From contig JAJDBF010000031.1 in the NCBI GenBank assembly GCA_029261535.1, positions 1 to 64,000 of the forward strand: a DNA stretch of 64,000 nt, in the 5' to 3' direction. The stretch comes from Nitrospinaceae bacterium. Its GTDB lineage: Bacteria > Nitrospinota > Nitrospinia > Nitrospinales > Nitrospinaceae. The translations under genes and the position numbers were made by a program. How positions within the stretch are numbered: the stretch's first letter is position 1; each line of letters opens with the position of its first letter. Of the stretch, positions 1 through 64,000 are shown piece after piece. Below the pieces are notes generated by a model. That model was not told the origin of the DNA. It did not search any database and saw only the letters and a list, made by a program, of their open reading frames with translations.

Positions 1-551
1 GAAGCCGGAACCTTATCTATCTTGACCGGCTCCTTCGGTTTTTCGCTTTCAAATCGTGGAGAGAATTTTTTGAGGTATTCGACAACCGACCAGGCTTCTT
101 CCTCGGACAGCGCGCTTTTCCACGCTGGCATGGCCGTTCCCGGGACACCGTTCATGATGGTCTTGTAAATGTCTTCATCGACCGGCAGCGACCCACTGGG
201 CGTGCTGCGGTGCTTATAGATTCCCTTGCGGAAATCGCGTGGCCAGGGGTAGAGATAACTGGTGGCCCGGCCGCCGCCGTTGCCATCGGCTCCGTGGCAA
301 AAAACACACATGTGTTTGTAGACGGTTTCCCCGGCACCCCGACGGAATTTCTTGCCGTTGCGCTCAATCATGCCGCCATCGCTATGACTTTGATGATGTC
401 CGCTGTGGTGACCTTGATCTTGTTCAGGTTTGACAGGGTCGTTGGAATGCGCAAAGACGGTTCCGGAAATCAGGAGGAAACCCAGCGCGTAGCATGAGGT
501 TAGATTAACGAACCGGGAAGTTCGGTACGGAGAGGGTATAAAGTGTTTCAT
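1..551 (-). CDS. Exported c-type cytochrome, class I (3' end cut by window)
   Basis: This is a monohaem cytochrome c carrying electrons in the periplasm or at its membranes. The minus-strand reading frame is open to the left edge, so the C-terminus is missing. From the ATG at 551 there is a basic N-terminus, a hydrophobic segment around residues 20-33, and a likely signal-peptidase site after VFAHS. A histidine-rich stretch (HHSGHHQSH, about residues 48-56) precedes the haem site CVFCH (Cys82, Cys85, His86). The motif GTAMPAW supplies a likely distal Met141. The start overlaps the end of the upstream gene by 47 bp, which is long; a later start would lose the signal peptide, so I kept the ATG. 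The family is clear; the electron partner is unknown. Confidence 0.85.
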   Translation of the reverse strand, partial: MKHFIPSPYRTSRFVNLTSCYALGFLLISGTVFAHSNDPVKPEQDQGHHSGHHQSHSDGGMIERNGKKFRRGAGETVYKHMCVFCHGADGNGGGRATSYLYPWPRDFRKGIYKHRSTPSGSLPVDEDIYKTIMNGVPGTAMPAWKSALSEEEAWSVVEYLKKFSPRFESEKPKEPVKIDKVPA

Positions 552-1023
552 TTCCATTCAATCCGTCCTCGCCAACATCCACCCAGATGTTCTGGCAGTT
601 TTTGCGAAAGTCAAGCCCCCGACAATAAAACAGGGGATACTTTTTTGTGAAGTAAAGAGTCGGGTGCGACACATAAACCGCCAGGTGATCCACCCTGGCA
701 ATGGTGATCGCTTCCTTGATCGTCACCTTTTGACTCGGCATTTTTTTTATGATCTTCCTGATGACGGCATAGTCAAGCTCGCCATCAAGATCAAGGTCGT
801 AATAAGTCGAGATCAGCCCCGGAATACTGACCAGCTCCCAACCGCGATAACTGGGTGCTTTCCATCCGGGTTCCTTCGGGATCTGATCGGTGTACTGGTT
901 GCCTTCAGGTTTGAAGCCGCCTCCGTCTTGCGCAAATACGGGCATGGCGCAAGTGCAAGCTACTGTGGCAACCAGAGCCGAGACCAGAAAATTCCTGATG
1001 CGTTTGCCTGTGCGAACCACCAT
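505..1023 (-). CDS. Exported protein of unknown function
   Basis: I do not recognise this 172-residue protein. It begins with a good signal peptide: basic residues, a hydrophobic stretch about 11-28, and cleavage likely after PVFA. The mature part has an acidic motif DLDLDGELDY near residues 77-86 that resembles a calcium-binding or EF-hand-like loop, then a KKMPSQKVTI region and two cysteines near the C-terminus (YCRGLDFRKNC) that could form a disulfide. It lies directly upstream of the partial cytochrome c on the same strand and overlaps it, so they are probably cotranscribed. Function cannot be assigned. Confidence 0.7.
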   Translation of the reverse strand: MVVRTGKRIRNFLVSALVATVACTCAMPVFAQDGGGFKPEGNQYTDQIPKEPGWKAPSYRGWELVSIPGLISTYYDLDLDGELDYAVIRKIIKKMPSQKVTIKEAITIARVDHLAVYVSHPTLYFTKKYPLFYCRGLDFRKNCQNIWVDVGEDGLNGNETLYTLSVPNFPVR

Positions 1024-1150
1024 AGGACGTCCCCTTTTAGCGGAAACTCAAAACAGCCTGTCTTTTTTAAATTAGCATACTTTGAGAGGCCCACGAAAGG
1101 CAAATCGGGGGAGGCAAAACGGGATGAATTTTCCGTTCATTGAAGTCGGT

Positions 1151-2890
1151 TCACCGCCTGAAATAGGCCTTGGTGACGTACTGTTCCATTTGTCGCTGGG
1201 TATGAAACTGGGAGGCATTGAGGGCGATGGCGTGGCGCATGATCGCCACCCAGGCGGACTGGTCCTTATAATAAATGGGGATCACTTCCTGCTCAAGTTT
1301 CTCGTACAGGGCGGTGGCATCCCCGGCATCGCGCTCCTGATCGGAAAGTTCAACGTGCGGATCGAGTCCGCCGATTGCCCAGCCGGTGACCCCTTCAATA
1401 CAACCCTCCACCCACCAGCCATCGAGAATGCTGAGGTTGGGAATGCCGTTCAACACCGCCTTCATACCGCTGGTGCCGGAAGCTTCGTGCGGACGAATCG
1501 GGTTGTTGACCCAGACATCCACCCCGCCGGTGATGGCGAACCCGAGGTCCATGGTGTAATCGGGCAGGTAAATGATCTTCAGTTTTTTGCAACGGGTCTG
1601 TAGAAGTTTGATTTTTTCGTGAATGATGTGAATGATTTCCTTGCCCGCATCGTCTCTGGGGTGCGCCTTGCCGGCAAACACGATCTGCAATCCGGGTGAA
1701 TCTTCCGCCAGTTTGACCAACCGGTCCGGGTCCTGAAACATCAGGTTGGCGCGTTTGTAAGCCGCCGCCCGCCGTGCAAAACCCAGCGTTAAAATATTCG
1801 GGTCAAATTCCGCAGTTTCTGCAAACTGGTCAAACAATTCTTTTTTGCATTCCAGATGCGCCGTCCACACCAGGTCCTCTGGAATAATTTCAGCCTGTCT
1901 CAAGTAACGCGGGTCCTCTCTCCAGAGGGGGATGTACCGGTCGAATAATGTTGCGAATTGATCATGCACCCAGGTGTAGGTGTGGATTCCATTGGTGATG
2001 AAATCGATCAGGTGATGAGGAAACATTTCATTTGAAACTTCGCCATGACGCTTGGCGACACCATTGGCGAACCGGCTCAGGTTCAGGCCGAGGGTGGTCA
2101 TGTTCAACTGATCCTCCCCACTGAGCTGGCTAAGGAGCGAGACCGGCACCTCGGTGTTCAGCACCCGCTCTACCATATCGAACGGAAAGCGGTCGTGCCC
2201 GGCGGCGACCGGGGTGTGGGTGGTGAACACGCAATTTTTTTGAACCGATTCGAGGTCCCACTGCGTTGATTCATCCCAGGTCTCGGCAAGTGCCCGCTGG
2301 TTCTCCCTCAGAAGTTCCACCGTCAACAGCGAGGAGTGCCCTTCATTCATGTGAAAGGTGTGGATGTTATTGAACCTGAGCGCCCGCAGGAATTTTACGC
2401 CGCCAATACCCAGCAGAATCTCCTGCTTCAAACGAAACTCCCGGTCACCGGAATACAGTGATGAGCACAAAAGTTTATCGTCTTCACTGTTGCCTTCGAC
2501 ACAGGTGTCGAGAAATAAGATCGGAAGCCGGTCGCCACGAATTCCCCGGTACATAAAGACCCAAGCCTGCACCAGAATATCCCGCCCTTCGATTTCGTTG
2601 AGGACAATCTTTTCCGGGAGCAGGGTCAGTTTTTCGGACGGGTCCCACTGAACCGGGCGTTCCACCTGCCATCCCTCGCTATTGATTTCCTGACGAAAAT
2701 ATCCCTGCCGGTACAACAAGGTAACGCCGACGGTAGGTAACCCGAGGTCGGCACAGGATTTCAGCGTGTCGCCTGCCAGAATGCCCAGGCCGCCACTGTA
2801 GGTGGGAATGCGTGCTTCCAGCCCGATCTCCATGCTGAAATACGCGATTTTTGGATCGTAAAGATCGCCTTCAATAATACTACTGTTCAT
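1151..2890 (-). CDS. glgP: Glycogen/alpha-glucan phosphorylase, short type
   Basis: This enzyme releases glucose 1-phosphate from the non-reducing ends of glycogen or maltodextrin in the cytoplasm (GT35 family, pyridoxal phosphate dependent). The N-terminal motif MEIGLEARIPTYSGGLGILA and the C-terminal EASGTSGMKAVLNG are diagnostic; the lysine of the latter (Lys477) should bind PLP. At 579 residues it belongs to the shorter alpha-glucan phosphorylase type rather than the roughly 800-residue E. coli MalP/GlgP form. It follows the STAS-domain gene by 15 nt on the same strand, so the two are almost certainly one transcript. No other glycogen genes are seen in the window. The family call is very secure; the preferred substrate is not known. 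Confidence 0.95.
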   Translation of the reverse strand: MNSSIIEGDLYDPKIAYFSMEIGLEARIPTYSGGLGILAGDTLKSCADLGLPTVGVTLLYRQGYFRQEINSEGWQVERPVQWDPSEKLTLLPEKIVLNEIEGRDILVQAWVFMYRGIRGDRLPILFLDTCVEGNSEDDKLLCSSLYSGDREFRLKQEILLGIGGVKFLRALRFNNIHTFHMNEGHSSLLTVELLRENQRALAETWDESTQWDLESVQKNCVFTTHTPVAAGHDRFPFDMVERVLNTEVPVSLLSQLSGEDQLNMTTLGLNLSRFANGVAKRHGEVSNEMFPHHLIDFITNGIHTYTWVHDQFATLFDRYIPLWREDPRYLRQAEIIPEDLVWTAHLECKKELFDQFAETAEFDPNILTLGFARRAAAYKRANLMFQDPDRLVKLAEDSPGLQIVFAGKAHPRDDAGKEIIHIIHEKIKLLQTRCKKLKIIYLPDYTMDLGFAITGGVDVWVNNPIRPHEASGTSGMKAVLNGIPNLSILDGWWVEGCIEGVTGWAIGGLDPHVELSDQERDAGDATALYEKLEQEVIPIYYKDQSAWVAIMRHAIALNASQFHTQRQMEQYVTKAYFRR

Positions 2891-2905
2891 AATTCGGGTG
2901 TGGGG

Positions 2906-3286
2906 TCAGGAGTCGTGAGCATCGAGAGCTGAGGATACATCTTCGTAAACGTTGAACACTTCGTGCAGTTTGGCCATATCGAAGACTTGCTTGGGGGCTC
3001 CGCTTATGGCCGCCAGAAAAAATCGTCCTTCCAGCTTCTGAACTTTTTGCAGGGAGTGGAGAAAGACACTGATGGTGGAACTGTCCATGTAGGTGACCTC
3101 TTCCAGATTGACCACAAAACGGCACAGGCCGCGGGCCACGTAGGCATCCACAAGTCTCTGCAGTTCGCCCGAGTTGTACACATCGAGCTGGCCTCTGAGG
3201 TCGATGATAACAACTCCCGCTTCGTCGCGGCAATCGATATCGATCTTGCCCATCATGCCCAAGATTTCTTTGTGGATTTTTTCCAT
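2906..3286 (-). CDS. STAS-domain anti-sigma factor antagonist
   Basis: This 126-residue protein has the SpoIIAA-type STAS fold: a strand VVIIDLRGQLDVYNSGELQ, then FVVNLEEVTYMDSSTISVFL. The DSS segment is the usual site of regulatory serine phosphorylation by an anti-sigma kinase. Such proteins bind an anti-sigma factor and free its sigma factor or other partner. No anti-sigma factor or phosphatase gene is nearby. It is cotranscribed with, and lies immediately upstream of, the glycogen phosphorylase gene, which suggests the switch has something to do with storage-glucan mobilisation or with the same stress programme. An internal ATG pair nine to ten residues in (GMMGKID) is a possible alternative start. 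Confidence 0.88.
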   Translation of the reverse strand: MEKIHKEILGMMGKIDIDCRDEAGVVIIDLRGQLDVYNSGELQRLVDAYVARGLCRFVVNLEEVTYMDSSTISVFLHSLQKVQKLEGRFFLAAISGAPKQVFDMAKLHEVFNVYEDVSSALDAHDS

Positions 3287-3457
3287 CAGACAGAGCCCTG
3301 TGTGTTGGGATTTCTGCCTATATATAATATGAACCCGTCACAGGCACAAGCAAAATCAGAAAGGCTCTCGAAAGGCCCCGTTTTTCAGGAGAGGTGATTT
3401 ATCACAAACGCCATCGAAAAATTATCCGTTAACCAAGAACCATTTTATTCAGGCGAA

Positions 3458-4504
3458 TCAATTAGCGGTGCAGGTGACGCTGGTCTGGGATCCACCGCCA
3501 ACATTCAGGCTTCCTCCAGGATTCAATCCTGCGCAAATGGCTCCTATAAACGCAAGCGCAAGGTCCATCTGACAACTGCCACCGGCACTGCAAGCCAACG
3601 TCATGAGAAAAACCTGCCCGGGGGTCAGATTCAAATTAAACGTTTGATTGAGCACCAGTGTATTGACCGCCACACAGACGCTGATCGCATTGATCAAAAC
3701 CGATGCCGTGCTACCCCCACCACCAAAACAATTGACGCTACCCGATACCGCTGTGGTGCCCCCTGTGCCACCACCTGTGGCACCACCATCATCATCATCC
3801 ACATCCAACCCTCGGCGTACGGCATTCTGAATGGCGATGTCTTCCGTATTGGCGTTCTGCGCACGGCCAGCATATTCCTGGATAACTCCTGAACCGTCAT
3901 TCATCCCGAACCCATCGAGAAGTTTCTCCAATTCAGGGGTTTCACTCTTGCATGCTTCCTCAACGTATTGTTTTGCCTCTTCGACTAGTTTTTCCTGGGC
4001 CTCCACAGCTTTCTCGGCCTTAATCTTTTCCTGTACCGCTTTCCACCACAGGCCATTAGCCGATTCCCAGGCTTTTTGCGCCGCATCAAGTTGAGTCTTG
4101 GCCTTATCCGACACAGCTCTGGCTTTATTCGTAACGGCTTCGGCGGCTTTGTAGGCCTGCCACGCCTCAGTGTTAAAAAACTCACTTCCAATACCGGTAT
4201 TATTCCATGCCTTAAGCTCGGCAGTAAAAGCCTTGATTCCATCAAAATAGGCATCACTAAATGCGTCCAAGGCCTCCTGGCGGGCCGCTGCCGCCGTCTT
4301 CAGCGCGGCCTTTGCTTTAGCTTCCTTGGCATCAGCCTGTTGCAACGCGTCCTGCTTCGCTTTTAACTTGCCCTCAGCGGCGGCCAAAGCCTGCTTCGCA
4401 TCCGCGCATTCATCCGCCCAAACCGGGGCAACTGACACAAACAAGAACATGGCGATCAAACCAGCCACCCACCATTCCCCGGACACACTCGTGAAATTTC
4501 TCAT
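3458..4504 (-). CDS. Exported helical protein with cysteine-rich C-terminal domain, module 1 large protein
   Basis: Third and last large member of a triplicated two-gene module; I do not recognise the family. The ATG at 4504 makes an ATGA overlap with the small partner gene, the same arrangement as in the other two modules, so I prefer it to an in-frame start five codons upstream. A signal peptide ends near PVWA. The body (about residues 30-185) is rich in Ala, Lys, Glu and Gln and is probably a long helical or coiled-coil rod. A motif shared by all three copies follows (GRAQNANTEDIAI, then RRGLDVDDDD), then a Gly/Thr-rich linker and a C-terminal domain with six cysteines. That domain is clearly diverged from the near-identical ones of modules 2 and 3. 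Probable location is the periplasm or cell surface. Confidence 0.75.
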   Translation of the reverse strand: MRNFTSVSGEWWVAGLIAMFLFVSVAPVWADECADAKQALAAAEGKLKAKQDALQQADAKEAKAKAALKTAAAARQEALDAFSDAYFDGIKAFTAELKAWNNTGIGSEFFNTEAWQAYKAAEAVTNKARAVSDKAKTQLDAAQKAWESANGLWWKAVQEKIKAEKAVEAQEKLVEEAKQYVEEACKSETPELEKLLDGFGMNDGSGVIQEYAGRAQNANTEDIAIQNAVRRGLDVDDDDGGATGGGTGGTTAVSGSVNCFGGGGSTASVLINAISVCVAVNTLVLNQTFNLNLTPGQVFLMTLACSAGGSCQMDLALAFIGAICAGLNPGGSLNVGGGSQTSVTCTAN

Positions 4505-4932
4505 TGGAGACCTCCGCACCGCGCTTTAGCATCCGCAATGCGCTGATCGTACCTCTGGATCGCTTGCTTCAAATTGTCTCCTGCAGACAGCTCCCGGTCA
4601 TAGGCATTATTCATTGCCGCTCTGGCACGGTTTAATGGTTCATCCGACGGTGGCTTCCCACTTGAAATCAGAGTTTTCTGATAACCCTCCAGCACCCGCC
4701 CCTCCTCTTCCATCGCCCGTCTCGTTTTTTCCAGGGCCTGGCCAAGAACTTTAAACGCTTCTTTCACATCAGCCGAAGCGGGTTTTACCAGACCCACCGC
4801 TGATTTACATTCAGGCGAAGGCGTGGCCTCCGGACTGCCGCCAAATGCGGGTGCAGACCACAGCAGAATTAATAGAACGAGGAGTTTTGAACGGGTAAGA
4901 ATGCGGACAAAATTGAATGAAAATTTTGGCAT
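4501..4932 (-). CDS. Small exported helical protein, module 1 partner
   Basis: A 143-residue exported protein of unknown family. I start it at the ATG at 4932 because this matches the start and length of the module 2 copy (also 143 residues); a longer in-frame reading only extends into repeated non-coding DNA. The signal peptide ends at APAFGG. The mature part is helical and charged, with one cysteine at its beginning (PECKSAV) and one at its very end (ARCGGLQ). Both are conserved in all three copies and could join the ends of a helical hairpin by a disulfide. The last codons contain GGAGG, which serves as the ribosome-binding site of the downstream large gene, and the two genes overlap by ATGA. 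Confidence 0.75.
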   Translation of the reverse strand: MPKFSFNFVRILTRSKLLVLLILLWSAPAFGGSPEATPSPECKSAVGLVKPASADVKEAFKVLGQALEKTRRAMEEEGRVLEGYQKTLISSGKPPSDEPLNRARAAMNNAYDRELSAGDNLKQAIQRYDQRIADAKARCGGLQ

Positions 4933-4942
4933 ATCAACCAGA

Positions 4943-5403
4943 CCTTTAAGAGAAAGTAAGCTATCAGAATAAAAAATATCGCACAATCAGAAACCCCTTT
5001 GAGCGATTAGTTACAGGTGCAATTGACCGTACCCGGACCGTTGACCTGAATTCCCACCACGTTTGGTGTGCAGGTCACACCCGTCAAGCTGGCTACAAAC
5101 ATATGGCAGTTGGGACCCGCAGTCGCTCCCGGACAGGCGATCACAAAACTCACCGTGCTACCGGGGGTACAGGTCTTTGAAATGGCATTGCCGACAGAGG
5201 CAATGCCTCCGGTACTGCTACACACCTGCATGCCAGCAAAAGATACCGTCGCCTGCCCCGGACTACCAAAGCAATTGACACTGCCCGTGACAGCCGTTGA
5301 AGCCGCAGGAGTAGCACCACCACCACCGCCGCCACCATCACCGTCGTCATCCACATCCAGGCCACGTTTTCGTGCTTCCTCAATCGCGATATCTTCAGTA
5401 TTG
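4943..5403. repeat. Recently homogenised repeat block, copy A
   Basis: This block includes the 3' third of the module 2 large gene and the non-coding segment after it. It matches 6506-6957 very closely. Over roughly 310 bp of coding sequence from the stop codon I count about six mismatches, and the trailing non-coding part also matches, with a few changes. The two blocks differ in the length of the Gly/Asp linker. Similarity falls sharply upstream (towards the helical body), which points to a recent duplication or gene conversion limited to this end. Confidence 0.85.
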
Positions 5404-6071
5404 GCATCCTTCGCCCGTCCCGTGTATTCCTTGATGACATCCGATCCGCCCATGCCGAAAGAGTCCAGCAATACTTTCATTCCAGCAGAGGGTTTTTTAG
5501 GAACTTTCTTTTTGCAAGCCTCATTGACACGCCCTATTTTACGAGCCACATTGAGCCTCTGTCGGGAGACGAATTTTTCAGCCGAAAAAGCTTTAGTTTG
5601 GGCATTGAATAATGCCTTCCGGGCTTCGTCCAATTGCTTATCGGCAGCCGGAGTAGCCTTTGTTGCCGCATTATAATTCTCCCATGCCGCACGTTTTCTA
5701 TTCTTTGCGGCCTGATAAGCCTGCCAAGCGGCAGTATTAAAACGCTTGCTTAAACTATTAGTCTTTTTATAGGCACTAACCAACTCCCTACTCGCCTGCT
5801 CCACCATATCACTTGCCCTGTTTTTCCTGGAATACACTTTGCCGAAGGCAATCAGAATACTGTCATAACGCGCTTTGGCCTGTTTTGCCCTGGTTTTCGC
5901 CTTTTCTAGCGTCAATTGACGATCCTTCAGTTTTTCCCTGGCAATCCCCAGCGCGGTCTTCGCATCGGAGCATGCGTCCGCCCAAACCGGGCTGGCAACC
6001 AATAACATCAGCACGACCATCAGGCTGGCAATCCATCCTTTATGTGGCGCAAACGGGTTTCGGGGTATCAT
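5007..6071 (-). CDS. Exported helical protein with cysteine-rich C-terminal domain, module 2 large protein
   Basis: This 354-residue paralogue of the 3458-4504 and 6574-7671 products has a signal peptide ending at PVWADAC and a strongly basic and Ala-rich helical body (about 30-190). The shared motif GRAKDANTEDIAIEEARKRG is followed by an Asp/Gly linker (DVDDDGDGGGG) and a C-terminal domain of about 95 residues with eight cysteines, ending NCTCN. The domain is rich in Thr, Val, Gly and Ser and is probably beta-structured with disulfides. It starts with an ATGA overlap on its small partner. The body is only distantly similar to the other copies, but the C-terminal domain is nearly identical to that of module 3. 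Function unknown; an extracytoplasmic fibre, surface layer or matrix component is possible. Confidence 0.75.
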   Translation of the reverse strand: MIPRNPFAPHKGWIASLMVVLMLLVASPVWADACSDAKTALGIAREKLKDRQLTLEKAKTRAKQAKARYDSILIAFGKVYSRKNRASDMVEQASRELVSAYKKTNSLSKRFNTAAWQAYQAAKNRKRAAWENYNAATKATPAADKQLDEARKALFNAQTKAFSAEKFVSRQRLNVARKIGRVNEACKKKVPKKPSAGMKVLLDSFGMGGSDVIKEYTGRAKDANTEDIAIEEARKRGLDVDDDGDGGGGGGGATPAASTAVTGSVNCFGSPGQATVSFAGMQVCSSTGGIASVGNAISKTCTPGSTVSFVIACPGATAGPNCHMFVASLTGVTCTPNVVGIQVNGPGTVNCTCN

Positions 6072-6499
6072 TGGGAACCTCCACAGCGGCTCTCGGCCGT
6101 GTCAAGACGTTGATCAAATACCTGCATCACTTGCTCCAGGTGACCGTGCGCAGACCGCACCCGGCTTCGCGCCTGCTCCAGAGTTGCGTTCGCACGATTT
6201 AACTTTTCATCTGATGGCAACGCCTCACTTGAGCCCAGTGCTTTGCGATAGTTTTCTAAAGAACGGCCTCGCGCCGCCAGGGTATCTTTTGCTTCATCCA
6301 TCGCCTGCCCCAAAGAATTAAAAGCGGCTTCCACATCCGCGTTGGCTAGGTTGAGCAGACCATTGGCCGCCTTGCATTCAGGCAAAGGTGCGACCTCCGG
6401 ACTGCCGCCAAATGCGGGAACCGTCCACAACAAAATGAGTAGAATGAGAAGTTTTGAACGGGTAAAGCTACAGGCAAAATGAAATGACGACTTCAACAT
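6068..6499 (-). CDS. Small exported helical protein, module 2 partner
   Basis: A 143-residue paralogue of the other two small proteins. The signal peptide has the same core (TRSKLLILLILLW) as the module 1 copy and ends at VPAFGG. The mature protein keeps the N-terminal PECKAANG cysteine and the C-terminal SRCGGSQ cysteine, with an acidic and Ala-rich helical middle. It overlaps the next gene by ATGA, so translation of the pair is probably coupled and gives matched amounts. The conserved pairing in three copies suggests that the small and large proteins bind each other. Confidence 0.75.
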   Translation of the reverse strand: MLKSSFHFACSFTRSKLLILLILLWTVPAFGGSPEVAPLPECKAANGLLNLANADVEAAFNSLGQAMDEAKDTLAARGRSLENYRKALGSSEALPSDEKLNRANATLEQARSRVRSAHGHLEQVMQVFDQRLDTAESRCGGSQ

Positions 6500-6505
6500 A
6501 AAGAC

Positions 6506-6957
6506 AAAACCTTTAAGAGCAAGTAAGCTATCAGAATAAAAATTATCGAACGATCAGAAACCCCTTTGAGCGATTAGCTACAGGTGCAATTGACAGTGCC
6601 CGGACCGTTGACCTGAACTCCCACCACGTTTGGTGTGCAGGTCACACCCGTCAGGCTGGTTACAAACATATGGCAGTTGGGACCCGCAGTCGCTCCCGGA
6701 CAGGCGATCACAAAACTCACCGTGCTACCGGGGGTACAGGTCTTTGAAATGGCATTGCCGACAGAGGCAATGCCTCCGGTACTGCTACACACCTGCATAC
6801 CAGCAAAAGATACCGTCGCCTGCCCCGGACTACCAAAGCAATTGACACTGCCCGTGACAGCCGTTGAAGCCGCAGGAGTAGCACCACCACCGGTATTACC
6901 GCCTTTATCCAGTCCACGTTTTCGTGCTTCCTCAATCGCGATATCTTCTGTATTGGC
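6506..6957. repeat. Recently homogenised repeat block, copy B
   Basis: Counterpart of 4943-5403. It covers the 3' end of the module 3 large gene and the non-coding segment before the module 2 small gene. In both copies this spacer is 74 bp between the stop of the large gene and the start of the next small gene. Confidence 0.85.
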
Positions 6958-7671
6958 TTCGTTGGCGCGGCCTGTGAATAACTTGAGGATTGCCGACGAC
7001 GATCCACCTACTTTAAATTCCCCGCTACCAAGATCAAATGTCTTTTCATCATTCATCAAGGATCCAATGATTTTCCCAGCCTCAGATCCCTCTTCTTTGC
7101 AAGCATCAAAAGCACGTTGTCTGGCTGTAGAAACAGCGTCCCTTTGCCGATTGACCGCCTGCCTGGCTTGGTTAAATTTAGCGAGGGCCTCGTCATATGC
7201 CTCTTTAGGCTGTTTAGTGGCTTCCAGTGCAGCCTTTTCCGCTACTTGAGCTTTATCGTAAGCGGCTTTGGCATCTCGCTTGGCCTTAACACCCTTGCTT
7301 TCCCTAAGCTTTTTCAAATTGGCAGGATTAGCAGGCTCGCCTCTCCCTATCGGACCCCACAAATACTTTTCTGTCGCGACCGCAGCTGCTTCCCAAGAAT
7401 CAGTCCAAGCCTGATAGGCATCTTCCCTTGCCTGAAAAGCCTCTGTATAGGCTGCCCTAGCCTTTAAATACGGCCCCTTTGCTTTATTAGACTGTGCCAA
7501 TGCTTGCTTCTTCGCCTTTTCCAATACTTTCAAATCTGCCTCGGCAATAGCCAAAGCTCTTTTAGCATCTGAACATTCATCCGCCCACACCGGATTAGTA
7601 GCGACTAACATCAGCACTACCATTATGCTAGTCATCCACCATTTCCCTGACACGCACGTAAAATTTCTCAT
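6574..7671 (-). CDS. Exported helical protein with cysteine-rich C-terminal domain, module 3 large protein
   Basis: First large protein of the operon, 365 residues from the ATG at 7671, which overlaps the small partner gene by ATGA. The signal peptide ends at PVWADEC. The body is a long Ala/Lys/Glu-rich helix with an insertion around WGPIGRGEPANPANLKKL that is absent from the other copies. The shared GRANEANTEDIAIEEARKRG motif comes next; here the linker is short (DKGGNTGGG) without the Asp run. The eight-cysteine C-terminal domain differs from that of module 2 by only a few residues (for example FVTSL for FVASL). This combination of a variable body with a shared end is the clearest sign that the C-terminal domain does a common job, such as assembly or anchoring. 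Confidence 0.75.
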   Translation of the reverse strand: MRNFTCVSGKWWMTSIMVVLMLVATNPVWADECSDAKRALAIAEADLKVLEKAKKQALAQSNKAKGPYLKARAAYTEAFQAREDAYQAWTDSWEAAAVATEKYLWGPIGRGEPANPANLKKLRESKGVKAKRDAKAAYDKAQVAEKAALEATKQPKEAYDEALAKFNQARQAVNRQRDAVSTARQRAFDACKEEGSEAGKIIGSLMNDEKTFDLGSGEFKVGGSSSAILKLFTGRANEANTEDIAIEEARKRGLDKGGNTGGGATPAASTAVTGSVNCFGSPGQATVSFAGMQVCSSTGGIASVGNAISKTCTPGSTVSFVIACPGATAGPNCHMFVTSLTGVTCTPNVVGVQVNGPGTVNCTCS

Positions 7672-8087
7672 CGGAGACCTCCACACCGGGCGATGGCATC
7701 CGCAAATCGTTGGTCGTGCCCTTGTATCGCTTGTTTCAGGTGCTGGCTGGAAGATGCTTCACTATCATATGCACGCTTCATTGTCGCTCTCGCTTGGTTT
7801 AGCGGTTCATCCGACGGCGGCTTCCCACTGGAGTCCAAGGCTTGCTGGTAACTCTTAATCACATGGCTCTCATCTTCCAGTGCCCGTCCCGTTTTTTCAA
7901 TCGCCTGACCTAATGCTTTGAAAGCCTCATTCACATCAATCAAGGCCAGTTTCACCAAACTCACCGCTACCTTGCATTCAAGCGAGGGCGTGACCTCCGG
8001 ACTACCACCAAACGCGGGTGCAGACCATAACAGAAGCCATAGAATGAGACAGTTTTTAAAAAAAGAAATGCGACGATGTTTCGTCAT
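7668..8087 (-). CDS. Small exported helical protein, module 3 partner
   Basis: A 139-residue member of the small family. It has a signal peptide ending at APAFGG, the first cysteine in LECKVAV and the last in ARCGGLR. The middle is predicted helical and closely resembles module 1 (SSGKPPSDEPLN is shared). It begins 3 nt after the stop of the beta-barrel gene, which ties all three modules to that gene as one operon, and it overlaps the large gene by ATGA. Function unknown. Confidence 0.75.
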   Translation of the reverse strand: MTKHRRISFFKNCLILWLLLWSAPAFGGSPEVTPSLECKVAVSLVKLALIDVNEAFKALGQAIEKTGRALEDESHVIKSYQQALDSSGKPPSDEPLNQARATMKRAYDSEASSSQHLKQAIQGHDQRFADAIARCGGLR

Positions 8088-8090
8088 TTT

Positions 8091-9056
8091 TTAGAAACCG
8101 GCGGAAAGATTGAAAGTCGCCTGATTGCTGGTGTACTCACGAAACAGCGTGTTGGAGTCGTTGGTGGTCCGATTCCAGCCAACGGTTGCGGTGATCCCAC
8201 GTAACATTTCCCATTGATCCTTGATCACTTTGGAAACGCTGAGATTGAAGTTGTGCTGGTTGTCTTCACGAATACCGCCACCGGTCGCGGCGAAGGTATC
8301 GTAATCCAACAGGGAATATTTGTACTGGCCCTTGAAATGAAAATCGTAGGGCAAAATATAACGGCCTTTTATTTTGAAATCGTGTTTGGTCCGGTCGAAC
8401 CTGCCCACCGTGTCCTGGTCCGATCCCTGATAGCCGGTACCGAGGTAATTGGCCGTCCCCTCAAAGATATAAACGTAGTCGAAACCTCCGCCAAACTCAT
8501 CAGCATCGCGTGCCTGATTGCGGAAGTTATTTGAATTGGCGTAGAAAAAGCGGGCTTGCAACAGTCCCCATTTACCCAGGCTACGGGAGTAGGTTGGGCC
8601 GAAATAGTTCACACCGCTGAAGCTGTTGCCCCCGGCAACGCTCCAGATATAATAATATTGAAAGTCGAGAAAGGATTCCTTATTAATCTTGAAACGGGGA
8701 CGCAGTCCCCATGAATTGTTCAATGCATCGTATTGACCAAGGTCGGCGTATACGGTCTGGCTGATCTGGTACTCTCCTTTGACACTCCATTGATCGCTGA
8801 ACGAGTGAACATACTCACCGCCTCCGGACCAGTTGAACGCTGAGTCGGAATCATTGGGAGTCAGGTTAAGCAACCCCCCGCCAGAACTCTGCGCTACGTT
8901 GTCGTTGTGAAAGGTGCCTATGTTGAAATTGACCTTCCAGTTTTTTCCAGATTTCTGAACCAGCTGAGCCTGAGCCATTGCCGGACTGGAGATCAGGAGA
9001 GAGAGCAGAACGGCAGGCAAAAATCGAAAAATGGATGTGCTACTTATTAACATCAT
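8091..9056 (-). CDS. Outer-membrane beta-barrel protein heading the triplicated operon
   Basis: About 321 residues from the ATG at 9056 (a second ATG follows directly; a TTG six codons upstream is less likely). The signal peptide ends at SSPAMAQ. The rest alternates polar and hydrophobic residues with many aromatic strands (for example FDYVYIFEGTANY, FHFKGQYKYSLLDY) and ends in FNLSAGF, the terminal phenylalanine typical of BAM-inserted barrels. The strand pattern resembles the barrel half of surface-lipoprotein-assembly-modifier type proteins, but I see no TPR domain, so I name it only as a barrel. It is the first gene of the operon and may be the export or anchoring partner of the six secreted proteins downstream; that role is inference. 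Confidence 0.8.
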   Translation of the reverse strand: MMLISSTSIFRFLPAVLLSLLISSPAMAQAQLVQKSGKNWKVNFNIGTFHNDNVAQSSGGGLLNLTPNDSDSAFNWSGGGEYVHSFSDQWSVKGEYQISQTVYADLGQYDALNNSWGLRPRFKINKESFLDFQYYYIWSVAGGNSFSGVNYFGPTYSRSLGKWGLLQARFFYANSNNFRNQARDADEFGGGFDYVYIFEGTANYLGTGYQGSDQDTVGRFDRTKHDFKIKGRYILPYDFHFKGQYKYSLLDYDTFAATGGGIREDNQHNFNLSVSKVIKDQWEMLRGITATVGWNRTTNDSNTLFREYTSNQATFNLSAGF

Positions 9057-9279
9057 GAGGGGGGGGCTCCACAATCAGGATTTATACGCTTACGGTCAGA
9101 ATCCTAGCACCATCGCCTTCATTGTTCAACCGAACATTATCTGCGAAATGCGAGACCTTTTTCCCTTAAAAAGAAGCTATTTACATAACATTATGAAAAC
9201 GAAAGAAAAGGCGTGATTCTTCCCCCAGACAACTCAATTCAACAGGTGGAATTCAGGTCGAGGCAGATTACCAGCCCAA

Positions 9280-10041
9280 TCAGGCGGGAATGGAAACCTC
9301 GTACAATTGTTCAAGGATATTGACTTTTAATTCTTGCGGCGGACCATCGAAGATCAACTCGCCTTCGCGCAAGCCCAGAATGCGCCCGGCATATTCCCGC
9401 GCCAGTTCCGGCTGATGCAAATTGCAGATCACGGTCACCCCATCTTGCTGATTGATATCTCTTAAATGATCGAGGATGCCCTTTGCAGATGCCGGGTCGA
9501 GGCTGGCGACCGGTTCATCGGCCAGCAACAACTTTGGGCGTTGCATGAGAGCGCGTGCAATGCCCACACGCTGACGCTGTCCTCCGCTCAAACGGTCGGC
9601 GCGTTGCTCCCAGAAATCGACCAACCCCAGTCGCTTTAAATGAATAAACGCTGTCCGGCGGTCTTCCTCGCGAAACCGGTTACCCCAGGCCCAGAGGGCC
9701 GGCGTACCTCCCAGGCAACCGGACAGCACGTTGGTCAACACCGAGGCGCGGTCGATGAGATTGAACTCCTGAAAGATCATGCCGATGCGGTGCCGGATTT
9801 TTCGCAACCGCGCCGGGTCAGCACCGGTCACTTCTTCTCCATCAAGCCAGATGCGCCCGGTGGTGGGTTCGATCAATCGGTTGAGTGTCCGAAGAAGCGT
9901 TGACTTGCCCGCACCGCTGGGCCCGAGGGTGACAACAAATTGCCCGGTGGGGATGGCAAGAGACAATCCTTTTAAGGCCTGGGTGCCACCGTTGTCGAAG
10001 GTTTTCGACACATCTTCCAGCGCCACCTGAGCAGAGTTCAT
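9280..10041 (-). CDS. phnC: Phosphonate/phosphite ABC transporter ATPase, PhnC type
   Basis: Cytoplasmic ATPase of an importer for phosphonate, phosphite or a similar oxyanion. It has Walker A GPSGAGKST, a Q-loop in IFQEFNLIDR, the signature LSGGQRQRVGIARAL, Walker B LLLADEP and an H-loop in CNLHQPELA. The IFQEFNLIDRASVLTNVL segment is typical of PhnC. Length 253 is normal. It overlaps phnD by ATGA (10038-10041). A permease (PhnE) would be expected next, but the following gene is the unrelated beta-barrel operon, so the transporter is incomplete here. Confidence 0.92.
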   Translation of the reverse strand: MNSAQVALEDVSKTFDNGGTQALKGLSLAIPTGQFVVTLGPSGAGKSTLLRTLNRLIEPTTGRIWLDGEEVTGADPARLRKIRHRIGMIFQEFNLIDRASVLTNVLSGCLGGTPALWAWGNRFREEDRRTAFIHLKRLGLVDFWEQRADRLSGGQRQRVGIARALMQRPKLLLADEPVASLDPASAKGILDHLRDINQQDGVTVICNLHQPELAREYAGRILGLREGELIFDGPPQELKVNILEQLYEVSIPA

Positions 10042-10961
10042 TTGCGCGTCCCCTGATCCAGCCAGCGACGGGCATCGCGCACAGAATTGAACATGCCGTC
10101 AAGATCCATCAATCCGCTGATGCCATAGGCTTGCTTCATGAGTTTCGCGCCTTCGGCAGATTTCGAGACCGTGAGGAGCCCTTCGCGAATTTTTTCCTTG
10201 ATCGATTGTTTCAATCCTTTGCGGGCGCAGATGGTGTCGTTCGGAATTTGAGGTGTGTAGGCAAGGACTCGTAAATTTTTGTAAACCTGCGGAAAACTTT
10301 TAGCGACCGCCGCCCGGGCACCTTCATAGGTCGCGCCAGCATCCACCTCGCCTTTCATCACGGACAACACCACGGCGTTGTGGGAACCGGCGAACCGCGA
10401 TTGCTTGAAAAAGGTCTCGGGATTGAACCCTTTTTTCATCAGCAGTGTTTTCGGATAAAGATGGCCCGAGGTCGAGGCGGGATCAACGTAGGCAAAGTTT
10501 TTCCCCTTGAGATCAGCAAGCGTCTTGATATCGCTGTCGGCGCGTACCAGTATCTGCCCCCGGTAAAACGGACGACCAAAATGAGCCACGATATAGAGCA
10601 GTTCGACCTCATATTTTTCCCGCGCCAGCACATAACTGAATGGCGGCAACCAGCCGATGTCCCCCTTGCCCGCGCCCATGGCTTCGATCACGGCGGCGTA
10701 ACTGGTCGCCACCGATGCCTTGATCTTAAGACCGGTCTCCTGCTCCAGCAAGGCGGCGATTTCCTTGCCGCCTTTGAGTATCACCTGCGCCTCGCCCGAT
10801 GGCACGAATAACATCCGCACTGGATTTCCGGAACTGCCCAGGGGACTGCCGGCATGGGCAGGAGTCGGGCTGATCACAAAACAAATCAGGCAGAGGAGCA
10901 ACCGACACAAAACCGTTTGAACCGAAAACGAAAATGGAGTCAGAACGTTATTTGAACTCAT
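10038..10961 (-). CDS. phnD: Phosphate/phosphite/phosphonate-binding periplasmic protein, PhnD type
   Basis: Periplasmic substrate-binding protein that hands the ligand to the transporter. It has a signal peptide (hydrophobic segment about 16-34, cleavage after AHA), then VRMLFVPSGEAQVIL and the PhnD hallmark DPASTSGHLYPKTLL. The segment GDIGWLPPFSYVLA also fits the family. Length 307 is normal. It is the first gene of the pair with phnC. The true ligand cannot be told from sequence; some PhnD-like proteins serve phosphite, hypophosphite or stress sensing. Confidence 0.9.
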   Translation of the reverse strand: MSSNNVLTPFSFSVQTVLCRLLLCLICFVISPTPAHAGSPLGSSGNPVRMLFVPSGEAQVILKGGKEIAALLEQETGLKIKASVATSYAAVIEAMGAGKGDIGWLPPFSYVLAREKYEVELLYIVAHFGRPFYRGQILVRADSDIKTLADLKGKNFAYVDPASTSGHLYPKTLLMKKGFNPETFFKQSRFAGSHNAVVLSVMKGEVDAGATYEGARAAVAKSFPQVYKNLRVLAYTPQIPNDTICARKGLKQSIKEKIREGLLTVSKSAEGAKLMKQAYGISGLMDLDGMFNSVRDARRWLDQGTRK

Positions 10962-11032
10962 GCCAACATTGTATCATCTCACCGGACAAGGAATGCAGAC
11001 AGAAGGACTTGATTGCAGGGAAAAACATGCGG

Positions 11033-11068
11033 ACAAAAAAAAGGGTGAGGCCCGAAGGCCTCACCCTT
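11033..11068 (-). terminator. Rho-independent terminator of the cytochrome gene
   Basis: The perfect 12-bp stem AAGGGTGAGGCC, loop CGAA, GGCCTCACCCTT is followed on the minus strand by a run of T. It lies 25 bp after the stop of the cytochrome c gene at 11093. Confidence 0.92.
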
Positions 11069-11092
11069 AAAATTCCTGAGAAAAAGGACTGC

Positions 11093-11518
11093 TTACATCA
11101 AGTCTTCACGAATGTACTTGATAACGTCCCAAATCTGTTTATCTTTCAATTTCATCGGAGCCATGCCAGTTCCTTTAGAGCCGTTCTTGATGATCCAGAA
11201 CATTTGACCCGCAGAAACTTTTTTCATGGTTTTGCCACAAGAGAAGTTACGAGGAGCTGGCTTGAGGGCTTTGCCCAGTTTGCCTGCGCCATCACCCTTC
11301 ATGCCATGACACATCTGACAGGCCATCGGCTTGGCGGTCTTTTCATACAACTTTTTACCATTAGCCTTGTCAGCTTTGGCAGTAGCATCCTTTTTGGCGA
11401 TGCCAGAAGGAGCCGATTTGGTCGCACGCTTTTGAGGACATTTTCCACCAGCAAACGCAGTGTTGACCAGTAAGAGAGTTGCCATTGTAGCAACCAGTAA
11501 AATCATCGTTTTTTTCAT
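11093..11518 (-). CDS. Small exported c-type cytochrome
   Basis: A monohaem cytochrome c of 141 residues. I chose the ATG at 11518 because it follows an AAAGGA ribosome-binding site and begins directly with the signal peptide MKKTMILLVATMATLLLVN, cleaved near AFA. The haem site is CQMCHG, with GKLGKALKPAPRNFSC after it and a likely distal methionine in GTGMAPMKLKDKQI. The mature N-terminus is lysine- and alanine-rich, and two extra cysteines (GGKC, NFSC) could form a disulfide. It is a single-gene unit with its own terminator. Likely a periplasmic electron carrier. Confidence 0.9.
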   Translation of the reverse strand: MKKTMILLVATMATLLLVNTAFAGGKCPQKRATKSAPSGIAKKDATAKADKANGKKLYEKTAKPMACQMCHGMKGDGAGKLGKALKPAPRNFSCGKTMKKVSAGQMFWIIKNGSKGTGMAPMKLKDKQIWDVIKYIREDLM

Positions 11519-12168
11519 TGCCCAATCCTTTCTGTTAAAGAACACTAGGGAAAAATATTAGAGAGACGGTTAAGCTCGACACCGGAAAATTAAAAGGTTG
11601 TGTCCCCCCAGGCCCACAAAATCAAGCATTGACCTGAGGTTCAAAATGAGTGCAGATTATATTCTATATAGGTCGTCTGTCAACATAAAACTATCCCGAA
11701 ATACGACCCCGGACCCTACCCGACCAAGCCGGTCCCAGTCGATTTACTCCGTTGATTTATAGTCACTTCCATTGTTTTTTTCAGCGTTAAACTGATGGCT
11801 CCATTCAAGATTGCTTTGGAAAAACTGCCTCTAATCTTAAAAATCCCCCTACAGGCAGGAGAGCTTTGCGTAACCTTAGAATTTCTTTTTCCCCTCCTTA
11901 CATACAAAGGAGGGATACAGGGGAGGTTGTATTGATGACCCCTCCCGTACCCTCCGGACTATTCAACACAGCTTATTGAATAACCGCACGGTTCATTGAA
12001 AATCCCATTTTTGATTTTAGAATTATGCAAAGGTCTCTCAGAGCAAGAGCCAGGGTTCCCCCATTCAAGGTGTTCCCGCCGTCCGCCATTATGCTAGACT
12101 GATCCTCATTTTTTAACTGAACCTCACTGCATATCCAACGCGGTTGCATTATATGGAGTCATACTCGA
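11519..12168. other. Intergenic stretch of about 650 bp with dispersed repeats
   Basis: No convincing gene is seen. The part from about 11890 to 11960 holds a CT-rich/AG-rich inverted segment (CCCCTCCTTACATAC near AAAGGAGGGATACAGG), related to sequences at 42570-42670. The part near 12020 (TTATGCAAAGGTCTC) recurs at 29626. A 63-codon minus-strand frame overlaps the repeats and is not believed. Confidence 0.6.
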
Positions 12169-12777
12169 ATGGATTCTGGAAATCGACTGGAAAATAAAAA
12201 CGTACTCGTCATCATTCCGCGCGACTATTATGACGAAGCCCAGCTTGAGCCCCTGCTGGAAAAATTACAGGGCGAAGGTGCCGATGTCCGGGTCGCCTCC
12301 ACCAAATTCAAGGAAGCGATCGGCATGAACAATGGTCGGCATATGCCGGACATGCTGGTGGTAGACGCAATTGAGGGGATCACCGGCGATGCTTATGTGT
12401 CATCCGGAAAGGGCGTACGCCAGATCAAGGGCGTCTTCCACGGTGCTATCGCGGTGGGTGGCAAGGGAGCTCGCAAAACTCTGTGGAAGGAAAAACTGGT
12501 GCGGCTCCTGTTTACCGACCGCTACAAAAGCGAAATGGTGGTGGGTGCCATTGGCAACGCGGTGCCCTGCCTCGCCGAAGCCGACCTGATCCGCAACATG
12601 GAAATCTCCGCCGCTCTCGACAAATTCACCCAGCCGATCCTCGAACAAGCCGCCGCCGTGCTTTCTGATGAGCCGGTGTCCAACTGTGACCGCATCGTCA
12701 CCGCCTGCGGCCCGGAGGCCATGGACGCGTTTTGTGAAGAAATCATTCAGGAAATCGCCAAAACAAAAGACAAGTGA
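12169..12777 (+). CDS. DJ-1/PfpI-like protein without the usual nucleophile cysteine
   Basis: A 202-residue cytoplasmic protein with the DJ-1/PfpI layout: strand NVLVIIPRDYYDEAQLEPLL, then DMLVVDAIEGITGD, an elbow region VVGAIGNAVPCLAEADLI, and VTACGPEAMDAFCEEII near the end. In active family members the elbow reads roughly AICxG; here it is AIGNA, so the cysteine nucleophile is replaced by glycine, although a cysteine sits four residues later. It may be a non-catalytic binding protein or use the displaced cysteine. It is a single gene; no operon partner is visible. Fold assignment is fairly sure, function is not. Confidence 0.7.
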   Translation: MDSGNRLENKNVLVIIPRDYYDEAQLEPLLEKLQGEGADVRVASTKFKEAIGMNNGRHMPDMLVVDAIEGITGDAYVSSGKGVRQIKGVFHGAIAVGGKGARKTLWKEKLVRLLFTDRYKSEMVVGAIGNAVPCLAEADLIRNMEISAALDKFTQPILEQAAAVLSDEPVSNCDRIVTACGPEAMDAFCEEIIQEIAKTKDK

Positions 12778-12940
12778 CCACCTTCCGGTGGGGGTGACGC
12801 ACAACCTGTCCGGCATTAACACTGGAATTTTTATATATCTTCTCTCGCGCACCACTAGCAGGGTGCCTGCTCAAGAACGCCAGTCACGCCTGTTCAAGAA
12901 CCACTATTCGCGTTCTTGAACATTCGCCGTGCGCGGAGTA

Positions 12941-13306
12941 CTAGAGGCCGAGTTCGTCCTTCTCGCGCTCCCTGGCCGTTGCAATGATTTTCATGCGAAG
13001 TTTCATGGCACTGTTCAGTTCCTGCACGATAGATTCTTTCGCATCCGGAAAATATAATTTCTGATTAAACTCTTCCAGCGAGTGATTCTCGAGCAGTTTG
13101 CCGAAGGCTTCATCCGAAAACGTCCGGGTCATTTTGACAATATTGTCAAACGAGATGAACACTTTCTCGTAGTTGCCCCATGCTTCTTCAATAATGCCGC
13201 GGACCACATCGCCGCCAACCTGATCGGCGGTGGACTCGCGTCCCTGCGGCAAATTGGTCCCGACGATTTCAAACAATTTGATGGTGGTTTCGGTTTCTTT
13301 TTCCAT
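12941..13306 (-). CDS. STAS-like DUF4325-type protein
   Basis: About 121 residues from the ATG at 13306, which has an AGGAAAGG ribosome-binding site; an in-frame TTG ten codons upstream overlaps the previous gene's stop. The segment VFISFDNIVKMTRTFSDEAF followed by GKLLENHS matches the DUF4325 (STAS-like) pattern, which is often found with histidine-kinase-like ATPases, although none is here. It directly follows the cytoplasmic cyclophilin gene on the same strand and is probably cotranscribed. Function unknown; a regulatory protein-binding role is likely. Confidence 0.7.
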   Translation of the reverse strand: MEKETETTIKLFEIVGTNLPQGRESTADQVGGDVVRGIIEEAWGNYEKVFISFDNIVKMTRTFSDEAFGKLLENHSLEEFNQKLYFPDAKESIVQELNSAMKLRMKIIATAREREKDELGL

Positions 13307-13332
13307 TTTCAAACGCCTTTCCTGCGTTCGGG

Positions 13333-13815
13333 TCAATCCAGAATCTTGATTTTCATTTCGATGCGTTCTTCCGGGTTGTCGCGTCCATCGCGTGGCATGT
13401 CGACAATTTTATCCGCCACGTCCATCCCGGAAACCACCTCGCCAAACGCTGTGTATTGCCCGTCGAGGAAAAGCGAATCCTTGACCACAATAAAAAATTG
13501 TGAGCCGGCACTGTCCGGCTCTGATGAACGAGCCATCGACAAAATACCACGGGTGTGTTTGGTGTCGTTGAACTCGGCCTTGATCGTGTGCCCCGGTCCG
13601 CCCATGCCATGCGATGATCGATCCGAGCTTTTGGAATTCGGGTCGCCGCCCTGGATCATGAAACCGGGGATGACGCGGTGGAAAGTGGTTTCGTCATAAA
13701 ACCCCTTTTGCGCCAGTTCCTTGAAATTTTTGACATGGCCTGGGGCCTTGTCCTCAAACAGTTTGATTTCTATTTTTCCAAGATCGGTTTCAAGAACCGC
13801 ATCCACATCCGACAT
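13333..13815 (-). CDS. Cytoplasmic cyclophilin-type peptidyl-prolyl isomerase
   Basis: Catalyses cis-trans isomerisation of X-Pro bonds. The 160-residue protein has no signal peptide. The catalytic motif FHRVIPGFMIQGGDPN (with the key arginine), then GMGGPGHTIKAEFND, GILSMARSSEPDSAGSQFFI and FGEVVSGMDV cover the whole cyclophilin domain. It is a close paralogue of the exported protein encoded just upstream at 13900-14454, so one protein probably serves the cytoplasm and the other the periplasm. Confidence 0.95.
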   Translation of the reverse strand: MSDVDAVLETDLGKIEIKLFEDKAPGHVKNFKELAQKGFYDETTFHRVIPGFMIQGGDPNSKSSDRSSHGMGGPGHTIKAEFNDTKHTRGILSMARSSEPDSAGSQFFIVVKDSLFLDGQYTAFGEVVSGMDVADKIVDMPRDGRDNPEERIEMKIKILD

Positions 13816-13838
13816 GTTGGTTTCCTTCTGAATAAATT

Positions 13839-13858
13839 AAAAAACCCGGAGCTCCCGG
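13839..13858 (-). terminator. Possible terminator between the two cyclophilin genes
   Basis: On the minus strand CCGGGAGCTCCGGG is followed by TTTTTTAATT. The stem is short and largely self-complementary. A second small stem (GTCTCC/GGAGAC) lies just before it. It would separate the exported cyclophilin from the cytoplasmic one. Confidence 0.5.
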
Positions 13859-13899
13859 TCTCCTTTTCAGGGAGACATCTGCGGAAGCCCCGGATGGGT

Positions 13900-14454
13900 T
13901 TATTTTTCGACAATTTTTATAGACTTGATGGCAACGCGACGCAACGGGTTGTCGCGTGCGTCCCGAGGCTCGGCCACAATTTTATCCGCAACCTCCATCC
14001 CACTGACCACTTGTCCAAATACGGTGTACTGGCCATCGAGAAAGGGAGAGTCTTTCAGCACAATAAAAAACTGGGATCCGGCACTGTTCGGGTCCGATGA
14101 ACGAGCCATCGACAAAATACCACGGGTATGTTTGGTGTCATTGAACTCGGCCTTCACAGAATGTCCCGGCCCGCCCATGCCATGGCTGGATCGATCAGAG
14201 CTTTTGGAATTCGGGTCACCGCCCTGGATCATAAACCCAGGGATCACACGATGAAAAACGGTGCCATTGTAAAAACCATCCTTTGAAAGCTTCTTGAAAT
14301 TCACCACATGGTTCGGAGCTTTATCCTGAAAGAATTTGATCTTTATCGTGCCGTGTGCGGTTTCCATCACCGCAATTTCTTCTGCCAGAACGGAACCTGC
14401 CGTCATACAGCCGAAAACAATCAGAGCAGAAAATAATGAAGCAAACTTTTGCAT
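13900..14454 (-). CDS. Exported cyclophilin-type peptidyl-prolyl isomerase
   Basis: Periplasmic counterpart of the gene at 13333. I chose the ATG at 14454, which follows a strong GGGAGG ribosome-binding site and starts a signal peptide (MQKFASLFSALIVFGCMTAG) cut near VLA. The domain keeps FHRVIPGFMIQGGDPN, GMGGPGHSVKAEFND and GSQFFIVLKDSPFLDGQ. It shares long nearly identical DNA stretches with its neighbour (for example around SSDRSSHGMGGPGH), so this is a tandem duplication with a signal peptide gained by one copy or lost by the other. Confidence 0.95.
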   Translation of the reverse strand: MQKFASLFSALIVFGCMTAGSVLAEEIAVMETAHGTIKIKFFQDKAPNHVVNFKKLSKDGFYNGTVFHRVIPGFMIQGGDPNSKSSDRSSHGMGGPGHSVKAEFNDTKHTRGILSMARSSDPNSAGSQFFIVLKDSPFLDGQYTVFGQVVSGMEVADKIVAEPRDARDNPLRRVAIKSIKIVEK

Positions 14455-14686
14455 GCAACCTCCCAAATGCTTAAAATGGATTAATCCGGGATTGAATTCT
14501 GGATGGATCTATACGGTGCCTTTCGGACTCCAGCGGCCCTAATAGTAAAAGCCTGCGGGTTACCCTGCAAGCAAAATAACACCTGAAATGAAAGATCCCC
14601 GACAAACGGTGCTGAACCCAAAATATCAAGAACCCGTCCGTTTTTAAAGCCCCTTTGTGCGGATTCTTGAAAGAGACCTCCTCAAA

Positions 14687-16750
14687 ATGCCTATCCGGGT
14701 CTGTTTTATCATTTTCAATTACCTGATGGCGATCCTCGGAGTTACCTGCCTCGTGGTGGCAGGCCTGTTTCCCTTTCCGGTGAGGGAAACAGCTGTGCTG
14801 TGCCTTGCCGCCCTCGGCTGGCTCGAATGGAAACGGCGGATTCCGCTTAAACCTCCTGCCTGGTTTTCCCTGATTGTCATTTCGATTGTCGCCGTGCCCA
14901 CCCTTTATTTCGTATTGAAACCGGCAATCCCCGAACTCCTGGCTGGATTCCTTTTGTTCATTCTGCTCACCCGCTTTGTCTTCAAATCGGAGTTCAATGA
15001 TTACCTCTACGGTCACCTCATTGCCACCGTCTGTCTGCTGATGGGGGCCCTGTTTATTCAGGACCTGACCTTCGCCTTCCTCTTCCTGGGGTTTTTTCTG
15101 GTGATGTGCTGGGGCCTGATTTTTTACAACCTGATGGCCGAGCAAGTGGGTAGCCAAAGTCCGCCCGACCTGTTTCGGACAGCCATCATCGGCACCCGGC
15201 TGAACACCAGCATCCTCGGGCTCACAGGGGCTCTAGTGCTGGTCAGCCTGATATTGACCTCCCTGATTTTCATCAGTTTTCCGCGTGTGGGTCTCGGCTT
15301 GATTTCCTTGAACAAAGGCGGTGTGCCCATCAGTGGATTCTCCGACCGGGTGGAATTTGGGGAAGTGGGATTGCTCAAGCAAAACGATACGGTTGTCCTC
15401 AGAGTTCAGTTCTCGCGCAACGGCAAGCCCTTTCGTCCGCCCCTGCCAGCTCTTTGGCGAGGTGTGGCCCTGAACCATTTCGACGGAAAAACCTGGTCTT
15501 CCCGCTTGACAGGGTTCTGGTCCAATCCCCACCGACCGGGAAAACCCATGCCGCTGTTTACGATGAAGCCGGAGGAAATGGTGATTCATGAGGAAATCTT
15601 CATGGAAAATATCGACACCCCGGTGGTCTTCACTTACGGACTGCCGCTGTCCATCGATGGGACTTTCACCCGGCTGGATATGGATTCCGCGTTTTCCTTC
15701 AAAACCCGCGACAATCATAAGGGCCCACGCCGCTTTTACGCGGCGACCGATATCGGCCCGACCCAGGCCCAAGTCGCCTATCCTTTGCCGGGGCAACTCG
15801 AACCCAAACAACGCCACGGGTACCTGCAATTGCCTGACCTCAGCCCGGAAATTGTGGCACTCGTTTCTCATCTGACAGGCAACGCGGCTTCACCCGAGGA
15901 TAAAGCGAACGCCCTGCTGGCCCATCTGGACAAGGGTTTTACCTATTCGCTGGAGATGAAAGAAACAAGCCGGGGTTACCTCGATGAATTTTTGTTCCAC
16001 CGCAAAGCCGGGCATTGCGAATATTTTGCCACGGCGTTGACCATCCTGCTTCGTCAAGCGGGCATTCCCGCTCGTCTCGTTAATGGATTCATGGGAATGG
16101 AGTGGAATGAACTGGGAGAGTACATGATTGTCCGCCAGACTCACGCCCATTCCTGGGTCGAGGCCTTTCTCCCCGGCAAGGGCTGGGTCACGTTCGACCC
16201 CACTCCACCGGACCCCGGCGGGACTCAGTCTGCCAGCCGGATTTCCCTTTACATGGACCTGCTACGGTTGAACTGGCAACGCTATGTGGTCAAGTACAAC
16301 CTGTCGGATCAGATCAGGATTGCGGATTACTTCAGCGATTCCACCCGGGACATGATGGATGGGTTCCAGTCGCTCTCCAGCATCACGCCTCAATCGATTT
16401 TGCCTTTCCTGAAACGGAACGGTTTCAAAATAGCGGGAGTGCTCCTGACCGGCCTCCTGCTGTTTCTCATTGTTCAAAAACGAAAGAACGACCGGCGTTC
16501 CGCCATCCAGAAACCCACCTTCGCCACCACCCAATACAACAAAATGATTTCAAGACTTAAGAAAAAAGGCCTGGTCAAAGAAGCCTGCTGGACACCGCGC
16601 GAATTTATTGCCCATCTGGACGTATTGACTTTGCAAGAAAAAGATCAAATCGAACAGATCACCCGGCTCTATGAAAAATCGCGCTACGCCGGGCAGTCTC
16701 TGGACAAAAATGAAGAACAACGCATGACCGCCCTTGCAAAAAATATTTAA
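14687..16750 (+). CDS. TgpA-like membrane transglutaminase-family protein (DUF3488, transglutaminase core, DUF4129)
   Basis: About 687 residues. The N-terminus has several membrane segments (about 5-25, 30-90, 95-150, 180-205), then a periplasmic part with the transglutaminase core. The core has Cys441 in GHCEYFATAL, His485 in HAHSWVEAF and Asp503 in FDPTPP, a complete triad. A further membrane segment (KIAGVLLTGLLLFLIVQ) is followed by a C-terminal DUF4129-like region containing WTPREFIAHL and YEKSRYAG. Such proteins often lie next to MoxR ATPase and DUF58 genes; none is present here. I start at the ATG at 14687; a GTG ten codons earlier is possible. Its substrate is unknown, probably a cell-envelope protein. 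Confidence 0.9.
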   Translation: MPIRVCFIIFNYLMAILGVTCLVVAGLFPFPVRETAVLCLAALGWLEWKRRIPLKPPAWFSLIVISIVAVPTLYFVLKPAIPELLAGFLLFILLTRFVFKSEFNDYLYGHLIATVCLLMGALFIQDLTFAFLFLGFFLVMCWGLIFYNLMAEQVGSQSPPDLFRTAIIGTRLNTSILGLTGALVLVSLILTSLIFISFPRVGLGLISLNKGGVPISGFSDRVEFGEVGLLKQNDTVVLRVQFSRNGKPFRPPLPALWRGVALNHFDGKTWSSRLTGFWSNPHRPGKPMPLFTMKPEEMVIHEEIFMENIDTPVVFTYGLPLSIDGTFTRLDMDSAFSFKTRDNHKGPRRFYAATDIGPTQAQVAYPLPGQLEPKQRHGYLQLPDLSPEIVALVSHLTGNAASPEDKANALLAHLDKGFTYSLEMKETSRGYLDEFLFHRKAGHCEYFATALTILLRQAGIPARLVNGFMGMEWNELGEYMIVRQTHAHSWVEAFLPGKGWVTFDPTPPDPGGTQSASRISLYMDLLRLNWQRYVVKYNLSDQIRIADYFSDSTRDMMDGFQSLSSITPQSILPFLKRNGFKIAGVLLTGLLLFLIVQKRKNDRRSAIQKPTFATTQYNKMISRLKKKGLVKEACWTPREFIAHLDVLTLQEKDQIEQITRLYEKSRYAGQSLDKNEEQRMTALAKNI

Positions 16751-16770
16751 GAAGCCCGAATAATTTAGCT

Positions 16771-16798
16771 AATCAATATTTTAGAGTTGATTTTTTTG
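16771..16798 (+). terminator. Weak terminator candidate after the transglutaminase gene
   Basis: AATCAA and TTGATT form a 6-bp stem with a 10-nt loop, followed by a short T run. The stem is AT-rich, so support is weak. Confidence 0.35.
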
Positions 16799-16885
16799 TG
16801 ACTCTATTTACCATATAATTACAGGCTTTTATCGGAAACTATATCAAGACTTGCCATCCGCACCCAATCCGAGGACCAAGTTATA

Positions 16886-18592
16886 GTGATAGACATAAAG
16901 CAAATTCCAGAATTCACTTTTGAGATGATTCTGAATGCGGCGAATGAAGGCATCTATGGAGTGGACCTTGAAGGTAAAACAACCTTCTGCAATGAGTACG
17001 GAGCTCATCTGCTGGGATATGAAATTGATGAAATCGTGGGCCAGCCGCAACACAATCTGATTCATTACAAACACCCCGATGGCTCCCCTTATGAAAAGGA
17101 AAACTGCCCCACATACGCGACTTCCCAAGATGGTCAAATCCACCATATAAAAGATGAAGTCTTTTGGAAAAAAGACGGAACCTCTCTTCCAGTGGAATAC
17201 AAGAGTAACCCCATATATCACAACAAAAAGATCGTTGGCGCCGTCATCACGTTTAATAGCAGGGAAAAAGAGCTGAAGCTGGAAATGGAGCGCCACCAGG
17301 CCCTTGCCCAATTACGCCAAAGCCAACAAGAATTGAAAGCTGTTTTTAATACAGTGGTCGATGGCATCATCTCCATTGATGAGAAGGGGACCCTTCTGCA
17401 CTTGAATAGAGCGGCTGAGAGCATGTTCGGATACAAATCCAAGGAGGTGCTTGGTAAAAATGTCAGAATGCTGATGCCGGAGCCCTATACCACCGAACAC
17501 GATAGCTATCTTGAAAATTATTTGAAAACGGGTAAAGCCAAAGTAATCGGGATTGGACGTGAAGTCGTTGGATTAAGAAAAGACGGTTCTACCTTCCCGA
17601 TGGAACTCGGCATTTCAGCAACCGTCAATGACAAGGGTTACCAGTTCACGGGAATAACCAAAGACATCTCCCGCCTGAAGCAATCCATGGCGGTACAAGC
17701 ACGATTAGTGTCGGTGATCGAAAATACAGACGATGCCGTTCTCGGCTGCCTGCTTGACGGGACCATCAACCTGTGGAACCGGGCGGCCCAACGCATATTC
17801 GGTTATAGCGAATCTGAAATCGTCGGTCGTCATATATCAACTCTGGTTCCCGATGATTTCCAGCATGAGCCCGCCTATCTCATTGAATCTATCAAGCGCG
17901 GGCAGACTTTGACTAATTTTGAAACGAAACGTCTCAGAAAAGATGGCCTTATAGTGGATGTTGCCCTCACTCTGTCACCCTTTTTCGATTCCCTGGGAGA
18001 AATTAACGGGGTGTCATCCATTGCCCGCGACATCCGCCATCAAAAAGAATTGCTCAAGGAAAAAGAAAACCTGATCCAGAAGCTGGAAGAGGCCACCCTG
18101 ACCGATCCCCTCACTGGACTTCTGAACCGGCGGGGCTTTGCCTCGCGGCTGGATAATGAACTGGCACGGTTTCGGCGCAACCAGCGGCCCTTTTCAATTT
18201 TGCTTCTGGATATTGATCACTTTAAAAAAATCAACGATATCCATGGGCATTCAACAGGGGACAGGGTGCTACAGGAATTGTCCCTCAAACTAACATCCAA
18301 TACCCGGGAGATTGACACCGTCTGTCGCTGGGGAGGCGAGGAATTCCTCATCCTATTGGTGGAAAGCGAGCTCAGCGGTGCCACACAGGTGGCCGAAAAA
18401 ATCCGCGCGGCAATTGAAGATATGAAAATTCAAGCAGACAGGAAACACCTGCCGGTCACCGTCAGCATCGGGGTGAGTGAATTCGAAAATCCGGATACCA
18501 AGTTTGAAAGTTTTCTCAAGGAGGCTGATGATCGCCTGTACCAGGCTAAATCCGAAGGACGCAACCGCGTTGTCGCCTCTGACCTTTCCTGA
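16886..18592 (+). CDS. Diguanylate cyclase with three PAS domains (PAS-PAS-PAS-GGDEF)
   Basis: A 568-residue cytoplasmic sensor that should make cyclic di-GMP. The first PAS domain is near 10-130 (GIYGVDLEGKTTFCNEYGAH), the second near 145-265 (GIISIDEKGTLLHLNRAAES) and the third near 270-395. A short coiled region (EKENLIQKLEEATLTDPLTG) links to the GGDEF domain, which has GGEEF at about 483-487. The inhibitory I-site RxxD is present exactly five residues before it (REID, TVCRW, GGEEF), so product inhibition is likely. There is no membrane segment. The GTG start follows a GAGG site. The PAS ligand is unknown. Confidence 0.93.
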   Translation: MIDIKQIPEFTFEMILNAANEGIYGVDLEGKTTFCNEYGAHLLGYEIDEIVGQPQHNLIHYKHPDGSPYEKENCPTYATSQDGQIHHIKDEVFWKKDGTSLPVEYKSNPIYHNKKIVGAVITFNSREKELKLEMERHQALAQLRQSQQELKAVFNTVVDGIISIDEKGTLLHLNRAAESMFGYKSKEVLGKNVRMLMPEPYTTEHDSYLENYLKTGKAKVIGIGREVVGLRKDGSTFPMELGISATVNDKGYQFTGITKDISRLKQSMAVQARLVSVIENTDDAVLGCLLDGTINLWNRAAQRIFGYSESEIVGRHISTLVPDDFQHEPAYLIESIKRGQTLTNFETKRLRKDGLIVDVALTLSPFFDSLGEINGVSSIARDIRHQKELLKEKENLIQKLEEATLTDPLTGLLNRRGFASRLDNELARFRRNQRPFSILLLDIDHFKKINDIHGHSTGDRVLQELSLKLTSNTREIDTVCRWGGEEFLILLVESELSGATQVAEKIRAAIEDMKIQADRKHLPVTVSIGVSEFENPDTKFESFLKEADDRLYQAKSEGRNRVVASDLS

Positions 18593-18750
18593 ACCACAGA
18601 CTTAAAAAACCCATAAGCCATCGAGGCACTCATTTTTACCGCGACTCTCATCCGGGAAAACTCCCCGCCTGATTGTTGCATAAAAAATTTGCAACAGACC
18701 CTGATATCCCCTAAAATTTTTAGTATCGATATAGAAGGGGCCCTCACTCA

Positions 18751-20076
18751 ATGGAAATCTTGAACGACCGTAATCTCGACACGGTGCTCGACCTGCTCAA
18801 CGAAGCGGTGTTTGTCTACAATCAGGATATGCAGATCACCCACTTCAACTCTTCAGCCGAGCAAATCACCGGTCACCGCAAGGACGAAGTGCTGGGTGAA
18901 AAATGCGTGGTCATTTTCGACAAGGGACTTTGCATCAACAACTGCGAACTCTGCATGACGGTCAAGGATGGCGACAACCAGAAAGTCGAGTTTCGCTCGT
19001 CCTTCATCCGGAGCGATGGCATCCGGCGGATGGGAGAATTTCAGGCCGGGCACCTGTCGCTTTCACCCAATGAAAAACCGCATGTGCTGGTGTCACTGAC
19101 GGACATCACGGAACTGGACCGACTGCGCAACGAATTAAAAACGACTCACTCCTTCCGCAACCTGGTCGGCAAAAGTCCGGTCATGCAGGACCTTTATCAA
19201 TCCATCCGCAACGTTGCCGAGTACGATTCCACCGTCTGCCTGTTTGGCGAGAGCGGCACCGGCAAGGAGTTGGTGGCGCGCGCCATCCACTACGAAAGCC
19301 CACGGGCAGAGCGTCCCCTGATCAAGGTCAACTGCTCGGCGTTGTCGGACAATCTGCTCGAGTCCGAACTCTTCGGGCATGTGAAGGGGGCGTTCACCGG
19401 AGCCGTGCGCGACCGGCGCGGTAAGTTTGAAGAGGCCGAAGATGGCACACTGTTCCTCGATGAAATCGGCGACCTCAACGAGCGCGTGCAGGTGAAGCTG
19501 TTACGCGTCCTACAGGAAAAAGAAATCGAGCGCGTTGGCGAAAACGTGATCCGCAAAGTCAACCTGCGCATCATCGTTGCCACCCACAAAAACCTGGAAC
19601 AAGAAGTGGCAGAAGGACGCTTCCGCGAAGACCTGTTCTATCGCCTGAACGTGATCCCCATCCACCTGCCACCATTACGGAACCGGCGCGAAGACATCCC
19701 CATGCTGGCCGATCACTTCACCAAAATATGGAACGGGTCGCACAACAAGAAAATTGAAGGCATCTCCAGTCAGGCCCTCGGGTTGTTGATGGACCACCCG
19801 TGGCCGGGCAATATTCGTGAATTGGAAAATACGATGGAGCACGCCTGCGTCAAAACCAGTAGCGAAGAATTACAACCCACCGACCTGCCGCACACCCTTC
19901 GGGAGCAGGCGAAAACCAACAGTCCGGCCCGCATGCGCAAACCAAGGCGAAAATTGACCAAAAAACAGATCGTCGATACGCTGAAAGAATGCGATCAAAA
20001 CCAGACCCACGCCGCCGAGAGGCTCGGCATCCACCGCATCACCCTGTGGCGCAAGATGACAGAACACGGCATTTAA
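18751..20076 (+). CDS. Sigma-54-dependent regulator with PAS sensor domain
   Basis: This 441-residue activator of RNA polymerase-sigma-54 has an N-terminal PAS domain (about 5-115), an AAA+ domain with Walker A GESGTGKELVARAIH (about residue 166 onward), the sigma-54 contact loop GAFTGA (about 212) and Walker B LFLDEIGD. The Fis-type helix-turn-helix is at the C-terminus (THAAERLGIHRITLWRKM). It has no receiver domain. The PAS domain contains four clustered cysteines (KCVVIFDKGLCINNCELCM), which suggests a redox, metal or iron-sulfur signal; similar cysteines occur in other PAS-type activators. It lies alone, convergent with nirK. Target genes are unknown, but a sigma-54 promoter is visible near 33963. 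Confidence 0.93.
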   Translation: MEILNDRNLDTVLDLLNEAVFVYNQDMQITHFNSSAEQITGHRKDEVLGEKCVVIFDKGLCINNCELCMTVKDGDNQKVEFRSSFIRSDGIRRMGEFQAGHLSLSPNEKPHVLVSLTDITELDRLRNELKTTHSFRNLVGKSPVMQDLYQSIRNVAEYDSTVCLFGESGTGKELVARAIHYESPRAERPLIKVNCSALSDNLLESELFGHVKGAFTGAVRDRRGKFEEAEDGTLFLDEIGDLNERVQVKLLRVLQEKEIERVGENVIRKVNLRIIVATHKNLEQEVAEGRFREDLFYRLNVIPIHLPPLRNRREDIPMLADHFTKIWNGSHNKKIEGISSQALGLLMDHPWPGNIRELENTMEHACVKTSSEELQPTDLPHTLREQAKTNSPARMRKPRRKLTKKQIVDTLKECDQNQTHAAERLGIHRITLWRKMTEHGI

Positions 20077-20116
20077 CTAATACGAGAAAATATTCATTTC
20101 CAAAAAACGCTTCCAA

Positions 20117-20151
20117 TTAAAAAAACCCCGGGCCGCATGAGCGGTCCGGGG
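20117..20151 (-). terminator. Rho-independent terminator after nirK
   Basis: CCCCGGGCCGC, loop ATGA, GCGGTCCGGGG forms a strong stem with one mismatch pair. On the minus strand it is followed by a T-rich stretch. It sits between the convergent sigma-54 regulator gene and nirK and may also slow plus-strand transcripts. Confidence 0.85.
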
Positions 20152-20237
20152 CTTGTCTTGCGGTAGGGTGGCAATGTCACAACAACCTTTTCAAGCACCA
20201 CCCTCTTTCATTTCTTTTACACGCTCTCGCCGAAAAT

Positions 20238-21224
20238 TTATTTTCCGGCTTTGAACACGTTCGGGTCTTCCTTGCCTTCGACAACCAGGTGGCCGATGGC
20301 GCCTTTGGCCACGCGGAAAATACTGTGGTCCACCAGCGTGTAAGTACCGGGCACGTCGACCTTGAACTCAACGATCACGGCACCCGCCGAAGGCACGAGC
20401 GTGGTCTGCACGTTGCTGTTGACCGTGCCACCGATCGCGCCTTCCAGATACACCCGGTCGAAAATTTCCCCAATGATATGAAACGATGAAATTCCGTTCG
20501 GCCCGATGTTGCCGAAGAAAATGCGCACGGTCTCGCCAACTTTTGCCTTGAGCACCTTGTCGCCCATCAAAGCTCCCTGCGAACCATTGAACACAACATA
20601 CTCCGGGTGCTCTTCGAGTCCGTTCTGCAAACTGAATTCCGCTTTACCGTCTTTCACGTCCGCAAAAAATTCGCTCTCGAACACATAATACTCGCGGTCA
20701 ACCGCAGGCAAGCCACCGGCAGGTTCGACCAGAATCAGGCCGTACATGCCATTGGCAATGTGATCGACAATCGCACCCGCCGCGCAATGGTAAATATAAA
20801 GACCCGGTGCCATGGCTTTCCAGGTGAACACTTTTTCTTCGCCCGGCTTTGCCGTATTGACCGCCGCGCCGCCACCCGGACCATTCACCGCGTGAATGTC
20901 GATATTGTGCGGTTGGGAATTATCTTTATGATTGGCCAGATGAAATTCCACCGAATCACCGACGCGCAATCGGCCCATCGGACCCGGCACGGTGCCGTTG
21001 AAACTCCAGAAGTCGTACTTCACACCATCAGCGATGGGGCCGGTGAACTCCTTCGCTTCAAATTTCATCACCACCGTTTTGGCCGCACGCTTGCCCACCG
21101 GAGCCGGAACATTCGGCGCGTGGGCCAGAGGGCCGCCCCCTGCCAACGCATCACCCGCCACCAAACTGCCCGCTACCATCAACCCAATCAATCCCGCTTT
21201 CCAATGGTTCCTGACCCGCATCAT
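20238..21224 (-). CDS. nirK: Copper-containing nitrite reductase, NirK type
   Basis: Periplasmic two-domain multicopper protein reducing nitrite to nitric oxide. It has a signal peptide to about residue 28. All ligands are visible. Type 1 copper: His106 (QPHN), Cys147 (YHC), His155 (VDHIA) and Met160 (NGM). Type 2 copper: His111 (IDIH), His146 and His249 (SSFHII). The catalytic Asp109 is in the same IDIH motif, with Gly-rich GPGGG after it. Length (328) is close to classical NirK. The start ATG follows GGAGA at good spacing. In nitrite oxidisers NirK is common, but its role there is debated. The gene stands alone with a terminator. Confidence 0.93.
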   Translation of the reverse strand: MMRVRNHWKAGLIGLMVAGSLVAGDALAGGGPLAHAPNVPAPVGKRAAKTVVMKFEAKEFTGPIADGVKYDFWSFNGTVPGPMGRLRVGDSVEFHLANHKDNSQPHNIDIHAVNGPGGGAAVNTAKPGEEKVFTWKAMAPGLYIYHCAAGAIVDHIANGMYGLILVEPAGGLPAVDREYYVFESEFFADVKDGKAEFSLQNGLEEHPEYVVFNGSQGALMGDKVLKAKVGETVRIFFGNIGPNGISSFHIIGEIFDRVYLEGAIGGTVNSNVQTTLVPSAGAVIVEFKVDVPGTYTLVDHSIFRVAKGAIGHLVVEGKEDPNVFKAGK

Positions 21225-21588
21225 TAAATCTCCAAATAAGAAGTTTTTTTTCTCGTAATGCGGTGATAGTTACAAATCCCGTGCCAACCCGGTCGATTCC
21301 GCGATGCCCCCTCTATCAGCCTGTGGAGCAAGGTTTTAACGGAAAAAGGGAGCTGACGGCAAATCCCTCCCCGCCAGCTTTCTATTGCAAAAATTTTATT
21401 GCAATAGCTATGCAATATTTCATAAAAAGGAAAGTCCAAGGCGAGATTCTTCACCTTCGGTTCAGAATGACGCGCGATGTTTTTTTGTTTTTGTTAGCCC
21501 CACCGCAAGGTGGTCCGGCGAGGAGCACCAGGTAGTGGCTCTTTCTGTTTGGATGTCGCCTGTCTGTCGGGGTACAATAGCGAGCTAT
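21225..21588. other. Intergenic stretch of about 360 bp with repeat copy
   Basis: Holds the divergent start regions of nirK and the MobB-MobA gene. Positions 21440-21471 carry a copy of the dispersed motif GGCGAGATTCTTCAC with its partner TTCAGAATGAC. No gene is visible. Confidence 0.6.
21440..21471. repeat. Dispersed repeat, GGCGAGATTCTTCAC type
   Basis: Matches 28255-28284, with a CTTCGG middle. The outer hexamers GATTCT and AGAATG form an imperfect inverted pair. Confidence 0.7.
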
Positions 21589-22713
21589 ATGGACAGATAC
21601 TGGGAACGATTCAAAACGCCATTCCTTTGTTTTGCGGGCTTTTCCGGGGTTGGGAAAACCACCCTCGTCGAGCACATGATCCGCCGCTTCAAGGAGGACA
21701 AGATCCGCGTCGGCTATTACAAGCACGACGCTCACCGCTTTCAGATGGACAAAGAAGGCAAGGACACCTGGCGTTGCCAGAGTGCCGGGGCGGGCATCGC
21801 CACCATCAACGACCCTGAGCATTTCGCGGTGATCGCAGAAAACCCGTTCAAGAAGCGCACCATCACCCACGCGCTGGAGCAGTGCGACTGCATCCTGATC
21901 GAAGGTTATAAAAAATCTCCGTTCAACAAAATAGTGTTTCTCGATGCCGACGGAAACCTGCCCATCGCCAGCGATGACAAGTATATCCGGGCGATCATTC
22001 ATCAGGGCGTGGTCAATGATGAGTTGATGCAAGACTTGTCAGTGCCGCTGTTCAACCGTGACGAACTCGAACCGATCTATCAGTTTGTCAAACAGCACTT
22101 CATCAATTGCGCCAGCCCTCTGTACAGCGCGGTGTTTATCGGCGGACAAAGCAAGCGCATGGGCCGTCCCAAATTTTCCCTCGATTACAATGGCATGGCG
22201 GAGCCGAAAAGGCTTGTCGAGCACCTCGGGAAAATCGCGGAAAAAGCGTTTCTCTCGGCCCGGCCGGAGCAGGACCTCGCGCCGCTGGGGGATATCCCGG
22301 GTGCCGGGCGCATCAATGATGAACATTATAATCTTGGCCCGGTAGGGGGACTGGCCACCTTGATGGGGACGCATCCCGAATCTGCCTGGCTGGTGACCGC
22401 CTGTGACATGCCGTTCCTCGATCCGGCATCCCTTGAATACATCGTCAGTCAGCGCGATCCACTGCGCTACGGCACCTGCTACACCAAAAAAGGCGGGCTC
22501 GGGGTCGAGACCATGTGCGCCATCTACGAACCGAAATTTATCGTGCCCCTGTTCGAGGCGATGAGTCGGCGCGAATTGTCGCTGTCCCGTATCATCAACG
22601 AACTGCCCTTTAAACTGGTGAAAGTTCCCGAAGACCACCGCGCCAGCTTTCTCAATATCAACACTCCGGAGGAATATGAAATGGCGCGGGAAAAACGGCA
22701 GGAAAAAGTGTAG
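21589..22713 (+). CDS. MobB-MobA fusion for molybdenum cofactor guanylylation
   Basis: One 374-residue polypeptide combines two molybdenum-cofactor proteins. The N-terminal half is MobB-like, a GTPase: GFSGVGKTTLVEHMI, then GYYKHDAHRFQMD and LIEGYKKSPFNKI. The C-terminal half (from about residue 178) is MobA, which transfers GMP to molybdopterin: FIGGQSKRMGRPKFSL, then NLGPVGGLATLMG and TACDMPFLDP. I start at ATG 21589 because the longer frame runs into repeated non-coding DNA. It lies upstream of moeA on the same strand, separated by 216 bp holding a repeat element. It should supply bis-MGD cofactor for molybdoenzymes such as nitrite oxidoreductase or formate dehydrogenase, which are not in this window. 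Confidence 0.9.
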   Translation: MDRYWERFKTPFLCFAGFSGVGKTTLVEHMIRRFKEDKIRVGYYKHDAHRFQMDKEGKDTWRCQSAGAGIATINDPEHFAVIAENPFKKRTITHALEQCDCILIEGYKKSPFNKIVFLDADGNLPIASDDKYIRAIIHQGVVNDELMQDLSVPLFNRDELEPIYQFVKQHFINCASPLYSAVFIGGQSKRMGRPKFSLDYNGMAEPKRLVEHLGKIAEKAFLSARPEQDLAPLGDIPGAGRINDEHYNLGPVGGLATLMGTHPESAWLVTACDMPFLDPASLEYIVSQRDPLRYGTCYTKKGGLGVETMCAIYEPKFIVPLFEAMSRRELSLSRIINELPFKLVKVPEDHRASFLNINTPEEYEMAREKRQEKV

Positions 22714-22719
22714 TCTAGA

Positions 22720-22837
22720 GGGGCCTCTAGTAATTCGATACTTTCCATTCCGGCAATTCGCAGACCCTCAAAAACCAAGGGGGTTACTTTTGCCGTGCGC
22801 TAGCACCTCGCGGCCAAAAACAATTTCTAGAGGTACC
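22720..22837 (-). repeat. Roughly 120-bp element with inverted ends, copy 1
   Basis: This element begins seven bases after the MobB-MobA stop codon. The left end GGGGCCTCTAGTAATTCG and the reverse complement of the right end GGTACCTCTAGAAATTG are imperfect inverted repeats. The whole element aligns with the reverse complement of 45282-45402, including the internal TTTGCCGTGCGC and AGCACCTCGCG blocks. It resembles a MITE or a REP-like cassette and has no coding capacity. Confidence 0.75.
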
Positions 22838-22929
22838 TAAAAGTAGCCTCTATATAGAAGGCTTTTTTTTCTGGAGTTCCTCTGCCAATCCTGACCATCA
22901 ACCCTGCAATACAATCATAAGGAAATGCC

Positions 22930-24144
22930 GTGAGCATGATCACCGTTGAGGATGCGCTTGCCAGCATCCTTGCTAAAATAAAATTCAAGGGAATCGAACG
23001 CGTTTCGCTGGAGCAAGCGTTGGGCCGCATCCTCGCCGAAGATGTCGTCTCTGGTCGCAACAACCCGCCGCTCGACAATTCGGCAATGGACGGCTATGCA
23101 CTCATCGCGGAAGACGTGAAGTCTGCTGGGCCTGATAACTCGGTCCGCTTGAAAATGGCCGACAGCATTGCCGCCGGATACGAAAGCGACCGCACACTTC
23201 AACGCGGCGAAGCCTTCCGCATCATGACGGGTGCGCCGGTACCGCAAGGTGCCGACTGCGTCATCATGCAGGAAGATACCGAAAAAGACGGCGACGACAT
23301 TTTGTGTCTCGACCGGGCCGAGGTCGGAGAAAATATCAGGCTCGCCGGGGAAGATGTCAAAGTCGGCGAGACCGTCATGGAAAAAGGCATCCAATTACTG
23401 CCGTCTCACATCGGGATGCTGGCGGTGATCGGACGATCGAGTATCGCCGTGGCGCAGAAGCCAACGGTTGCCGTGCTGTCCACCGGTGATGAAATTGTTG
23501 ACCTCGATGGCGACGCTACCGGCCCGCGCATCTACAACAGCAACGGCTATATGTTATCGGCGCAGATCAAAGCCGCTGGTGCCGATCCGGTTTACCTTGG
23601 CATCGCCCAGGACACCGAAGAAGACCTGATGAAACATTTCGAGTGGGCCCTCAACTGCGATGTGCTGGTGTCCTCCGGCGGCGTGTCGGTGGGCGATTAT
23701 GATCTGGTCAAAGCCAGCCTCGATAAACTGGGCAATGAAATGTCCTTTTGGAAAGTCGCGATGAAACCGGGCAAGCCGCTGGCGTTTGGTCGCATCGGCC
23801 CGCGACCGGTGTTTGGCCTGCCGGGTAATCCGGTATCCTCGTTTGTTTCCTTCGAGCAGTTCGTCAGACCGGCACTCAGGAAAATGATGGGAGCCAATCA
23901 ACTGGGCCTGAAACAGGTGCAGGCGCGGCTGACCGAAACCATCACCAAGAGAACCAAGAGAGTCCACTTCATGAGTGCTGAGCTGGTGTCCGACAACGGC
24001 GAATACAGCGTGTCGCCGGCCCGCGTACAGGGTTCCGGCGTATTGAAATCTGCCATGAACGCCAACGGCCTGCTGGTCTTCCCGCTGGATCGGGAAGAGA
24101 TCAAGAGCGGCGAAATCGTCAGCGTACAGATGCTGGAGGCGTGA
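22930..24144 (+). CDS. moeA: Molybdopterin molybdenumtransferase MoeA
   Basis: Inserts molybdate into adenylylated molybdopterin in the cytoplasm. Motifs are typical: NPPLDNSAMDGYAL near 42-55, RIMTGAPVPQGADCVIMQED, the molybdopterin-binding STGDEIVDL and YNSNGYML, SSGGVSVGDYDLVK and FGLPGNPVSSFVSFEQFVRP. Length 404 is standard. The GTG at 22930 has AAGGAA five bases upstream; an ATG two codons later is the alternative. It works with the upstream MobB-MobA protein. The next gene begins at its stop codon. Confidence 0.96.
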   Translation: MSMITVEDALASILAKIKFKGIERVSLEQALGRILAEDVVSGRNNPPLDNSAMDGYALIAEDVKSAGPDNSVRLKMADSIAAGYESDRTLQRGEAFRIMTGAPVPQGADCVIMQEDTEKDGDDILCLDRAEVGENIRLAGEDVKVGETVMEKGIQLLPSHIGMLAVIGRSSIAVAQKPTVAVLSTGDEIVDLDGDATGPRIYNSNGYMLSAQIKAAGADPVYLGIAQDTEEDLMKHFEWALNCDVLVSSGGVSVGDYDLVKASLDKLGNEMSFWKVAMKPGKPLAFGRIGPRPVFGLPGNPVSSFVSFEQFVRPALRKMMGANQLGLKQVQARLTETITKRTKRVHFMSAELVSDNGEYSVSPARVQGSGVLKSAMNANGLLVFPLDREEIKSGEIVSVQMLEA

Positions 24145-24149
24145 CAGCT

Positions 24150-26024
24150 GTGAATAAAATTCGACTGTCTTTTTTCTGCCTGATTCTCCTCCTTATAGTG
24201 CATCCATTTTCTGCGATGGCTCAGGACAACGCTGGCCTCGACCGCATGATCCGTCAGATCGAATCCAAATTCCCTTCCCTTGAAGGTTATGTGGTTGATG
24301 TTAAAGGCGCACAACTGATTCTTGATTTGAAGTTGGGGCAGGATTTAAAGCCCGGCGATCATTTGAAAATCATGCGCCTGGGCGAAGCCATCATTCACCC
24401 TGTCACTAAAAAGAAGCTGGGTCAACGCGAGACCGATCTCGGTCGTGCCGAAGTTGTCGAGGTGAGAAAAGATTATTCGATAGCGCGAATGGACAACCCT
24501 GGCGTCCCGGTGAAAAAAGGGGATGCCGTCCGCAGTTTCTTCCGGAAAATTTCCATATTAGTAACGCCGGTACGCACCCCGAGAGGCAGTAAAGTGGATA
24601 GTGCGGAGCTGGGTCTTGAGATCGAATCGCGACTGAATGCGCACCCCAGGTTCAATGTGCCAACATTTGATCTTCGCGTCTGGGCGAGGGAGCGCAAGGT
24701 AAAGTTCAATCAGGTGCCCGGCCCGGAACACCTGCTGGCCCTGCAAGCGGAAGTCGATGTCGATTACCTGCTTCTGCCAGGTATCACCGGCTCCGGCAAG
24801 AAGGCGGTGATGGACTACCGGCTGGTGTCCGCTGTCGATGGCGAGGTGGTGACGCAATCACGCCTGATGACCAACGCGCCCCTGCGCTCGGCGAAAACCG
24901 ACAGCCGGAAATCGCGCCGCTCGAATCGCAAGAAAGCACCAAGATCCGGCGGGGTGCAGAGCGATTTTGATGGCGAGGATGGAGGCCCGCTGGAGTTTAT
25001 TACCAAGCAGGAATTTCAGTTTGAAGTGGTCGACATGGACACCGGCGATGTCAACGGCGATGGCAAGACCGACTATGTCTTCATCAGTCCTGAGCGAGTC
25101 CGCTTCTACAAATTCAACGGTCAGAAGTTCAAGCAGGTTTCTGTTTTTCGCGCGCCCGAGCGAGGCTCACAATTTATTTCGGTCGATGTTGCCGACATCA
25201 ACGGCAATGGTCGTGATGAAGTTTTTGTCACCTGCAATGTCGGGCAACGCCTGCAATCGTTCGTCCTGGAAATGGTCAAGGGGAAAAAACGGTTGACACC
25301 CATCGATGAAGACCTGAATCTGTATTTCCGGGTGATCAAGCCCGCAAAGAGCAAACCCCGACTTCTTGTGCAGAAACCGGGGCATGACCGACCCTTTCGC
25401 CCGGCGATTTATGAATACGGCTGGGAGGGCGATGAATACGAGGAAATCCGGGAAATTGAACTGCCGCACATTCCCGGCAGACCTTTAATTACCATTTACG
25501 GGCTGACATTGGCTAACATCACGCCTACCAAGACATTGGAAACCATTTTTCTTGACAGCAATTATCACCTCCGAGTATACTCCGCGAAAGGCCGTTTACT
25601 GGTTAAATCGGATGAATACTACGGTCATGACCCACGCGTCATCGATGTTGCCTTAAAGGAACAGATTCCGGGAATACACAACTCGGAAGGCGATGTACAG
25701 GCTGTCCCTTACCGGGGGCGGCTTTCTGCCACCCAAAAAGGAAAAAAGCGATACCTGCTCATCCCGCATAACCACCGGCTGGGAGGGCAGTTCGTCGATA
25801 AATTGACCGTGGTGAACAACAGTAGTCTGGTGGTTCTGGGCATTGACCGTGAGGGGGTCCACAAGGTTTTTGAAACTCGAAAACAAAGTGGCTACCTGGC
25901 CGCCCATGGGGTCGCGAAATCCAAAGATCCTGCAAAAAAATGGGTTCACACGGCTCATGTTTCCAGCTTGGGGGATCTTGGCCTGGGTAAAAAAATCAGC
26001 ACTATTTTCACTTATAGTTGGTAA
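24150..26024 (+). CDS. Exported FG-GAP/VCBS-repeat protein
   Basis: A large exported protein (about 624 residues from the GTG at 24150, which lies ten bases after GGAGG; a GTG three codons earlier overlaps the moeA stop and is the alternative). The signal peptide ends at FSAMAQ. The N-terminal part (about 30-260) has a segment of mixed strands and a basic linker (SRKSRRSNRKKAPR). The C-terminal part has FG-GAP-like calcium loops: DVNGDGKTDYVFI and DINGNGRDEVFVT, suggesting a beta-propeller. No enzyme motif is visible. The overlap with moeA suggests cotranscription, though no functional link is evident. Likely in the periplasm or at the surface. Confidence 0.75.
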   Translation: MNKIRLSFFCLILLLIVHPFSAMAQDNAGLDRMIRQIESKFPSLEGYVVDVKGAQLILDLKLGQDLKPGDHLKIMRLGEAIIHPVTKKKLGQRETDLGRAEVVEVRKDYSIARMDNPGVPVKKGDAVRSFFRKISILVTPVRTPRGSKVDSAELGLEIESRLNAHPRFNVPTFDLRVWARERKVKFNQVPGPEHLLALQAEVDVDYLLLPGITGSGKKAVMDYRLVSAVDGEVVTQSRLMTNAPLRSAKTDSRKSRRSNRKKAPRSGGVQSDFDGEDGGPLEFITKQEFQFEVVDMDTGDVNGDGKTDYVFISPERVRFYKFNGQKFKQVSVFRAPERGSQFISVDVADINGNGRDEVFVTCNVGQRLQSFVLEMVKGKKRLTPIDEDLNLYFRVIKPAKSKPRLLVQKPGHDRPFRPAIYEYGWEGDEYEEIREIELPHIPGRPLITIYGLTLANITPTKTLETIFLDSNYHLRVYSAKGRLLVKSDEYYGHDPRVIDVALKEQIPGIHNSEGDVQAVPYRGRLSATQKGKKRYLLIPHNHRLGGQFVDKLTVVNNSSLVVLGIDREGVHKVFETRKQSGYLAAHGVAKSKDPAKKWVHTAHVSSLGDLGLGKKISTIFTYSW

Positions 26025-26239
26025 TTTTCCTGAATTTAGGTTACTATTTGAAAGCTATTTGTCCGCCCGAGCTGGACAACTGCAAGTTCAATCTTCTCAA
26101 TCTCTTACATACGCACAGCAAATTCGATCTATTTTTCTCGAATGTTTGAATAGTGAAATGTTTGAATCGTTAAAGTTTCATTTTAATTTTGTAAGTTTTC
26201 AATCTGCCATTTTTTAGTCAGTTCAATTCAGTTAATTTT

Positions 26240-26247
26240 GGAGGAGG
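26240..26247 (+). promoter_or_regulatory. Very strong ribosome-binding site of the porin gene
   Basis: GGAGGAGG lies six bases before the ATG of the porin gene, an unusually full match to the anti-Shine-Dalgarno sequence. It fits with high expression of an abundant outer-membrane protein. Confidence 0.85.
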
Positions 26248-26253
26248 TAAAGT

Positions 26254-28050
26254 ATGAAAAGGAATTTCTTAACCGCTCTGTCCCTGTCCGTAGTCATGGT
26301 CGGTGGGATGGTAGCCAATGCGGCGGCGGCTGATGTCACCTTTGGTGGTCAGTTACGGCCTCGTTTTGAAGTCTTCGAGCAGAACGATTTCAATGACACA
26401 ACCGAACCGACATACATCATCAGCACCCGGATCCGGTTGAACGTCAATGCAAAGATCAATGACAAAACCAGTGCCTTCATTCAGATGCAGGCACGTGGCG
26501 TTTATGGCGCAGGTGGTCATGGCGCAGGAACCACCGGCGGTATTCCCGCTCCATTGATTGGCGACCGCAACGCGGCATCCCCAAGTGATGGTGTTACCGA
26601 CGTTGGTCTGCATCAGGCTTATTTCACCCTGAATGATTTCTTCGGCGCTCCGGTTGATCTGAAATTTGGTCGCCAGGAAGTCGTTCTCGACGGTCATCGT
26701 CTGTTCGGTCACACTGGCTGGACCCAGGGCGCACAAACGCATGATGCAATTCGTCTGACTCATAACCATGGCGAGCATTCCATTTCCTACATTTTCAGCA
26801 AAGCAACAGAGACTACTGGTGCTGGTCCTACGACCATCGGTGCAAACGCAGGTGCTCCCAGCCTTGCTGGTGCCGCCCCTGCCGGTCTGATTTTCGGACT
26901 GGGTAGTTGTGCTGGTGGTGCTGGTGGTGCTGGTGTTACTAACATTGATGACGATTGTGACCGTAACGATCACATAATTCACGCTAACCTCAAAGGTATT
27001 CTCGGCGGTGCATTGTCTTTGTACTTTGTTGCCACTGATGATAACTCCTTTAATCTTCCTTTAGGTTTGACCGCTGGTGGATTGACCCCGGGTTCTGCAG
27101 TTCCTGCGGCCAACCTCTATGGTCAGCGCGAAGTTGACAACAACATGTACACCATTGGCGCACGTCAGGCCGGTCAGCTCTACGGAATCGACTATCGCCT
27201 CGAAGGTTACTACCAGTTCGGTGAAGCCGAAGGTCTGGCTGCTATCGCAGGTGGTGCTCTTGGTGCCGGAGTCGGTACTGCAAGCGCGCTCTCCACGGCT
27301 ATCACCACTGCCGCTGGTACCCCTGCTAATGCACTCAACGCACGTCTGCTTGCACCCGTTCCAGTTGCTGGAACTCAGCTTGTAAACTACGGTGCTGGTG
27401 GTGGATCAGGTGTTGACCGTGGTGCTTACATGCTGGGTGTTCGCGTAGGCAAAACCTTCAGCAACGTTATGTGGAAGCCTTCTTTCACTCTGTGGTATGA
27501 CCACCTGTCCGGTACCGATCTGGATGACGTTGCAGATAACGACTGGTCTACTTTTGACACTCTGTATGACACCGGTCACAAGTTCTACGGTTTCATGGAT
27601 CTGTATCTCAACCCGAACGGTGGTGATACTTCTTACCTCGGTCTGCAAGATCTGGCCGCCAAGATGTCCATCAAGCCTATGGCTAACCTGACCTTGAAGG
27701 CTGACATCCACGCTATGTGGACGGAAACCGACATCGAAGAAGAACTGAACGACCTCGGTATTATCAGCTCAACCACTGCTGTCACCGCTCTCGGTGCTGT
27801 GGGCGGTCTGGCCGCTGGCAATACAACTTTAGTTGGTGATCTCGACAGCCACCTCGGTGAAGAGCTCGATCTGACTGCGGTTTACAAGTACAATCCCAAC
27901 ACCACGATCAGTGTCGGCTACTCCCACTTCTGGGCTGACGACACGTTCCATCTCGTCAACAACCGTAATACTCCGGCAGGAATTGCGCCGAATACTACGA
28001 ACGACGATGATGCAAGCTGGGCTTATGTACAGTTCGACGTCAAGTTCTAA
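26254..28050 (+). CDS. Alginate-export-type outer-membrane porin
   Basis: A 598-residue outer-membrane beta-barrel. The signal peptide MKRNFLTALSLSVVMVGGMV is cut near ANAAAA. Strands typical of the alginate_exp family include VTFGGQLRPRFEVFEQ, ISTRIRLNVNAKIN, VDLKFGRQEVVLDGHRLFGH and the terminal ASWAYVQFDVKF ending in Phe. It has long Gly/Ala-rich loop insertions (for example around 190-230 and 325-385). Codon choice and the ideal ribosome-binding site suggest very high expression, as does a strong terminator. Such porins in chemolithotrophs probably pass small anions such as nitrite and nitrate; that is inference. Confidence 0.88.
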   Translation: MKRNFLTALSLSVVMVGGMVANAAAADVTFGGQLRPRFEVFEQNDFNDTTEPTYIISTRIRLNVNAKINDKTSAFIQMQARGVYGAGGHGAGTTGGIPAPLIGDRNAASPSDGVTDVGLHQAYFTLNDFFGAPVDLKFGRQEVVLDGHRLFGHTGWTQGAQTHDAIRLTHNHGEHSISYIFSKATETTGAGPTTIGANAGAPSLAGAAPAGLIFGLGSCAGGAGGAGVTNIDDDCDRNDHIIHANLKGILGGALSLYFVATDDNSFNLPLGLTAGGLTPGSAVPAANLYGQREVDNNMYTIGARQAGQLYGIDYRLEGYYQFGEAEGLAAIAGGALGAGVGTASALSTAITTAAGTPANALNARLLAPVPVAGTQLVNYGAGGGSGVDRGAYMLGVRVGKTFSNVMWKPSFTLWYDHLSGTDLDDVADNDWSTFDTLYDTGHKFYGFMDLYLNPNGGDTSYLGLQDLAAKMSIKPMANLTLKADIHAMWTETDIEEELNDLGIISSTTAVTALGAVGGLAAGNTTLVGDLDSHLGEELDLTAVYKYNPNTTISVGYSHFWADDTFHLVNNRNTPAGIAPNTTNDDDASWAYVQFDVKF

Positions 28051-28064
28051 GTAAAGCTTTTCTC

Positions 28065-28098
28065 AACCCGGGCGGGTTTTCCCGCCCGGGTTTTTTTT
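28065..28098 (+). terminator. Strong rho-independent terminator of the porin gene
   Basis: AACCCGGGCGGG, loop TTTT, CCCGCCCGGGTT is a perfect 12-bp GC-rich stem followed by nine T. It lies 15 bp after the stop. Confidence 0.96.
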
Positions 28099-28455
28099 TG
28101 CCTTTTTCTCCCCCGCCTTTTCCTTGTGAGTGACCTGCGATCTTTATTATAATAAAGGTCAACGGGAGCCTCTCAAATTCCGGGATTTTTTTTCCGGCAA
28201 CTCGCTCCCCCTTTAAAACTGAGAGCTTCGCATAACCTGAAAATTAAAAACAAAGGCGAGATTCTTCACTTCGTTCAGAATGACAGTTCGTTGACTTTAT
28301 GTGTCACCCTGAGCTTGTCGAAGGAAAGGGGGGCCTCCAAATTTCTAGCATTTAATTTAACGCTTACGCAAAGCTCTCCTTTTAAAGAGGTAATATTAAA
28401 GCACGCCAAAAAAATTTCAGAGATGCCCAGACGTTCACTTTCTTTCGAGAATTCA
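28099..28455. other. Repeat-rich intergenic stretch of about 360 bp
   Basis: Contains the motif copy at 28255-28284, a GTCACCCTGAGCTTGTCGAA segment (28302-28321) of a type I know to recur in many bacterial genomes, and TTACGCAAAGCTCTCC near 28373. The parvulin reading frame extends into it but is not believed there. Confidence 0.65.
28255..28284. repeat. Dispersed repeat, best-preserved copy
   Basis: GGCGAGATTCTTCACTTCG followed by TTCAGAATGAC. The motif has inverted outer parts and recurs in the same or opposite orientation at 21440, 29566, 37260 and 39361. Confidence 0.8.
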
Positions 28456-29511
28456 ATGGCCTTCAAAAAATTCTATCTTGTCATTTTCTTTTTTACCCTG
28501 CTGATTGCCACCCCTTCCCTTGCTGACAGTGCTGAACCACCCGCCTTCGCCATCAACGGTAAATCCGTTCCGCCGGTGGTCGCGATTGTCAACGGAGTGA
28601 ACCTGCCGGCCCAGTTTCTGGAAAACCAGATTGCTACTTTCCGGATGCAACACAAACAACAGGGCCTGCCCGTCAACCCGGCAGACGAAGAGGCTTTCGC
28701 TCGCTCTGCCTTAAACAGAATGATCGATCAGGAAGTTTTGTACCAGCAACGCAAAGAACTACAGCTCCGGGCCGACCCGGAAAAAGTGAACAAGGAAATC
28801 GAGCGCATCGCCAGCGAGTTCCCGTCTAAAGAACTTTTTCTAAATGCCTTGTCAGTGCAGAGACTTGATATGGACATGCTAAAAAACAGCATCGCCAAAA
28901 AATTTATCGACGATGAGTTCCTGAGAAAAAAAATAGCACCGACTGTAAAAGTTTCCAAAGATGCTGTCAGTCGTTATTACAACTCCCATCTAACCCAGTT
29001 TGAAAAACCCGAGCGCTTCACCATCAAACATATTTACGTTGCGGCTTTGGCAACCCCTCCGCATTCACTGAAAGATGCCAGCCCGGCGACCCGCAAGCGA
29101 GCTGAGAAACTGCAGAAAATGATTCACGAGGATGCCAAGAAAATAATTGATGAAGTACATATTGAACTAAAAACCGGTGGTTCATTTGAAGCCCTGGCGA
29201 AGAAGTATTCAGAGGACACCAATTCAAAAGACAAGGGCGGTCTTTTGGGCGATGTCGTCCCCGGCACGGTTTTCCCTGAAATGGCCGCCTGGTTGCCGCG
29301 ACTGAAAGTAGGCGAGACCAGCGACCCGATCAAAACTCCGCTGGGCTACCACATCATGAAGCTCGAAGCCCTGGTGCCCAAGGAAACCGTCCCTTTGAAG
29401 GATGTCGAATCGGATATTCTCAACCACCTGCTCAAACAAAAACTTGAAAAAGCCCGGGACGCGCAGTTGGATATCATGAAACAGTCGGCAAAAATCCAAC
29501 AGTTTTTCTAA
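28456..29511 (+). CDS. Exported parvulin-type (SurA/PpiC-like) peptidyl-prolyl isomerase
   Basis: A 351-residue periplasmic chaperone and isomerase. The ATG at 28456 begins the signal peptide (MAFKKFYLVIFFFTLLIATP), cut near SLA; an ATG eleven codons earlier only lengthens the N-terminus. A SurA_N-like region (VVAIVNGVNLPAQFLENQIA, then ALNRMIDQEVLYQQR) is followed by the parvulin domain (FTIKHIYV; GGSFEALAKKYSEDTNSKDK; GGLLGDVVPGTVFPEM; IKTPLGYHIMKL). It probably helps outer-membrane proteins such as the neighbouring porin to fold. Single gene. Confidence 0.92.
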   Translation: MAFKKFYLVIFFFTLLIATPSLADSAEPPAFAINGKSVPPVVAIVNGVNLPAQFLENQIATFRMQHKQQGLPVNPADEEAFARSALNRMIDQEVLYQQRKELQLRADPEKVNKEIERIASEFPSKELFLNALSVQRLDMDMLKNSIAKKFIDDEFLRKKIAPTVKVSKDAVSRYYNSHLTQFEKPERFTIKHIYVAALATPPHSLKDASPATRKRAEKLQKMIHEDAKKIIDEVHIELKTGGSFEALAKKYSEDTNSKDKGGLLGDVVPGTVFPEMAAWLPRLKVGETSDPIKTPLGYHIMKLEALVPKETVPLKDVESDILNHLLKQKLEKARDAQLDIMKQSAKIQQFF

Positions 29512-29811
29512 CCACCACCTTCCGGGTGCTCCGCGCACGGCGAATAAAAAAGAAAAATGTTGCATGTCATTCTGAACAAAACGAAGTGGAGTGAAGAATC
29601 TCGCCTTGGATTTTTATTTTTGGGTTATGCAAAGGTCTCCTTTTAAAGGCAGTGATCAATCCCCCTGGCTTCGCCTCCCCCTTCGTGGAAGGGGGAATAT
29701 CAGAGACTGCTTAAAAATTTTCTGGTTCACGATAGCCGACCGCAAGGTCCGCGTCCCTCTTTAAAAAGAGGAAATATCAGAGACTGCATTGAACTTCCTT
29801 ACTCAAAACTT
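29512..29811. other. Repeat-rich intergenic stretch of 300 bp
   Basis: Carries a CTCCGCGCACGGCGAATA segment (also reversed near 12920), the motif copy at 29566-29608, TTATGCAAAGGTCTCC (also near 12027), a CCCCCTTCGTGGAAGGGGG hairpin and GACCGCAAGGTCCGCG (reversed near 34607). It looks like layered repeat debris. No gene. Confidence 0.65.
29566..29608. repeat. Dispersed repeat, expanded copy
   Basis: GTCATTCTGAAC and GTGAAGAATCTCGCC flank a lengthened middle (AAAACGAAGTGGA). It is in reverse orientation to 28255-28284. Confidence 0.75.
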
Positions 29812-30804
29812 ATGACCACACTGGTAACCGGTGCCACCGGATTTTTAGGTTCCGCCATCGCCCGCGAACTGTTACGCGACGGACGCAAGGTGCGCGTTCT
29901 TTTGCGCCCCGAGGCGGACCGGCGTAATTTAGAGGGACTCGATGTTGAGCTGGCCTTTGGCGATTTGCGCGACAAGCCCTCGCTTGCGACCGCGCTTGAC
30001 GGATGCGAAACTCTGTTTCATGCTGCCGCTTATTACAGCCTGTGGAGTCGCGATAGCAAAACCATGTACGACATCAACGTCGACGGCACGCGCAATATTT
30101 TAACTGCCGCCAAAAATGCCGGAACACCCCGCGTGGTGTACACCAGCACGGTGGGTTGTATCGGCCTCCTGCCGGATGGCACTCCCGCCGATGAGGACAC
30201 ACCATTTGATAAATCCCTGTTGGTCAACGATTACAAGCGATCCAAGTATCAGGCGGAACAGGTCGCCAGCAAATTTGCGGCAGATGGTTTGCCGGTGGTG
30301 ATTGTCAACCCGAGTGCCCCGGTCGGCCCCAATGACATCAAGCCGACGCCAACGGGCCAGATCATTCTCGATTTTCTTCTTGGCAAAATGCCGGCTTACA
30401 TAGACACCGGCCTGAACCTCATTGACGTGCGCGATTGCGCCCGCGGGCACATTCTGGCGGAAACCCGAGGGGCCATCGGTCAGCGTTATATTCTCGGCAA
30501 CCGCAATATGTCTCTCAAGGAAATTCTGGACACACTGGCGAGTATCACCGGCCTCAAGGCTCCGTCGATCAAAATGCCGTATGCTGTGGCCTATACTGCC
30601 GGTTGGGTGTGCGAGGCAATTTCCGACTGGGTCACCCACAAGCCCCCTGCGATTCCGCTGGGAGGTGTCAAAATGGCCCGGCACCACATGTACTTCACTC
30701 CGGCAAAAGCCGTGCGCGAGCTGGGGCTCCCGCAAAATGGCATCGAGAAGGCTCTGGAAGACGCGGTACGCTGGACCCGCGATAACCTCATCAATAAAAA
30801 CTGA
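29812..30804 (+). CDS. hpnA: Hopanoid-associated NAD-dependent epimerase, HpnA-like
   Basis: A 330-residue short-chain dehydrogenase/epimerase. The N-terminal TGATGFLGSAIARELL binds NAD(P); STVG and YKRSKYQAE give the catalytic Ser-Tyr-Lys set. The C-terminal segment MYFTPAKAVRELGLPQ is typical of HpnA, the sugar epimerase of hopanoid gene clusters. The next gene, ten bases later, is CruF-like, so this is probably a two-gene operon for isoprenoid-derived membrane lipids. No squalene-hopene cyclase is in the window. The exact substrate is not established for the family. Confidence 0.85.
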   Translation: MTTLVTGATGFLGSAIARELLRDGRKVRVLLRPEADRRNLEGLDVELAFGDLRDKPSLATALDGCETLFHAAAYYSLWSRDSKTMYDINVDGTRNILTAAKNAGTPRVVYTSTVGCIGLLPDGTPADEDTPFDKSLLVNDYKRSKYQAEQVASKFAADGLPVVIVNPSAPVGPNDIKPTPTGQIILDFLLGKMPAYIDTGLNLIDVRDCARGHILAETRGAIGQRYILGNRNMSLKEILDTLASITGLKAPSIKMPYAVAYTAGWVCEAISDWVTHKPPAIPLGGVKMARHHMYFTPAKAVRELGLPQNGIEKALEDAVRWTRDNLINKN

Positions 30805-30813
30805 TTTTCACCT

Positions 30814-31614
30814 ATGGAATTTTTTTCGTTACTCGCAGGCACCATCGCACTCCGACCTTACGTGTTTGTCTTTATGGCCTGCTTCCTCATTTTGGCCATC
30901 TGGCACATGGGCTGGCGGCGCACATGGATATTCACTCTGGTGGCTTTCACCATCGCCTTTTTTGCAGAATACTCGTCCACGCGCAACGGTTTCCCTTTTG
31001 GCTTCTACAGCTACATCGAAACCACACGCGGTCAGGAATTGTGGATATCCAACATGCCATTCATGGACCCGCTGTCCTTCACCTTTCTGACCTACATCAG
31101 CTACACCATGAGTCTGTTCGTGCTGTCACCCCTGGAAAAAAATGGTTGGGATGTTCGTTGGGGAGTCAATGACGATATTCGCCACACTGGCAAGACTGTG
31201 CTGACCGGTGCGGTTTTTTTCATGTTGCTCGATGTGGTGATCGACCCGGTAGCGTTTCGCGGAGATCGCTGGTTCCTGGGAAAAATCTATACCTATCAGG
31301 AGGCAGGGGAATACTTCAACATTCCGCTGACCAACTTTGGCGGCTGGCTGTTGGTGGGAACGGTAGTGCTATTTTTATTCACCCGGATCGACCGGGCTCT
31401 CGGTGCCCACACTTCCAATCGGGACAGGGGCAGGCGCGAGGTTCCGGCGCAGGCATTGCTTGGACCCGGAGTCTATTTTGGAGTGCTGGCATTTAACCTG
31501 GTCGTGACGTTTTATATCGGGGAGTTGGTGCTGGGGCTTTGCGGCCTGGTCCTGACCGGGGCTTTGGCAGGAATTCTGCTCTACAAAATCAAACGACCTA
31601 AAGCCTTCACCTGA
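30814..31614 (+). CDS. CruF-like carotenoid biosynthesis membrane protein (DUF422)
   Basis: A 266-residue inner-membrane protein with about six to eight membrane segments. The conserved EYSSTRNGFPFGFYSYIE, SYTMSLFV, LDVVIDPVA and YFNIPLTNFGGWLLVG fit the DUF422 family, which includes the carotenoid 1',2'-hydratase CruF and bisanhydrobacterioruberin hydratase. The acidic residues in AEYSS and LDVVIDP are probably catalytic. It lies ten bases after hpnA. The likely role is adding water to a carotenoid psi end group; the pathway genes (phytoene synthase, desaturases) are not in the window. Confidence 0.85.
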   Translation: MEFFSLLAGTIALRPYVFVFMACFLILAIWHMGWRRTWIFTLVAFTIAFFAEYSSTRNGFPFGFYSYIETTRGQELWISNMPFMDPLSFTFLTYISYTMSLFVLSPLEKNGWDVRWGVNDDIRHTGKTVLTGAVFFMLLDVVIDPVAFRGDRWFLGKIYTYQEAGEYFNIPLTNFGGWLLVGTVVLFLFTRIDRALGAHTSNRDRGRREVPAQALLGPGVYFGVLAFNLVVTFYIGELVLGLCGLVLTGALAGILLYKIKRPKAFT

Positions 31615-31617
31615 GTA

Positions 31618-32115
31618 TTAGCGGTAATTGCCAAAGGTGATGGCGAGACCAAAATCCTTTGACTTCAACTCGGCGATGACCTCCTGCAGATCGTCCCGGT
31701 TTTTTCCCGTCACCCGCACCTGATCGTCCATCACCTGGCCCTGCACCTTGTTCTTGAGTCCCTTGATAAACTTGACGATCTCCTTGCCCTTTTCCTGCGG
31801 AATTCCATCCTGAATCGCCACCGTCTGGCGGACGGTCCCGCTTGATGCCGGTTCCACCTTGCCGTAATCAAGGGCTTTCAAAGAGACGCCACGTTTGATC
31901 AGCTTGCCTTGCAGAATATCGACAACGGATTTCAGCTTGTGATCGTCGTCAGAAATCAGGATCAGTTGATGCCCCTTTTCTTCCAGTTCAATCTCACTCT
32001 TGCTTCCCTTGAAATCGAAGCGTTGCCGAATTTCCATTTCCGCCTGATTGATGGCGTTCCGGATTTCGTTGAAATCCACTGGAGACACAATATCGAAAGA
32101 ACAGCTTTTTGCCAT
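31618..32115 (-). CDS. yajQ: YajQ-family nucleotide-binding protein
   Basis: A 165-residue cytoplasmic protein. [51 protein letters not shown]-like C-terminus and QFGNYR-like end (here TFGNYR) are the family signature. YajQ proteins have been reported to bind cyclic di-GMP and nucleic acids. The ATG at 32115 is chosen over one five codons upstream because [10 protein letters not shown] is the usual family start. It is convergent with the CruF-like gene, three bases apart, so the two transcripts may run into each other. Confidence 0.95.
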
Positions 32116-32160
32116 AAAGGTTACCAACAAGTTAAAGGTTAGGGAATGCGGGACAGGAGT

Positions 32161-32394
32161 TTATCGCATGCGGCTCGCCATGAACATGCCAAAGAAAAAG
32201 ACCGCGCCGATGACGAGGATGATCGCGTTGTCGATCAAAATGGCGGACCAATCGGCATTTTCCTGGAAAGACAGCCAGGGCACCATGATGAACAACACCC
32301 CAATGAAGATAATAACGAAAAAACCGACAAACAGGCTGATCAGCAGTTTGGGATTGAGTGGCGACTTCTCTTCGTCTTCGTCCCATTTTTCCAT
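32161..32394 (-). CDS. Small two-helix membrane protein A
   Basis: A 77-residue protein with an acidic start (MEKWDEDEEKSPLNPKLL) and two membrane segments (ISLFVGFFVIIFIGVLFIMV and IILVIGAVFFFGMFM). I use the ATG at 32394 because it aligns with the start of the paralogue encoded next to it; a TTG ten codons earlier overlaps that gene's stop (TTGA). The two proteins are clearly related (NPKLL against NTKLL, then a two-helix hairpin). Function unknown. Confidence 0.65.
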   Translation of the reverse strand: MEKWDEDEEKSPLNPKLLISLFVGFFVIIFIGVLFIMVPWLSFQENADWSAILIDNAIILVIGAVFFFGMFMASRMR

Positions 32395-32420
32395 AAAGTG
32401 ACCCGCGATGGAATCCAGCC

Positions 32421-32657
32421 TCAATGCATCTTGGTGTTCTGATAAAATCCGAACACAAACATGAAAATCGTCAGAATGATCACGATGTCTTCCACGGCAC
32501 CTTCTTTCCAGGACCCTTCACCACTCTGAAAAATAGAAGGGATCGCCACGAACAGAACGGCAATAAAACCGATCGCCAGCATGCTGACAATGGCGATCAT
32601 CAGCAGTTTGGTGTTCATCGGCTCTTCTTTTTTTTCCTTGCCATCGTCTTCATTCAT
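32421..32657 (-). CDS. Small two-helix membrane protein B
   Basis: A 78-residue paralogue of the previous protein, with a charged start (MNEDDGKEKKEEPMNTKLL) and two membrane segments (IAIVSMLAIGFIAVLFVAI and IVIILTIFMFVFGFY). It is the first gene of a pair, followed by the paralogue and then by yajQ on the same strand. The acidic N-termini should face the cytoplasm. Function unknown; tandem duplication of a small membrane protein. Confidence 0.65.
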   Translation of the reverse strand: MNEDDGKEKKEEPMNTKLLMIAIVSMLAIGFIAVLFVAIPSIFQSGEGSWKEGAVEDIVIILTIFMFVFGFYQNTKMH

Positions 32658-32724
32658 GAGTTAAAACCACCCGATTATGATAAATTGACTTGTCTTGTTC
32701 TCAAGCCAAACATCCATTGGAAAA

Positions 32725-33765
32725 ATGCCGAATTCAAAAAATCATTATAGCGTAGGTCAGGCGAAAGCTGACCAGTTGATTGAAAAGTTGGTCGAATTTT
32801 GCGAACCCCGAGCCGAAATCCGCGATCTGCTGAGGGAAATTCTCACCACCTCAGTCAAGCTGGGGCTGGAAAGCAGTCATGTCGGGGAGATGAAACTGAT
32901 CAATTCCTCGCTCAAGGAAATGCGCTACGCCCTGAAAGTTTTTTGCGCTTACGAAGACACCCGACGCGCCGTGATCTTCGGATCGGCGCGGACCCCGGAG
33001 ACCGACCCCTGTTACCGGATGGCCATGGAAACGGCAAAACGCCTCACCGAGGCCGGGTGGATGACCATCACCGGTGCTGGTGGCGGTATCATGGAGGCGG
33101 GCAATCGCGGGGCCGGGCCCGACAACAGTTTTGGCATCAACATCAGCCTCCCCTTCGAGCAACAAGCCAACCCCTATATACAAGGCAATCCCAGGCTGAT
33201 GCACTTCCGCTATTTTTTCACCCGCAAGCTGACTTTCATGAAAGAAAGCCACGCCACCCTGCTGTTCCCTGGAGGGTTCGGCACCCTGGATGAAGGGTAT
33301 GAGACCCTCACTCTGGTCCAGACGGGGAAAACCGAGCCACGCCCCATCCTGCTGATGGAACCTGCAGGCGGCACCTACTGGAAATCCTGGATCCAGTTTG
33401 CTGAACGGGAACTGGTCCGGCAAAACCTGATCTCTTCAGACGACCTATCCCTTTTTGAAAGAGTCCACGATGTTGATGAAGCCATCCGCTACCTGCAAAA
33501 TTACTACAAGGTTTTTCACTCCATGCGCTATATCGGCGATCAGGTCATTGTCCGATTGCACCAGGCCCCGCCAACAGAGCTGACTAAAAAATGGAGTCAG
33601 GATTTCGCAGATATTCTCACCCAGGGGCCCATGGAAACCGGCTCCAACCTGCCTGAAGAAAATGGGGAATTTCCCGGCCTGCCCCGCTTGTCCTTCAAGT
33701 TCAACAACAAAAGCTTTGCCCGCCTGCATCAGTTGATTCTTCGCATCAACCAGGACCTCGCCTGA
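32725..33765 (+). CDS. LOG-family (TIGR00730-type) nucleotide phosphoribohydrolase-like protein
   Basis: A 346-residue cytoplasmic Rossmann-fold protein. The core (about 80-280) has VIFGSARTPETDPCY, TGAGGGIMEAGNRGA and the family motif PGGFGTLDEGYETLTLVQTG. Relatives cleave nucleoside 5'-monophosphates to free base and ribose phosphate. N- and C-terminal extensions make this copy longer than the roughly 190-residue LOG proteins and closer in layout to PpnN-like nucleosidases. ATG 32725 is chosen over an upstream TTG. Confidence 0.88.
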   Translation: MPNSKNHYSVGQAKADQLIEKLVEFCEPRAEIRDLLREILTTSVKLGLESSHVGEMKLINSSLKEMRYALKVFCAYEDTRRAVIFGSARTPETDPCYRMAMETAKRLTEAGWMTITGAGGGIMEAGNRGAGPDNSFGINISLPFEQQANPYIQGNPRLMHFRYFFTRKLTFMKESHATLLFPGGFGTLDEGYETLTLVQTGKTEPRPILLMEPAGGTYWKSWIQFAERELVRQNLISSDDLSLFERVHDVDEAIRYLQNYYKVFHSMRYIGDQVIVRLHQAPPTELTKKWSQDFADILTQGPMETGSNLPEENGEFPGLPRLSFKFNNKSFARLHQLILRINQDLA

Positions 33766-33962
33766 GGCCCTGCCAACCCAGCATCCATCGGCATACGGTC
33801 CGCAACTTTACTTACATGCCGGGTAAAGGTGCTTAAAGCTGTTCACATTTATCCTTTTATAGCCAGGTCCACCACGTCCTGAGCCTTGAGAGCCCTCCAC
33901 CAAAATAAATTAACCTGAATAATTTCAATGAGTTGAAAAATATTAATCCGTAGCTTCAGACT

Positions 33963-33979
33963 TTGGCAAAGTTATTGCT
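33963..33979 (+). promoter_or_regulatory. Sigma-54 (-24/-12) promoter
   Basis: TTGGCAAAGTTATTGCT matches the consensus TTGGCACG-N4-TTGCW, with TGGC and TTGC separated by exactly seven bases. It lies about 50 bp before the ATG of the cyclic-nucleotide-binding gene. A sigma-54 activator gene is at 18751-20076, though no link between them is shown. Confidence 0.75.
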
Positions 33980-34025
33980 ATAAACAATGTGTAATCAAAC
34001 AATATTGAAAGAATGGAGACACACC

Positions 34026-34517
34026 ATGATGACGACTCTGAAAATTAAAAAAGGGACGGTCGTTTTTACCGAAGGTCATTTCAGCGATACCGCCTGCATC
34101 ATCGAAACGGGCACCTTTGAAGTCACCAAAAAAACCCCCAGCGGGGCAGACAAAGCGATCGGCATCCTCAAAAAAAACGATATTTTCGGTGAAATGGGCA
34201 TTTTGGACGGTCTACCCCGCTCCGCCACAGTCACAGCACTTGAGGACAGTAAAGTCACGGTAGTTACCCGGGACGACTTCAACAGTCTGTCACGCAAAAA
34301 CCCCAATGCCCTGATGCCCATCCTGAAAGTCATGTCCATGCGTCTGCGCCGGGCTTTGAAACGCGAAGTCCAGATCCCGACCATCACCCTTCCAGTGGAA
34401 GACGATACTAATACAAAGTGCCTCCCTAAGGACCAGCCAAAAGTGGCTCTTCAACCGGTTCAAGCCGGAGCCATCATGGCACAGAAAATTCCCACCCTCA
34501 TTTTTCCAATTCGTTGA
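34026..34517 (+). CDS. Cyclic-nucleotide-binding-domain protein
   Basis: About 163 residues. A single CRP-type sensor domain fills most of it: GTVVFTEGHFSDTACIIETG, then FGEMGILDGLPRSATVTALE, which is the phosphate-binding cassette with its Arg. No DNA-binding domain follows; the C-terminal tail (KDQPKVALQPVQAGAIMAQK) is short. The start at 34026 follows GGAG. The gene seems to have its own sigma-54 promoter. It probably regulates by protein contact; partners are unknown. Confidence 0.85.
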   Translation: MMTTLKIKKGTVVFTEGHFSDTACIIETGTFEVTKKTPSGADKAIGILKKNDIFGEMGILDGLPRSATVTALEDSKVTVVTRDDFNSLSRKNPNALMPILKVMSMRLRRALKREVQIPTITLPVEDDTNTKCLPKDQPKVALQPVQAGAIMAQKIPTLIFPIR

Positions 34518-34857
34518 TATCGGCCCGATTGAGTCCTGCCCCTAAATCCTCTACAATAAACTATTCGATCAGCAACCATAATTCGTGAGTGCTCGGCGCA
34601 CGGTCAACGGACCTTGCGGTCAGCTAATGAAAAACATTTTGCGATGCGTTCAATAATTTCTGATAGCTCACGCCGCCCTCGCGCCAGGAGCGGAGTCTTG
34701 AGGCGAAAAGCCCATTGTTGAGTACCTTCAAATAGACATTATGTTTTGCGCAAAAATAGCCGCTCTAATAGGGGTACCCATTTGTTTCCCGGTCTGCTGG
34801 ATAGTCTGAATCCACGGCACCGGGGTCATCCTGGCAACTCGAAACTCTGGACCTGGC
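34518..34857. other. Intergenic stretch of 340 bp with repeat remnants
   Basis: GTGCTCGGCGCACGG and CGGACCTTGCGGTCAGC (34590-34623) recur, reversed or changed, near 29740, 45308 and 50400. AAAACATTTTGCGATGCG (near 34631) recurs with one change near 45023. A short plus-strand frame starting at 34746 crosses the real gene in another frame and is not believed. Confidence 0.6.
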
Positions 34858-35664
34858 ATGCGGACTGGCGTCAAGGAAACTCAATCAAAAAAAACCTCAC
34901 CCGATCTCGAAAACGAGACCGCCGAAGAGGGTGCCACTGTTGGTCGCATTCCCACGGAAAAACTCCTCATCCTGATCCCGGCGTACAACGAGGCGGACCG
35001 AATCGGGCAGGTGCTGGATGAAATCCGGCAGGAAGCCCCAAAAATTCCGATCCTGGTCATCGATGATGGCTCGCGCGATGCCACGGCAGAAGTGGCTCGC
35101 CAACACGGAGCGCAGGTCATCCCCCTGCCCTTTAACAATGGTTACGGTGTGGCTCTGCAAACCGGGTTCCGTTTTGCGGTGAGGCACGGCATCACCGTTG
35201 CGGTTTCAATGGACGCGGATGGCCAGCACGATGCTTGCGAAATCCCGCGACTGATTCATGAAATCCAGAAGGGTGGAGTGGATGTGGTGGTGGGGTCGCG
35301 TTTCTTAAAACCCGGTCACTACAAACCTTCCATTCCGCGTCGCCTCGGCATGTGGCTGTTCGCCATGCTGGCGACCCTGTGCACGGGCAGACGGGTGACC
35401 GACCCGACCTCTGGCTTTCAAGCTCTTAGGGGTCGCGCCCTGAGACTTGCGGCCAGTGACTATTATCCCCCGGATTACCCGGATGCGGATTTTCTGATCC
35501 TGCTCAACAAATGCGGATTCACCGTGCGCGAGGTGCCCGTTAAGATGCGGCCCAGCCCGTTAAATAAATCGATGCACCACGGCTCCAAAACCGTTTACTA
35601 TGTCTTTAAAATGTTACTGTCGATTTTTGTGATCCTGGTCAGACAAAAACCCGAACGGTTCTGA
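34858..35664 (+). CDS. Glycosyltransferase family 2, dolichol-phosphate-mannose-synthase-like
   Basis: A 268-residue cytoplasmic GT-A enzyme. ILIPAYNEADRIGQVLDEI, VIDDGSRDATAEVA, the metal-binding SMDADGQHD and VVVGSRFLKPGHYKPSIPRR are typical of DPM1-like transferases that load a sugar onto a polyprenyl phosphate. The C-terminus has one hydrophobic segment (VFKMLLSIFVILV). It is followed two bases later by the DUF2304 gene, a common pairing. It opens the glycan region of the window. Confidence 0.92.
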   Translation: MRTGVKETQSKKTSPDLENETAEEGATVGRIPTEKLLILIPAYNEADRIGQVLDEIRQEAPKIPILVIDDGSRDATAEVARQHGAQVIPLPFNNGYGVALQTGFRFAVRHGITVAVSMDADGQHDACEIPRLIHEIQKGGVDVVVGSRFLKPGHYKPSIPRRLGMWLFAMLATLCTGRRVTDPTSGFQALRGRALRLAASDYYPPDYPDADFLILLNKCGFTVREVPVKMRPSPLNKSMHHGSKTVYYVFKMLLSIFVILVRQKPERF

Positions 35665-35665
35665 C

Positions 35666-36064
35666 ATGCCTCCACGAATTCAAATAATCTCGATCCTGAT
35701 CTGCATCTTCCTGTTGGCTTATGTGTTTGAGCTGGTGCGCAGGCGCTACCTGAACGAGGAATATTCCGTCACCTGGCTGATCACCGGCCTGATGATGCTG
35801 GTGCTGTCGATCTGGGATGAATTACTGCAAGGAATTTCCGAACTGGTGGGAGCCACGCTATACACTTCCACACTGTTCTTTTTTGGCATGCTCTTTCTGG
35901 TCGTCATCTGTCTTCACTTTTCAATCCGCATCTCGGCCCTCACCAATCAAGTGCGCACCCTCACGCAGGACATCGGCATCCTGTACAAGGAACGCGAAAC
36001 CCTGCAGGAACGAGTGAGCGATGTCGAGAAAAAATCCGAACCTTCGCCAATGGAAAAACTTTGA
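35666..36064 (+). CDS. DUF2304-family membrane protein
   Basis: A 132-residue membrane protein with three hydrophobic segments (IISILICIFLLAYVFELV, WLITGLMMLVLSIW, LFFFGMLFLVVICLHF) and a charged C-terminal coiled coil (LTQDIGILYKERETLQERV). The R-R-Y-L-N-E-E-Y-S-V-T-W pattern after the first helix is typical of DUF2304. In many genomes this family accompanies DPM1-like transferases, as here, and probably helps the lipid-linked sugar step. Its stop overlaps the next gene's TTG start (TTGA). Confidence 0.85.
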   Translation: MPPRIQIISILICIFLLAYVFELVRRRYLNEEYSVTWLITGLMMLVLSIWDELLQGISELVGATLYTSTLFFFGMLFLVVICLHFSIRISALTNQVRTLTQDIGILYKERETLQERVSDVEKKSEPSPMEKL

Positions 36065-37208
36065 GGATCCTGCGTACTATTGAATCCTTTCTTCCCTGCG
36101 TCACCGGGCCAGCACGCCAGGCCTTTGCAGTTTCCCACCAATTGGAAACACATGGGATCGCGTCACCTGTCCTCACGTCCACGCTGGATATCGACAGCGG
36201 ATTGGCTAAACACGAAACCATAGGCAATGTAAACGTCACAAGACTTTCCTTTTTATTTAAGTTGATGCGCTACGCCATCACCCCTGGCATGGCCTCTCAT
36301 ATGGAAGGCTTCGACCTGATCCACAGCCATAATTACCGAAACTTTCAAACCGACCGCGCTTTTTTTTTGCCCGCAAACGACGACTGCCCTTTGTCCTGAA
36401 CACCCACGGTTCGCTCCTCGGTTTCAGACACTACCTGCCTGTAAACTCCCGCTGGCCCTACCGACTGTACGATGTGGTAACGCAAAAGTCAGCGGTGATT
36501 CGCGCCCAGGCCGTGGTGGTTTCTTCCAAGCTGGAACAGCAAGACGCTTTGCGGTTCGGCGTCGATCCATCGAAACTCCACATCATTCCCATGGGAATCG
36601 ACCTACCCGAAACCAACGCCACGTCTGACAACACGGATAGGACTCTGCGTCTTTTGTTCGTCGGACGCATCGCCCGCGTGCGCCGGTTGGAGTTGATCCT
36701 CAAAGCGGTGAGTCGATTAAAAATTGAATGGAACTTGACCATCGTCGGCGGTGAAGCCAGCACCTCGAGCATGACGCGCGGTGGCTATCTCGATGAACTG
36801 AAAACACTCGCTGGTGAACTTGGCATCGAACAACGCCTTCGATGGATCGACCCGGTCGCACCGGAAAACCTGTCGCCGTTCTATGCAGAATCGGACATCT
36901 TCCTCTACGCCTCCCAATATGAAAATTTTGGTCAGCCTCTTTTGGAAGCGGCGGCGCATGGATTGCCTCTTGTCTCAACACCTGTGGGTGTCGCTGTTGA
37001 ATTGATCGATGAAGGGACAACGGGGTATTTCACCGATGACGATCCCGACACCCTGAGCCGTCAGATAACCAAACTTGAAAAAATGAGCGACCGGCAGGAA
37101 ATGGGCCAGGCCCTGCGCCAAAAGGTAGCAGAGCAATTTTCCTGGAACAACATCATCGAACAATATCTTGAGATTTACCGGAAGCTTCTGCCGGGCAGTG
37201 GTTTATAA
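36061..37208 (+). pseudogene. GT4 glycosyltransferase split by a frameshift in a T run
   Basis: Two reading frames together give one GT4 (GT-B fold) transferase of about 380 residues. The first part (36061-36399) has the acceptor domain start (LRTIESFLPCVTGPARQAFA, then GFDLIHSHNYRNF). The second part, in the frame that is open from before 36474, has LLFVGRIARVRRLELILKAV and SQYENFGQPLLEAAAHGLPL. The frame changes at nine T (36360-36368). Ten T would join them as AFFFARKRRLPFVLNTHGS, a normal GT4 stretch. It may be a sequencing or assembly error, a real mutation, or slippage-controlled expression. The TTG start overlaps the DUF2304 stop. Confidence 0.8.
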
Positions 37209-37401
37209 TCATTAAGGTATCTCGACAAAACTCTTTGAAAAGTATTAAACCACAGGGTTGTCATTCTGAACGAAGTGAAGAATCGCGCTTTTGATTTTTG
37301 GATTATGCGTTGAGAACTTTAAGACAACTGTTATTCCCCCTCCCCTTGAAAGGGAAGGGGGAGCAAAGCCCCACGAATAACGAAAGACCTCTTTAAATGT
37401 C
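37209..37401. other. Intergenic stretch with dispersed repeats
   Basis: Positions 37260-37289 carry the TCATTCTGAACGAAGTGAAG motif, followed by GATTATGCG and a CCCCCTCCCCTTGAAAGG hairpin (about 37336-37366). No gene. Confidence 0.65.
37260..37289. repeat. Dispersed repeat, reverse orientation
   Basis: GTCATTCTGAACGAAGTGAA followed by GAATCGCGC, the reverse complement of the 28255-28284 copy with one change. Confidence 0.78.
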
Positions 37402-38622
37402 ATGCGCAATATCCTGTTATTCACTTCAACGTTTCCAACATCGGCGGACGATCCGCTCACGCCGCGTTTCGTCTATCACCTCGGTCATGAACTGAGCAAA
37501 ACTCACAACGTCCATGTGCTCGCGCCTCATACTGCCGGAGCGGCTCTTGAGGAAAACCTCGACGGCATGCAGGTGATCCGCTTCCGCTATGCGTTCCCGG
37601 ACGCAAGCCAACGCCTGGCCTATGGCACCGGCATGACCAATAACCTGCGTCAGCACCCGACCGCCTGGCTACAAGTGCCGTCGTTTTTTTATTACCAGCA
37701 CCGCGCACTGCGCGAAACAATCAAGCGGTTCAACATCGAAGTCGTCAACAGCCACTGGATGGTGCCGCAGGGGCTGACCGCCGCGTGGTCTTTGCAATCC
37801 ACAAACGTTAAACACGTCCTCACTATTCACAGCGCTGGTCTTTTTCTGCTAAGACGCATACCAGCAGGAAAATTAATCGCACGGCGCATTTTAAAACGCA
37901 CCGACGCGCTTTACATCGTGAGCGAAAATAATCGGCGCATGCTGGAAGACCTGATCAAACGACCGGTCGAGGCGCGCATCCTGCCCATGGGTATCCACAG
38001 CGACTACTACCGGGCAAGAGGCGATGTTACGTCATTAAAGCGAACGTTAAATCTTCCCGACACCGGACCGATCATTTTATTCGTTGGCAAATTGAGCCGT
38101 ATCAAGGGCGTGTCGTATCTTCTTAAAAGCTGGCCCGAGGTATTGCAACAGTTCCCGAAAGCCACGCTCGTCATTGCAGGATCAGGTCCAGAAGAAACTG
38201 CGCTTCAGGAAGAAGCGAAGCGACTTGAAGACGCGAGGCAGATTCATTTTGTCGGGCAAAAAAATCAGGTGGAGGTGCGCGACTATTTAAGCGTCTGCGA
38301 TTGTGCTGTCATTCCTTCCATCGAGGACAGCAACGGACAGGTCGAAGGATTCCCGGTGGTCATGCTGGAGGCACTGGCCTCTGGCAAACCGGTAGTCGGC
38401 ACGCGCCTCGGCGGCGTTGCCGAAGGCATTATCGAAGGAGACAATGGATTCCTCGTTGAATCGGAAAATCCTGGAGCATTGGCGGGAGGCATTCTGAAAA
38501 TTCTTGAGCGCGGACCCGCAACCTTTGCCGACAACGCCATGAACTCAGTCAAACGCTTCGACTGGCAAACCATCGGTGAAGATTACAGTGGGACTTTCAA
38601 CAGTCTGTCTTCCAGTACTTGA
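37402..38622 (+). CDS. Glycosyltransferase family 4
   Basis: A 406-residue GT-B retaining transferase. The acceptor half has FTSTFPTSADDPLTPRFVYH and VVNSHWMVPQGL; the donor half has ILFVGKLSRIKGVSYLLKSW, LVIAGSGPEE and the EX7E region EGFPVVMLEALASGKPVVGT. It follows the broken GT4 gene after a repeat-filled spacer of about 190 bp, so it may be in the same unit. The sugar is unknown. Confidence 0.93.
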   Translation: MRNILLFTSTFPTSADDPLTPRFVYHLGHELSKTHNVHVLAPHTAGAALEENLDGMQVIRFRYAFPDASQRLAYGTGMTNNLRQHPTAWLQVPSFFYYQHRALRETIKRFNIEVVNSHWMVPQGLTAAWSLQSTNVKHVLTIHSAGLFLLRRIPAGKLIARRILKRTDALYIVSENNRRMLEDLIKRPVEARILPMGIHSDYYRARGDVTSLKRTLNLPDTGPIILFVGKLSRIKGVSYLLKSWPEVLQQFPKATLVIAGSGPEETALQEEAKRLEDARQIHFVGQKNQVEVRDYLSVCDCAVIPSIEDSNGQVEGFPVVMLEALASGKPVVGTRLGGVAEGIIEGDNGFLVESENPGALAGGILKILERGPATFADNAMNSVKRFDWQTIGEDYSGTFNSLSSST

Positions 38623-38643
38623 TCTGAAAAATTCAGGTTTTGC

Positions 38644-38673
38644 TTGTGATTACCCGGCATGGTAGGATAAAAT
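38644..38673 (+). promoter_or_regulatory. Possible sigma-70 promoter of the ParDE pair
   Basis: TTGTGA (38644-38649) and TAAAAT (38668-38673) are 18 bases apart and lie about 30 bp before the antitoxin ATG. The -35 box is only a partial match. Confidence 0.35.
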
Positions 38674-38704
38674 CATACTGAAACGTTTTACAGGACACCT
38701 AACG

Positions 38705-38998
38705 ATGGCACGCACCGACAAAGCAGAAAAAATCAGCATCACGCTTCCCCCGGATATGCTAAGCAATATAAAAGAAAAGGTGGAGGCCGGTCATTACGGC
38801 TCCACCAGTGAAGTCATCCGGGAAGCCATGCGTTTGTGGCAACGGCAGGAAGAGGAATATCAGGAGCGCATTGCATCAATCCGTACCCGTTTGAAACGCT
38901 CGGCTCGAAGCGGAAAGGCCGTGCCGATAGCTGACGCTTTCGGAGAAATTGAGGAACACCACAAAAAATGCATGAATGCTCATAATGAAAAATTATGA
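38705..38998 (+). CDS. parD: ParD-type antitoxin
   Basis: A 97-residue ribbon-helix-helix protein that should repress its own operon and neutralise the toxin. The N-terminal EKISITLPPDMLSNIKEKV and YGSTSEVIREAMRLWQRQEE are the CC2985/ParD-family signature. The C-terminal half is charged and should wrap the toxin. Its stop overlaps the start of the toxin gene, giving coupled translation. Confidence 0.9.
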   Translation: MARTDKAEKISITLPPDMLSNIKEKVEAGHYGSTSEVIREAMRLWQRQEEEYQERIASIRTRLKRSARSGKAVPIADAFGEIEEHHKKCMNAHNEKL

Positions 38999-39299
38999 TG
39001 TCTTCCTCACCCCGGATGCGATCCAGGACCTGAAATTTATTTACGATTATATTGCCGATGCCAGCGGGCTTCCCGAAGTCGCCTGGCGTTATATAGAGAA
39101 ACTAAGAAAAAAGTGCACCGACCTCCAGACAGCTCCCTTACGAGGCCACAAGCGGGATGATTTGCGCAAGAATCTAAGAGTTGTCGCTATCGACAAGAAT
39201 GCCGTCGCGGCTTTCGAAGTCCACGAAAAAAAACAATCCGTAACCATACTCAATATATTTTACGGTGGCAGGGATTACGACACACTGATGCGTGATTAA
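38985..39299 (+). CDS. parE: ParE-type toxin
   Basis: A 104-residue RelE/ParE-fold toxin; relatives inhibit DNA gyrase. MKNYDVFLTPDAIQDLKFIY, then LRGHKRDDLRKNLRVVAI and SVTILNIFYGGRDYDTLM fit the family. I start at ATG 38985; an ATG three codons earlier is also possible. The gene overlaps parD by 14 bp. It sits between a glycosyltransferase gene and a regulator gene and may be an independent mobile addition. Confidence 0.9.
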   Translation: MKNYDVFLTPDAIQDLKFIYDYIADASGLPEVAWRYIEKLRKKCTDLQTAPLRGHKRDDLRKNLRVVAIDKNAVAAFEVHEKKQSVTILNIFYGGRDYDTLMRD

Positions 39300-39360
39300 A
39301 AATCATCGACCTTCATCATCTCCGGCTTTGGCTTGGAAGGAATCAATAAAAAAATGCAAA

Positions 39361-39397
39361 GGCGAGGTTCTTCGTCCCGTAGGTCCGCAGAATGACA
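39361..39397. repeat. Dispersed repeat, degenerate copy
   Basis: GGCGAGGTTCTTCGTCCCG and CGCAGAATGACA flank a changed middle; related to 28255-28284. Confidence 0.65.
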
Positions 39398-39466
39398 TAC
39401 TATATTTTTTGGGATTTTTGAAAGCCAAGGAATTTCGAATGGAGTGAATCCCCCCCCTTTTACCTT

Positions 39467-39517
39467 AAAAAAAAGACCTTGGAGATGAGGGAAAAATTCT
39501 CCCTCAAACCCAAGGTC
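39467..39517 (-). terminator. Terminator of the receiver-domain gene
   Basis: On the minus strand GACCTTGGG and CCAAGGTC enclose an inner GAGGGA/TCCCTC stem, and eight T follow. It lies about 130 bp after the stop of the gene at 39646. Confidence 0.8.
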
Positions 39518-39645
39518 GCTTAACCCGACATCACACTTTTTACAGAGGAAATATAAAACCCCTGTGTATCTAAATTAAACCCACATCCGGTACAGATTCA
39601 TCTGAAGATGTACCATCTCCTCGTTATCTAGCGTAGCCTCTTCAT

Positions 39646-40068
39646 TTATGCATAATTAAAATCTTGCGGGGAAGAAAGAATCTCGGCCACCTTGCCAAGC
39701 AATGTTTCCTTATCAACAGGTTTAACAAGGTAACCCTTGATTCCCTTTTCCAATAGTGAAACAGCAAGATCAGCATCAGGATACCCGGTGACCACCAGGA
39801 TGGGAATGGAAGGAGCGTTTTGTTTCAAATATTCGATGGCTTCCACCCCATTTACCTTGGGCATTCGTATATCGCAGATGATCAAACCGACCTGAAGCAA
39901 GTTGGCCCCAGATTTCATCAGGGTGATGGCTTCCTCCCCATTAGTCGCTTCAATTAAATCATACTTTCCAGAGCTTAAATGGAGCTTAAGGACATCTCTT
40001 ATCTCCTCCTCATCGTCAATGATTAAAATTCTGCCCTTAGTGCTGTTTACATTTTCAATAATAGACAT
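39646..40068 (-). CDS. Single-domain response regulator
   Basis: About 140 residues, a lone CheY-like receiver. ILIIDDEEEIRDVLKLHL gives the acidic pocket, IICDIRMPKVNGVEA the phospho-acceptor Asp, VVTGY the switch Thr and LVKPVD the conserved Lys. There is no output domain and no histidine kinase in the window. The start ATG at 40068 is preferred over one four codons upstream. It is a single-gene unit. Confidence 0.92.
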   Translation of the reverse strand: MSIIENVNSTKGRILIIDDEEEIRDVLKLHLSSGKYDLIEATNGEEAITLMKSGANLLQVGLIICDIRMPKVNGVEAIEYLKQNAPSIPILVVTGYPDADLAVSLLEKGIKGYLVKPVDKETLLGKVAEILSSPQDFNYA

Positions 40069-40457
40069 TAGGGACCCCATTTCGGTTAGAAGTTAATCTG
40101 ACAATAGAACTCACAAGGGTAAAGAATCATTAAACCACCCAGCTTTGGGTCTCATTTGCCCATGTTCTTGCGCAATTCTAAACTAATTTTGCATATTAAC
40201 CCACTACTTTCCAAAGAAGCTCTTGGCATAGGGTCAATAGCTGACCAATAAAAAAAATACCCTCTTGTTTTTTAAGGAGTTACCCGTTTCAAAATTATAT
40301 TTTCCGGGGAAAGTTCGTTGGAAAGGAAAAAAGGAGAAGGGCTTTTCGCTCCTATTATTTGTCCCGCCAGGGAACCGCCCCAAAAACCATTGCAATGCGC
40401 TTCGAAAATATTTCTGCTCAACCCAATGCTTTAGCCAACGAATCCGGCGCGAGCCGG
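40069..40457. other. Intergenic stretch of about 390 bp, no gene seen
   Basis: AT-rich upstream region of the response regulator (40069-40250) followed by a purine-rich stretch (40310-40350). Short frames on both strands have no recognisable features. Confidence 0.5.
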
Positions 40458-40925
40458 TCAGGTGTCGATACGGCACAGCCAGTAGTCGGTACCGGTCAGT
40501 GGCTCGGTATGTTTTTTGCGGCAGGAATGTTTTTGATCCGCCGATACCACGCGCCAGGAGCGAGACAAAAGCGGTGCCGCTCCACGGTACCGGTTGTATT
40601 CCGGGGTCCCTTTAAAGAATAAGTGCCGAGGCAGTAATGTCCGGTACAGTGCCGAGGGTGCAAGCACAGGCCCTCCGGCTTCCGGCAGAAAAATGTTGGC
40701 ATTTTTCGGCGTGGCTAAACGGATCGCCTCTGCCAATTCAAACGACTGCCAGAACAAGTTAGGTAAATCATAGGTGCCGAGAGTTCGCGAATACTCGGCC
40801 TGAGTCATGCCTTGATGCGTTGCCATGAAAAAGAAACGCGGCCCGGCAAAGACTATCAACAGAGTCGCCAGATTGAGCCACACCACCGCCCGCAAAAATC
40901 GTTTGATGCTCCTCGATTCACTCAT
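40458..40925 (-). CDS. Membrane-anchored protein of unknown function next to the GT-C-like gene
   Basis: A 155-residue protein with one N-terminal membrane segment (AVVWLNLATLLIVFAGPRFFF) and an extracytoplasmic part. I do not recognise the family. TPKNANIFLPEAGGPVLAPS and RSWRVVSADQKHSC resemble the soluble C-terminal part of large multi-pass glycosyltransferases, where a residue list of this kind follows the last helix. It overlaps the end of the 40918-42432 gene by eight bases, so the two are translationally linked and may form one enzyme in two chains. Confidence 0.6.
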   Translation of the reverse strand: MSESRSIKRFLRAVVWLNLATLLIVFAGPRFFFMATHQGMTQAEYSRTLGTYDLPNLFWQSFELAEAIRLATPKNANIFLPEAGGPVLAPSALYRTLLPRHLFFKGTPEYNRYRGAAPLLSRSWRVVSADQKHSCRKKHTEPLTGTDYWLCRIDT

Positions 40926-42432
40926 GCTGAAACGCCTTTCTTATCTTGGGCAGGCAGGCCACCCAAAACAGAAACAGTGGGAACCACGCCAGATATTCGC
41001 GCGTGTCCAAACTTTTAACCGCATCGCCGGGGGAGATCATGAGACTGCCAAAAAACTGCACCGCGCTTTCGGACTTCAAAGGTAGTAGCGTGTACATCAT
41101 CAGGTGAACCACCAGATAACTCAGCAGAAATAACAGCAGGTATCGATGCGCCACAGTCAAGCGGCTCCAGCGGGCGGTCAACGCTGGTGCCCACAGTAAA
41201 AATGAAAACGCGAAAAACACCTGAAATGCGAAAGTACGGAAAACTCCAATCCCGAAAGCGGTGACCGGGGTCAGCGACGTTTGCGGACCAACAAACAGCA
41301 AGACCAAAAACGTAATGCCCCCTGCCAGTACGAGGCCTGACACTTGGGGAGGTGCTCCCTGCAACCATCCCATCCCCCAGAACAACATCAAAACCCAGCC
41401 GAAGAAAACCATCGCCACCATCGCAAGACCGGTCGAATGCACTCCGGAAACAACGGCGAGCAATGTAGCCGACCATAGCGTCGGCAAGGCCAACACAGCC
41501 ACAGCGAACAGCGGAAAAACTTTTTCAGTGCCCGGGTTTGATCGCACGCAGAAACGGTGCTGAATTTCCATGAGCAGAAGCAATGCAATGCCGGAGTAGA
41601 TAACAAACTCCGGTCGCACCCAACACGCGGTACCAAACGCCACACCGGAAACCAGTGCCCAGGGCAGTAAAGGTGCGTTACTATCCGCGTCACTCGTTAC
41701 GCGCTCCACTAAAGTGAACCAGTACAATCCACCCAGCGCAAAAAATACGCCGCTCATTAAATTGAGCAAACCGAGTTGGCTATGCCACCAGAAGTAAGGT
41801 GTCGTTGCAAAAATGAGGGTCAGCCATCCCGCCAACTCTTCACTGCGGGTGGCCTCGCGCAAACGGTAATAGAGAACGACCGTAAGCCCCAGATAGGTCA
41901 GGGGGAACAGCACCTTCACCAGAGGCCAGTTGGCGGTTTCCAGCCACGCGAACAACAGAGAAACCAGTGGTGGGTATTGACGATATTGGGTCGAGGTGTG
42001 AAGCGCACGGAATCCCGACTCGTGCAAAAAATCCCAGGCACGGACCTGATACCAGATTCCATCCGGTGCCGAAACGGGAAACCAGAGAGCGCACGCAAGC
42101 GAGGCGACAAACAGGGCTGTAATGACGAGAGCCACTTTCCACTTGAACGAAGTGGGAGCGGATGGCACCGTTGCCTGAGTCGCCTCAGCGGGAAGGTGCC
42201 GCCGCAGGGCATGTACCCCGAAGGCCAGCCCCAGCGTGCTGACACTCAGCAACATTTGCTCGGTCATTCCCGGAGTTCCCAACGCGACCAGCAAGAACAT
42301 CTGCAATCCCTTGAGCAGAAAAAAAACAAACAGAGCGAGGGCCAGACGCTCTCCCCAACAGGCAATCACGTTGAGGCGCATGACCAGAAGAAGGGACGCT
42401 ATATAGAGAATGGTGATATCGAAAAGGGGCAT
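40918..42432 (-). CDS. Multi-pass GT-C-like membrane glycosyltransferase
   Basis: About 504 residues from the ATG at 42432, which follows AAGGAG; the longer frame enters repeat DNA. About 12 membrane segments are visible. The first periplasmic loop contains FPVSAPDGIWYQVRAWDF, an acidic motif in the position used by GT-C enzymes that take sugars from lipid carriers, and LHTSTQYRQYPPLVSLLFAW follows, typical of the ArnT/PMT-like group. The C-terminus is short, and the next gene may supply the missing soluble part. Confidence 0.75.
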   Translation of the reverse strand: MPLFDITILYIASLLLVMRLNVIACWGERLALALFVFFLLKGLQMFLLVALGTPGMTEQMLLSVSTLGLAFGVHALRRHLPAEATQATVPSAPTSFKWKVALVITALFVASLACALWFPVSAPDGIWYQVRAWDFLHESGFRALHTSTQYRQYPPLVSLLFAWLETANWPLVKVLFPLTYLGLTVVLYYRLREATRSEELAGWLTLIFATTPYFWWHSQLGLLNLMSGVFFALGGLYWFTLVERVTSDADSNAPLLPWALVSGVAFGTACWVRPEFVIYSGIALLLLMEIQHRFCVRSNPGTEKVFPLFAVAVLALPTLWSATLLAVVSGVHSTGLAMVAMVFFGWVLMLFWGMGWLQGAPPQVSGLVLAGGITFLVLLFVGPQTSLTPVTAFGIGVFRTFAFQVFFAFSFLLWAPALTARWSRLTVAHRYLLLFLLSYLVVHLMMYTLLPLKSESAVQFFGSLMISPGDAVKSLDTREYLAWFPLFLFWVACLPKIRKAFQHE

Positions 42433-42764
42433 AAACTTTTTACGCTCCTTGCGGAGGGCTAACGGAAAACATTTGAGGGTTGGGCTTGGATATTTCCCCT
42501 TGTATAAGGAGAGTTTTGCATAACTCAAAAATTCGCAAGCAAGTTTCTCCGCGAACTTTGTAGCCAATGAACAAACCGGTTTTTTTATCCCTCCCCTTAA
42601 AAGGGGAGGGTATGGGAGGGGTCATTTATACAACCTCCCCTGTGTCCCCTCCTAGTAAGGAGGGGAGAAAGAATTTCAAGGTTATGCCAAGGCCTCTGCA
42701 TAAGCAAAGCTTTGCAAAACTCAAAAAATGAAAACAAAGGTGAGGTTCTTTACCGGGTTACACG
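42433..42764. other. Repeat-rich intergenic stretch of about 330 bp
   Basis: Includes AAGGAGAGTTTTGCATAAC (about 42506-42524), CCCTCCCCTTAAAAGGGGAG (about 42589-42608), a second C-rich/A-rich pair ending near 42666, and AAGCAAAGCTTTGCAAAAC near 42703. A degenerate motif copy (GGTGAGGTTCTTTACCGGG) ends at the next gene. No gene. Confidence 0.65.
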
Positions 42765-43802
42765 TCACCCCACGCTAGTGGGCCCACCGTTAGATTTTGG
42801 ACGGTAGGCAGACAGGGCTTCCTGAATCAACTGTTTGGTTTGATGCGTGTGCCGGGAGGAAAAATGAAACACGTGCAGGTTGCGGACAGCGGCGCGGCGT
42901 GCTAATAGCCCGGCCTGTTCAGACGTAAGGTGACAACGGTCGCGCGCCCGTTCCGTTTCTTCTGCCAGAAAAGGAGACTCGCAAAAAAAGCGGTCAGCAC
43001 CGCGAACCAGATTGACGATCCGTTCGCTGTTCTCTTCGTTATAAACCGTGTCGGTGATGTAGGCAATTTTTTGTCCCTCGGTGATCACCACCAGTTCACG
43101 CTTCAATTCTTCAACGGAACGATGCTCGGAACGGCGGCCCTGTTCATCGCAAATCATAACCTCCAGCGTTTCGGCCTCACCCGGTTCGTTTTCCTGAATC
43201 ATCTGTTTGAACTTGCTCAGCCAGGGACCCGGATGAAGATTGAGGACATCGAGTTTTTCCTTATCAATGTTGATCCTGGGTTTCTCGATCATGGCGTATC
43301 CCAGGCAGGGCACGCGATGCTCAAGGATCGCTGTTTCCACCTTGATGGTTTCTTCATCCAGCAAGGTTTTGCCGTCGAAAGACAGTTCGTGTTGATTGGA
43401 AGGCTGAAAGCGGTCGATTGCCCGGAAAGTCGCCTTCAGCAAACGGTCAGGATGCACTTCCGTCACTTCAAGGTTGACCGATTCCTCATAACGGTCGACC
43501 AGATTCCAGGTGAACCCGGCGAGTTTCCCTTTGACGTTCTCGATAAAATTAACTGGCCCATACAGGCGAATGGTCTTGCCCTGCCCGAACACCACGCGCA
43601 GGAGACGATCGAAGCCGATGAAATGATCCATGTGCGTGTGCGTGACGAACACATCCGTCACCCTGAGCAAACGCGCTGGCGGCAAACGGTGAATGTCTCC
43701 AAGGTCGATCAGCAGTGCCCGTTTCTCGTAACGAAATTCGACGAAGAGTCCGGGATCGCCCAGCGGATTGTTGACCAGTCTGGCTTGTAAAAGTGTTTTC
43801 AT
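42765..43802 (-). CDS. MBL-fold hydrolase, ribonuclease Z-like
   Basis: A 345-residue cytoplasmic metallo-beta-lactamase-fold protein. The zinc motif is THTHMDHFIGFDRLLRV (HxHxDH). LLIDLGDIHRLPPARLLRV precedes it, and AYITDTVYNEEN and HLTSEQAGLLARRAAV, then FHFSSRHT supply the later Asp and His ligands. The layout fits the RNase Z-type subfamily, but it is longer than tRNase Z of E. coli type and has insertions (about 165-225), so the substrate is uncertain. It is encoded 12 bases after prfB and is probably cotranscribed. Confidence 0.88.
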   Translation of the reverse strand: MKTLLQARLVNNPLGDPGLFVEFRYEKRALLIDLGDIHRLPPARLLRVTDVFVTHTHMDHFIGFDRLLRVVFGQGKTIRLYGPVNFIENVKGKLAGFTWNLVDRYEESVNLEVTEVHPDRLLKATFRAIDRFQPSNQHELSFDGKTLLDEETIKVETAILEHRVPCLGYAMIEKPRINIDKEKLDVLNLHPGPWLSKFKQMIQENEPGEAETLEVMICDEQGRRSEHRSVEELKRELVVITEGQKIAYITDTVYNEENSERIVNLVRGADRFFCESPFLAEETERARDRCHLTSEQAGLLARRAAVRNLHVFHFSSRHTHQTKQLIQEALSAYRPKSNGGPTSVG

Positions 43803-43814
43803 GGTAATTACAGA

Positions 43815-44946
43815 TTATGATTTTTGTCCGGATGAATCCGAGTCCTTGGTAACGCCCAGCAGGAACGCCTCGATAAACCGATCGAGGTCGCCGTCAAGCA
43901 CAGCATCGACATTGCCGCTTTCCACGCCAGTGCGCAAGTCTTTGACCATGCGATAAGGGTGCAGAACATAGGACCGTATCTGACTACCCCACTCGATTTT
44001 TTTCTTCTTCTTTTCCATTTCCTTTTTTTCTTCTTCCTGTTTTTCGCGTTCCGCTTCAAACAAACGTGCCTTCAGCACCTTCATGGCAGAAGCCTTGTTC
44101 TTGTGTTGCGAACGTTCGTTCTGACATTGCACGACAATCCCGCTCGGTTTGTGGGTGATGCGAACGGCGGAATCAGTGGTGTTGACACCCTGCCCTCCCG
44201 GCCCGGAAGCGCGGTACACATCGATCTTGAGATCGTCTTCCTTTATTTCGATATCAATATCGTCTTCCACTTCCGGATAAACGAACACCGACGCGAACGA
44301 AGTGTGCCGACGCTTGTTGGCATCGAACGGCGATATGCGCACCAGCCGATGCACCCCGATTTCAGACCGCAGGTAACCGTAGGCATACTCACCGATAATA
44401 TGCACCGTCGCGCTTTTGATGCCAGCCTCTTCACCGTATTGCATATCGAGCACATCCACTTTGTAGCCGCGCACCTCACCCCAACGCAGGTACATGCGGA
44501 ACAACATCTGCGCCCAGTCCTGCGACTCGGTACCGCCCGCACCGGAGTTGATCGACACCAGCGCGTTGTTGCTGTCCTGATCGCCGGAGAGCATCGCCTT
44601 GAGTTCCGCTTCGCCCAGTTGTTTTTCGAGACTCGCCACCATGGCGGCGCACTCGTCCAGCAGGGAGTCGTCATTCTCCTCTTCCGACATGGCGACCAAA
44701 GTTTCCAGGTCTTCTTTTTCTTTATGGAGGTCTTCCCAGATCTGAACGCTTCTCTGCAGGGTCGAACGACGTTTGAGGATTTTTTGTGCGGCGGTGTTAT
44801 CGTCCCAGAAATTGGGTTCAGCAACTTCTACATCGAGAGGAGCCAGTTCTTTCAGCTTGCCATCGACGTCAAAGAAACTCCCGGATGCGGTCGATTCGCG
44901 TGGCGAGGTCCTGGGTTTTCTTTTTAATTTCTTCAATCAACATCAT
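43815..44946 (-). CDS. prfB: Peptide chain release factor 2 with programmed +1 frameshift
   Basis: RF2 recognises UGA and UAA stop codons and triggers peptide release. The protein has the SPF tripeptide (RISPFDANKRRH), the catalytic GGQ (GPGGQGVNTTDS) and a normal length of about 376. The gene is not one open frame. Starting at ATG 44946, the first 25 codons (MMLIEEIKKKTQDLA...REFL) end at an in-frame UGA at codon 26 (44871-44869). A +1 shift at CTT TGA C continues into DVDGKLKELAP. The upstream CGGGAG with a three-base spacer (TTT) is the internal Shine-Dalgarno. This equals the E. coli prfB autoregulation site, including the codon 26 position. Confidence 0.96.
44868..44883 (-). promoter_or_regulatory. 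prfB: Programmed ribosomal frameshift site of prfB
   Basis: Minus-strand sequence CCGGGAGTTTCTTTGAC. GGGAG pairs with the 16S rRNA end, CTT slips to TTT, and UGA is the poorly terminating stop when RF2 is scarce. Confidence 0.95.
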
Positions 44947-45520
44947 GTGTCCTGATTAATAATGAAACGGTAAATAATTCGTTCGGATTTGTGCAGATAA
45001 TCTGGGGCACGACAGGCAACAGAAAACATTTTGCTATGCGCTCAAAAGCCGTTGCCAGCTCAATACAGGTCCGCCCGTTGCCCGTCCGGCGAGGACAGGC
45101 AGGGGGTATTGTCTCCAATCCTTATCCGGAATGCAAGAAAGAGTGCGTTGGGGTCGGCTTCCAAACAGTTGACCCGCATGACCGGGTTCATTATACTACG
45201 GGCGTGGATATGAGCCCGTATCCATCGTCTTTTCAAATCCATCCCGGCGAACCGCCACCTCCCAGATTTTTCTTAACTCAAGGGAACCTCTGAAAATTGT
45301 TTCTGGTCGCGAGGTGCTTGCGCACGGCAAACAAACTGTTCCCTTGTCAAACAAGAGGGCGCGAACTGCCGATACTGAAAATTTCGAATTGCCAGAGGCC
45401 CCTTAAGATATCTCCGGCGGAATCCGAAAAAGCTAAAAGGCAAGCTCCACTAAAATTTTCCCAATAAACTTGCCGGGTGACCCCGCTATTCAAACACCGC
45501 CCGGCCTGCATGCGGACTCC
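44947..45520. other. Intergenic stretch of about 570 bp with repeat element
   Basis: Positions 45023-45045 (AAAACATTTTGCTATGCG) recur at 34631. Positions 45282-45402 are a copy of the roughly 120-bp element. No gene or promoter is clear; the divergent starts of prfB and the GT-TPR gene lie at the two ends. Confidence 0.6.
45282..45402 (+). repeat. Roughly 120-bp element with inverted ends, copy 2
   Basis: Left end GGGAACCTCTGAAAATTG and right end CGAATTGCCAGAGGCCCC are imperfect inverted repeats. Interior blocks GGTCGCGAGGTGCTTGCGC and ACGGCAAAC match the reverse complement of 22720-22837. Confidence 0.78.
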
Positions 45521-47905
45521 ATGAACACCCTGCACCTCGTATTCCCGGTTCTGATCGTCATCGCCGTTTTTGCCATGCGCTGGCCGCACTTGCGGTTTCC
45601 GCTAGACGAAGATATGGCGACCTATACCTACATCGCCAGGTTCCGTAATCGTGGCCTCAAGTGGAAACGCGATGCGTTTCTTTTTCTGTATCCCATCTGG
45701 CGACTGCAGTTGATCGACCGCATTTACGGCAAGCCCGAAGGAGGCCCGGCGCGAGCCCGGCTTTTCATTGCGGGTCACCACGCCATCACGGGCATCGCGA
45801 CCTACGCGCTGGTGTTCACCCTGTCCGGAAATATCTGGTCAGCTTTTGTTGCAGGATTGCTCTCGGCTTTTTTCCTCACCTCTCCATCTCTGGAAGCGGA
45901 ATCTTTCAGCACCGAGCCCTGCTACCTGCCTTTTCTGTTAACCGGATTCTGGCTGGCGTTACTCGGACCGGCTTACGCTGTGTTTGCCGGTCTTGCCTGG
46001 GGATTGATGATCATCGGTAAACTCACTACTGCGGTTTATGTTCCGGCCTTCCTTATTTTGATGTGGGTGGAGCAAGGAGCGGAGGCGACCTTCAGTGCCT
46101 TCGTTGCCGCAGGTTTGATCGTGTCTGCCTCGACTGCTTTCGATGCGGCTCGGGGTTTTCTCGATGCCGAATCCCTGACGCAAATAAAGGCACGCATGAT
46201 CGCGACCCTGCGCACCGCGCAACGCGACCCATTACTCCCGCGAATGGTCGGTGACCTGAAACTGATTGGCAAAGAAACTCTGCCGCTGTGGCTGTTGGGA
46301 CTTCCCGCGCTTGCCGGTGCCCTGATCGGACCCAAAGGCGACTGGCTGATCGTCCTCATCGGAATCACACTGTTTATCCTTTTGGCACAGCGGGCCTTCA
46401 CGCGTTATCACTACACGCCGTTCATCGCCATCCTGACCATCACCACTGGTCTTGGGCTGGCGCAATTGAGTGCGCTTGGTGGCTGGCTTGGACCGACCAT
46501 CATTTGCGCATGGTTCGCTACACTCGTGCTCACCATCAAGCTACAACTGCCGTTTTACCTGAGACCAACGGACAAAGAAACTCTGGCGCGCTACGGCAAA
46601 TTTGAACAACTGATCTACCTGCCCTATCTCGGCAAACTATTAAAACGGCTACTGCGGCTTCGTGGCAAAGACGAAGGCCGACTGTACGTCTGGGGCAACT
46701 TCACCCAACTCTACCATTACACCGATTGCCCGGCGGCCGACACCTATGTCTATTATGCAATGGGGCCGTGGTTGAACCCGGGACTGGAACCGATCTTCGA
46801 TACCATCATCGGCGGCCTGATGCGACACCAGCCAGCTTATCTTGTGCAAGCTTACCCGGATTTTGACCCCACTCTGCTCAAAGAAATCACCGGCCTCGAA
46901 TACGCCCTGGTCAAAACCGTGCTGGCCCGTTATCCGGTTTACCGCCTGAACCAGGCCACCACGCCAGCGCAGGATCCACTCAAACTGACCTGGATGGAAA
47001 AATGTGGATTGATGGAGCGCCTGACCAAGGGCCGCCATATGCCTGGCATCTCCGATACCGACCTTTTGCGCGGACGCGAGTTGAAAGCCTTGTCCGAGTG
47101 CAGAAAACTGGTCAACCGTAATCCGTCGGACCGGGACGGACGTATTTTTCTCGGGGAGCTGTGCAGTCGTTTCGGCCTGCAACGTCAGTCGGCGGACATG
47201 TTCGAGTGGGTGGTGGCGCACCACCCTCAATTACCGCAAGTGCGTCTCCTGTTGGCAGGACAAAAAATCATTCTCGGAGATAATGACGAAGCGCGGTTCC
47301 TCATCAAAGATGAAATCCGCCTGTTCGGACAATCAACTGAAACGGTACAGATTCTGGGACGGCTCGAAAAAGCTGAAGGTGAATTTCGCAAAGCCATCGA
47401 CCATTTCCAGAATGCCATCGTCGATGCACCGGAACGCTGGGACCTCAGGCTGGAACAGGCCGACTGTTATGAACGCCTGATGGAACCCGCCTCGGCGCGC
47501 AAACGATTCCTGCAAGTATGGGAAGGCGCGACAGAAAAAAGTGAAGACGGATTCCGCGCTCAATCAGCGGTGGGCCTCGCCCGTATCGGTGCCATTGTCA
47601 ATCCGGAATCGGCCAGCCTCGGCGACTTCTGCCACAAGGCACCGGACAACACCGCCCTCGCCTACGCCCATGCCTCGGCTTTGGAACGCGAGGGTCATAA
47701 CGATCAAGCGCGCGACCTGTTTGAATTGCTGACAAACCGGATGCAAACCGACATCTTGCAAGCGAGCGCCTGGTTTCGCCTGGCACGACTCTCTGAAGGA
47801 GAAAAGCGCGAGCGTTGCCTTACGGAATGTATAAGGCGCAACCCCTATCACTACGCCGCGCAGGAAATGAAATCAGTGTGGGAGGAAAGCAATGTCCCGG
47901 CCTAA
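45521..47905 (+). CDS. GT-C-like membrane glycosyltransferase with TPR tail
   Basis: About 794 residues from the ATG at 45521. The N-terminal half (to about 350) has 10 to 12 membrane segments; its first loop has LRFPLDEDMATYTYIARF, an acidic motif like those of GT39/GT83 enzymes. A middle region (about 350-500) has the Trp- and Tyr-rich segments VWGNFTQLYHYTDCPAA and ALVKTVLARYPVYRL. The C-terminal 270 residues are TPR-like repeats (ECRKLVNRNPSDRDGRIFLG; FQNAIVDAPERWDLRLEQ), ending ECIRRNPYHYAAQEM. It overlaps the next gene by 14 bp. It should glycosylate on the periplasmic side, with the TPR tail in the same or the cytoplasmic compartment. Confidence 0.85.
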   Translation: MNTLHLVFPVLIVIAVFAMRWPHLRFPLDEDMATYTYIARFRNRGLKWKRDAFLFLYPIWRLQLIDRIYGKPEGGPARARLFIAGHHAITGIATYALVFTLSGNIWSAFVAGLLSAFFLTSPSLEAESFSTEPCYLPFLLTGFWLALLGPAYAVFAGLAWGLMIIGKLTTAVYVPAFLILMWVEQGAEATFSAFVAAGLIVSASTAFDAARGFLDAESLTQIKARMIATLRTAQRDPLLPRMVGDLKLIGKETLPLWLLGLPALAGALIGPKGDWLIVLIGITLFILLAQRAFTRYHYTPFIAILTITTGLGLAQLSALGGWLGPTIICAWFATLVLTIKLQLPFYLRPTDKETLARYGKFEQLIYLPYLGKLLKRLLRLRGKDEGRLYVWGNFTQLYHYTDCPAADTYVYYAMGPWLNPGLEPIFDTIIGGLMRHQPAYLVQAYPDFDPTLLKEITGLEYALVKTVLARYPVYRLNQATTPAQDPLKLTWMEKCGLMERLTKGRHMPGISDTDLLRGRELKALSECRKLVNRNPSDRDGRIFLGELCSRFGLQRQSADMFEWVVAHHPQLPQVRLLLAGQKIILGDNDEARFLIKDEIRLFGQSTETVQILGRLEKAEGEFRKAIDHFQNAIVDAPERWDLRLEQADCYERLMEPASARKRFLQVWEGATEKSEDGFRAQSAVGLARIGAIVNPESASLGDFCHKAPDNTALAYAHASALEREGHNDQARDLFELLTNRMQTDILQASAWFRLARLSEGEKRERCLTECIRRNPYHYAAQEMKSVWEESNVPA

Positions 47906-50288
47906 AAAATGCGTGGCCGTTTTCGCCACCGAACCTGTCACCGGGAAAATTGGCGGGCTTGGGGTGCGTCAACTGGAAGTGGCACGCGAGTTGTCGCGTC
48001 ATTTTGAGGTGCGCCTGCTCACTCCGTTCAAGGTCACCGCGAACGACGAACCGTTTCCGATCAAACAAATTATTTACGAACAACCCGCTACCCTGACACC
48101 GCATGTGAAATGGGCGGATTCCATTTACGCTATCGCCCTGTCCGTATTGCCGATTGCCCGGCGACATAATAAACCAGTGGCAGCAGACCTGCTGGTGCCT
48201 GAATATTTTGAAAACCTGGAAGGCATGCCGCTCGATATTTTTCACGCTCAGGAAAAATGCGACCGCTTCGGGCACACCATTTCGCGCACCGCAAAATTAC
48301 TGAACTCGGCGGATTTCTTTCTCGCACCGACCGAACGTGGCCGGGATTACTATCTCGGTCAACTGACTTTGCTGGGTCGCCTGCACCCGGACGACTACAA
48401 GCACGATCCGCAATTCCGCTCGCTGATCGATGTCGCGCCTTTTGGCATCCCAGACCGTGAACCGCGCAAAGGCCAACCGCTGTTTCGTGGTCAATTGCCC
48501 AACGTCGGTGCGGATGATTTTATCCTGCTGTGGGGCGGGTCGCTCGCCAACTGGTTTGATGCCATGACCCCACTCAAAGCTGTTGCCCGACTCAGAAAAA
48601 AATACCCGAAGCTCAAATTGATCTTCACCGGAAGCAAACACCCGGTCTGGGGCAAACTTCCTTCTGCCTACGAGGAAGTGGTTAAGTTTTCCAAACAGAA
48701 AAAGATGTTTGAGGAAAATATTTTTATTTTTTCGGACTGGGTGCCTTATGAAGAACACGACCGTTATTTAACGGAATCCTCTGCCGGGGTCTCTACGTTT
48801 TACGATCACATTGAAAATCATTTTTCCTTTCGCATTCGAGTGCTCGACTATCTCTGGGGCAACCTGCCGGTTCTGACCAACCCCGGCAACACGCAAAGCG
48901 AATTCATCGAGCGGCAGAATCTGGGATGCGTTGTTCCGTTTGAAAACGAAAAAGCCCTTGCAGATTCCATCGAATGGATGATGTGCAACCCGGATGAGAT
49001 GCAATTGCTCAGGAACAATATTCAGCAAGTGAAAAAAAGTTTTCACTGGTCAAAGGTGCTGGCACCGCTGGTCCGGTTTTGTCACGAACCGAGGCGCACT
49101 GTCTCGTTGTTCGACGATCAGGGTATTCCCGATGATCGTAAGCAGATGTCGGCAACCTTTGTCTTCGACCCGAACCAGTTCGCGGATACCGTGCCGAATC
49201 ATCCGGCCTTTCAGCTCACCCTGGCAAGCACTGCGCACAAGGCGGGGGACACCGCGTCCGCAGCCTCGCACCTTCTGCAATACCTCGACCTGTACGGCAC
49301 CGGTCTTGAGTCTTCGCTGTTCAAAAATCCTCTATTTGAGTTGACCACGGATTTTCCATTTGCCTTGTTAAAGGAACTGATGCCAGATCATCCGCACGCT
49401 CTTTTGCTTGATGCCAAACTGGCGCTGGAGTCCAACGATCCTGATCGGGCGCAGTCGCTGGTGGAAGAGGAAGTCTCGCTGTTTGGCGAGTGTCCGGAAG
49501 CTGTGTTTCTTGAAGGTCTCATCTATCAACAGCGGGGAATGCACGCCGAGGCGGTGACACCGTTTCAGCAGGTCGTCGACAGTTTGCCCGGTCACCTGCC
49601 GTTTCTTTTGCCACTGGCGGACTCTCTGGTCGCCTCTGGAAATTCCGGCAAGGCGCGCCGGTTATACACCCGCATCTGGCGCGAATCACTCACCGGTCCG
49701 CACTCTGGCGAAGAATGGTTGCGCACCCGCGTTGCCCTGGCCATCTCAAAAATGGACAGAGGCCTCCGACCGGAGCTTGACACCCTCAATAAATATTTCA
49801 GTCGCGATCGCACCAACGAAACCCTGGCGCACCTTGTCGCCGCGCAACTGGAGCTGGAAGGTAAACGGCTGGAAAAAAACGGTGATGGCGCAACCGCCAA
49901 ATCGTTCTACCAGACCGCCTGGAAGCAAAATGGAAAAACGTCTGGCGAAGGCTGGATCCGGGTGGTCGCCGCGCTCAACTTGGCAAAGCTTGAAAGAGAC
50001 AGTAAACCGGAAATCGAAACACTCAATCATTGTCTGAGCTGTGACCCGGAAAACGAGCGGCTTGCCTATGCGGTCGCTTCCACCCTGGAGCGGCAGGGCC
50101 AGAAACTCGAAGCACGTAATATGTTTAAAAGATTCACCACCTCGTTCAAAGATCGCTCCATTCTTGGTAGTGTGTGGTACCGACTCGCGCTCCTGTCACC
50201 AAAAAGCAAGCAAAAACAAATGGTTAGGAAGTGCCTGGCGTTTCACCCCAACCACCGGGCGGCACGCGACCTCCTGCGCTCCCTGTAA
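47892..50288 (+). CDS. GT4-type glycosyltransferase with TPR tail
   Basis: A 798-residue soluble protein. The N-terminal half (about 1-400) has a GT-B-like fold: IGGLGVRQLEVARELSRHFE, DDFILLWGGSLANWFDAMTP, LKLIFTGSK and RIRVLDYLWGNLPVLTNPGN. The C-terminal 380 residues carry TPR-like repeats (HAEAVTPFQQVVDSLPGHLP; ETLNHCLSCDPENERLAYAV) and end KCLAFHPNHRAARDLLRSL, like the ending of the previous protein. The start overlaps that gene. It may act at the cytoplasmic face in the same glycan pathway. Confidence 0.85.
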   Translation: MSRPKKCVAVFATEPVTGKIGGLGVRQLEVARELSRHFEVRLLTPFKVTANDEPFPIKQIIYEQPATLTPHVKWADSIYAIALSVLPIARRHNKPVAADLLVPEYFENLEGMPLDIFHAQEKCDRFGHTISRTAKLLNSADFFLAPTERGRDYYLGQLTLLGRLHPDDYKHDPQFRSLIDVAPFGIPDREPRKGQPLFRGQLPNVGADDFILLWGGSLANWFDAMTPLKAVARLRKKYPKLKLIFTGSKHPVWGKLPSAYEEVVKFSKQKKMFEENIFIFSDWVPYEEHDRYLTESSAGVSTFYDHIENHFSFRIRVLDYLWGNLPVLTNPGNTQSEFIERQNLGCVVPFENEKALADSIEWMMCNPDEMQLLRNNIQQVKKSFHWSKVLAPLVRFCHEPRRTVSLFDDQGIPDDRKQMSATFVFDPNQFADTVPNHPAFQLTLASTAHKAGDTASAASHLLQYLDLYGTGLESSLFKNPLFELTTDFPFALLKELMPDHPHALLLDAKLALESNDPDRAQSLVEEEVSLFGECPEAVFLEGLIYQQRGMHAEAVTPFQQVVDSLPGHLPFLLPLADSLVASGNSGKARRLYTRIWRESLTGPHSGEEWLRTRVALAISKMDRGLRPELDTLNKYFSRDRTNETLAHLVAAQLELEGKRLEKNGDGATAKSFYQTAWKQNGKTSGEGWIRVVAALNLAKLERDSKPEIETLNHCLSCDPENERLAYAVASTLERQGQKLEARNMFKRFTTSFKDRSILGSVWYRLALLSPKSKQKQMVRKCLAFHPNHRAARDLLRSL

Positions 50289-50467
50289 ATCAACGCCTCT
50301 GGCTTTTGCTCAAGATTTTCTTGTAGAAACCCGAAAAGATATTGATACCCCTTTAGGGTAAACTCTTTTGTTCATAATCCTTTTTCAAGGGACTTTGTGG
50401 TCGGCAGACCTCGCGGTCAGCAGATTTTGCTGTCAATCTTGTCTGCCACCTATAGTCAGGACACGAT
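50289..50467. other. Short intergenic segment with hairpin and repeat piece
   Basis: TACCCCTTTAGGGTA (about 50346-50360) forms a small hairpin followed by a few T, a weak terminator candidate. GTCGGCAGACCTCGCGGTCA (about 50401-50420) belongs to the dispersed GACCGCAAGGTC-type family. Confidence 0.45.
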
Positions 50468-52279
50468 ATGAAAATCCTCGTTTGCCAACCTCCGGGGCGG
50501 TTCCCCGGAGATCGTTACGTTTGCCCGTTTCCCAGCAGATGGACCAGCATGTTCCAGAGCTATCCGGTTTTCATCTACTACCCTTACCAGTTGGCGTACC
50601 TGAGCACATTGCTCAAGCGGGAATTCCCGAACGATTACGTCAAACTGATTGACGGCACCTATCTGCGCTTCACGGCGGAGGATTACATTCAGTACATGGA
50701 ACTGGAAAAGCCGGACTGGCTGATTTTTGAAGTCGACACGGTGACCTATAACGAAAGTCTGCGCGTCGCCAAAGCCCTGAAGGCCAAGTACGGAACGCGG
50801 GTCATCATCACCGGGCAATACCCGACGGCGTTTCCGGAAAAAGTGATTGCGGACGGCATGGATTACGCCTGCATCGGCGAATTCGAATATGCGGTGGTCG
50901 ACATCCTGAACGGGCTCGATCCGAAAACCATTTCCGGTGTCTACCCGAACAGCTACCGCAAGGTGTTGGATATCGATTCCCTGCCCGACCCGGAAGACGA
51001 GGATATCCGGCGCATCGATTACAGTTATTGCGGCGGACACCGCTGGACCAAATTCCGCGAGATCGAAGTCCACGCTTCACGCGGTTGCCCCTACACCTGC
51101 GACTTCTGCGTGGCGGGCACGGTCTACTATGAAAAAGAAAACTGGCGCTTCCGCAGTCCGCATCGCATCGTTGCCGAGATAGAAAACCTCAGGCGCAAGT
51201 ATCCGGAGATGGAAGGTTGCTGGTTCAACGAAGAGACCCACATCATCCGCAAAAAAGACATCATGTCGTTTTGCCAGGCATTGATCGACTCCGGCAACAA
51301 TGACCTGCGCTATGAGGCGATGGCCAACCATCAGCGCATTGATGAAGAAATTCTGGAGATGATCAAAAAAGCCGGCTACTACAAACTGCGGCTTGGCATC
51401 GAAACCATCGATGAAGCCACCGGGCAGAGCATCGGTCGAAAAACCAAAGCTGATCGCCTGCACAGCCTGCTTCGCTCCGCCAAAAAACTGGGTATCGAAA
51501 TCTACGGCACGTTCATGATCGGTGCTTCCGGATCGACGCCGCAAGGGGATTTGAAGACTATCGAATATGGCAAGAAACTGATCTCGGAAGACCTCATTTC
51601 CAGCTGGCAATGTTCGATCTCGGTGCCGCATCCGGGCACCACCTTTCATAAAAAAGCAATGGAACATGGATGGCTGGCCACCAATGATCTCGAATCCTTC
51701 AACGGCTCCAGCGGAACCGTTGTCAGTTATCCCAACTACTCCAGCGAACAGATCATGGAGTCGGTGCAACTGATGAGCCGCGAATTCCGCGATGCCCGCA
51801 CGCAGGATACGGTCCGACCGAGGCGATCCATCGCAGCAGAAAAAACTGCCATCCTGAAACAAGACAAACCGGAAATCGACAGGCGGGTCAAGGCGATGAA
51901 CGCGCGTTTTGAAACCGACCCGCAAGGGGCGAGCGAGGAAGCTAAAAAGATTCTGGAAGTATTTCCACAGTTGCTCAGTCCGCGTTATGTCATTGGCAAA
52001 GTGGCGGCACAAGAGGGTCAATTGCAGAAGGCTCGCGAGCAGTTTGAATACATTTACAAGACAGCGGTCGACTACGACGATGCGCTGATGTTCGGGGCAG
52101 GTTCGCATTATCGGCTCGGCATGATCTGCATGGAAGAAAACAAACGCGACGAAGCCCTGCAACATTTTAAAATGTGCATGCACCTCAGTCCCGATCACAA
52201 GGAAGCAAGGAAGCAATACTGGCAACTGATTCCGGAAACCGTGCCCGAGGCCGAACCGGCTGAAGCTGTGGTGTCCTGA
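50468..52279 (+). CDS. B12-binding-type radical SAM enzyme with TPR tail
   Basis: A 603-residue cytoplasmic enzyme. The N-terminal 150 residues form the Rossmann-like region of the cobalamin-binding class (GTRVIITGQYPTAFPEKVIA, then CIGEFEYAVVDIL), without a clear DxHxxG motif. The radical SAM cluster is RGCPYTCDFC with Cys207, Cys211 and Cys214 (CX3CX2C). GTFMIGASG fits the later core. A C-terminal TPR-like region (about 470-600) ends HFKMCMHLSPDHKEARKQYW, similar to its neighbours' ends. It could methylate or rearrange a sugar or lipid. It starts the next group of genes after a 179-bp gap. Confidence 0.9.
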   Translation: MKILVCQPPGRFPGDRYVCPFPSRWTSMFQSYPVFIYYPYQLAYLSTLLKREFPNDYVKLIDGTYLRFTAEDYIQYMELEKPDWLIFEVDTVTYNESLRVAKALKAKYGTRVIITGQYPTAFPEKVIADGMDYACIGEFEYAVVDILNGLDPKTISGVYPNSYRKVLDIDSLPDPEDEDIRRIDYSYCGGHRWTKFREIEVHASRGCPYTCDFCVAGTVYYEKENWRFRSPHRIVAEIENLRRKYPEMEGCWFNEETHIIRKKDIMSFCQALIDSGNNDLRYEAMANHQRIDEEILEMIKKAGYYKLRLGIETIDEATGQSIGRKTKADRLHSLLRSAKKLGIEIYGTFMIGASGSTPQGDLKTIEYGKKLISEDLISSWQCSISVPHPGTTFHKKAMEHGWLATNDLESFNGSSGTVVSYPNYSSEQIMESVQLMSREFRDARTQDTVRPRRSIAAEKTAILKQDKPEIDRRVKAMNARFETDPQGASEEAKKILEVFPQLLSPRYVIGKVAAQEGQLQKAREQFEYIYKTAVDYDDALMFGAGSHYRLGMICMEENKRDEALQHFKMCMHLSPDHKEARKQYWQLIPETVPEAEPAEAVVS

Positions 52280-52302
52280 GCCTTTCACGCGAGCCCGTTA
52301 TT

Positions 52303-53742
52303 ATGTCCGGAACCTGCATCGTATTTTGCACCGCAAGGCCAGCCGATGTAAACCGTGCGTCTGAATTCACAAATTTTTCCGAAGACTACGTTCGCTATTT
52401 CGGGCCAGACTCCTCGCCCCTCAAAGATTCCAAAAATTTTAACTTCATCGACTGGGGTGACGGGCCTTTTACGTTTACAAAAGCGGTCTGCCATTTCGCC
52501 CGATTAAAATCCCTGGCACCGACGCGGGTGGTCCTGCCGCTCAACAACGAAAATGGCGATGGCTATACCTTACTTCGCCTGTTTGCTCTCGGGCTTTCAC
52601 GACACGCGGTGGAAGTGCCTCCGGGTGGCAAACCAAAAAATATTTCGACCAGCCAGATAATATCGCAAAAAGAAATCATCTGGCACACCGCGTTGATCTG
52701 GTTTTTCGATTGTATCGCTCCGATTCTCAGGCTCTGGTTGAGCACGCAAGCCCCGCCCGTTAGAGGCCACGCCCGGTCGCCGATCAAGCCCGAGACGGTC
52801 CAGGATTTTTACAACGAAGAGTCGCCCACCGTTTCCATCATTATCCGGACATTCAATGAAGCGCGCACTCTCGGTCAGACGCTTTCAGCCATCGCCGAAC
52901 AAAAGGGACCGACGCGCGAGGTCATTGTGATTGACTCGGGTTCGGAAGATGACACGGTCGCCATCGCCTGTTCGCATTCTCTGCGCGTGTATAAAATTTC
53001 AAAAGAATCGTTTCATTATTCAAGTGCCCTCAATCTGGGAGCGCGACTGGCACGCGGTTCGTATCTTGTCAACATCAGCGCGCATGCGGTACCGCAGTCC
53101 GACAGCTGGCTTGCCAACCTGATCGCGCCCATGCAGGAAGATGAAAAAGTCGCCGGAGTCTGTGGTCGCGAAATTCCGCTCGAAGACTGGGCGAGCCCGT
53201 TCGAGCGCAAATTGTTGCACGACATGTTCCGCCAGAAAAAACGGGTGATGACCGAGTCTTTCTTTTTCTCCAACGCCAATTCGGCGGTGCGGCGTGACCT
53301 GGCACTGGAGGTTCCGTTTGATGAGACCATCGATTGGGGAGAGGATCAGGTCTGGGCGCACGCAGTGCACCAACTTGGATTTAAAACGGTGTACACGCCG
53401 GATAGCCCGGTGGCGCACTCGCACAATCTGTCGATGATCGATTGCTTTGTCCGCACCCTCAAATTTCAGCGGACTCTGTTTCGCCGCATGCATCAGGACC
53501 GCGCCGACATCACCAATACGGAATTTCATTTGCGCTTGCCAGCACGCGCACTTTCGTTGCGTCGGTTCATCGGAGAGCACCGCCTGATGCCGGAGTTGCG
53601 CGCCTTTTTTACTTCCGCCTTTTGTGAGTACCTCAATTTCCTCGGAAGCGATATGGCGCACCGGGAAATTTTTCTTGCCCAACGCAAACCCTCCTGCGGC
53701 GGAAACAGTTGTCAGCCAAAAAAGGAAACGGTTCTGCCATGA
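52303..53742 (+). CDS. Glycosyltransferase family 2 with N-terminal extension
   Basis: A 479-residue protein. The first 165 residues are unlike known GT domains; they include a sequence VVLPLNNENGDGYTLLRLFA. The GT-A domain follows with VSIIIRTFNEARTLGQTLSA, VIDSGSEDDTVAIA and SSALNLGARLARGSYLVNIS. WGEDQVWAHAV is the later acidic motif. The region PVAHSHNLSM is typical of rhamnosyltransferase-like members. Two cysteines near the end (PSCGGNSC) may bind metal or be structural. It lies between two radical SAM genes. Confidence 0.9.
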   Translation: MSGTCIVFCTARPADVNRASEFTNFSEDYVRYFGPDSSPLKDSKNFNFIDWGDGPFTFTKAVCHFARLKSLAPTRVVLPLNNENGDGYTLLRLFALGLSRHAVEVPPGGKPKNISTSQIISQKEIIWHTALIWFFDCIAPILRLWLSTQAPPVRGHARSPIKPETVQDFYNEESPTVSIIIRTFNEARTLGQTLSAIAEQKGPTREVIVIDSGSEDDTVAIACSHSLRVYKISKESFHYSSALNLGARLARGSYLVNISAHAVPQSDSWLANLIAPMQEDEKVAGVCGREIPLEDWASPFERKLLHDMFRQKKRVMTESFFFSNANSAVRRDLALEVPFDETIDWGEDQVWAHAVHQLGFKTVYTPDSPVAHSHNLSMIDCFVRTLKFQRTLFRRMHQDRADITNTEFHLRLPARALSLRRFIGEHRLMPELRAFFTSAFCEYLNFLGSDMAHREIFLAQRKPSCGGNSCQPKKETVLP

Positions 53743-53839
53743 GAGCACCTCTAAAAACCGCGTTTGACCGTAAGTTCCCCTTGGTTTTAAAGGGGGAGCG
53801 AACTACCGGAACAGAAATTTTCAAATCATTAGAGGTCCC
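53743..53839 (+). repeat. Shortened copy of the roughly 120-bp element, next to a start codon
   Basis: GCACCTCTAAAAACC at the left and ATTAGAGGTCCC at the right are inverted ends. GCGAACTACCG and the CCCCTTGGTTTTAAAGG region match 45282-45402, but about 25 bp are missing. The right end supplies the AGAGGT that precedes the ATG at 53840. Confidence 0.65.
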
Positions 53840-54790
53840 ATGAAAGTAACGGTCATCATTCCCAACTGGAACGGCGCACGCCTGCTCGGCATGTGCCTTG
53901 ACTCCTTATTCGAGTCGAGCTTCCGTGATTTTGAAACCATCGTCGTCGACAATGGTTCGGAGGATGCTTCGTGCGCTTTGATTCGTGAGCGTTACCCAAA
54001 GGTCCGCCTGATTCAGCTCGATAAAAATTACGGCTTTGCCCCGGCCTGCAACGAGGGCATCCGCAATTCAGTCGGGGGTTTAATCGTTCTGCTCAATAAC
54101 GACATCGAAGTTGAAACTCACTGGCTGAGCGAGTTGGTCAGCGGTATGGAACGTCATCCCGAATGCCGGTTGGGCGCGTCACGCATGATGTACCGCGATG
54201 ATCGCAATCAGTTTTGCAACACCGGCGACGGATTTTATCCCTGGGGCGCGGGCAAGTCTCGCGGCGAAGGCGAAACTGATTACGGGCAGTATGATTCCGA
54301 GAACGCGATACCGGGCGTGTGCGCCGGCGCAGGCATCTACCGCCGAAGCCTGTTTGATGACGTTGGCTTGTTCGACGAACGGTTTCACTCCCTGGCAGAA
54401 GATGTCGATTTAAATTTCCGTGCGCGCCTGAACGGGGACACGGCATTTTATTTCCCTAAAGCCCGCGTGTTTCATATCGGGTCGGCCACTCTGGGTCGGT
54501 ACAGCGACCGTTACGTATATCAGGCGCATCGCAACGAATGGTTTGTTCTGCTGAAGAATTTACCGATCAAACATTTCATTCGGCACTTGTCGGGGATCCT
54601 CCGTTATCAAATCCGAACAGCCTGTTATTTTTCTTTCCGGGGTCAGGGAGGACTGTTATGGAAAGCCAAACTTGATGCCATCCGGCAATCTCCGGTCATG
54701 CTGAGAAGTCGCCAGCGCATCCAGAGCCAGCGCACGTTGTCCGACTCTGCACTGGAGCGCGTCATGGAAAAAGAAAGCGGTACTGTATGA
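53840..54790 (+). CDS. Glycosyltransferase family 2, rhamnosyltransferase-like
   Basis: A 316-residue GT-A enzyme. VTVIIPNWNGARLLGMCLDS, VVDNGSEDASCALI, YGFAPACNEGIRNSVG and LLNNDIEVETHWLSELV match the WbbL-type family. FDERFHSLAEDVDLNFRARL carries the catalytic acidic motif. It overlaps the next gene by ATGA. The ribosome-binding site lies at the edge of a repeat element. The donor may be dTDP-rhamnose, by family only. Confidence 0.93.
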   Translation: MKVTVIIPNWNGARLLGMCLDSLFESSFRDFETIVVDNGSEDASCALIRERYPKVRLIQLDKNYGFAPACNEGIRNSVGGLIVLLNNDIEVETHWLSELVSGMERHPECRLGASRMMYRDDRNQFCNTGDGFYPWGAGKSRGEGETDYGQYDSENAIPGVCAGAGIYRRSLFDDVGLFDERFHSLAEDVDLNFRARLNGDTAFYFPKARVFHIGSATLGRYSDRYVYQAHRNEWFVLLKNLPIKHFIRHLSGILRYQIRTACYFSFRGQGGLLWKAKLDAIRQSPVMLRSRQRIQSQRTLSDSALERVMEKESGTV

Positions 54791-56922
54791 AGGTGACGCT
54801 CATTTATCCGCCGGATCGCAATTTTCCGGGCAATCCCTACTCCAGTTTGCCGGCATTGTCGTCCTGCCTCAAGCAAGCCGGGCACGAGACGGCTCTGCAC
54901 GATGTCAACCTGGAAGTGTTTCTGGAGTTGATAAACTCAGGCGCGTTGACAAGATTTTTTGACCGGAAAAATGAACGCCTGGAGCTATTGGGAAATCAGT
55001 CTTCTCTCAATGCTCAGGATGCGGAAGAATACCAGACCCTGGTGCAATTGTTATCCGTTCCGCGAGAATGCCTTGCGGACGCACGCCGGGCCATCGACAC
55101 CATGAAAACGGCGGAGTCATTTTACGATCCGGATCAGTTCAACCTGGCCTACGACAACCTCCGGTCAGTCCTTCGATTTTATTTTGGCGAGCATCCGCTG
55201 GACAACGCGGCCAACCCGGATGTCGTCAACCGATTGTTCGAACGATTGCACAAACCCATGAACGACCCGATCACCTCGGCACTCCAAAGCGGAATCGTCG
55301 ACACGATTATCGCGGAACAACCCGGTCTGATCGGCATCAGCATTCCTTTCATGGTGTCTTACTGGGAAGGCCTGCGCCTCGCAAAATTATTAAAGGACAA
55401 AGCACCGCATATTCCAATCATCATCGGCGGCGCGCTCATTGAAAATCATGAATTGATTTTTACCGGCGACCCGCGATTATTCGATCTTTATGATTTCGTC
55501 ATGGCGGGCGATGGTGACCTGGCACTGCCCAAGCTGGCGACGACTTTGGAAAATGATGGTGATCTCGCGCAGGTATCGAATCTTTATTACAAGGATGCGA
55601 GCGGTAACTGGGCGTTCACCACTCAGCAACGCCTCGATGATTTGAGTTCGCTACCAGCACCGGACTTTGCAGGCATGGCACTTTCCGACTACCCGGTGCC
55701 GGAAGTGGGAGCGACGTTCCAGACTTCGCGCGGTTGCTATTACGGTAAATGCACCTTTTGTTCGGAAAGCTTCCGCGAAAATTATCGCTTGCGAAAACCG
55801 GAACGAGTGTTCGACGATATGGAACATATTTACAACAGCACCGGCATCCGCCATTTTTATTTCTGGGATTCGCTGTGCCCACCGAGAACTCTTAAATATG
55901 TGGCCGAACAGGTGAAGGAGCGCAACCTCCCCTTTGTCTGGTTCGCCGAAACCAAAATGGAAAAAGCCTACCTGCCGCCCGCCTTCATGCAGAACCTTGC
56001 CGACGGCGGTTGCCGCTTTTTGCAGTTCGGTTTTGAATCGGCCAGCCAGCGCGTGCTCGACCTCATCGACAAAGACAACGACCTTCAAGAGGTCGATCAG
56101 GTGTTGAGCAACATGGCCAACGCGGGCATCATGGCGTGCATGACCTGGTTCATCGGCTTCCCGACAGAAACCGAGGGCGAGGCGCGACTGACCTTCGATT
56201 ACATTCGCAGTCACGGATCCAACATTGCCCTGTCTGCTTATTGCGGGGTGTATCATTTACTGCCGGACCAGCCGCTGTTTTATCATCAGAAAAAACTCGG
56301 CATTGAGGTTGAGCAAAACGAACACGGCGGCTATGTCTACACCTATCAGGATGGCTCATTGCCCTACGACAAAACTGAATATCATCAAACGTATGAAGCG
56401 CGGTCGGATTCCAAACTGTTGCATCACGGCGGCTACCTGCTCTATGCCGACCACTGCCCGGAAAAACTGGTGGAGTTGACTGGCTCGTACCGTGCCGGAA
56501 CGATCGCGCGCCACATACCGGATTTAAAAAACACAACGGTCGCGTTCAACAACACCGCCGTTCTCAAACATTTCCCGAGAGATGTCGTGAAAGACTTCGC
56601 CCAGCCTTCGCAACCTTTCACGCTGGTGTATCACAAGATGTCCGGCGAAACATTTCGCTTGTGCGGTCTGGAGATCGCGGCTCTTAAAAATTGTGGTGAG
56701 TCCGTGTCGGCGGAACATTTACGGGCATCGCTTGGTGTCGATTGGAGTGAGATGACGGACATCCTGACCAAACTGTCGCACCGGGGGTTGCTACGCTTTG
56801 TCGATCAAGTAGAACAATTTGATATCGAACCCGCCGCCGCTCGCTACGCCGGTTCCGGATACCTGCTGAACACCGATGATGCAATCCCTGCGGGCCCCGA
56901 CCCTGTGAGCACATCCGCATGA
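54787..56922 (+). CDS. B12-binding-type radical SAM enzyme with atypical cysteine spacing
   Basis: A 711-residue protein. The N-terminal part starts like the cobalamin-binding class (VTLIYPPDRNFPGNPYSSLP) and has IPIIIGGALIENHELIF at about 209. The cluster motif is RGCYYGKCTFC: Cys317, Cys322 and Cys325, spacing CX4CX2C instead of CX3CX2C; a similar spacing is known in some other radical SAM lines. GFESASQRVLDLIDKDND and MTWFIGFPTETEGEARLTFD are typical of the group. The C-terminal 200 residues look like a mixed alpha-beta or winged-helix region (TLVYHKMSGETFRLCGLEIA; LRASLGVDWSEMTDILTKLS), not TPR. It overlaps the next gene by ATGA. Confidence 0.88.
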   Translation: MKVTLIYPPDRNFPGNPYSSLPALSSCLKQAGHETALHDVNLEVFLELINSGALTRFFDRKNERLELLGNQSSLNAQDAEEYQTLVQLLSVPRECLADARRAIDTMKTAESFYDPDQFNLAYDNLRSVLRFYFGEHPLDNAANPDVVNRLFERLHKPMNDPITSALQSGIVDTIIAEQPGLIGISIPFMVSYWEGLRLAKLLKDKAPHIPIIIGGALIENHELIFTGDPRLFDLYDFVMAGDGDLALPKLATTLENDGDLAQVSNLYYKDASGNWAFTTQQRLDDLSSLPAPDFAGMALSDYPVPEVGATFQTSRGCYYGKCTFCSESFRENYRLRKPERVFDDMEHIYNSTGIRHFYFWDSLCPPRTLKYVAEQVKERNLPFVWFAETKMEKAYLPPAFMQNLADGGCRFLQFGFESASQRVLDLIDKDNDLQEVDQVLSNMANAGIMACMTWFIGFPTETEGEARLTFDYIRSHGSNIALSAYCGVYHLLPDQPLFYHQKKLGIEVEQNEHGGYVYTYQDGSLPYDKTEYHQTYEARSDSKLLHHGGYLLYADHCPEKLVELTGSYRAGTIARHIPDLKNTTVAFNNTAVLKHFPRDVVKDFAQPSQPFTLVYHKMSGETFRLCGLEIAALKNCGESVSAEHLRASLGVDWSEMTDILTKLSHRGLLRFVDQVEQFDIEPAAARYAGSGYLLNTDDAIPAGPDPVSTSA

Positions 56923-57899
56923 ATCTGCTCCATTTATTTGAAGGCAATACCGAACAATACAAGAAGCCGCTCTATATCTATTCGGCGCACCATTCCAAAA
57001 CCCGGCACTACCTCGATACCGTTTCCCGGATTTACCACAACCAGAAGATCACCGTTTTATTACGGGGAGAAACTTCCTCCTTGCAAGTTCCCGCTAATAT
57101 AGAAGTCAAAACGCTGGACTTAAGCGAAGCTTCGTCAGAAATAACGATCACGGCTTTCAAACAGATCGTGACTTCTGGAAATTTCGACAGCCTACTGATT
57201 CAAAATGATGAATCGGCGGAATCCTATGAAGTGGTCGACCTCATGCCGCTGTTGAGTCTGTTTGGCGACAGTCACAAGATCGCTTTTCTCAATGCCAGTT
57301 TTCAAATCGTCCCGGTCAACGAACTGATCGCGATCTGGAAAAATCCGATTTATTTGCAAGATGCTGAGCTGACGGTCGACTGTCCCGGTTTAATGATCGA
57401 CCGCGAGTTGGCGCATCTGGAGCGACTGGCCCGCACGCGGCCTCCTTCTGACACTGTGATCGAGATCGGCCGGTATTACGGACGTTCCACCATAGCGCTC
57501 GGACAAGGCGTGAAACGAAGTGAACAGGGTAAGGTCGTGAGCATCGATCCATTTTCTGCGCCGGATATTCAAGAGCGCATCACCGCGCATTGCGTTTCGC
57601 GTTTCGTAGAATTATGGGATCAGACCTCACGTTCAGGCTTTGAACGCTGGCAGACAGAGCGCAAGGACCACAGCATTGGATTTGTTTTTATCGACGGTGA
57701 CCACCGATACCCTGCCGTTGTTCAGGATATTGAACGGTGGGGGAGCTTGCTGGTACCGGGCGGCATCATCGCCCTGCACGACTACTACGAAACACAGCCC
57801 GACTGCCTCAAGGCCTTGAACGAGCAGATCATCTGGTCAGGAAAATTTGAAGATATCGAATTGAAAACCAGCCTGCTGATCGCCCGCAAAAAACAATAA
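56919..57899 (+). CDS. SAM-dependent methyltransferase, class I (Methyltransf_24 type)
   Basis: A 326-residue protein. The C-terminal domain (about 155-325) has VIEIGRYYGRSTIALGQGV, VSIDPFSAPDIQ and FVFIDGDHRYPAVVQDIERW, then LVPGGIIALHDYY, which fit O-methyltransferases of the type 24 family acting on sugars. The N-terminal 150 residues are an unknown alpha-beta domain. The gene overlaps the radical SAM gene upstream by ATGA, so both probably modify the same product. It is convergent with the next gene. Confidence 0.88.
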   Translation: MNLLHLFEGNTEQYKKPLYIYSAHHSKTRHYLDTVSRIYHNQKITVLLRGETSSLQVPANIEVKTLDLSEASSEITITAFKQIVTSGNFDSLLIQNDESAESYEVVDLMPLLSLFGDSHKIAFLNASFQIVPVNELIAIWKNPIYLQDAELTVDCPGLMIDRELAHLERLARTRPPSDTVIEIGRYYGRSTIALGQGVKRSEQGKVVSIDPFSAPDIQERITAHCVSRFVELWDQTSRSGFERWQTERKDHSIGFVFIDGDHRYPAVVQDIERWGSLLVPGGIIALHDYYETQPDCLKALNEQIIWSGKFEDIELKTSLLIARKKQ

Positions 57900-57926
57900 T
57901 CCTGCGACCTTCCAGCCAGTAAATTT

Positions 57927-59417
57927 TCAGGAACGAATACGCAGAGGCGTTTTGGGTTGGCGTTCCTGATAGTCGGGTGCTCCCAGAATCCGGTACACAA
58001 GGTAAAGAAAAGCGAACGCTTTTTTATGCGCAAAATTTTCGCGGAGCGCATTTTCAAAGCAATCCCGCGCCGCTTCCATTTCCCCGCGAAGCACATCCAT
58101 TTCTCCAAGGTGGAACCACACTCCACTCCTTAAATTATCTGGCAGGTTGCCATCGAGCAACATCAGGAATTGCAGACGGGCCTCTTCATAGCGCAATTTC
58201 CGTTTGGCTTCTGACGCTTCCCGATACAGATCGTAAATCGTCACTGTATCGAGCGTGTCGGCTGACATTTCTTCGCGCATGGTTTCAAAATATCGGGCCG
58301 GGTGCGTGGCAAGACATTCCTGACAATCTCTCGGCTGTCTCTGTTCTGGCTGACAAAACATCAGATAGCGGAGGTAACGAAAGGGAAAAGAATTCCAGTA
58401 GGCTTTGGCACCCGTCTCCTCCGGCATGTGCGGCATATCCAGACTGCCACAACACACTTTGGGCGGCACATTCAATCCACTGAACAACAGGGTGTTGTCC
58501 ACATAAGAACACGGCGTGGTCGCCTCTTTCAGTTTTTGATATTCATTGAAGGACACGTGCAAACCCTTCGCTCGCCAGCGGTCGGCAATCTCGTTCAGAA
58601 AAGAACGACCGCCTTCATAATTTTCTGCAAATGACTGGCGATAGACTGCCTCGACCAACGCACCCCCTGCCTCTCGGTTGACCGACATCGGGAACAGCAC
58701 GATATGTTCCACACCTCGTAACATGGCTTTTTCAAACAGGGCATTCATCTGGCTCAGGTTTTCGAGGTTCACCGTGATGTGCAGTTCAAGGTGCGGAGTG
58801 GTTGATGCCAGTTCCTGTTTCATTTCCTGCACCAGCTCGATTTTTTCCCAGAGGTTCTGGCTGTATTCCGGGCGGCCACTGCCATGACCCACCACGGTGT
58901 CGCCTTCAAACGAAATCTGTAGACAGTCGAGCTTGCGGTTCATCAACTCGCCAAGACGGCGACGGGTCAAGCCCACTCCGCTGGTCGTCACCAATGTGTA
59001 TTTGTCGATTCCTTTTTCCAGAAACTCATTCAGGTAAGGACTGTCCAGCGTTTCCCCCACACCGACAAAGCACCAGTGGGTGGCATCTTTAATCCAGGGA
59101 AGAATTTCCTCCCACGATTGCGGCGATAAAAAATCGCGCCCGCCATAAGGCTGGGGGTCGATATGAAAACCGGCGTTGCACATTTCGCAGGCGATGTTGC
59201 AGGTATAGGATGGAGAAATCGCAAAATGTGTCGGGTAGGGTGCGGTCAGTTCAGGAAACACATCGGGCCGGTGCGCGGCCTGTTTCAGCAGGGTTCTCAG
59301 CGAGTGTGCGCTTTCTTCAACACCCTCGACCGCACGCAGGGCATCCGCCACCCGGTCATTCAGTATCAGGTTTAATATTTCCTGCTCGGTTATCGCCTGC
59401 GCTGTTATTTGCAACAT
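57927..59417 (-). CDS. SPASM-like radical SAM protein with TPR-like tail, copy 1
   Basis: A 496-residue enzyme from the ATG at 59417. The cluster is YTCNIACEMC with Cys73, Cys77 and Cys80 (CX3CX2C). A SPASM/twitch-like set of cysteines follows: PKVCCGSLDMP and RDCQECLATHP. The C-terminal 110 residues are TPR-like and end HKKAFAFLYLVYRILGAP. The N-terminal 65 residues are helical. It is a paralogue of the 60456-61943 product. The methyltransferase gene lies between the two. It may act on a sugar, lipid or peptide; the SPASM class often modifies peptides, but no precursor gene was found. Confidence 0.9.
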   Translation of the reverse strand: MLQITAQAITEQEILNLILNDRVADALRAVEGVEESAHSLRTLLKQAAHRPDVFPELTAPYPTHFAISPSYTCNIACEMCNAGFHIDPQPYGGRDFLSPQSWEEILPWIKDATHWCFVGVGETLDSPYLNEFLEKGIDKYTLVTTSGVGLTRRRLGELMNRKLDCLQISFEGDTVVGHGSGRPEYSQNLWEKIELVQEMKQELASTTPHLELHITVNLENLSQMNALFEKAMLRGVEHIVLFPMSVNREAGGALVEAVYRQSFAENYEGGRSFLNEIADRWRAKGLHVSFNEYQKLKEATTPCSYVDNTLLFSGLNVPPKVCCGSLDMPHMPEETGAKAYWNSFPFRYLRYLMFCQPEQRQPRDCQECLATHPARYFETMREEMSADTLDTVTIYDLYREASEAKRKLRYEEARLQFLMLLDGNLPDNLRSGVWFHLGEMDVLRGEMEAARDCFENALRENFAHKKAFAFLYLVYRILGAPDYQERQPKTPLRIRS

Positions 59418-59442
59418 AAGTGGTTGAGTGTCCGGTCCGGCG

Positions 59443-60459
59443 TTATTGTTTGACCACGAAAGCGGCACCGTCGTAACCCAGTAAGACGGTTTCCGGTTTG
59501 TCTTTAAAGAAATAATCGACGGCGACACGTTCTCCCAGGGTCGCTCCAAAACTGTAGTTCTGAAACATCATGATGCCCCCGGGCACCATGCGCGGGTACA
59601 CCTGCTCACATAAAAATTGCGTGACCGCAAACTGGTCACAGTCAATATGAACCAGTGAGAACGGGCCTTCGCTGGAGGCACGAAAGGTCTGCATCACATC
59701 TCCAGGAACAAATCGAACATTGTCAAAGTCTGACAAAAGACTTTGCACGCGCTCCAGACTGGTGCCGGAAAAATCGTTCACCTCAACCAGATCCAGTGCC
59801 GAACTTTGCGGAATACCCTCGAAGGTGTCGTATAAAAAAAGCAGTTTTTCATCGAAGCCGAGCTTCTGCATAGTCAGCGCGAAAAAACAGGCACTGCCTC
59901 CCTGGAACACGCCAAATTCTGCGACATCGCCATCCAGTTCCATCGTCTGCTTGAGATACTGATAACAGCAGTACCAGTTTTTTTCGTCGGTGTACCAGAC
60001 AGCGCCGTGCCGGGCCAACGCCTCGGTCGATTGTTCCACAAGCGTTGCGAATTCCTTTTCCGCCAGCGGCTGGGCAAACCGATGGACAAATAATATTTCT
60101 TTGTCCTGTAACGGCGAGAAGGCAACCTGACTCAACACTTCGGTTAAAGAGGGGCTGTCGATCATCACGGCGACCAGGTCAATATTGGGCACCAGATGCA
60201 AGGCTTCTTCAAAAGACATTACCGGGCAGGACTTGATCGGTCCCGACTCACCCGCTCGTTTGTTGTCGATGATGCAGACTGGGACGAAGCGATCACCAAG
60301 CACAGAAAAAAATTCGTTGACGAGAGATGCCGTCTGGTAGGTGTAGCCATACAGAGCCACCCGCGTTCCGGGGCGTTCACGGATGCGGTCAAACAAACAT
60401 TGCTTCAGTTGATCCAGATTGCGGATCGCCTTTTGCTCTATACGCTGGCCTTCGTTCAT
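59443..60459 (-). CDS. TylF-type methyltransferase with N-terminal Rossmann-like domain
   Basis: About 338 residues from the ATG at 60459, which overlaps the stop of the upstream gene by ATGA; the longer frame is not needed. The N-terminal part (ALYGYTYQTASLVNEFF; VPVCIIDNKRAGESGPIKS) looks like a nucleotide- or sugar-binding Rossmann domain. The C-terminal part has the TylF/macrocin O-methyltransferase signature: VAEFGVFQGGSACFFALTM, LFLYDTFEGIPQSSAL and SLVHIDCDQFAVTQFL, then MVPGGIMMFQNY. It methylates a sugar hydroxyl in known cases. It is encoded between two paralogous radical SAM genes. Confidence 0.88.
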   Translation of the reverse strand: MNEGQRIEQKAIRNLDQLKQCLFDRIRERPGTRVALYGYTYQTASLVNEFFSVLGDRFVPVCIIDNKRAGESGPIKSCPVMSFEEALHLVPNIDLVAVMIDSPSLTEVLSQVAFSPLQDKEILFVHRFAQPLAEKEFATLVEQSTEALARHGAVWYTDEKNWYCCYQYLKQTMELDGDVAEFGVFQGGSACFFALTMQKLGFDEKLLFLYDTFEGIPQSSALDLVEVNDFSGTSLERVQSLLSDFDNVRFVPGDVMQTFRASSEGPFSLVHIDCDQFAVTQFLCEQVYPRMVPGGIMMFQNYSFGATLGERVAVDYFFKDKPETVLLGYDGAAFVVKQ

Positions 60460-61943
60460 ACCAGCAATCCTCCCGGCTTGATCTCCGGATGGTAGGTCAA
60501 AGGAAACTTGTCTTGTCGCCGATCTACTTTGGGAAGGCCGGTGATGCGCATCAGCAGGGACAGATAAGCCCATCCCCGTTTGTGATCGAAGTTATGCTGG
60601 ATACATTTTTGAATGCAGTCCAGTGCCTCTTCATCATTGCCCCGGCCCAGCTCAATTTCCGTCAGATGAAAATAGACACCGCCTTTCAAGGCATCGTCTT
60701 CGGTAAGCGTCAACACTTCTTTAAATCGCGCCTCGGCCTGATTCCACAATCCTTCCAGCTTCAACCGCGAGGCCTCCTGATAAACAGGAATGGGATCTAC
60801 TTTAAGAGGAGCTGTATGGAGTGCTTCACCGCAGGTTTTGTAATAACGACGAGTCTCGAGAATCCAGCAGTCCTGACATTCGCGCGGCAAACCTTTTCGT
60901 TCGCCGACAAAATGCAGATAACGGAAATAGCGAAAGGGTAGCGAGTTCCAGTATTCTTCGGGCGGCGTGTCCCAAAACGTCAGCGGCATTTCGATCTTGC
61001 CGCAACAGATATTGGGTCCGCTGGACAAGCCGTGTATCTGAATGGTGTTGTCGACATAACTGCAGACCTCTGCACGCTCGTGGTATTCAGAATAAGCGTT
61101 GACCTGCAAACGCAGTCCGTTCCGGTTCCAGCGGTCAACAATGTTTTTGAACTCTGCCGAGCAACGATCAAAATCCGGCCCGAATGATTTTTCATAAAGC
61201 ATGGGGCTGATGCGCCCACTGTCTTCCACCACCGACATGGGAAGCAGGAGGATGTCGCGGATATCGCGCTCCCTTGCCTGGGTGAACAGGTTATCGAGGT
61301 CACTCAGGTTTTCCCGGTTGACGGTGACGTTGAGACCCATCACCGGAGTTTCACTGCTCAATTCTTCTTTCACCTTTCGGACCAGATCGATCTTGTTCCA
61401 GATATTTTTGATGTAGGTGTCTTTGCCATCACCATGGCCCACAGACGTTTTTCCATCGAAAGAAAAATTCAGTATCTGCACCCCGGTCTCGATCATCATC
61501 CGTATTTTTTCGCGGGTCAATGGAACGCCGCTGGTGGTCACCACTTTCACGGGACCGTCCACGTCTTCCAGAAAATCGAAGAGGTGAGGCGAATCCAGAG
61601 TCTCGCCAATGCCGACAAAAAACACATGGGTGCCGGTACGTATCCAGGGTTTGGCTTTTTCAAACTGCTCTGGCGAAAGATATTTGTAGTTGGGGTCGAT
61701 CTCGGTCTTGTTGTGGAACCCGGTGATGCACATCTTGCAACCAATGTTGCAGGTGTACGAGGGGTTGACCACGACGTATTCAGGCAAGTCCGCCGTCAGT
61801 GAAGCCAGCGGTTTATCACGCCCTCTGGCCCGCGCGATGAGATTTTTCAGGACAGGATCGGGCTCGCTCTCCCTGGCCAGCGCGCACGCCGCGTCTTCCA
61901 AACGGTCGGTCATGAGCAGGTCAAGCACTTCTGGCAAGGGCAT
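60456..61943 (-). CDS. SPASM-like radical SAM protein with TPR-like tail, copy 2
   Basis: A 495-residue paralogue of the 57927-59417 protein. The cluster is YTCNIGCKMC with Cys65, Cys69 and Cys72. SPASM-like cysteines are PNICCGKIEMP and RECQDCWILE. The TPR-like tail contains NDEEALDCIQKCIQHNFDHK, then RGWAYLSLLMRITGLP. The fixed order radical SAM, TylF methyltransferase, radical SAM with close spacing points to one transcript. Which step each copy does is unknown. Confidence 0.9.
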   Translation of the reverse strand: MPLPEVLDLLMTDRLEDAACALARESEPDPVLKNLIARARGRDKPLASLTADLPEYVVVNPSYTCNIGCKMCITGFHNKTEIDPNYKYLSPEQFEKAKPWIRTGTHVFFVGIGETLDSPHLFDFLEDVDGPVKVVTTSGVPLTREKIRMMIETGVQILNFSFDGKTSVGHGDGKDTYIKNIWNKIDLVRKVKEELSSETPVMGLNVTVNRENLSDLDNLFTQARERDIRDILLLPMSVVEDSGRISPMLYEKSFGPDFDRCSAEFKNIVDRWNRNGLRLQVNAYSEYHERAEVCSYVDNTIQIHGLSSGPNICCGKIEMPLTFWDTPPEEYWNSLPFRYFRYLHFVGERKGLPRECQDCWILETRRYYKTCGEALHTAPLKVDPIPVYQEASRLKLEGLWNQAEARFKEVLTLTEDDALKGGVYFHLTEIELGRGNDEEALDCIQKCIQHNFDHKRGWAYLSLLMRITGLPKVDRRQDKFPLTYHPEIKPGGLLV

Positions 61944-62175
61944 GCAGGATCTCCAGGGAGTACGGTCAATATTGACAGGGGACCCTCATCCCATAGGACA
62001 ATAGAACCCTTATTTGACTTTATCGACAGAAAAATCGGGAGACTTTAGGGCCATGGCGAGCTAAATTCCAGGCCACTTTGAGGGCCGACAACCCTACACG
62101 AAAGATTGTATAACATTTTGAATTATGATTAAATAACACGTCACTGCCGCACTTTTAACCGGCCTCCCCCATCCT
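61944..62175. other. Divergent intergenic region of 232 bp
   Basis: Separates the minus-strand radical SAM unit from the plus-strand NHL gene. It should carry promoters for both, but I cannot pick them with confidence. Confidence 0.4.
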
Positions 62176-64000
62176 ATGGCTCATCCCTCAAAACGCCTCA
62201 AAGACCTGTCTCCACAAGAAATCGCCGCCCTGTTTTTGAGCGAATGTGCGACCAATTCTACCTCCAAAAATGCGCGGGATCTGCTATCCGCCTTTCGCGA
62301 TAAAGTGACGGCAGACGATTTCCCGGAAGGACAACCTGAGCCGGCGCAAAAACTTTTAAAGACCCTGACCGATCTGTTCGGCATTCAGCCGGGAGACCCC
62401 TTCAAAAGAAAAACAGAAGCGAATCTCAAACCTTCGCCTCCTTCCGGGATGACGATTACACCGGACGGCGGCCTGATTCTTGCCGATGACTTCAATCACC
62501 GCATCCAGATTTTTGATAGTGACCGCAATTTAAAAACACAATTCGGATGCAAGGGCAAACAGCCGGGCGAATTTCAATATCCCAAAGGTGTCGCGCTCGA
62601 TAACAACGGGCACCTGTATGTCGCTGATGGCTGGAACCACCGCGTCCAGAAATTCGACCTCGAAGGAAATTTCATTTCCACGTTCGGAGAATTCGGCGAA
62701 GGCCTCGGTCAGATGAACGAACCCTGGGACGTGCTGGTCGATTCCAACGGTCGCGTCATCGTGGTCGAACGTTACAACCACCGCATCCAGTTTTTCGATG
62801 CCAACGGCAACTCCGAGGGCTGGACCGGTCAACGCGCAACGGTGTTCGAGGATCAACTGGCGTTCATTTACGAAACCTCTTCCGCGCTGGCACCACGCCC
62901 GGCACTGGAATTCCCCACCAGCGTTGCCGAAGACCCACACGGTAATTTCTTTGTGACGGACAGTGCCAATCACCGCGTGCTCAAGTTCGACCGCGAGTGG
63001 CAACTACTAAAAAGTTTTGGCAGTCAGGGCGAGGCACCAGGACAGTTTCAATATCCCATGGGCCTGTCGGTGGATGATAGCGGACAGGTATACGTTGCCG
63101 ACCTCAACAATAATCGCATTCAACAATTCACCGGCGACGGCGTGTTTCTCTCAGCTTTTACCGAAGGCGAAGGCGGCACAGCTCTTAAGATGCCCGGCCT
63201 CGTGCTTGCCGGGAATGACGGCGCACTCTGGGTCGCGCTCACGCTCGACCCGGTCCTGCACCCGTTCCAATCTCCAACGCTCGCCACGGCTCAAACTTAT
63301 GAAGCGCTGTCGACTTTGCAACCGCAATCAATTGAGCTGAGGTTGGCCCACAGCCAGCATCTTGAAGACAGCGGACAAACCCAGGCGGCGTATGAAATTT
63401 ACCAGCAGGCGGTCGACCTTTATATAAGGAACGAATCGGGCCTCTCGGAAAAATTCGCCAACCTGCCCGGCACCTGGGCGCGTCTCACTCAAAAAACGGA
63501 CAGCAAAATTGAACACGCTGAACAATTGTCAAACGCGCTTGCTCAACTGGGCAAACTGCACGGGGCACGACGCGAGCATCTACTCGAACAATTTCAGGAG
63601 TGGACTGATTTTCTGCCAGCATATTGTGGTCGTTTGGTAGAAGAGCAGAACAAAACGCTGAACAATAACGAAGACCCGCTTGAATTCGACCGCCAATTTT
63701 TCGAGATGAAAAGTCGCGACAAAGAACTGTTCCGCAACACCCGCCTGGCGATGGTCGACTACCAGGAGTCCGTCGCCCGATTTGAACAGGCCGTGCGCGA
63801 AACCCTCCTGCTACCGCTTGATGAAAAGTTTCTTACGCAATTGATGCCAGAGCTTCAGCAGGGCTTCGGTCATGTCGGCGATCTCCTGCTTCAACTATTG
63901 AAGCGCAAGGAACGCAGTGAAGAGTTTCTCATCAAAACCCTACAGGAAGAACGCGGTGCCAAGGAACACTGGGCCGAGTTCGTCGCCAATCACAGCATCA
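62176..64000 (+). CDS. NHL-repeat protein with helical C-terminal part (3' end cut by window)
   Basis: The frame from ATG 62176 is open to the right edge (at least 608 residues). After about 75 helical residues there are at least four NHL repeats forming a beta-propeller: ILADDFNHRIQIFD, LYVADGWNHRVQKFD, VIVVERYNHRIQFFD, FVTDSANHRVLKFD and YVADLNNNRIQQFT. From about residue 380 the sequence is helical and TPR-like (SQHLEDSGQTQAAYEIYQQA), then coiled. No signal peptide is seen, so it may be cytoplasmic. Similar propellers act as scaffolds. It faces away from the radical SAM unit and may open another part of the region. Confidence 0.85.
   Translation, partial: MAHPSKRLKDLSPQEIAALFLSECATNSTSKNARDLLSAFRDKVTADDFPEGQPEPAQKLLKTLTDLFGIQPGDPFKRKTEANLKPSPPSGMTITPDGGLILADDFNHRIQIFDSDRNLKTQFGCKGKQPGEFQYPKGVALDNNGHLYVADGWNHRVQKFDLEGNFISTFGEFGEGLGQMNEPWDVLVDSNGRVIVVERYNHRIQFFDANGNSEGWTGQRATVFEDQLAFIYETSSALAPRPALEFPTSVAEDPHGNFFVTDSANHRVLKFDREWQLLKSFGSQGEAPGQFQYPMGLSVDDSGQVYVADLNNNRIQQFTGDGVFLSAFTEGEGGTALKMPGLVLAGNDGALWVALTLDPVLHPFQSPTLATAQTYEALSTLQPQSIELRLAHSQHLEDSGQTQAAYEIYQQAVDLYIRNESGLSEKFANLPGTWARLTQKTDSKIEHAEQLSNALAQLGKLHGARREHLLEQFQEWTDFLPAYCGRLVEEQNKTLNNNEDPLEFDRQFFEMKSRDKELFRNTRLAMVDYQESVARFEQAVRETLLLPLDEKFLTQLMPELQQGFGHVGDLLLQLLKRKERSEEFLIKTLQEERGAKEHWAEFVANHSI

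Follow-up and report, generated by a model that had tools for sequence, protein, structure and literature searches.

The window analyzed here is a stretch of 64,000 nucleotides from a Nitrospinaceae bacterium (contig JAJDBF010000031.1 of assembly GCA_029261535.1), and from position 9056 down to position 3458 it carries seven minus-strand genes, a beta-barrel gene followed by three pairs that each encode a small and a large exported protein (Table 1). The barrel gene is separated from the first small gene by 3 bp, the two genes of every pair overlap by ATGA, and 74 bp lie between successive modules. The original prediction of a packed unit of seven genes was confirmed in all its coordinates, gaps, and overlaps, and the co-orientation and translational coupling of the genes support its reading as a single unit of exported proteins. 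Scans for promoters and terminators returned no signals above chance. The block is flanked by genes for glycogen phosphorylase, a STAS protein, and a phosphonate-type ABC transporter; beyond the phosphonate-type binding protein lies a small cytochrome c gene (window positions 11096-11521, Pfam Cytochrom_C), in an order that is kept in relatives.

Table 1. Features of the seven-gene block, numbered along the window
Feature	Position	Strand	Remarks
SlipAM-family outer-membrane beta-barrel	8091..9056	-	321 aa, signal peptide, 14 predicted strands, C-terminal Phe, without TPR
Small exported protein, module 1	7668..8087	-	two Cys in mature part
Large exported protein, module 1	6574..7671	-	signal peptide, helical rod, ANTEDIAI segment, Cys-rich head
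Small exported protein, module 2	6068..6499	-	
Large exported protein, module 2	5007..6071	-	member used for structure modeling
Small exported protein, module 3	4501..4932	-	
Large exported protein, module 3	3458..4504	-	
ANTEDIAI codons, module 1	6934..6957	-	
ANTEDIAI codons, module 2	5382..5405	-	
ANTEDIAI codons, module 3	3830..3853	-	
Head-coding stretch, module 1	6574..6888	-	7/315 bases differ from module 2
Head-coding stretch, module 2	5007..5321	-	7/315 bases differ from module 1
Whole block, missing between STAS and ABC-transporter ATPase genes in three relatives	3357..9301	.	

The large proteins of the three modules are 37-58% identical to one another, and the architecture first described for them, consisting of a signal peptide, a helical rod, the motif ANTEDIAI, and a cysteine-rich end domain (the head), was borne out, with further cysteines at both rod ends, for example, C34 and C186 in large 2. 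Structure prediction for large 2 gave, with high confidence, a long hairpin of antiparallel helices, then a stretch of low confidence in which ANTEDIAI falls, and finally a head of about nine beta strands, with moderate confidence and an unsettled topology; the predicted hairpin would bring C34 and C186 close together, where they may form a disulfide. Searches of the PDB found no relative with the head profile and no meaningful match with the large profile, and a search of PHROGs gave coiled-coil noise alone. A head resembling that of the larges was also seen at the C-terminus of a 950-aa exported protein of PADGHTVNIQVSREE-type repeats in the relative G002 (L064:4317-7169).

The small proteins, 45-65% identical among themselves, are probably helical and periplasmic. 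The two cysteines attributed to each of them are present in the mature part, but not as a count for the whole protein, since the smalls of modules 1 and 2 carry a third one in the signal peptide. Likewise, the described RCGG ending holds for its cysteine, which is retained in the small protein of the related genome OFTM324 (G018), but not for its GG, which is lost in OFTM324 and in the window is spelled by GGAGG, the ribosome-binding site of the large gene that overlaps. By profile search the small family is present in two genomes, that of the window and OFTM324; weaker matches in other genomes (best 4.6e-4) were rejected as coiled-coil noise, and a possible homology between small and rod (30 aligned columns, probability 21.6) is not claimed.

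Comparison of the modules shows that the copies are mosaics. In steps of 75 bases, modules 1 and 2 have 87-100% DNA identity, mostly 94-100%, across the heads and the gap downstream, and their rods are 41-52% identical as DNA and 28% as protein; near-identical heads joined to rods this dissimilar point to recombination or conversion of the head between long-separated rods. Tandem small/large pairs that have diversified might also be a series of toxin-immunity pairs, each small protein providing periplasmic immunity against the head of its large partner, and the top Foldseek match of the rod is indeed the coiled-coil hairpin of colicins E9 and E3. This match is, however, to a generic coiled coil and was rejected as evidence of a toxin, the small gene precedes the large, and neither Pfam nor NCBIfam yielded a toxin family. 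Covariation, for which four pairs were available, runs the wrong way as well: modules 1 and 2 combine heads that are 97% identical with smalls at 45%, and modules 1 and 3 combine the closest pair of smalls (68%) with heads at 35%. This pattern speaks against toxin-immunity pairs, and we regard them as highly improbable.

None of the proteins had been assigned to a named family. This stands for the small and large proteins, which match no Pfam or NCBIfam family above cut-off, but not for the barrel, which belongs to Pfam SlipAM (PF04575, DUF560), the barrel domain of the Slam, or type XI secretion system (T11SS), translocons, with 27.4 bits against a cut-off of 22 and over profile positions 1-286 of 288. 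SlipAM is also matched by 13 of 17 aligned Nitrospinota relatives of the barrel (best 3.2e-14), and no match was found in 14 control genomes outside the phylum. The AlphaFold2 model (mean pLDDT 81.6) predicts 14 strands, the first beginning at residue 40, and no TPR family of Pfam is matched. The window genome encodes exactly four SlipAM proteins, each next to an exported partner. The earlier suggestion of an outer-membrane barrel that is a likely exporter or anchor is supported.

The same barrel could instead be a channel for solutes or polysaccharides of the EpsL or porin kind, with the neighboring exported genes being accessory or unrelated. The NCBIfam EpsL model (TIGR03014) matches it with an E value of 2e-5, the best Foldseek matches of the barrel model are CymA, OmpG, and AlgE, that is, porins and polysaccharide channels (TM about 0.4-0.6), and PF04575 also includes polysaccharide exporters of the PgaA type, according to the T11SS survey (PMC8406197). 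The Foldseek matches settle the fold of the model and leave its function undecided; a PDB sequence search with the barrel profile gave no meaningful match. The EpsL score of 23.8 is, however, far under its cut-off of 275, polysaccharide genes are absent from the flanks of the block, and the cargo neighborhood described below is maintained across diverse loci; we consider a channel of this kind quite unlikely.

Among 77 Nitrospinota genomes, the full-length large family was found in the window genome and OFTM324 alone, congeners giving partial matches to the segment around ANTEDIAI or to the head; large 2 as the sole query for related loci gave no matches. OFTM324, a metagenome-assembled genome that is named Nitrospinaceae and belongs to the same taxonomic order as the window genome, in another family, repeats the order barrel, small, large in a single copy, its barrel being conserved (63% identical to that of the window) and its cargo changing fast (small and large each about 30%). 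The gene order sought in other Nitrospinota was thus found once, and the module is not confined to a single genome with frameshifted versions elsewhere. OFTM387 (G052) has a rod and segment without a head or a small gene, adjoining a barrel of the same clade. An alignment of 17 barrels was too diverse to yield patterns for the search for related loci, and six closer barrels recovered no loci beyond those of OFTM324, OFTM387, and Nitrospina sp. HKST-UBA01. In G002, G001, and G018, the STAS and ABC-transporter genes adjoin without the block, with one short ORF between them in G018, and its absence from this site in three relatives indicates a probable gain of the whole unit in the window lineage, loss in the other lineages being less likely.

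Exported proteins accompany related barrels in the phylum, in which a search with the barrel profile recovered many relatives. In all 17 barrel-only loci of Nitrospinota that were aligned, the window included, an exported protein is encoded within 82 bp of the barrel, compared with 33 of 72 control neighbors that are positive by the same crude signal-peptide test; because the cargos were chosen by reading neighborhoods and the test is loose, this count is suggestive and does not amount to a clean statistic. The class of the cargo tracks the barrel tree with the minimum possible number of changes, showing a lasting partnership that could, however, follow from joint inheritance. FecR-domain and/or CHASE2 adenylate/guanylate cyclase genes were seen near the barrel-cargo loci L058, L061, L065, L068, and L075 (in the order FecR, repeat protein, barrel, CHASE2 at L075), with L061 being the only one of the five at which both FecR and the CHASE2 cyclase were confirmed by Pfam. 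Proteins with Ala/Lys-rich C-terminal repeats (L033:11-667, L076:4289-4942, and L077:7376-8056), which adjoin TPR-bearing SlipAM proteins or more distant barrels, are perhaps another type of cargo.

Many of the barrel partners share a segment of about 40 residues that ends in N..EDIxI. Its sequence in the most frequent cargo class is IDDVxxGLDxDFxFGGKEEIKxxNxxxANEQNREDIKI, and ANTEDIAI, which is encoded at exactly three sites of the 3.45-Mb assembly, all of them inside the block, had been taken as a mark of the module and is better described as a local form of this segment, found in partners of related barrels. When about 1,660 ORFs were ranked with a segment profile built from one class, the top 20 included 6 of the 16 other cargos linked to barrels, two of the window larges at ranks 1 and 6 and four cargos from three other classes at ranks 3, 7, 12, and 14; column-shuffled profiles placed a mean of 0.6 and a maximum of 4 there (n = 60). 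This statistic is moderate, and with the reversed profile placing 3 in the top 20 and two cargos, the OFTM324 large and the OFTM387 rod, being missed, we hold a segment common to the cargo classes to be probable rather than proven.

The domains around the segment vary from none to a cysteine-rich beta head, a rod, or a class 3 lipase, the last found 24 bp behind a barrel in a protein with a segment-like stretch (L070:4969-6138, Pfam above cut-off). That the segment is the commonest cargo element, with attached domains that vary or are missing, and that classes F3, F5, and F6 (about 100-130 aa) hold little besides a signal peptide and the segment, would fit a barrel-and-plug complex equally well as an exporter; the segment would thread or close the barrel, and a stable structure spanning the envelope would result, with rods and heads as its periplasmic and outer portions, a picture close to the original interpretation. 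Against such a complex, several exported proteins go with one barrel, namely three larges here and up to four short cargos in C11, and the lipase looks like a payload. Two tandem segment-bearing exported proteins were also seen on contig C28 of the window genome (L010:6868-8124), with no barrel in 14 kb; cargos so far from any barrel are a misfit for one plug per barrel and would be anticipated where a single barrel handles more than one cargo. A plug is possible and, in our view, rather unlikely.

The explanation that we favor, at about even confidence, is that the block represents an acquired relative of the Slam/T11SS systems that lacks TPR, in which the barrel exports or anchors the large proteins through the segment and the small protein is their periplasmic partner. 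The SlipAM barrel would sit in the outer membrane, and the larges, as cargo, would cross the inner membrane by Sec, after which the barrel would recognize or retain them by the segment surrounding GRAxxANTEDIAI. Their final place may be the surface, the segment then separating the rod from the disulfide-rich beta head. Each small protein, produced immediately ahead of its large and translationally coupled to it, would contact that large as a dedicated periplasmic chaperone or a co-subunit of the rod, and three pairs behind a single barrel would provide three rod variants through divergence plus recombination of heads. More tentatively, and with rather more doubt than belief, we propose that Nitrospinota possess a separate class of outer-membrane transport or anchoring in which TPR-less SlipAM barrels read N..EDIxI regardless of the attached domain; the present block, as a multi-pair form, would build a variable array of disulfide-clamped rods on the surface. 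We found no description in the literature of these proteins, nor of surface proteins in relatives of marine nitrite oxidizers, for which the block would give a first handle, and it suggests an unstudied route for placing proteins at the cell surface.

The nearest known systems are those of Slam/T11SS, including Slam1 and Slam2 of N. meningitidis and NilB and HrpB of X. nematophila, with which the block shares a SlipAM barrel of 14 predicted strands and exported substrate genes adjoining the barrel gene; soluble substrates of the signal peptidase I type are also shared with the TXISS-1B branch. Slam is described as comprising a 14-stranded barrel and, in all homologues of that study, an N-terminal periplasmic TPR domain (PMC5449769), which the window barrel lacks. 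TPR-bearing SlipAM proteins do occur in Nitrospinota (e.g., L033:847-2334) and belong to the same barrel family, but they are 465-560 aa long and contain TPR repeats, unlike the window barrel; the one tested matches SlipAM and, weakly, TPR_Slam. Slam1 requires the periplasmic chaperone Skp (PMC9090332), to which the small protein, periplasmic, of similar size, and probably helical, offers an analogy only, as it has no sequence match to Skp, bears a cysteine pair, and has its own gene ahead of each cargo. Slam/T11SS systems have been surveyed in Proteobacteria, in contrast to the Nitrospinota host considered here, and how the translocon recognizes its cargo is an open question (PMC5449769, PMC8406197), for which a minimal TPR-less barrel and cargos with a short common segment would make a small system for direct tests. 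Their cargos carry a C-terminal eight-stranded barrel domain of the TbpB type, whereas no TbpB domain is found by Pfam in the window cargos, whose head is modeled at moderate confidence with about nine strands. A beta domain is missing altogether from some of the related cargos, and the element that cargos of the window type have in common is the short segment.

Follow-up and report, generated by a model that had tools for sequence, protein, structure and literature searches.

A locus in the window, the 64,000-nt stretch of a Nitrospinaceae contig analysed here, rather likely encodes a flagellin-glycan system, modifying the flagellar filament, of the Nitrospinota, a phylum that includes marine nitrite-oxidising bacteria. 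Such a system would combine a GT-C/GT2/NHL core with variable enzymes docked through a common C-terminal tail. This reading draws on the computed kinship of the tails, a conserved locus, natural gene fusions, gene co-occurrence, the GT-C fold and the flagellar context found in three deep-branching genomes, and from these we infer a probable topology, docking mode, substrate and chemistry.

An earlier note on this DNA described, at 45521-61943, five enzymes of different chemistry that end in one TPR-like tail. All five ORFs lie where it placed them (Table 1), and all of the end motifs that it quoted (IRRNPYHYAA, LAFHPNHRAA, MHLSPDHKEA, LRENFAHKKA and IQHNFDHKRG) were found. Several chemistries are represented, but their number is four rather than five, since SP1 and SP2 are paralogues (40% identity). 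The Pfam Radical_SAM domain, above the cut-off in SP2 (2.3e-9) and just under it in SP1 (2.6e-6), was the sole domain found in these two proteins, with no SPASM (PF13186) match in Pfam at E 0.01, and their likeness to PqqE and W_rSAM_matur lies below the cut-offs. The glycosyltransferases and sugar-type O-methyltransferases of the locus agree with the note's proposal of a glycan as the product. On the right side of the locus, past the NHL gene, a spermidine-synthase-like gene and PEPCK are located. A role in anti-phage defence was considered and rejected: PADLOC gave nothing for GTC, GT4, the B12 radical SAM enzyme and NHL at E 1e-5, and SP2 had no more than a weak match, of the viperin-like radical SAM kind.

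Table 1. Predicted genes of the locus and of its left border (positions in the window).
Predicted product	Position	Strand	Remarks
Metallo-beta-lactamase-fold protein	42765..43802	-	conserved left border
prfB	43815..44936	-	conserved left border
GTC, polytopic protein with predicted GT-C fold (residues 1-480) and TPR array (509-794)	45521..47905	+	tail 47585-47902
GT4-type glycosyltransferase with TPR array	47892..50288	+	tail 49989-50285; Pfam Glyco_trans_1_4 3.9e-7, TPR_19 7.6e-13
B12-binding radical SAM enzyme with TPR tail	50468..52279	+	tail 51908-52237; nearest NCBIfam HpnJ, below cut-off
GT2a glycosyltransferase, no tail	52303..53742	+	
GT2b glycosyltransferase, no tail	53840..54790	+	
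Second B12-binding radical SAM protein, no tail	54787..56922	+	
Methyltransf_24 family methyltransferase (RMNT_CmcI-like)	56919..57899	+	
SP1, radical SAM enzyme with tail	57927..59549	-	tail 57969-58262; start likely 59414 (alignment with SP2)
TylF-type sugar O-methyltransferase	59443..60573	-	
SP2, radical SAM enzyme, SP1 paralogue	60456..61943	-	tail 60525-60836
NHL protein, 5' part	62176..64000	+	runs on to C31:65910, 1244 aa in total

By sequence comparison, the tails of these enzymes are related beyond a generic TPR likeness. Pfam detected TPRs in GTC, GT4 and the B12 radical SAM enzyme and none in SP1 and SP2, whose tails were recognized as TPRs from profile comparisons only. Pairwise alignments compared with shuffled sequences gave z values of 25 for GTC-GT4, 38 for SP1-SP2 and 2-12 for the other eight pairs; for the weakest pair, B12-SP1, 11 of 300 shuffles were equal or better. 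A profile built from the GTC tails of 33 relatives, window sequences excluded, ranked the window tails 1-5 (108, 90.5, 40.9, 31.2 and 22.0 bits), the SP1 tail standing barely above the best of the own-genome TPR loci compared (21.7 bits). The background for such searches comprises 115 TPR_16 matches in the genome. Profile-profile comparison, in which the other TPRs of GTC serve as an internal control, is clearer than single-profile ranking: every tail class matched the last ~100 columns of the GTC repeat array best, over the other GTC repeats, and the SP, B12 and GT2x tails favoured this region by 27-39 score units. The claim of one related tail on unlike catalytic domains is borne out by these two analyses, and relatives contribute a fifth class, GT2 with a tail.

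It is very unlikely, in our estimate, that the enzymes gained ordinary TPR ends independently of one another and share no docking partner. The motif N-P-x-H-x-x-A is by itself commonplace in TPRs, the conserved tail columns resemble TPR structural positions in our reading of the alignment, and the reverse profiles (SP, B12 and GT2x) leave some tails mixed with the own-genome TPR background, parts of which rank above other tails. The grouping of the tails apart from unrelated TPRs is incomplete in these three profiles, but it holds with the GTC profile, in the profile-profile preference and in a search of the whole genome with the SP2 tail (E <= 1), which returned only the query itself and the SP1, GTC and GT4 tails.

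The locus is kept across the Nitrospinota, its core being formed by the GT-C enzyme, a GT2 and the NHL protein, while the remaining enzymes vary. Of the 32 relatives aligned, 12 have a GT2b homologue fused behind GTC with its TPR array and tail, and a GT2a homologue is fused behind the B12-tail protein in G013 (L046:7842-10709); synteny and fusions together bear out the idea of one locus and one assembly. The NHL protein, which the earlier note had named as the possible scaffold, proved a regular companion of GTC. Both occur in 19 of 31 good genomes and neither in 12, with no genome having one alone; the Fisher tests on these counts ignore phylogeny, although the genomes share ancestry. In the wider set of 77 genomes, 41 have GTC and NHL, one has GTC only and five NHL only. 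Because the two genes are usually neighbours, a single deletion can remove both, and in G025 just an NHL remnant is left; in G013, however, they lie 54 kb apart and are still both present. The inseparability of GTC and NHL in the good genomes, which extends to cases where the two do not adjoin each other on one contig, fits a direct partnership. In the model of an NHL relative, two NHL propellers flank a long helical core, and the matches of a structure search, filled by the propeller, gave Z up to 39.5 at about 30% identity for the N-terminal one (TRIM-NHL/Brat, PknD).

A single scan of genome contigs, made with two short SP patterns, found six loci, all in Nitrospinota, and there may be others elsewhere. 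The G052 cassette carries tandem 195-aa proteins (L058:10672-12643), seen in that genome only and considered as an acceptor; the one scanned matched no Pfam family.

In its AF2 model (pLDDT 91.7), GTC has the STT3/PglB/ArnT fold over residues 1-480, followed by helices at 520-790, with TPR matches. The modelled membrane domain aligns with OST (STT3), PglB and ArnT over about 400-420 residues (VIA Z 20-23.5); ALG12 is also among its GT-C_A structural relatives, and yeast OST chains appear at ranks 9 and 16 in Foldseek. At the sequence level, Pfam PMT_2 (E 0.001) is matched by only 4 of the 32 aligned members, and the 60 PDB sequence matches listed include TPR/helical-repeat proteins and none through the membrane part. 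Two aspartates of the first long loop, D29 and D31, are unchanged in all 32 sequences and are presumably catalytic.

GTC probably has a cytoplasmic catalytic face, opposite to the textbook GT-C arrangement, because of (i) the charge pattern, (ii) the GT2 fusions, whose linkers show no membrane segment in the three proteins examined, and (iii) a tail common to cytosolic enzymes. The non-active-side loops contain one K/R in the window protein (median 1, n=32), compared with 16 in ArnT and with 15 and 11 in two relatives from Nitrospinota (L135 and L139; the other three control GT-Cs of the genus, L138, L140 and L141, were left out as not readable in frame), the loop borders of the controls and the TM borders having been placed by eye from hydropathy. 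Three members of the 32 are outliers with 11, 17 and 25 K/R, and that with 17 (L043) has a longer N-terminus, probably because its start was called too far upstream. The orientation given in textbooks, which would put both the catalytic face and the TPR array in the periplasm, has in its favour that the basic residues of the active side may serve phosphate binding and that, to our knowledge, all solved GT-C_A relatives (STT3, PglB, ArnT, ALG12) have the catalytic face outside the cytoplasm; given the charge counts, the GT2 fused in 12 members and the shared tail, we regard it as unlikely. No report of a GT-C enzyme with inverted topology or acting on the cytosolic side was found in the open-licence PMC literature.

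The product of the locus is probably a flagellin glycan, since the system tracks the number of flagellins, flagellin-linked sugar-activation genes and, in the deep-branching family f9, a PF01973/flagellar gene context. The mere presence of a flagellum was rejected as a correlate, flagellin being present in 27 of the 31 good genomes, so that it does not distinguish positives from negatives as flagellin number and the linked sugar genes do. Flagellin_N matches number 6-9 in 18 of the 19 system-positive genomes (3 in the other) and 0-4 in all 12 negatives. The flagellin-linked cytidylyltransferase family occurs in 19/19 positives versus 3/12 negatives (one with stops), and the flagellin-linked Gfo/Idh family in 18/19 versus 1/12, the sole positive without it being the window's own genome, where the contig stops beside the flagellins. 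Deep-branching G076 has the gene order fliS-fliD-(short frame)-flagellin-cytidylyltransferase-Gfo/Idh-SpsG-like-NeuB. In all three f9 genomes with GTC, a PF01973 gene, of the flagellin-modification type, lies immediately upstream of it (4.6e-42 and 7.4e-39 in two, the third assigned by likeness to the first, 2.1e-229); its product is not named PseD, as the NCBIfam PseD score is 62 bits against a cut-off of 670. In one of them, G072, flgA ... flgN-flgK-flgL-fliW precede PF01973-GTC on the same strand, placing GTC at the end of a flagellar run. The correlation has exceptions: G016 (86% complete) has six flagellin matches and both sugar genes, yet neither GTC nor NHL, and in G025 the sugar genes are retained although the system is missing.

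That the product has no connection with flagellin, being instead a surface polysaccharide or a lipid-linked glycan, appears distinctly improbable; the correlation would then come from lifestyle and shared losses alone. In favour of this reading, loci for envelope glycans often contain glycosyltransferases, O-methyltransferases and radical SAM enzymes, the flagellin correlation was computed without phylogenetic correction, and no flagellar gene adjoins the cassette in the window's own lineage (Nitrospinales), where the link is by co-occurrence only. Against it speak the f9 and G072 arrangements and genus g2 of the window's own family, in which flagellated genomes have neither the system nor the flagellin-linked sugar genes. 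The open-licence PMC literature yielded no report of flagellar glycosylation in Nitrospinota, of NHL, TPR, glycosyltransferase and radical SAM together, or of flagellin glycosylation with radical SAM and TPR, and nothing relevant on Nitrospina glycosyltransferases with TPRs.

For the flagellin-glycan system we propose a core of three parts: a GT2, the large NHL-propeller protein and a GT-C-fold membrane enzyme whose TPR array faces the cytoplasm. Cytosolic modifying enzymes, differing by genome, would be added to it: GT4, radical SAM and B12 radical SAM enzymes, sugar O-methyltransferases and further GT2s. The common TPR module would most likely dock several of them at one place, either NHL or flagellin itself. 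Because GTC probably works with a cytoplasmic catalytic face, the glycan would be made and modified on the inner side of the membrane, ahead of flagellin export. Our tentative picture, which falls somewhat short of probable, is of a turned-over GT-C enzyme anchoring a multi-enzyme station, where glycosyltransferases and radical SAM enzymes dock by their tails, NHL acts as organiser and the glycan destined for flagellin is edited before export. It is a real possibility, though we would not call it probable either, that the tail docks the enzymes straight onto flagellin, NHL then having some other role, as a chaperone, a sensor or a factor that binds glycans. The number of flagellins follows the system, and in the available text on Caulobacter FlmG the TPR domain is required and sufficient to bind several flagellins (PMC7591256); by that analogy, flagellin may be at least as likely a docking partner as NHL. 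The inseparability of GTC and NHL argues against it. Overall, the earlier interpretation is partly supported: the shared tail, the single locus, the NHL companion and the glycan find support, but it missed the paralogy of SP1 and SP2 and did not anticipate a connection with flagellin, fusions to GT2 or the probable reversed topology.

If the reversed topology holds, not all GT-C enzymes would work on the far side of the membrane, as the rule has it, and an oligosaccharyltransferase-like fold would act on a protein exported by the flagellar route. Nitrospinota flagella are predicted to carry a glycan edited by radical SAM enzymes. Through the shared tail, the way in which enzymes are brought to a modification pathway also becomes open to direct test.

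Among known systems, Caulobacter FlmG resembles GTC and GT4 in being a glycosyltransferase with a TPR domain, in a host that also has several flagellins; FlmG is a single soluble GT-B enzyme with the TPR domain at its N-terminus, and the available text mentions no partner of the GT-C, NHL or radical SAM kind (PMC7591256). STT3, PglB, AglB and ArnT share with GTC the GT-C_A membrane fold and acidic residues in the first long loop, whereas GTC differs in its reversed charge pattern, cytoplasmic-type TPR array and GT2 fusions. The N-terminal propeller of the NHL protein is like those of animal TRIM-NHL/Brat and bacterial PknD, but the protein has two propellers round a helical core and no RING or kinase match in Pfam. 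The closest islands are those for flagellin glycosylation with nonulosonate genes and Maf/PseD (Campylobacter, Aeromonas, Clostridium), which parallel the PF01973, NeuB, cytidylyltransferase and Gfo/Idh genes placed by flagellar genes in deep-branching Nitrospinota; methyltransferase and Gfo/Idh genes are also present in Aeromonas islands, according to the available text of PMC7874193. Unlike these islands, and without a match in the literature searched, the Nitrospinota locus combines a GT-C and NHL core with a shared TPR tail and radical SAM enzymes.

All five tailed proteins that an earlier note claimed for the window (GTC, a GT-C-fold membrane protein with a TPR array; a GT4 enzyme; B12, a radical SAM enzyme; and the radical SAM enzymes SP1 and SP2) are present. 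Its proposal of five different chemistries with one C-terminal TPR tail stands for the tail, which we conclude from sequence comparison to be one module, and fails for the number five: SP1 and SP2 share 40% identity over 480 residues and are paralogues, so that the tail common to both needs no explanation of its own. The similar last motifs, taken there as a sign of kinship, prove nothing alone.

Homology between the GTC tail and the GT4 tail is clear from pairwise alignment against shuffles (z 25; 33% identity in the five-tail profile A1), and the B12 tail is linked more weakly to the SP and GTC/GT4 tail groups in pairwise comparison. Three comparisons underlie the conclusion of a single module. 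The SP2 tail alone, searched against its whole own genome, retrieved, besides itself, only the SP1, GTC and GT4 tails. When the GTC tails of 33 relatives served as the profile, the five window tails took ranks 1-5 against TPR loci fetched from the own genome, SP1 standing barely above background (22.0 vs 21.7 bits); with the SP, B12 and GT2x (tailed GT2) profiles, some background TPRs among these loci outranked other tails. In profile-profile comparison, with the remainder of the same TPR array as internal control, the SP tails were placed on GTC columns 255-342 with a score of 84.5 (second-best place 54.2), and the B12, GT2x and GT4 tails at the C-terminal end of the GTC array with 91.6, 107.0 and 176.3 (second-best 64.4, 68.2 and 30.2, respectively); the C-terminal end of the GT4 array was likewise preferred by the SP (50.5 vs 17.2) and B12 tails (39.3 vs 24.0). 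The tail sets for both profile tests came from loci found with A1, excluding L061_4 and L038_4 (matches below 30 bits), duplicate loci and, for the B12 set in the profile-profile test, L080_1.

The window lies on contig C31 (99,576 bases) in a genome of 3.45 Mb (84 contigs). The named relatives of one window protein were Nitrospinota in 6/6 loci, on which basis we assign the genome to this phylum. Phylum-wide searches covered 77 Nitrospinota genomes, of which 31 (completeness at least 90%, contamination at most 5%) form the good-genome set. A1 matched in 41/77 genomes (E 1e-13), the tailed proteins often lying together on one contig; the loci read hold 34 GTC, 17 SP, 5 B12, 5 GT2, 4 GT4 and 1 other tailed proteins. 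A typical order is prfB, a metallo-beta-lactamase protein gene, the cassette, NHL (a propeller protein), a spermidine-synthase-like gene, PEPCK, pdxA and ksgA. GTC, a homologue of the untailed GT2b, and NHL recur, and the remaining enzymes differ between genomes. This GT2 is fused behind the tail in 12/32 aligned GTC members, and in G013 a homologue of untailed GT2a follows a B12-tail protein in one fusion. The cassette is absent from three flagellated sister-genus genomes (G005, G006 and G007), where prfB and then the lactamase gene come directly after the spermidine-synthase-like gene (in G006 a spurious antisense frame was called in place of prfB). G025 lost the cassette and kept its flagellin-linked sugar genes, a natural partial deletion.

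The NHL protein, put forward earlier as a possible scaffold, was borne out as a companion of GTC: among the good genomes 19 have both, 12 neither and none is discordant. Across all 77, GTC occurs in 42 and NHL in 46 (41 both, 1 GTC only, 5 NHL only). Where both occur, they lie less than 20 kb apart in 25 genomes, 54 kb apart on one contig in 1, and on different contigs in 15, mostly fragmented assemblies. The model of an NHL relative (1165 aa, pLDDT 84.6) has two propeller-like ends around a long helical core, its N-terminal propeller matching TRIM-type NHL domains (Z 39).

Residues 1-480 of the GTC model (pLDDT 91.7) match STT3, PglB, AglB, ArnT and ALG12 (Z 20-23.5), enzymes that keep the N-terminus and short loops in the cytoplasm and have the catalytic face outside. 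The corresponding short-loop side of GTC, including the N-terminus, has a single K/R in the window protein and a median of 1 across 32 members, in contrast to 16 in the matching loops of E. coli ArnT and 15 and 11 in those of two Nitrospinota relatives, with loop borders of these controls set by eye; the GTC catalytic side carries 24-36. In none of the three inspected fusions of GTC with GT2 does a hydrophobic segment follow the tail ahead of the GT2, and GT4 and radical SAM enzymes, which share the tail, are cytosolic kinds. Together, the K/R pattern, these fusions and the tail on cytosolic enzymes indicate that both the tail and the catalytic face of GTC are probably cytoplasmic, an apparent inversion predicted from model and sequence. 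The 549-aa polytopic window protein (see table) may be another membrane glycosyltransferase.

The flagellin loci of genomes with the system contain a cytidylyltransferase and a Gfo/Idh oxidoreductase. In counts that ignore phylogeny, Flagellin_N matches number 6-9 in 18/19 good positive genomes, 3 in G062 and 0-4 in 12/12 negatives; phylum-wide searches found, among good genomes, the flagellin-linked cytidylyltransferase in 19/19 positives and 3/12 negatives, and Gfo/Idh in 18/19 and 1/12, the sole positive lacking a match being the own genome, whose contig C23 stops just past the flagellins. G016 and G025 are partial exceptions. G019, one of the three negatives with the cytidylyltransferase, has two stop codons in this gene and lacks flagellin, GTC and NHL, as if the entire pathway had decayed there.

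Gene order in the deep-branching family f9 supports the flagellar link independently of these counts. In 3/3 f9 genomes with GTC (G071, G072 and G076), a gene of the PF01973 type, which we take to be the Maf family, lies directly upstream of GTC; its nearest NCBIfam model is the flagellin modification protein PseD, below cut-off. PMC11339370 describes Maf proteins as transferring nonulosonic acids to flagellin. In G072 the strand with GTC carries, ahead of it and in this order, flgA, flgN, flgK, a protein of flagellin fold (flgL in our reading), fliW, a frame that resembles csrA by eye, a frame of 205 residues and the PF01973 gene. Another contig of G076 carries fliS, fliD, a short frame in flaG's usual place, flagellin, cytidylyltransferase, Gfo/Idh, an SpsG-like gene (named by eye) and NeuB. 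The three-gene locus on own-genome contig C33 is possibly a second flagellin-modification locus.

Coordinates of features in the window, the own genome and related genomes
Feature	Location	Description
NHL protein	window, from 62176 (+)	
Polytopic protein and small membrane-type neighbour	window 40458-42567 (-)	No Pfam match; pairs of similar size beside lactamase gene in several relatives
AAA ATPase	L001:6019-7956 (C31:66019-67956)	Toprim-like end; PtuA / RT-Toprim type matches; inserted between NHL and spermidine-synthase-like gene, absent there in relatives read
Three-gene locus	own genome C33, L121:189-7000	1125-aa GT4-like/methyltransferase/TPR protein, PF01973-like protein (weak likeness to PF01973 gene, 1.1e-11), GT9-like protein; names by eye
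Start similar to L121	G076, L148:1-2289	Beside fliS
NHL remnant	G025, L143:7223-7771	182 residues, at place of lost cassette
Cytidylyltransferase	G019:C33:9546-9851	Two stop codons
Three tandem 195-aa paralogues	G052, L058:10672-12643	Inside cassette; hydrophobic N-terminal segment; one scanned, no Pfam family
Two sulfatase-family genes and phosphodiesterase-family gene	G021, L062:4736-8837	Directly before tailed radical SAM gene; glycan-decorating transferases can also have these folds

In the mechanism that we propose, GT2b and the other glycosyltransferases would assemble a glycan on the inner face of the membrane, and radical SAM enzymes and O-methyltransferases would edit it. The TPR module would hold the tailed enzymes at one station, GTC would perform a transfer or extension step at the membrane, and the end acceptor would likely be flagellin.

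No description of this enzyme set was found in the open-licence PMC literature, in agreement with the earlier note, which knew of no such system. The combination, the common tail and the apparent inversion are undescribed in the literature searched; the parts themselves are of known kinds.
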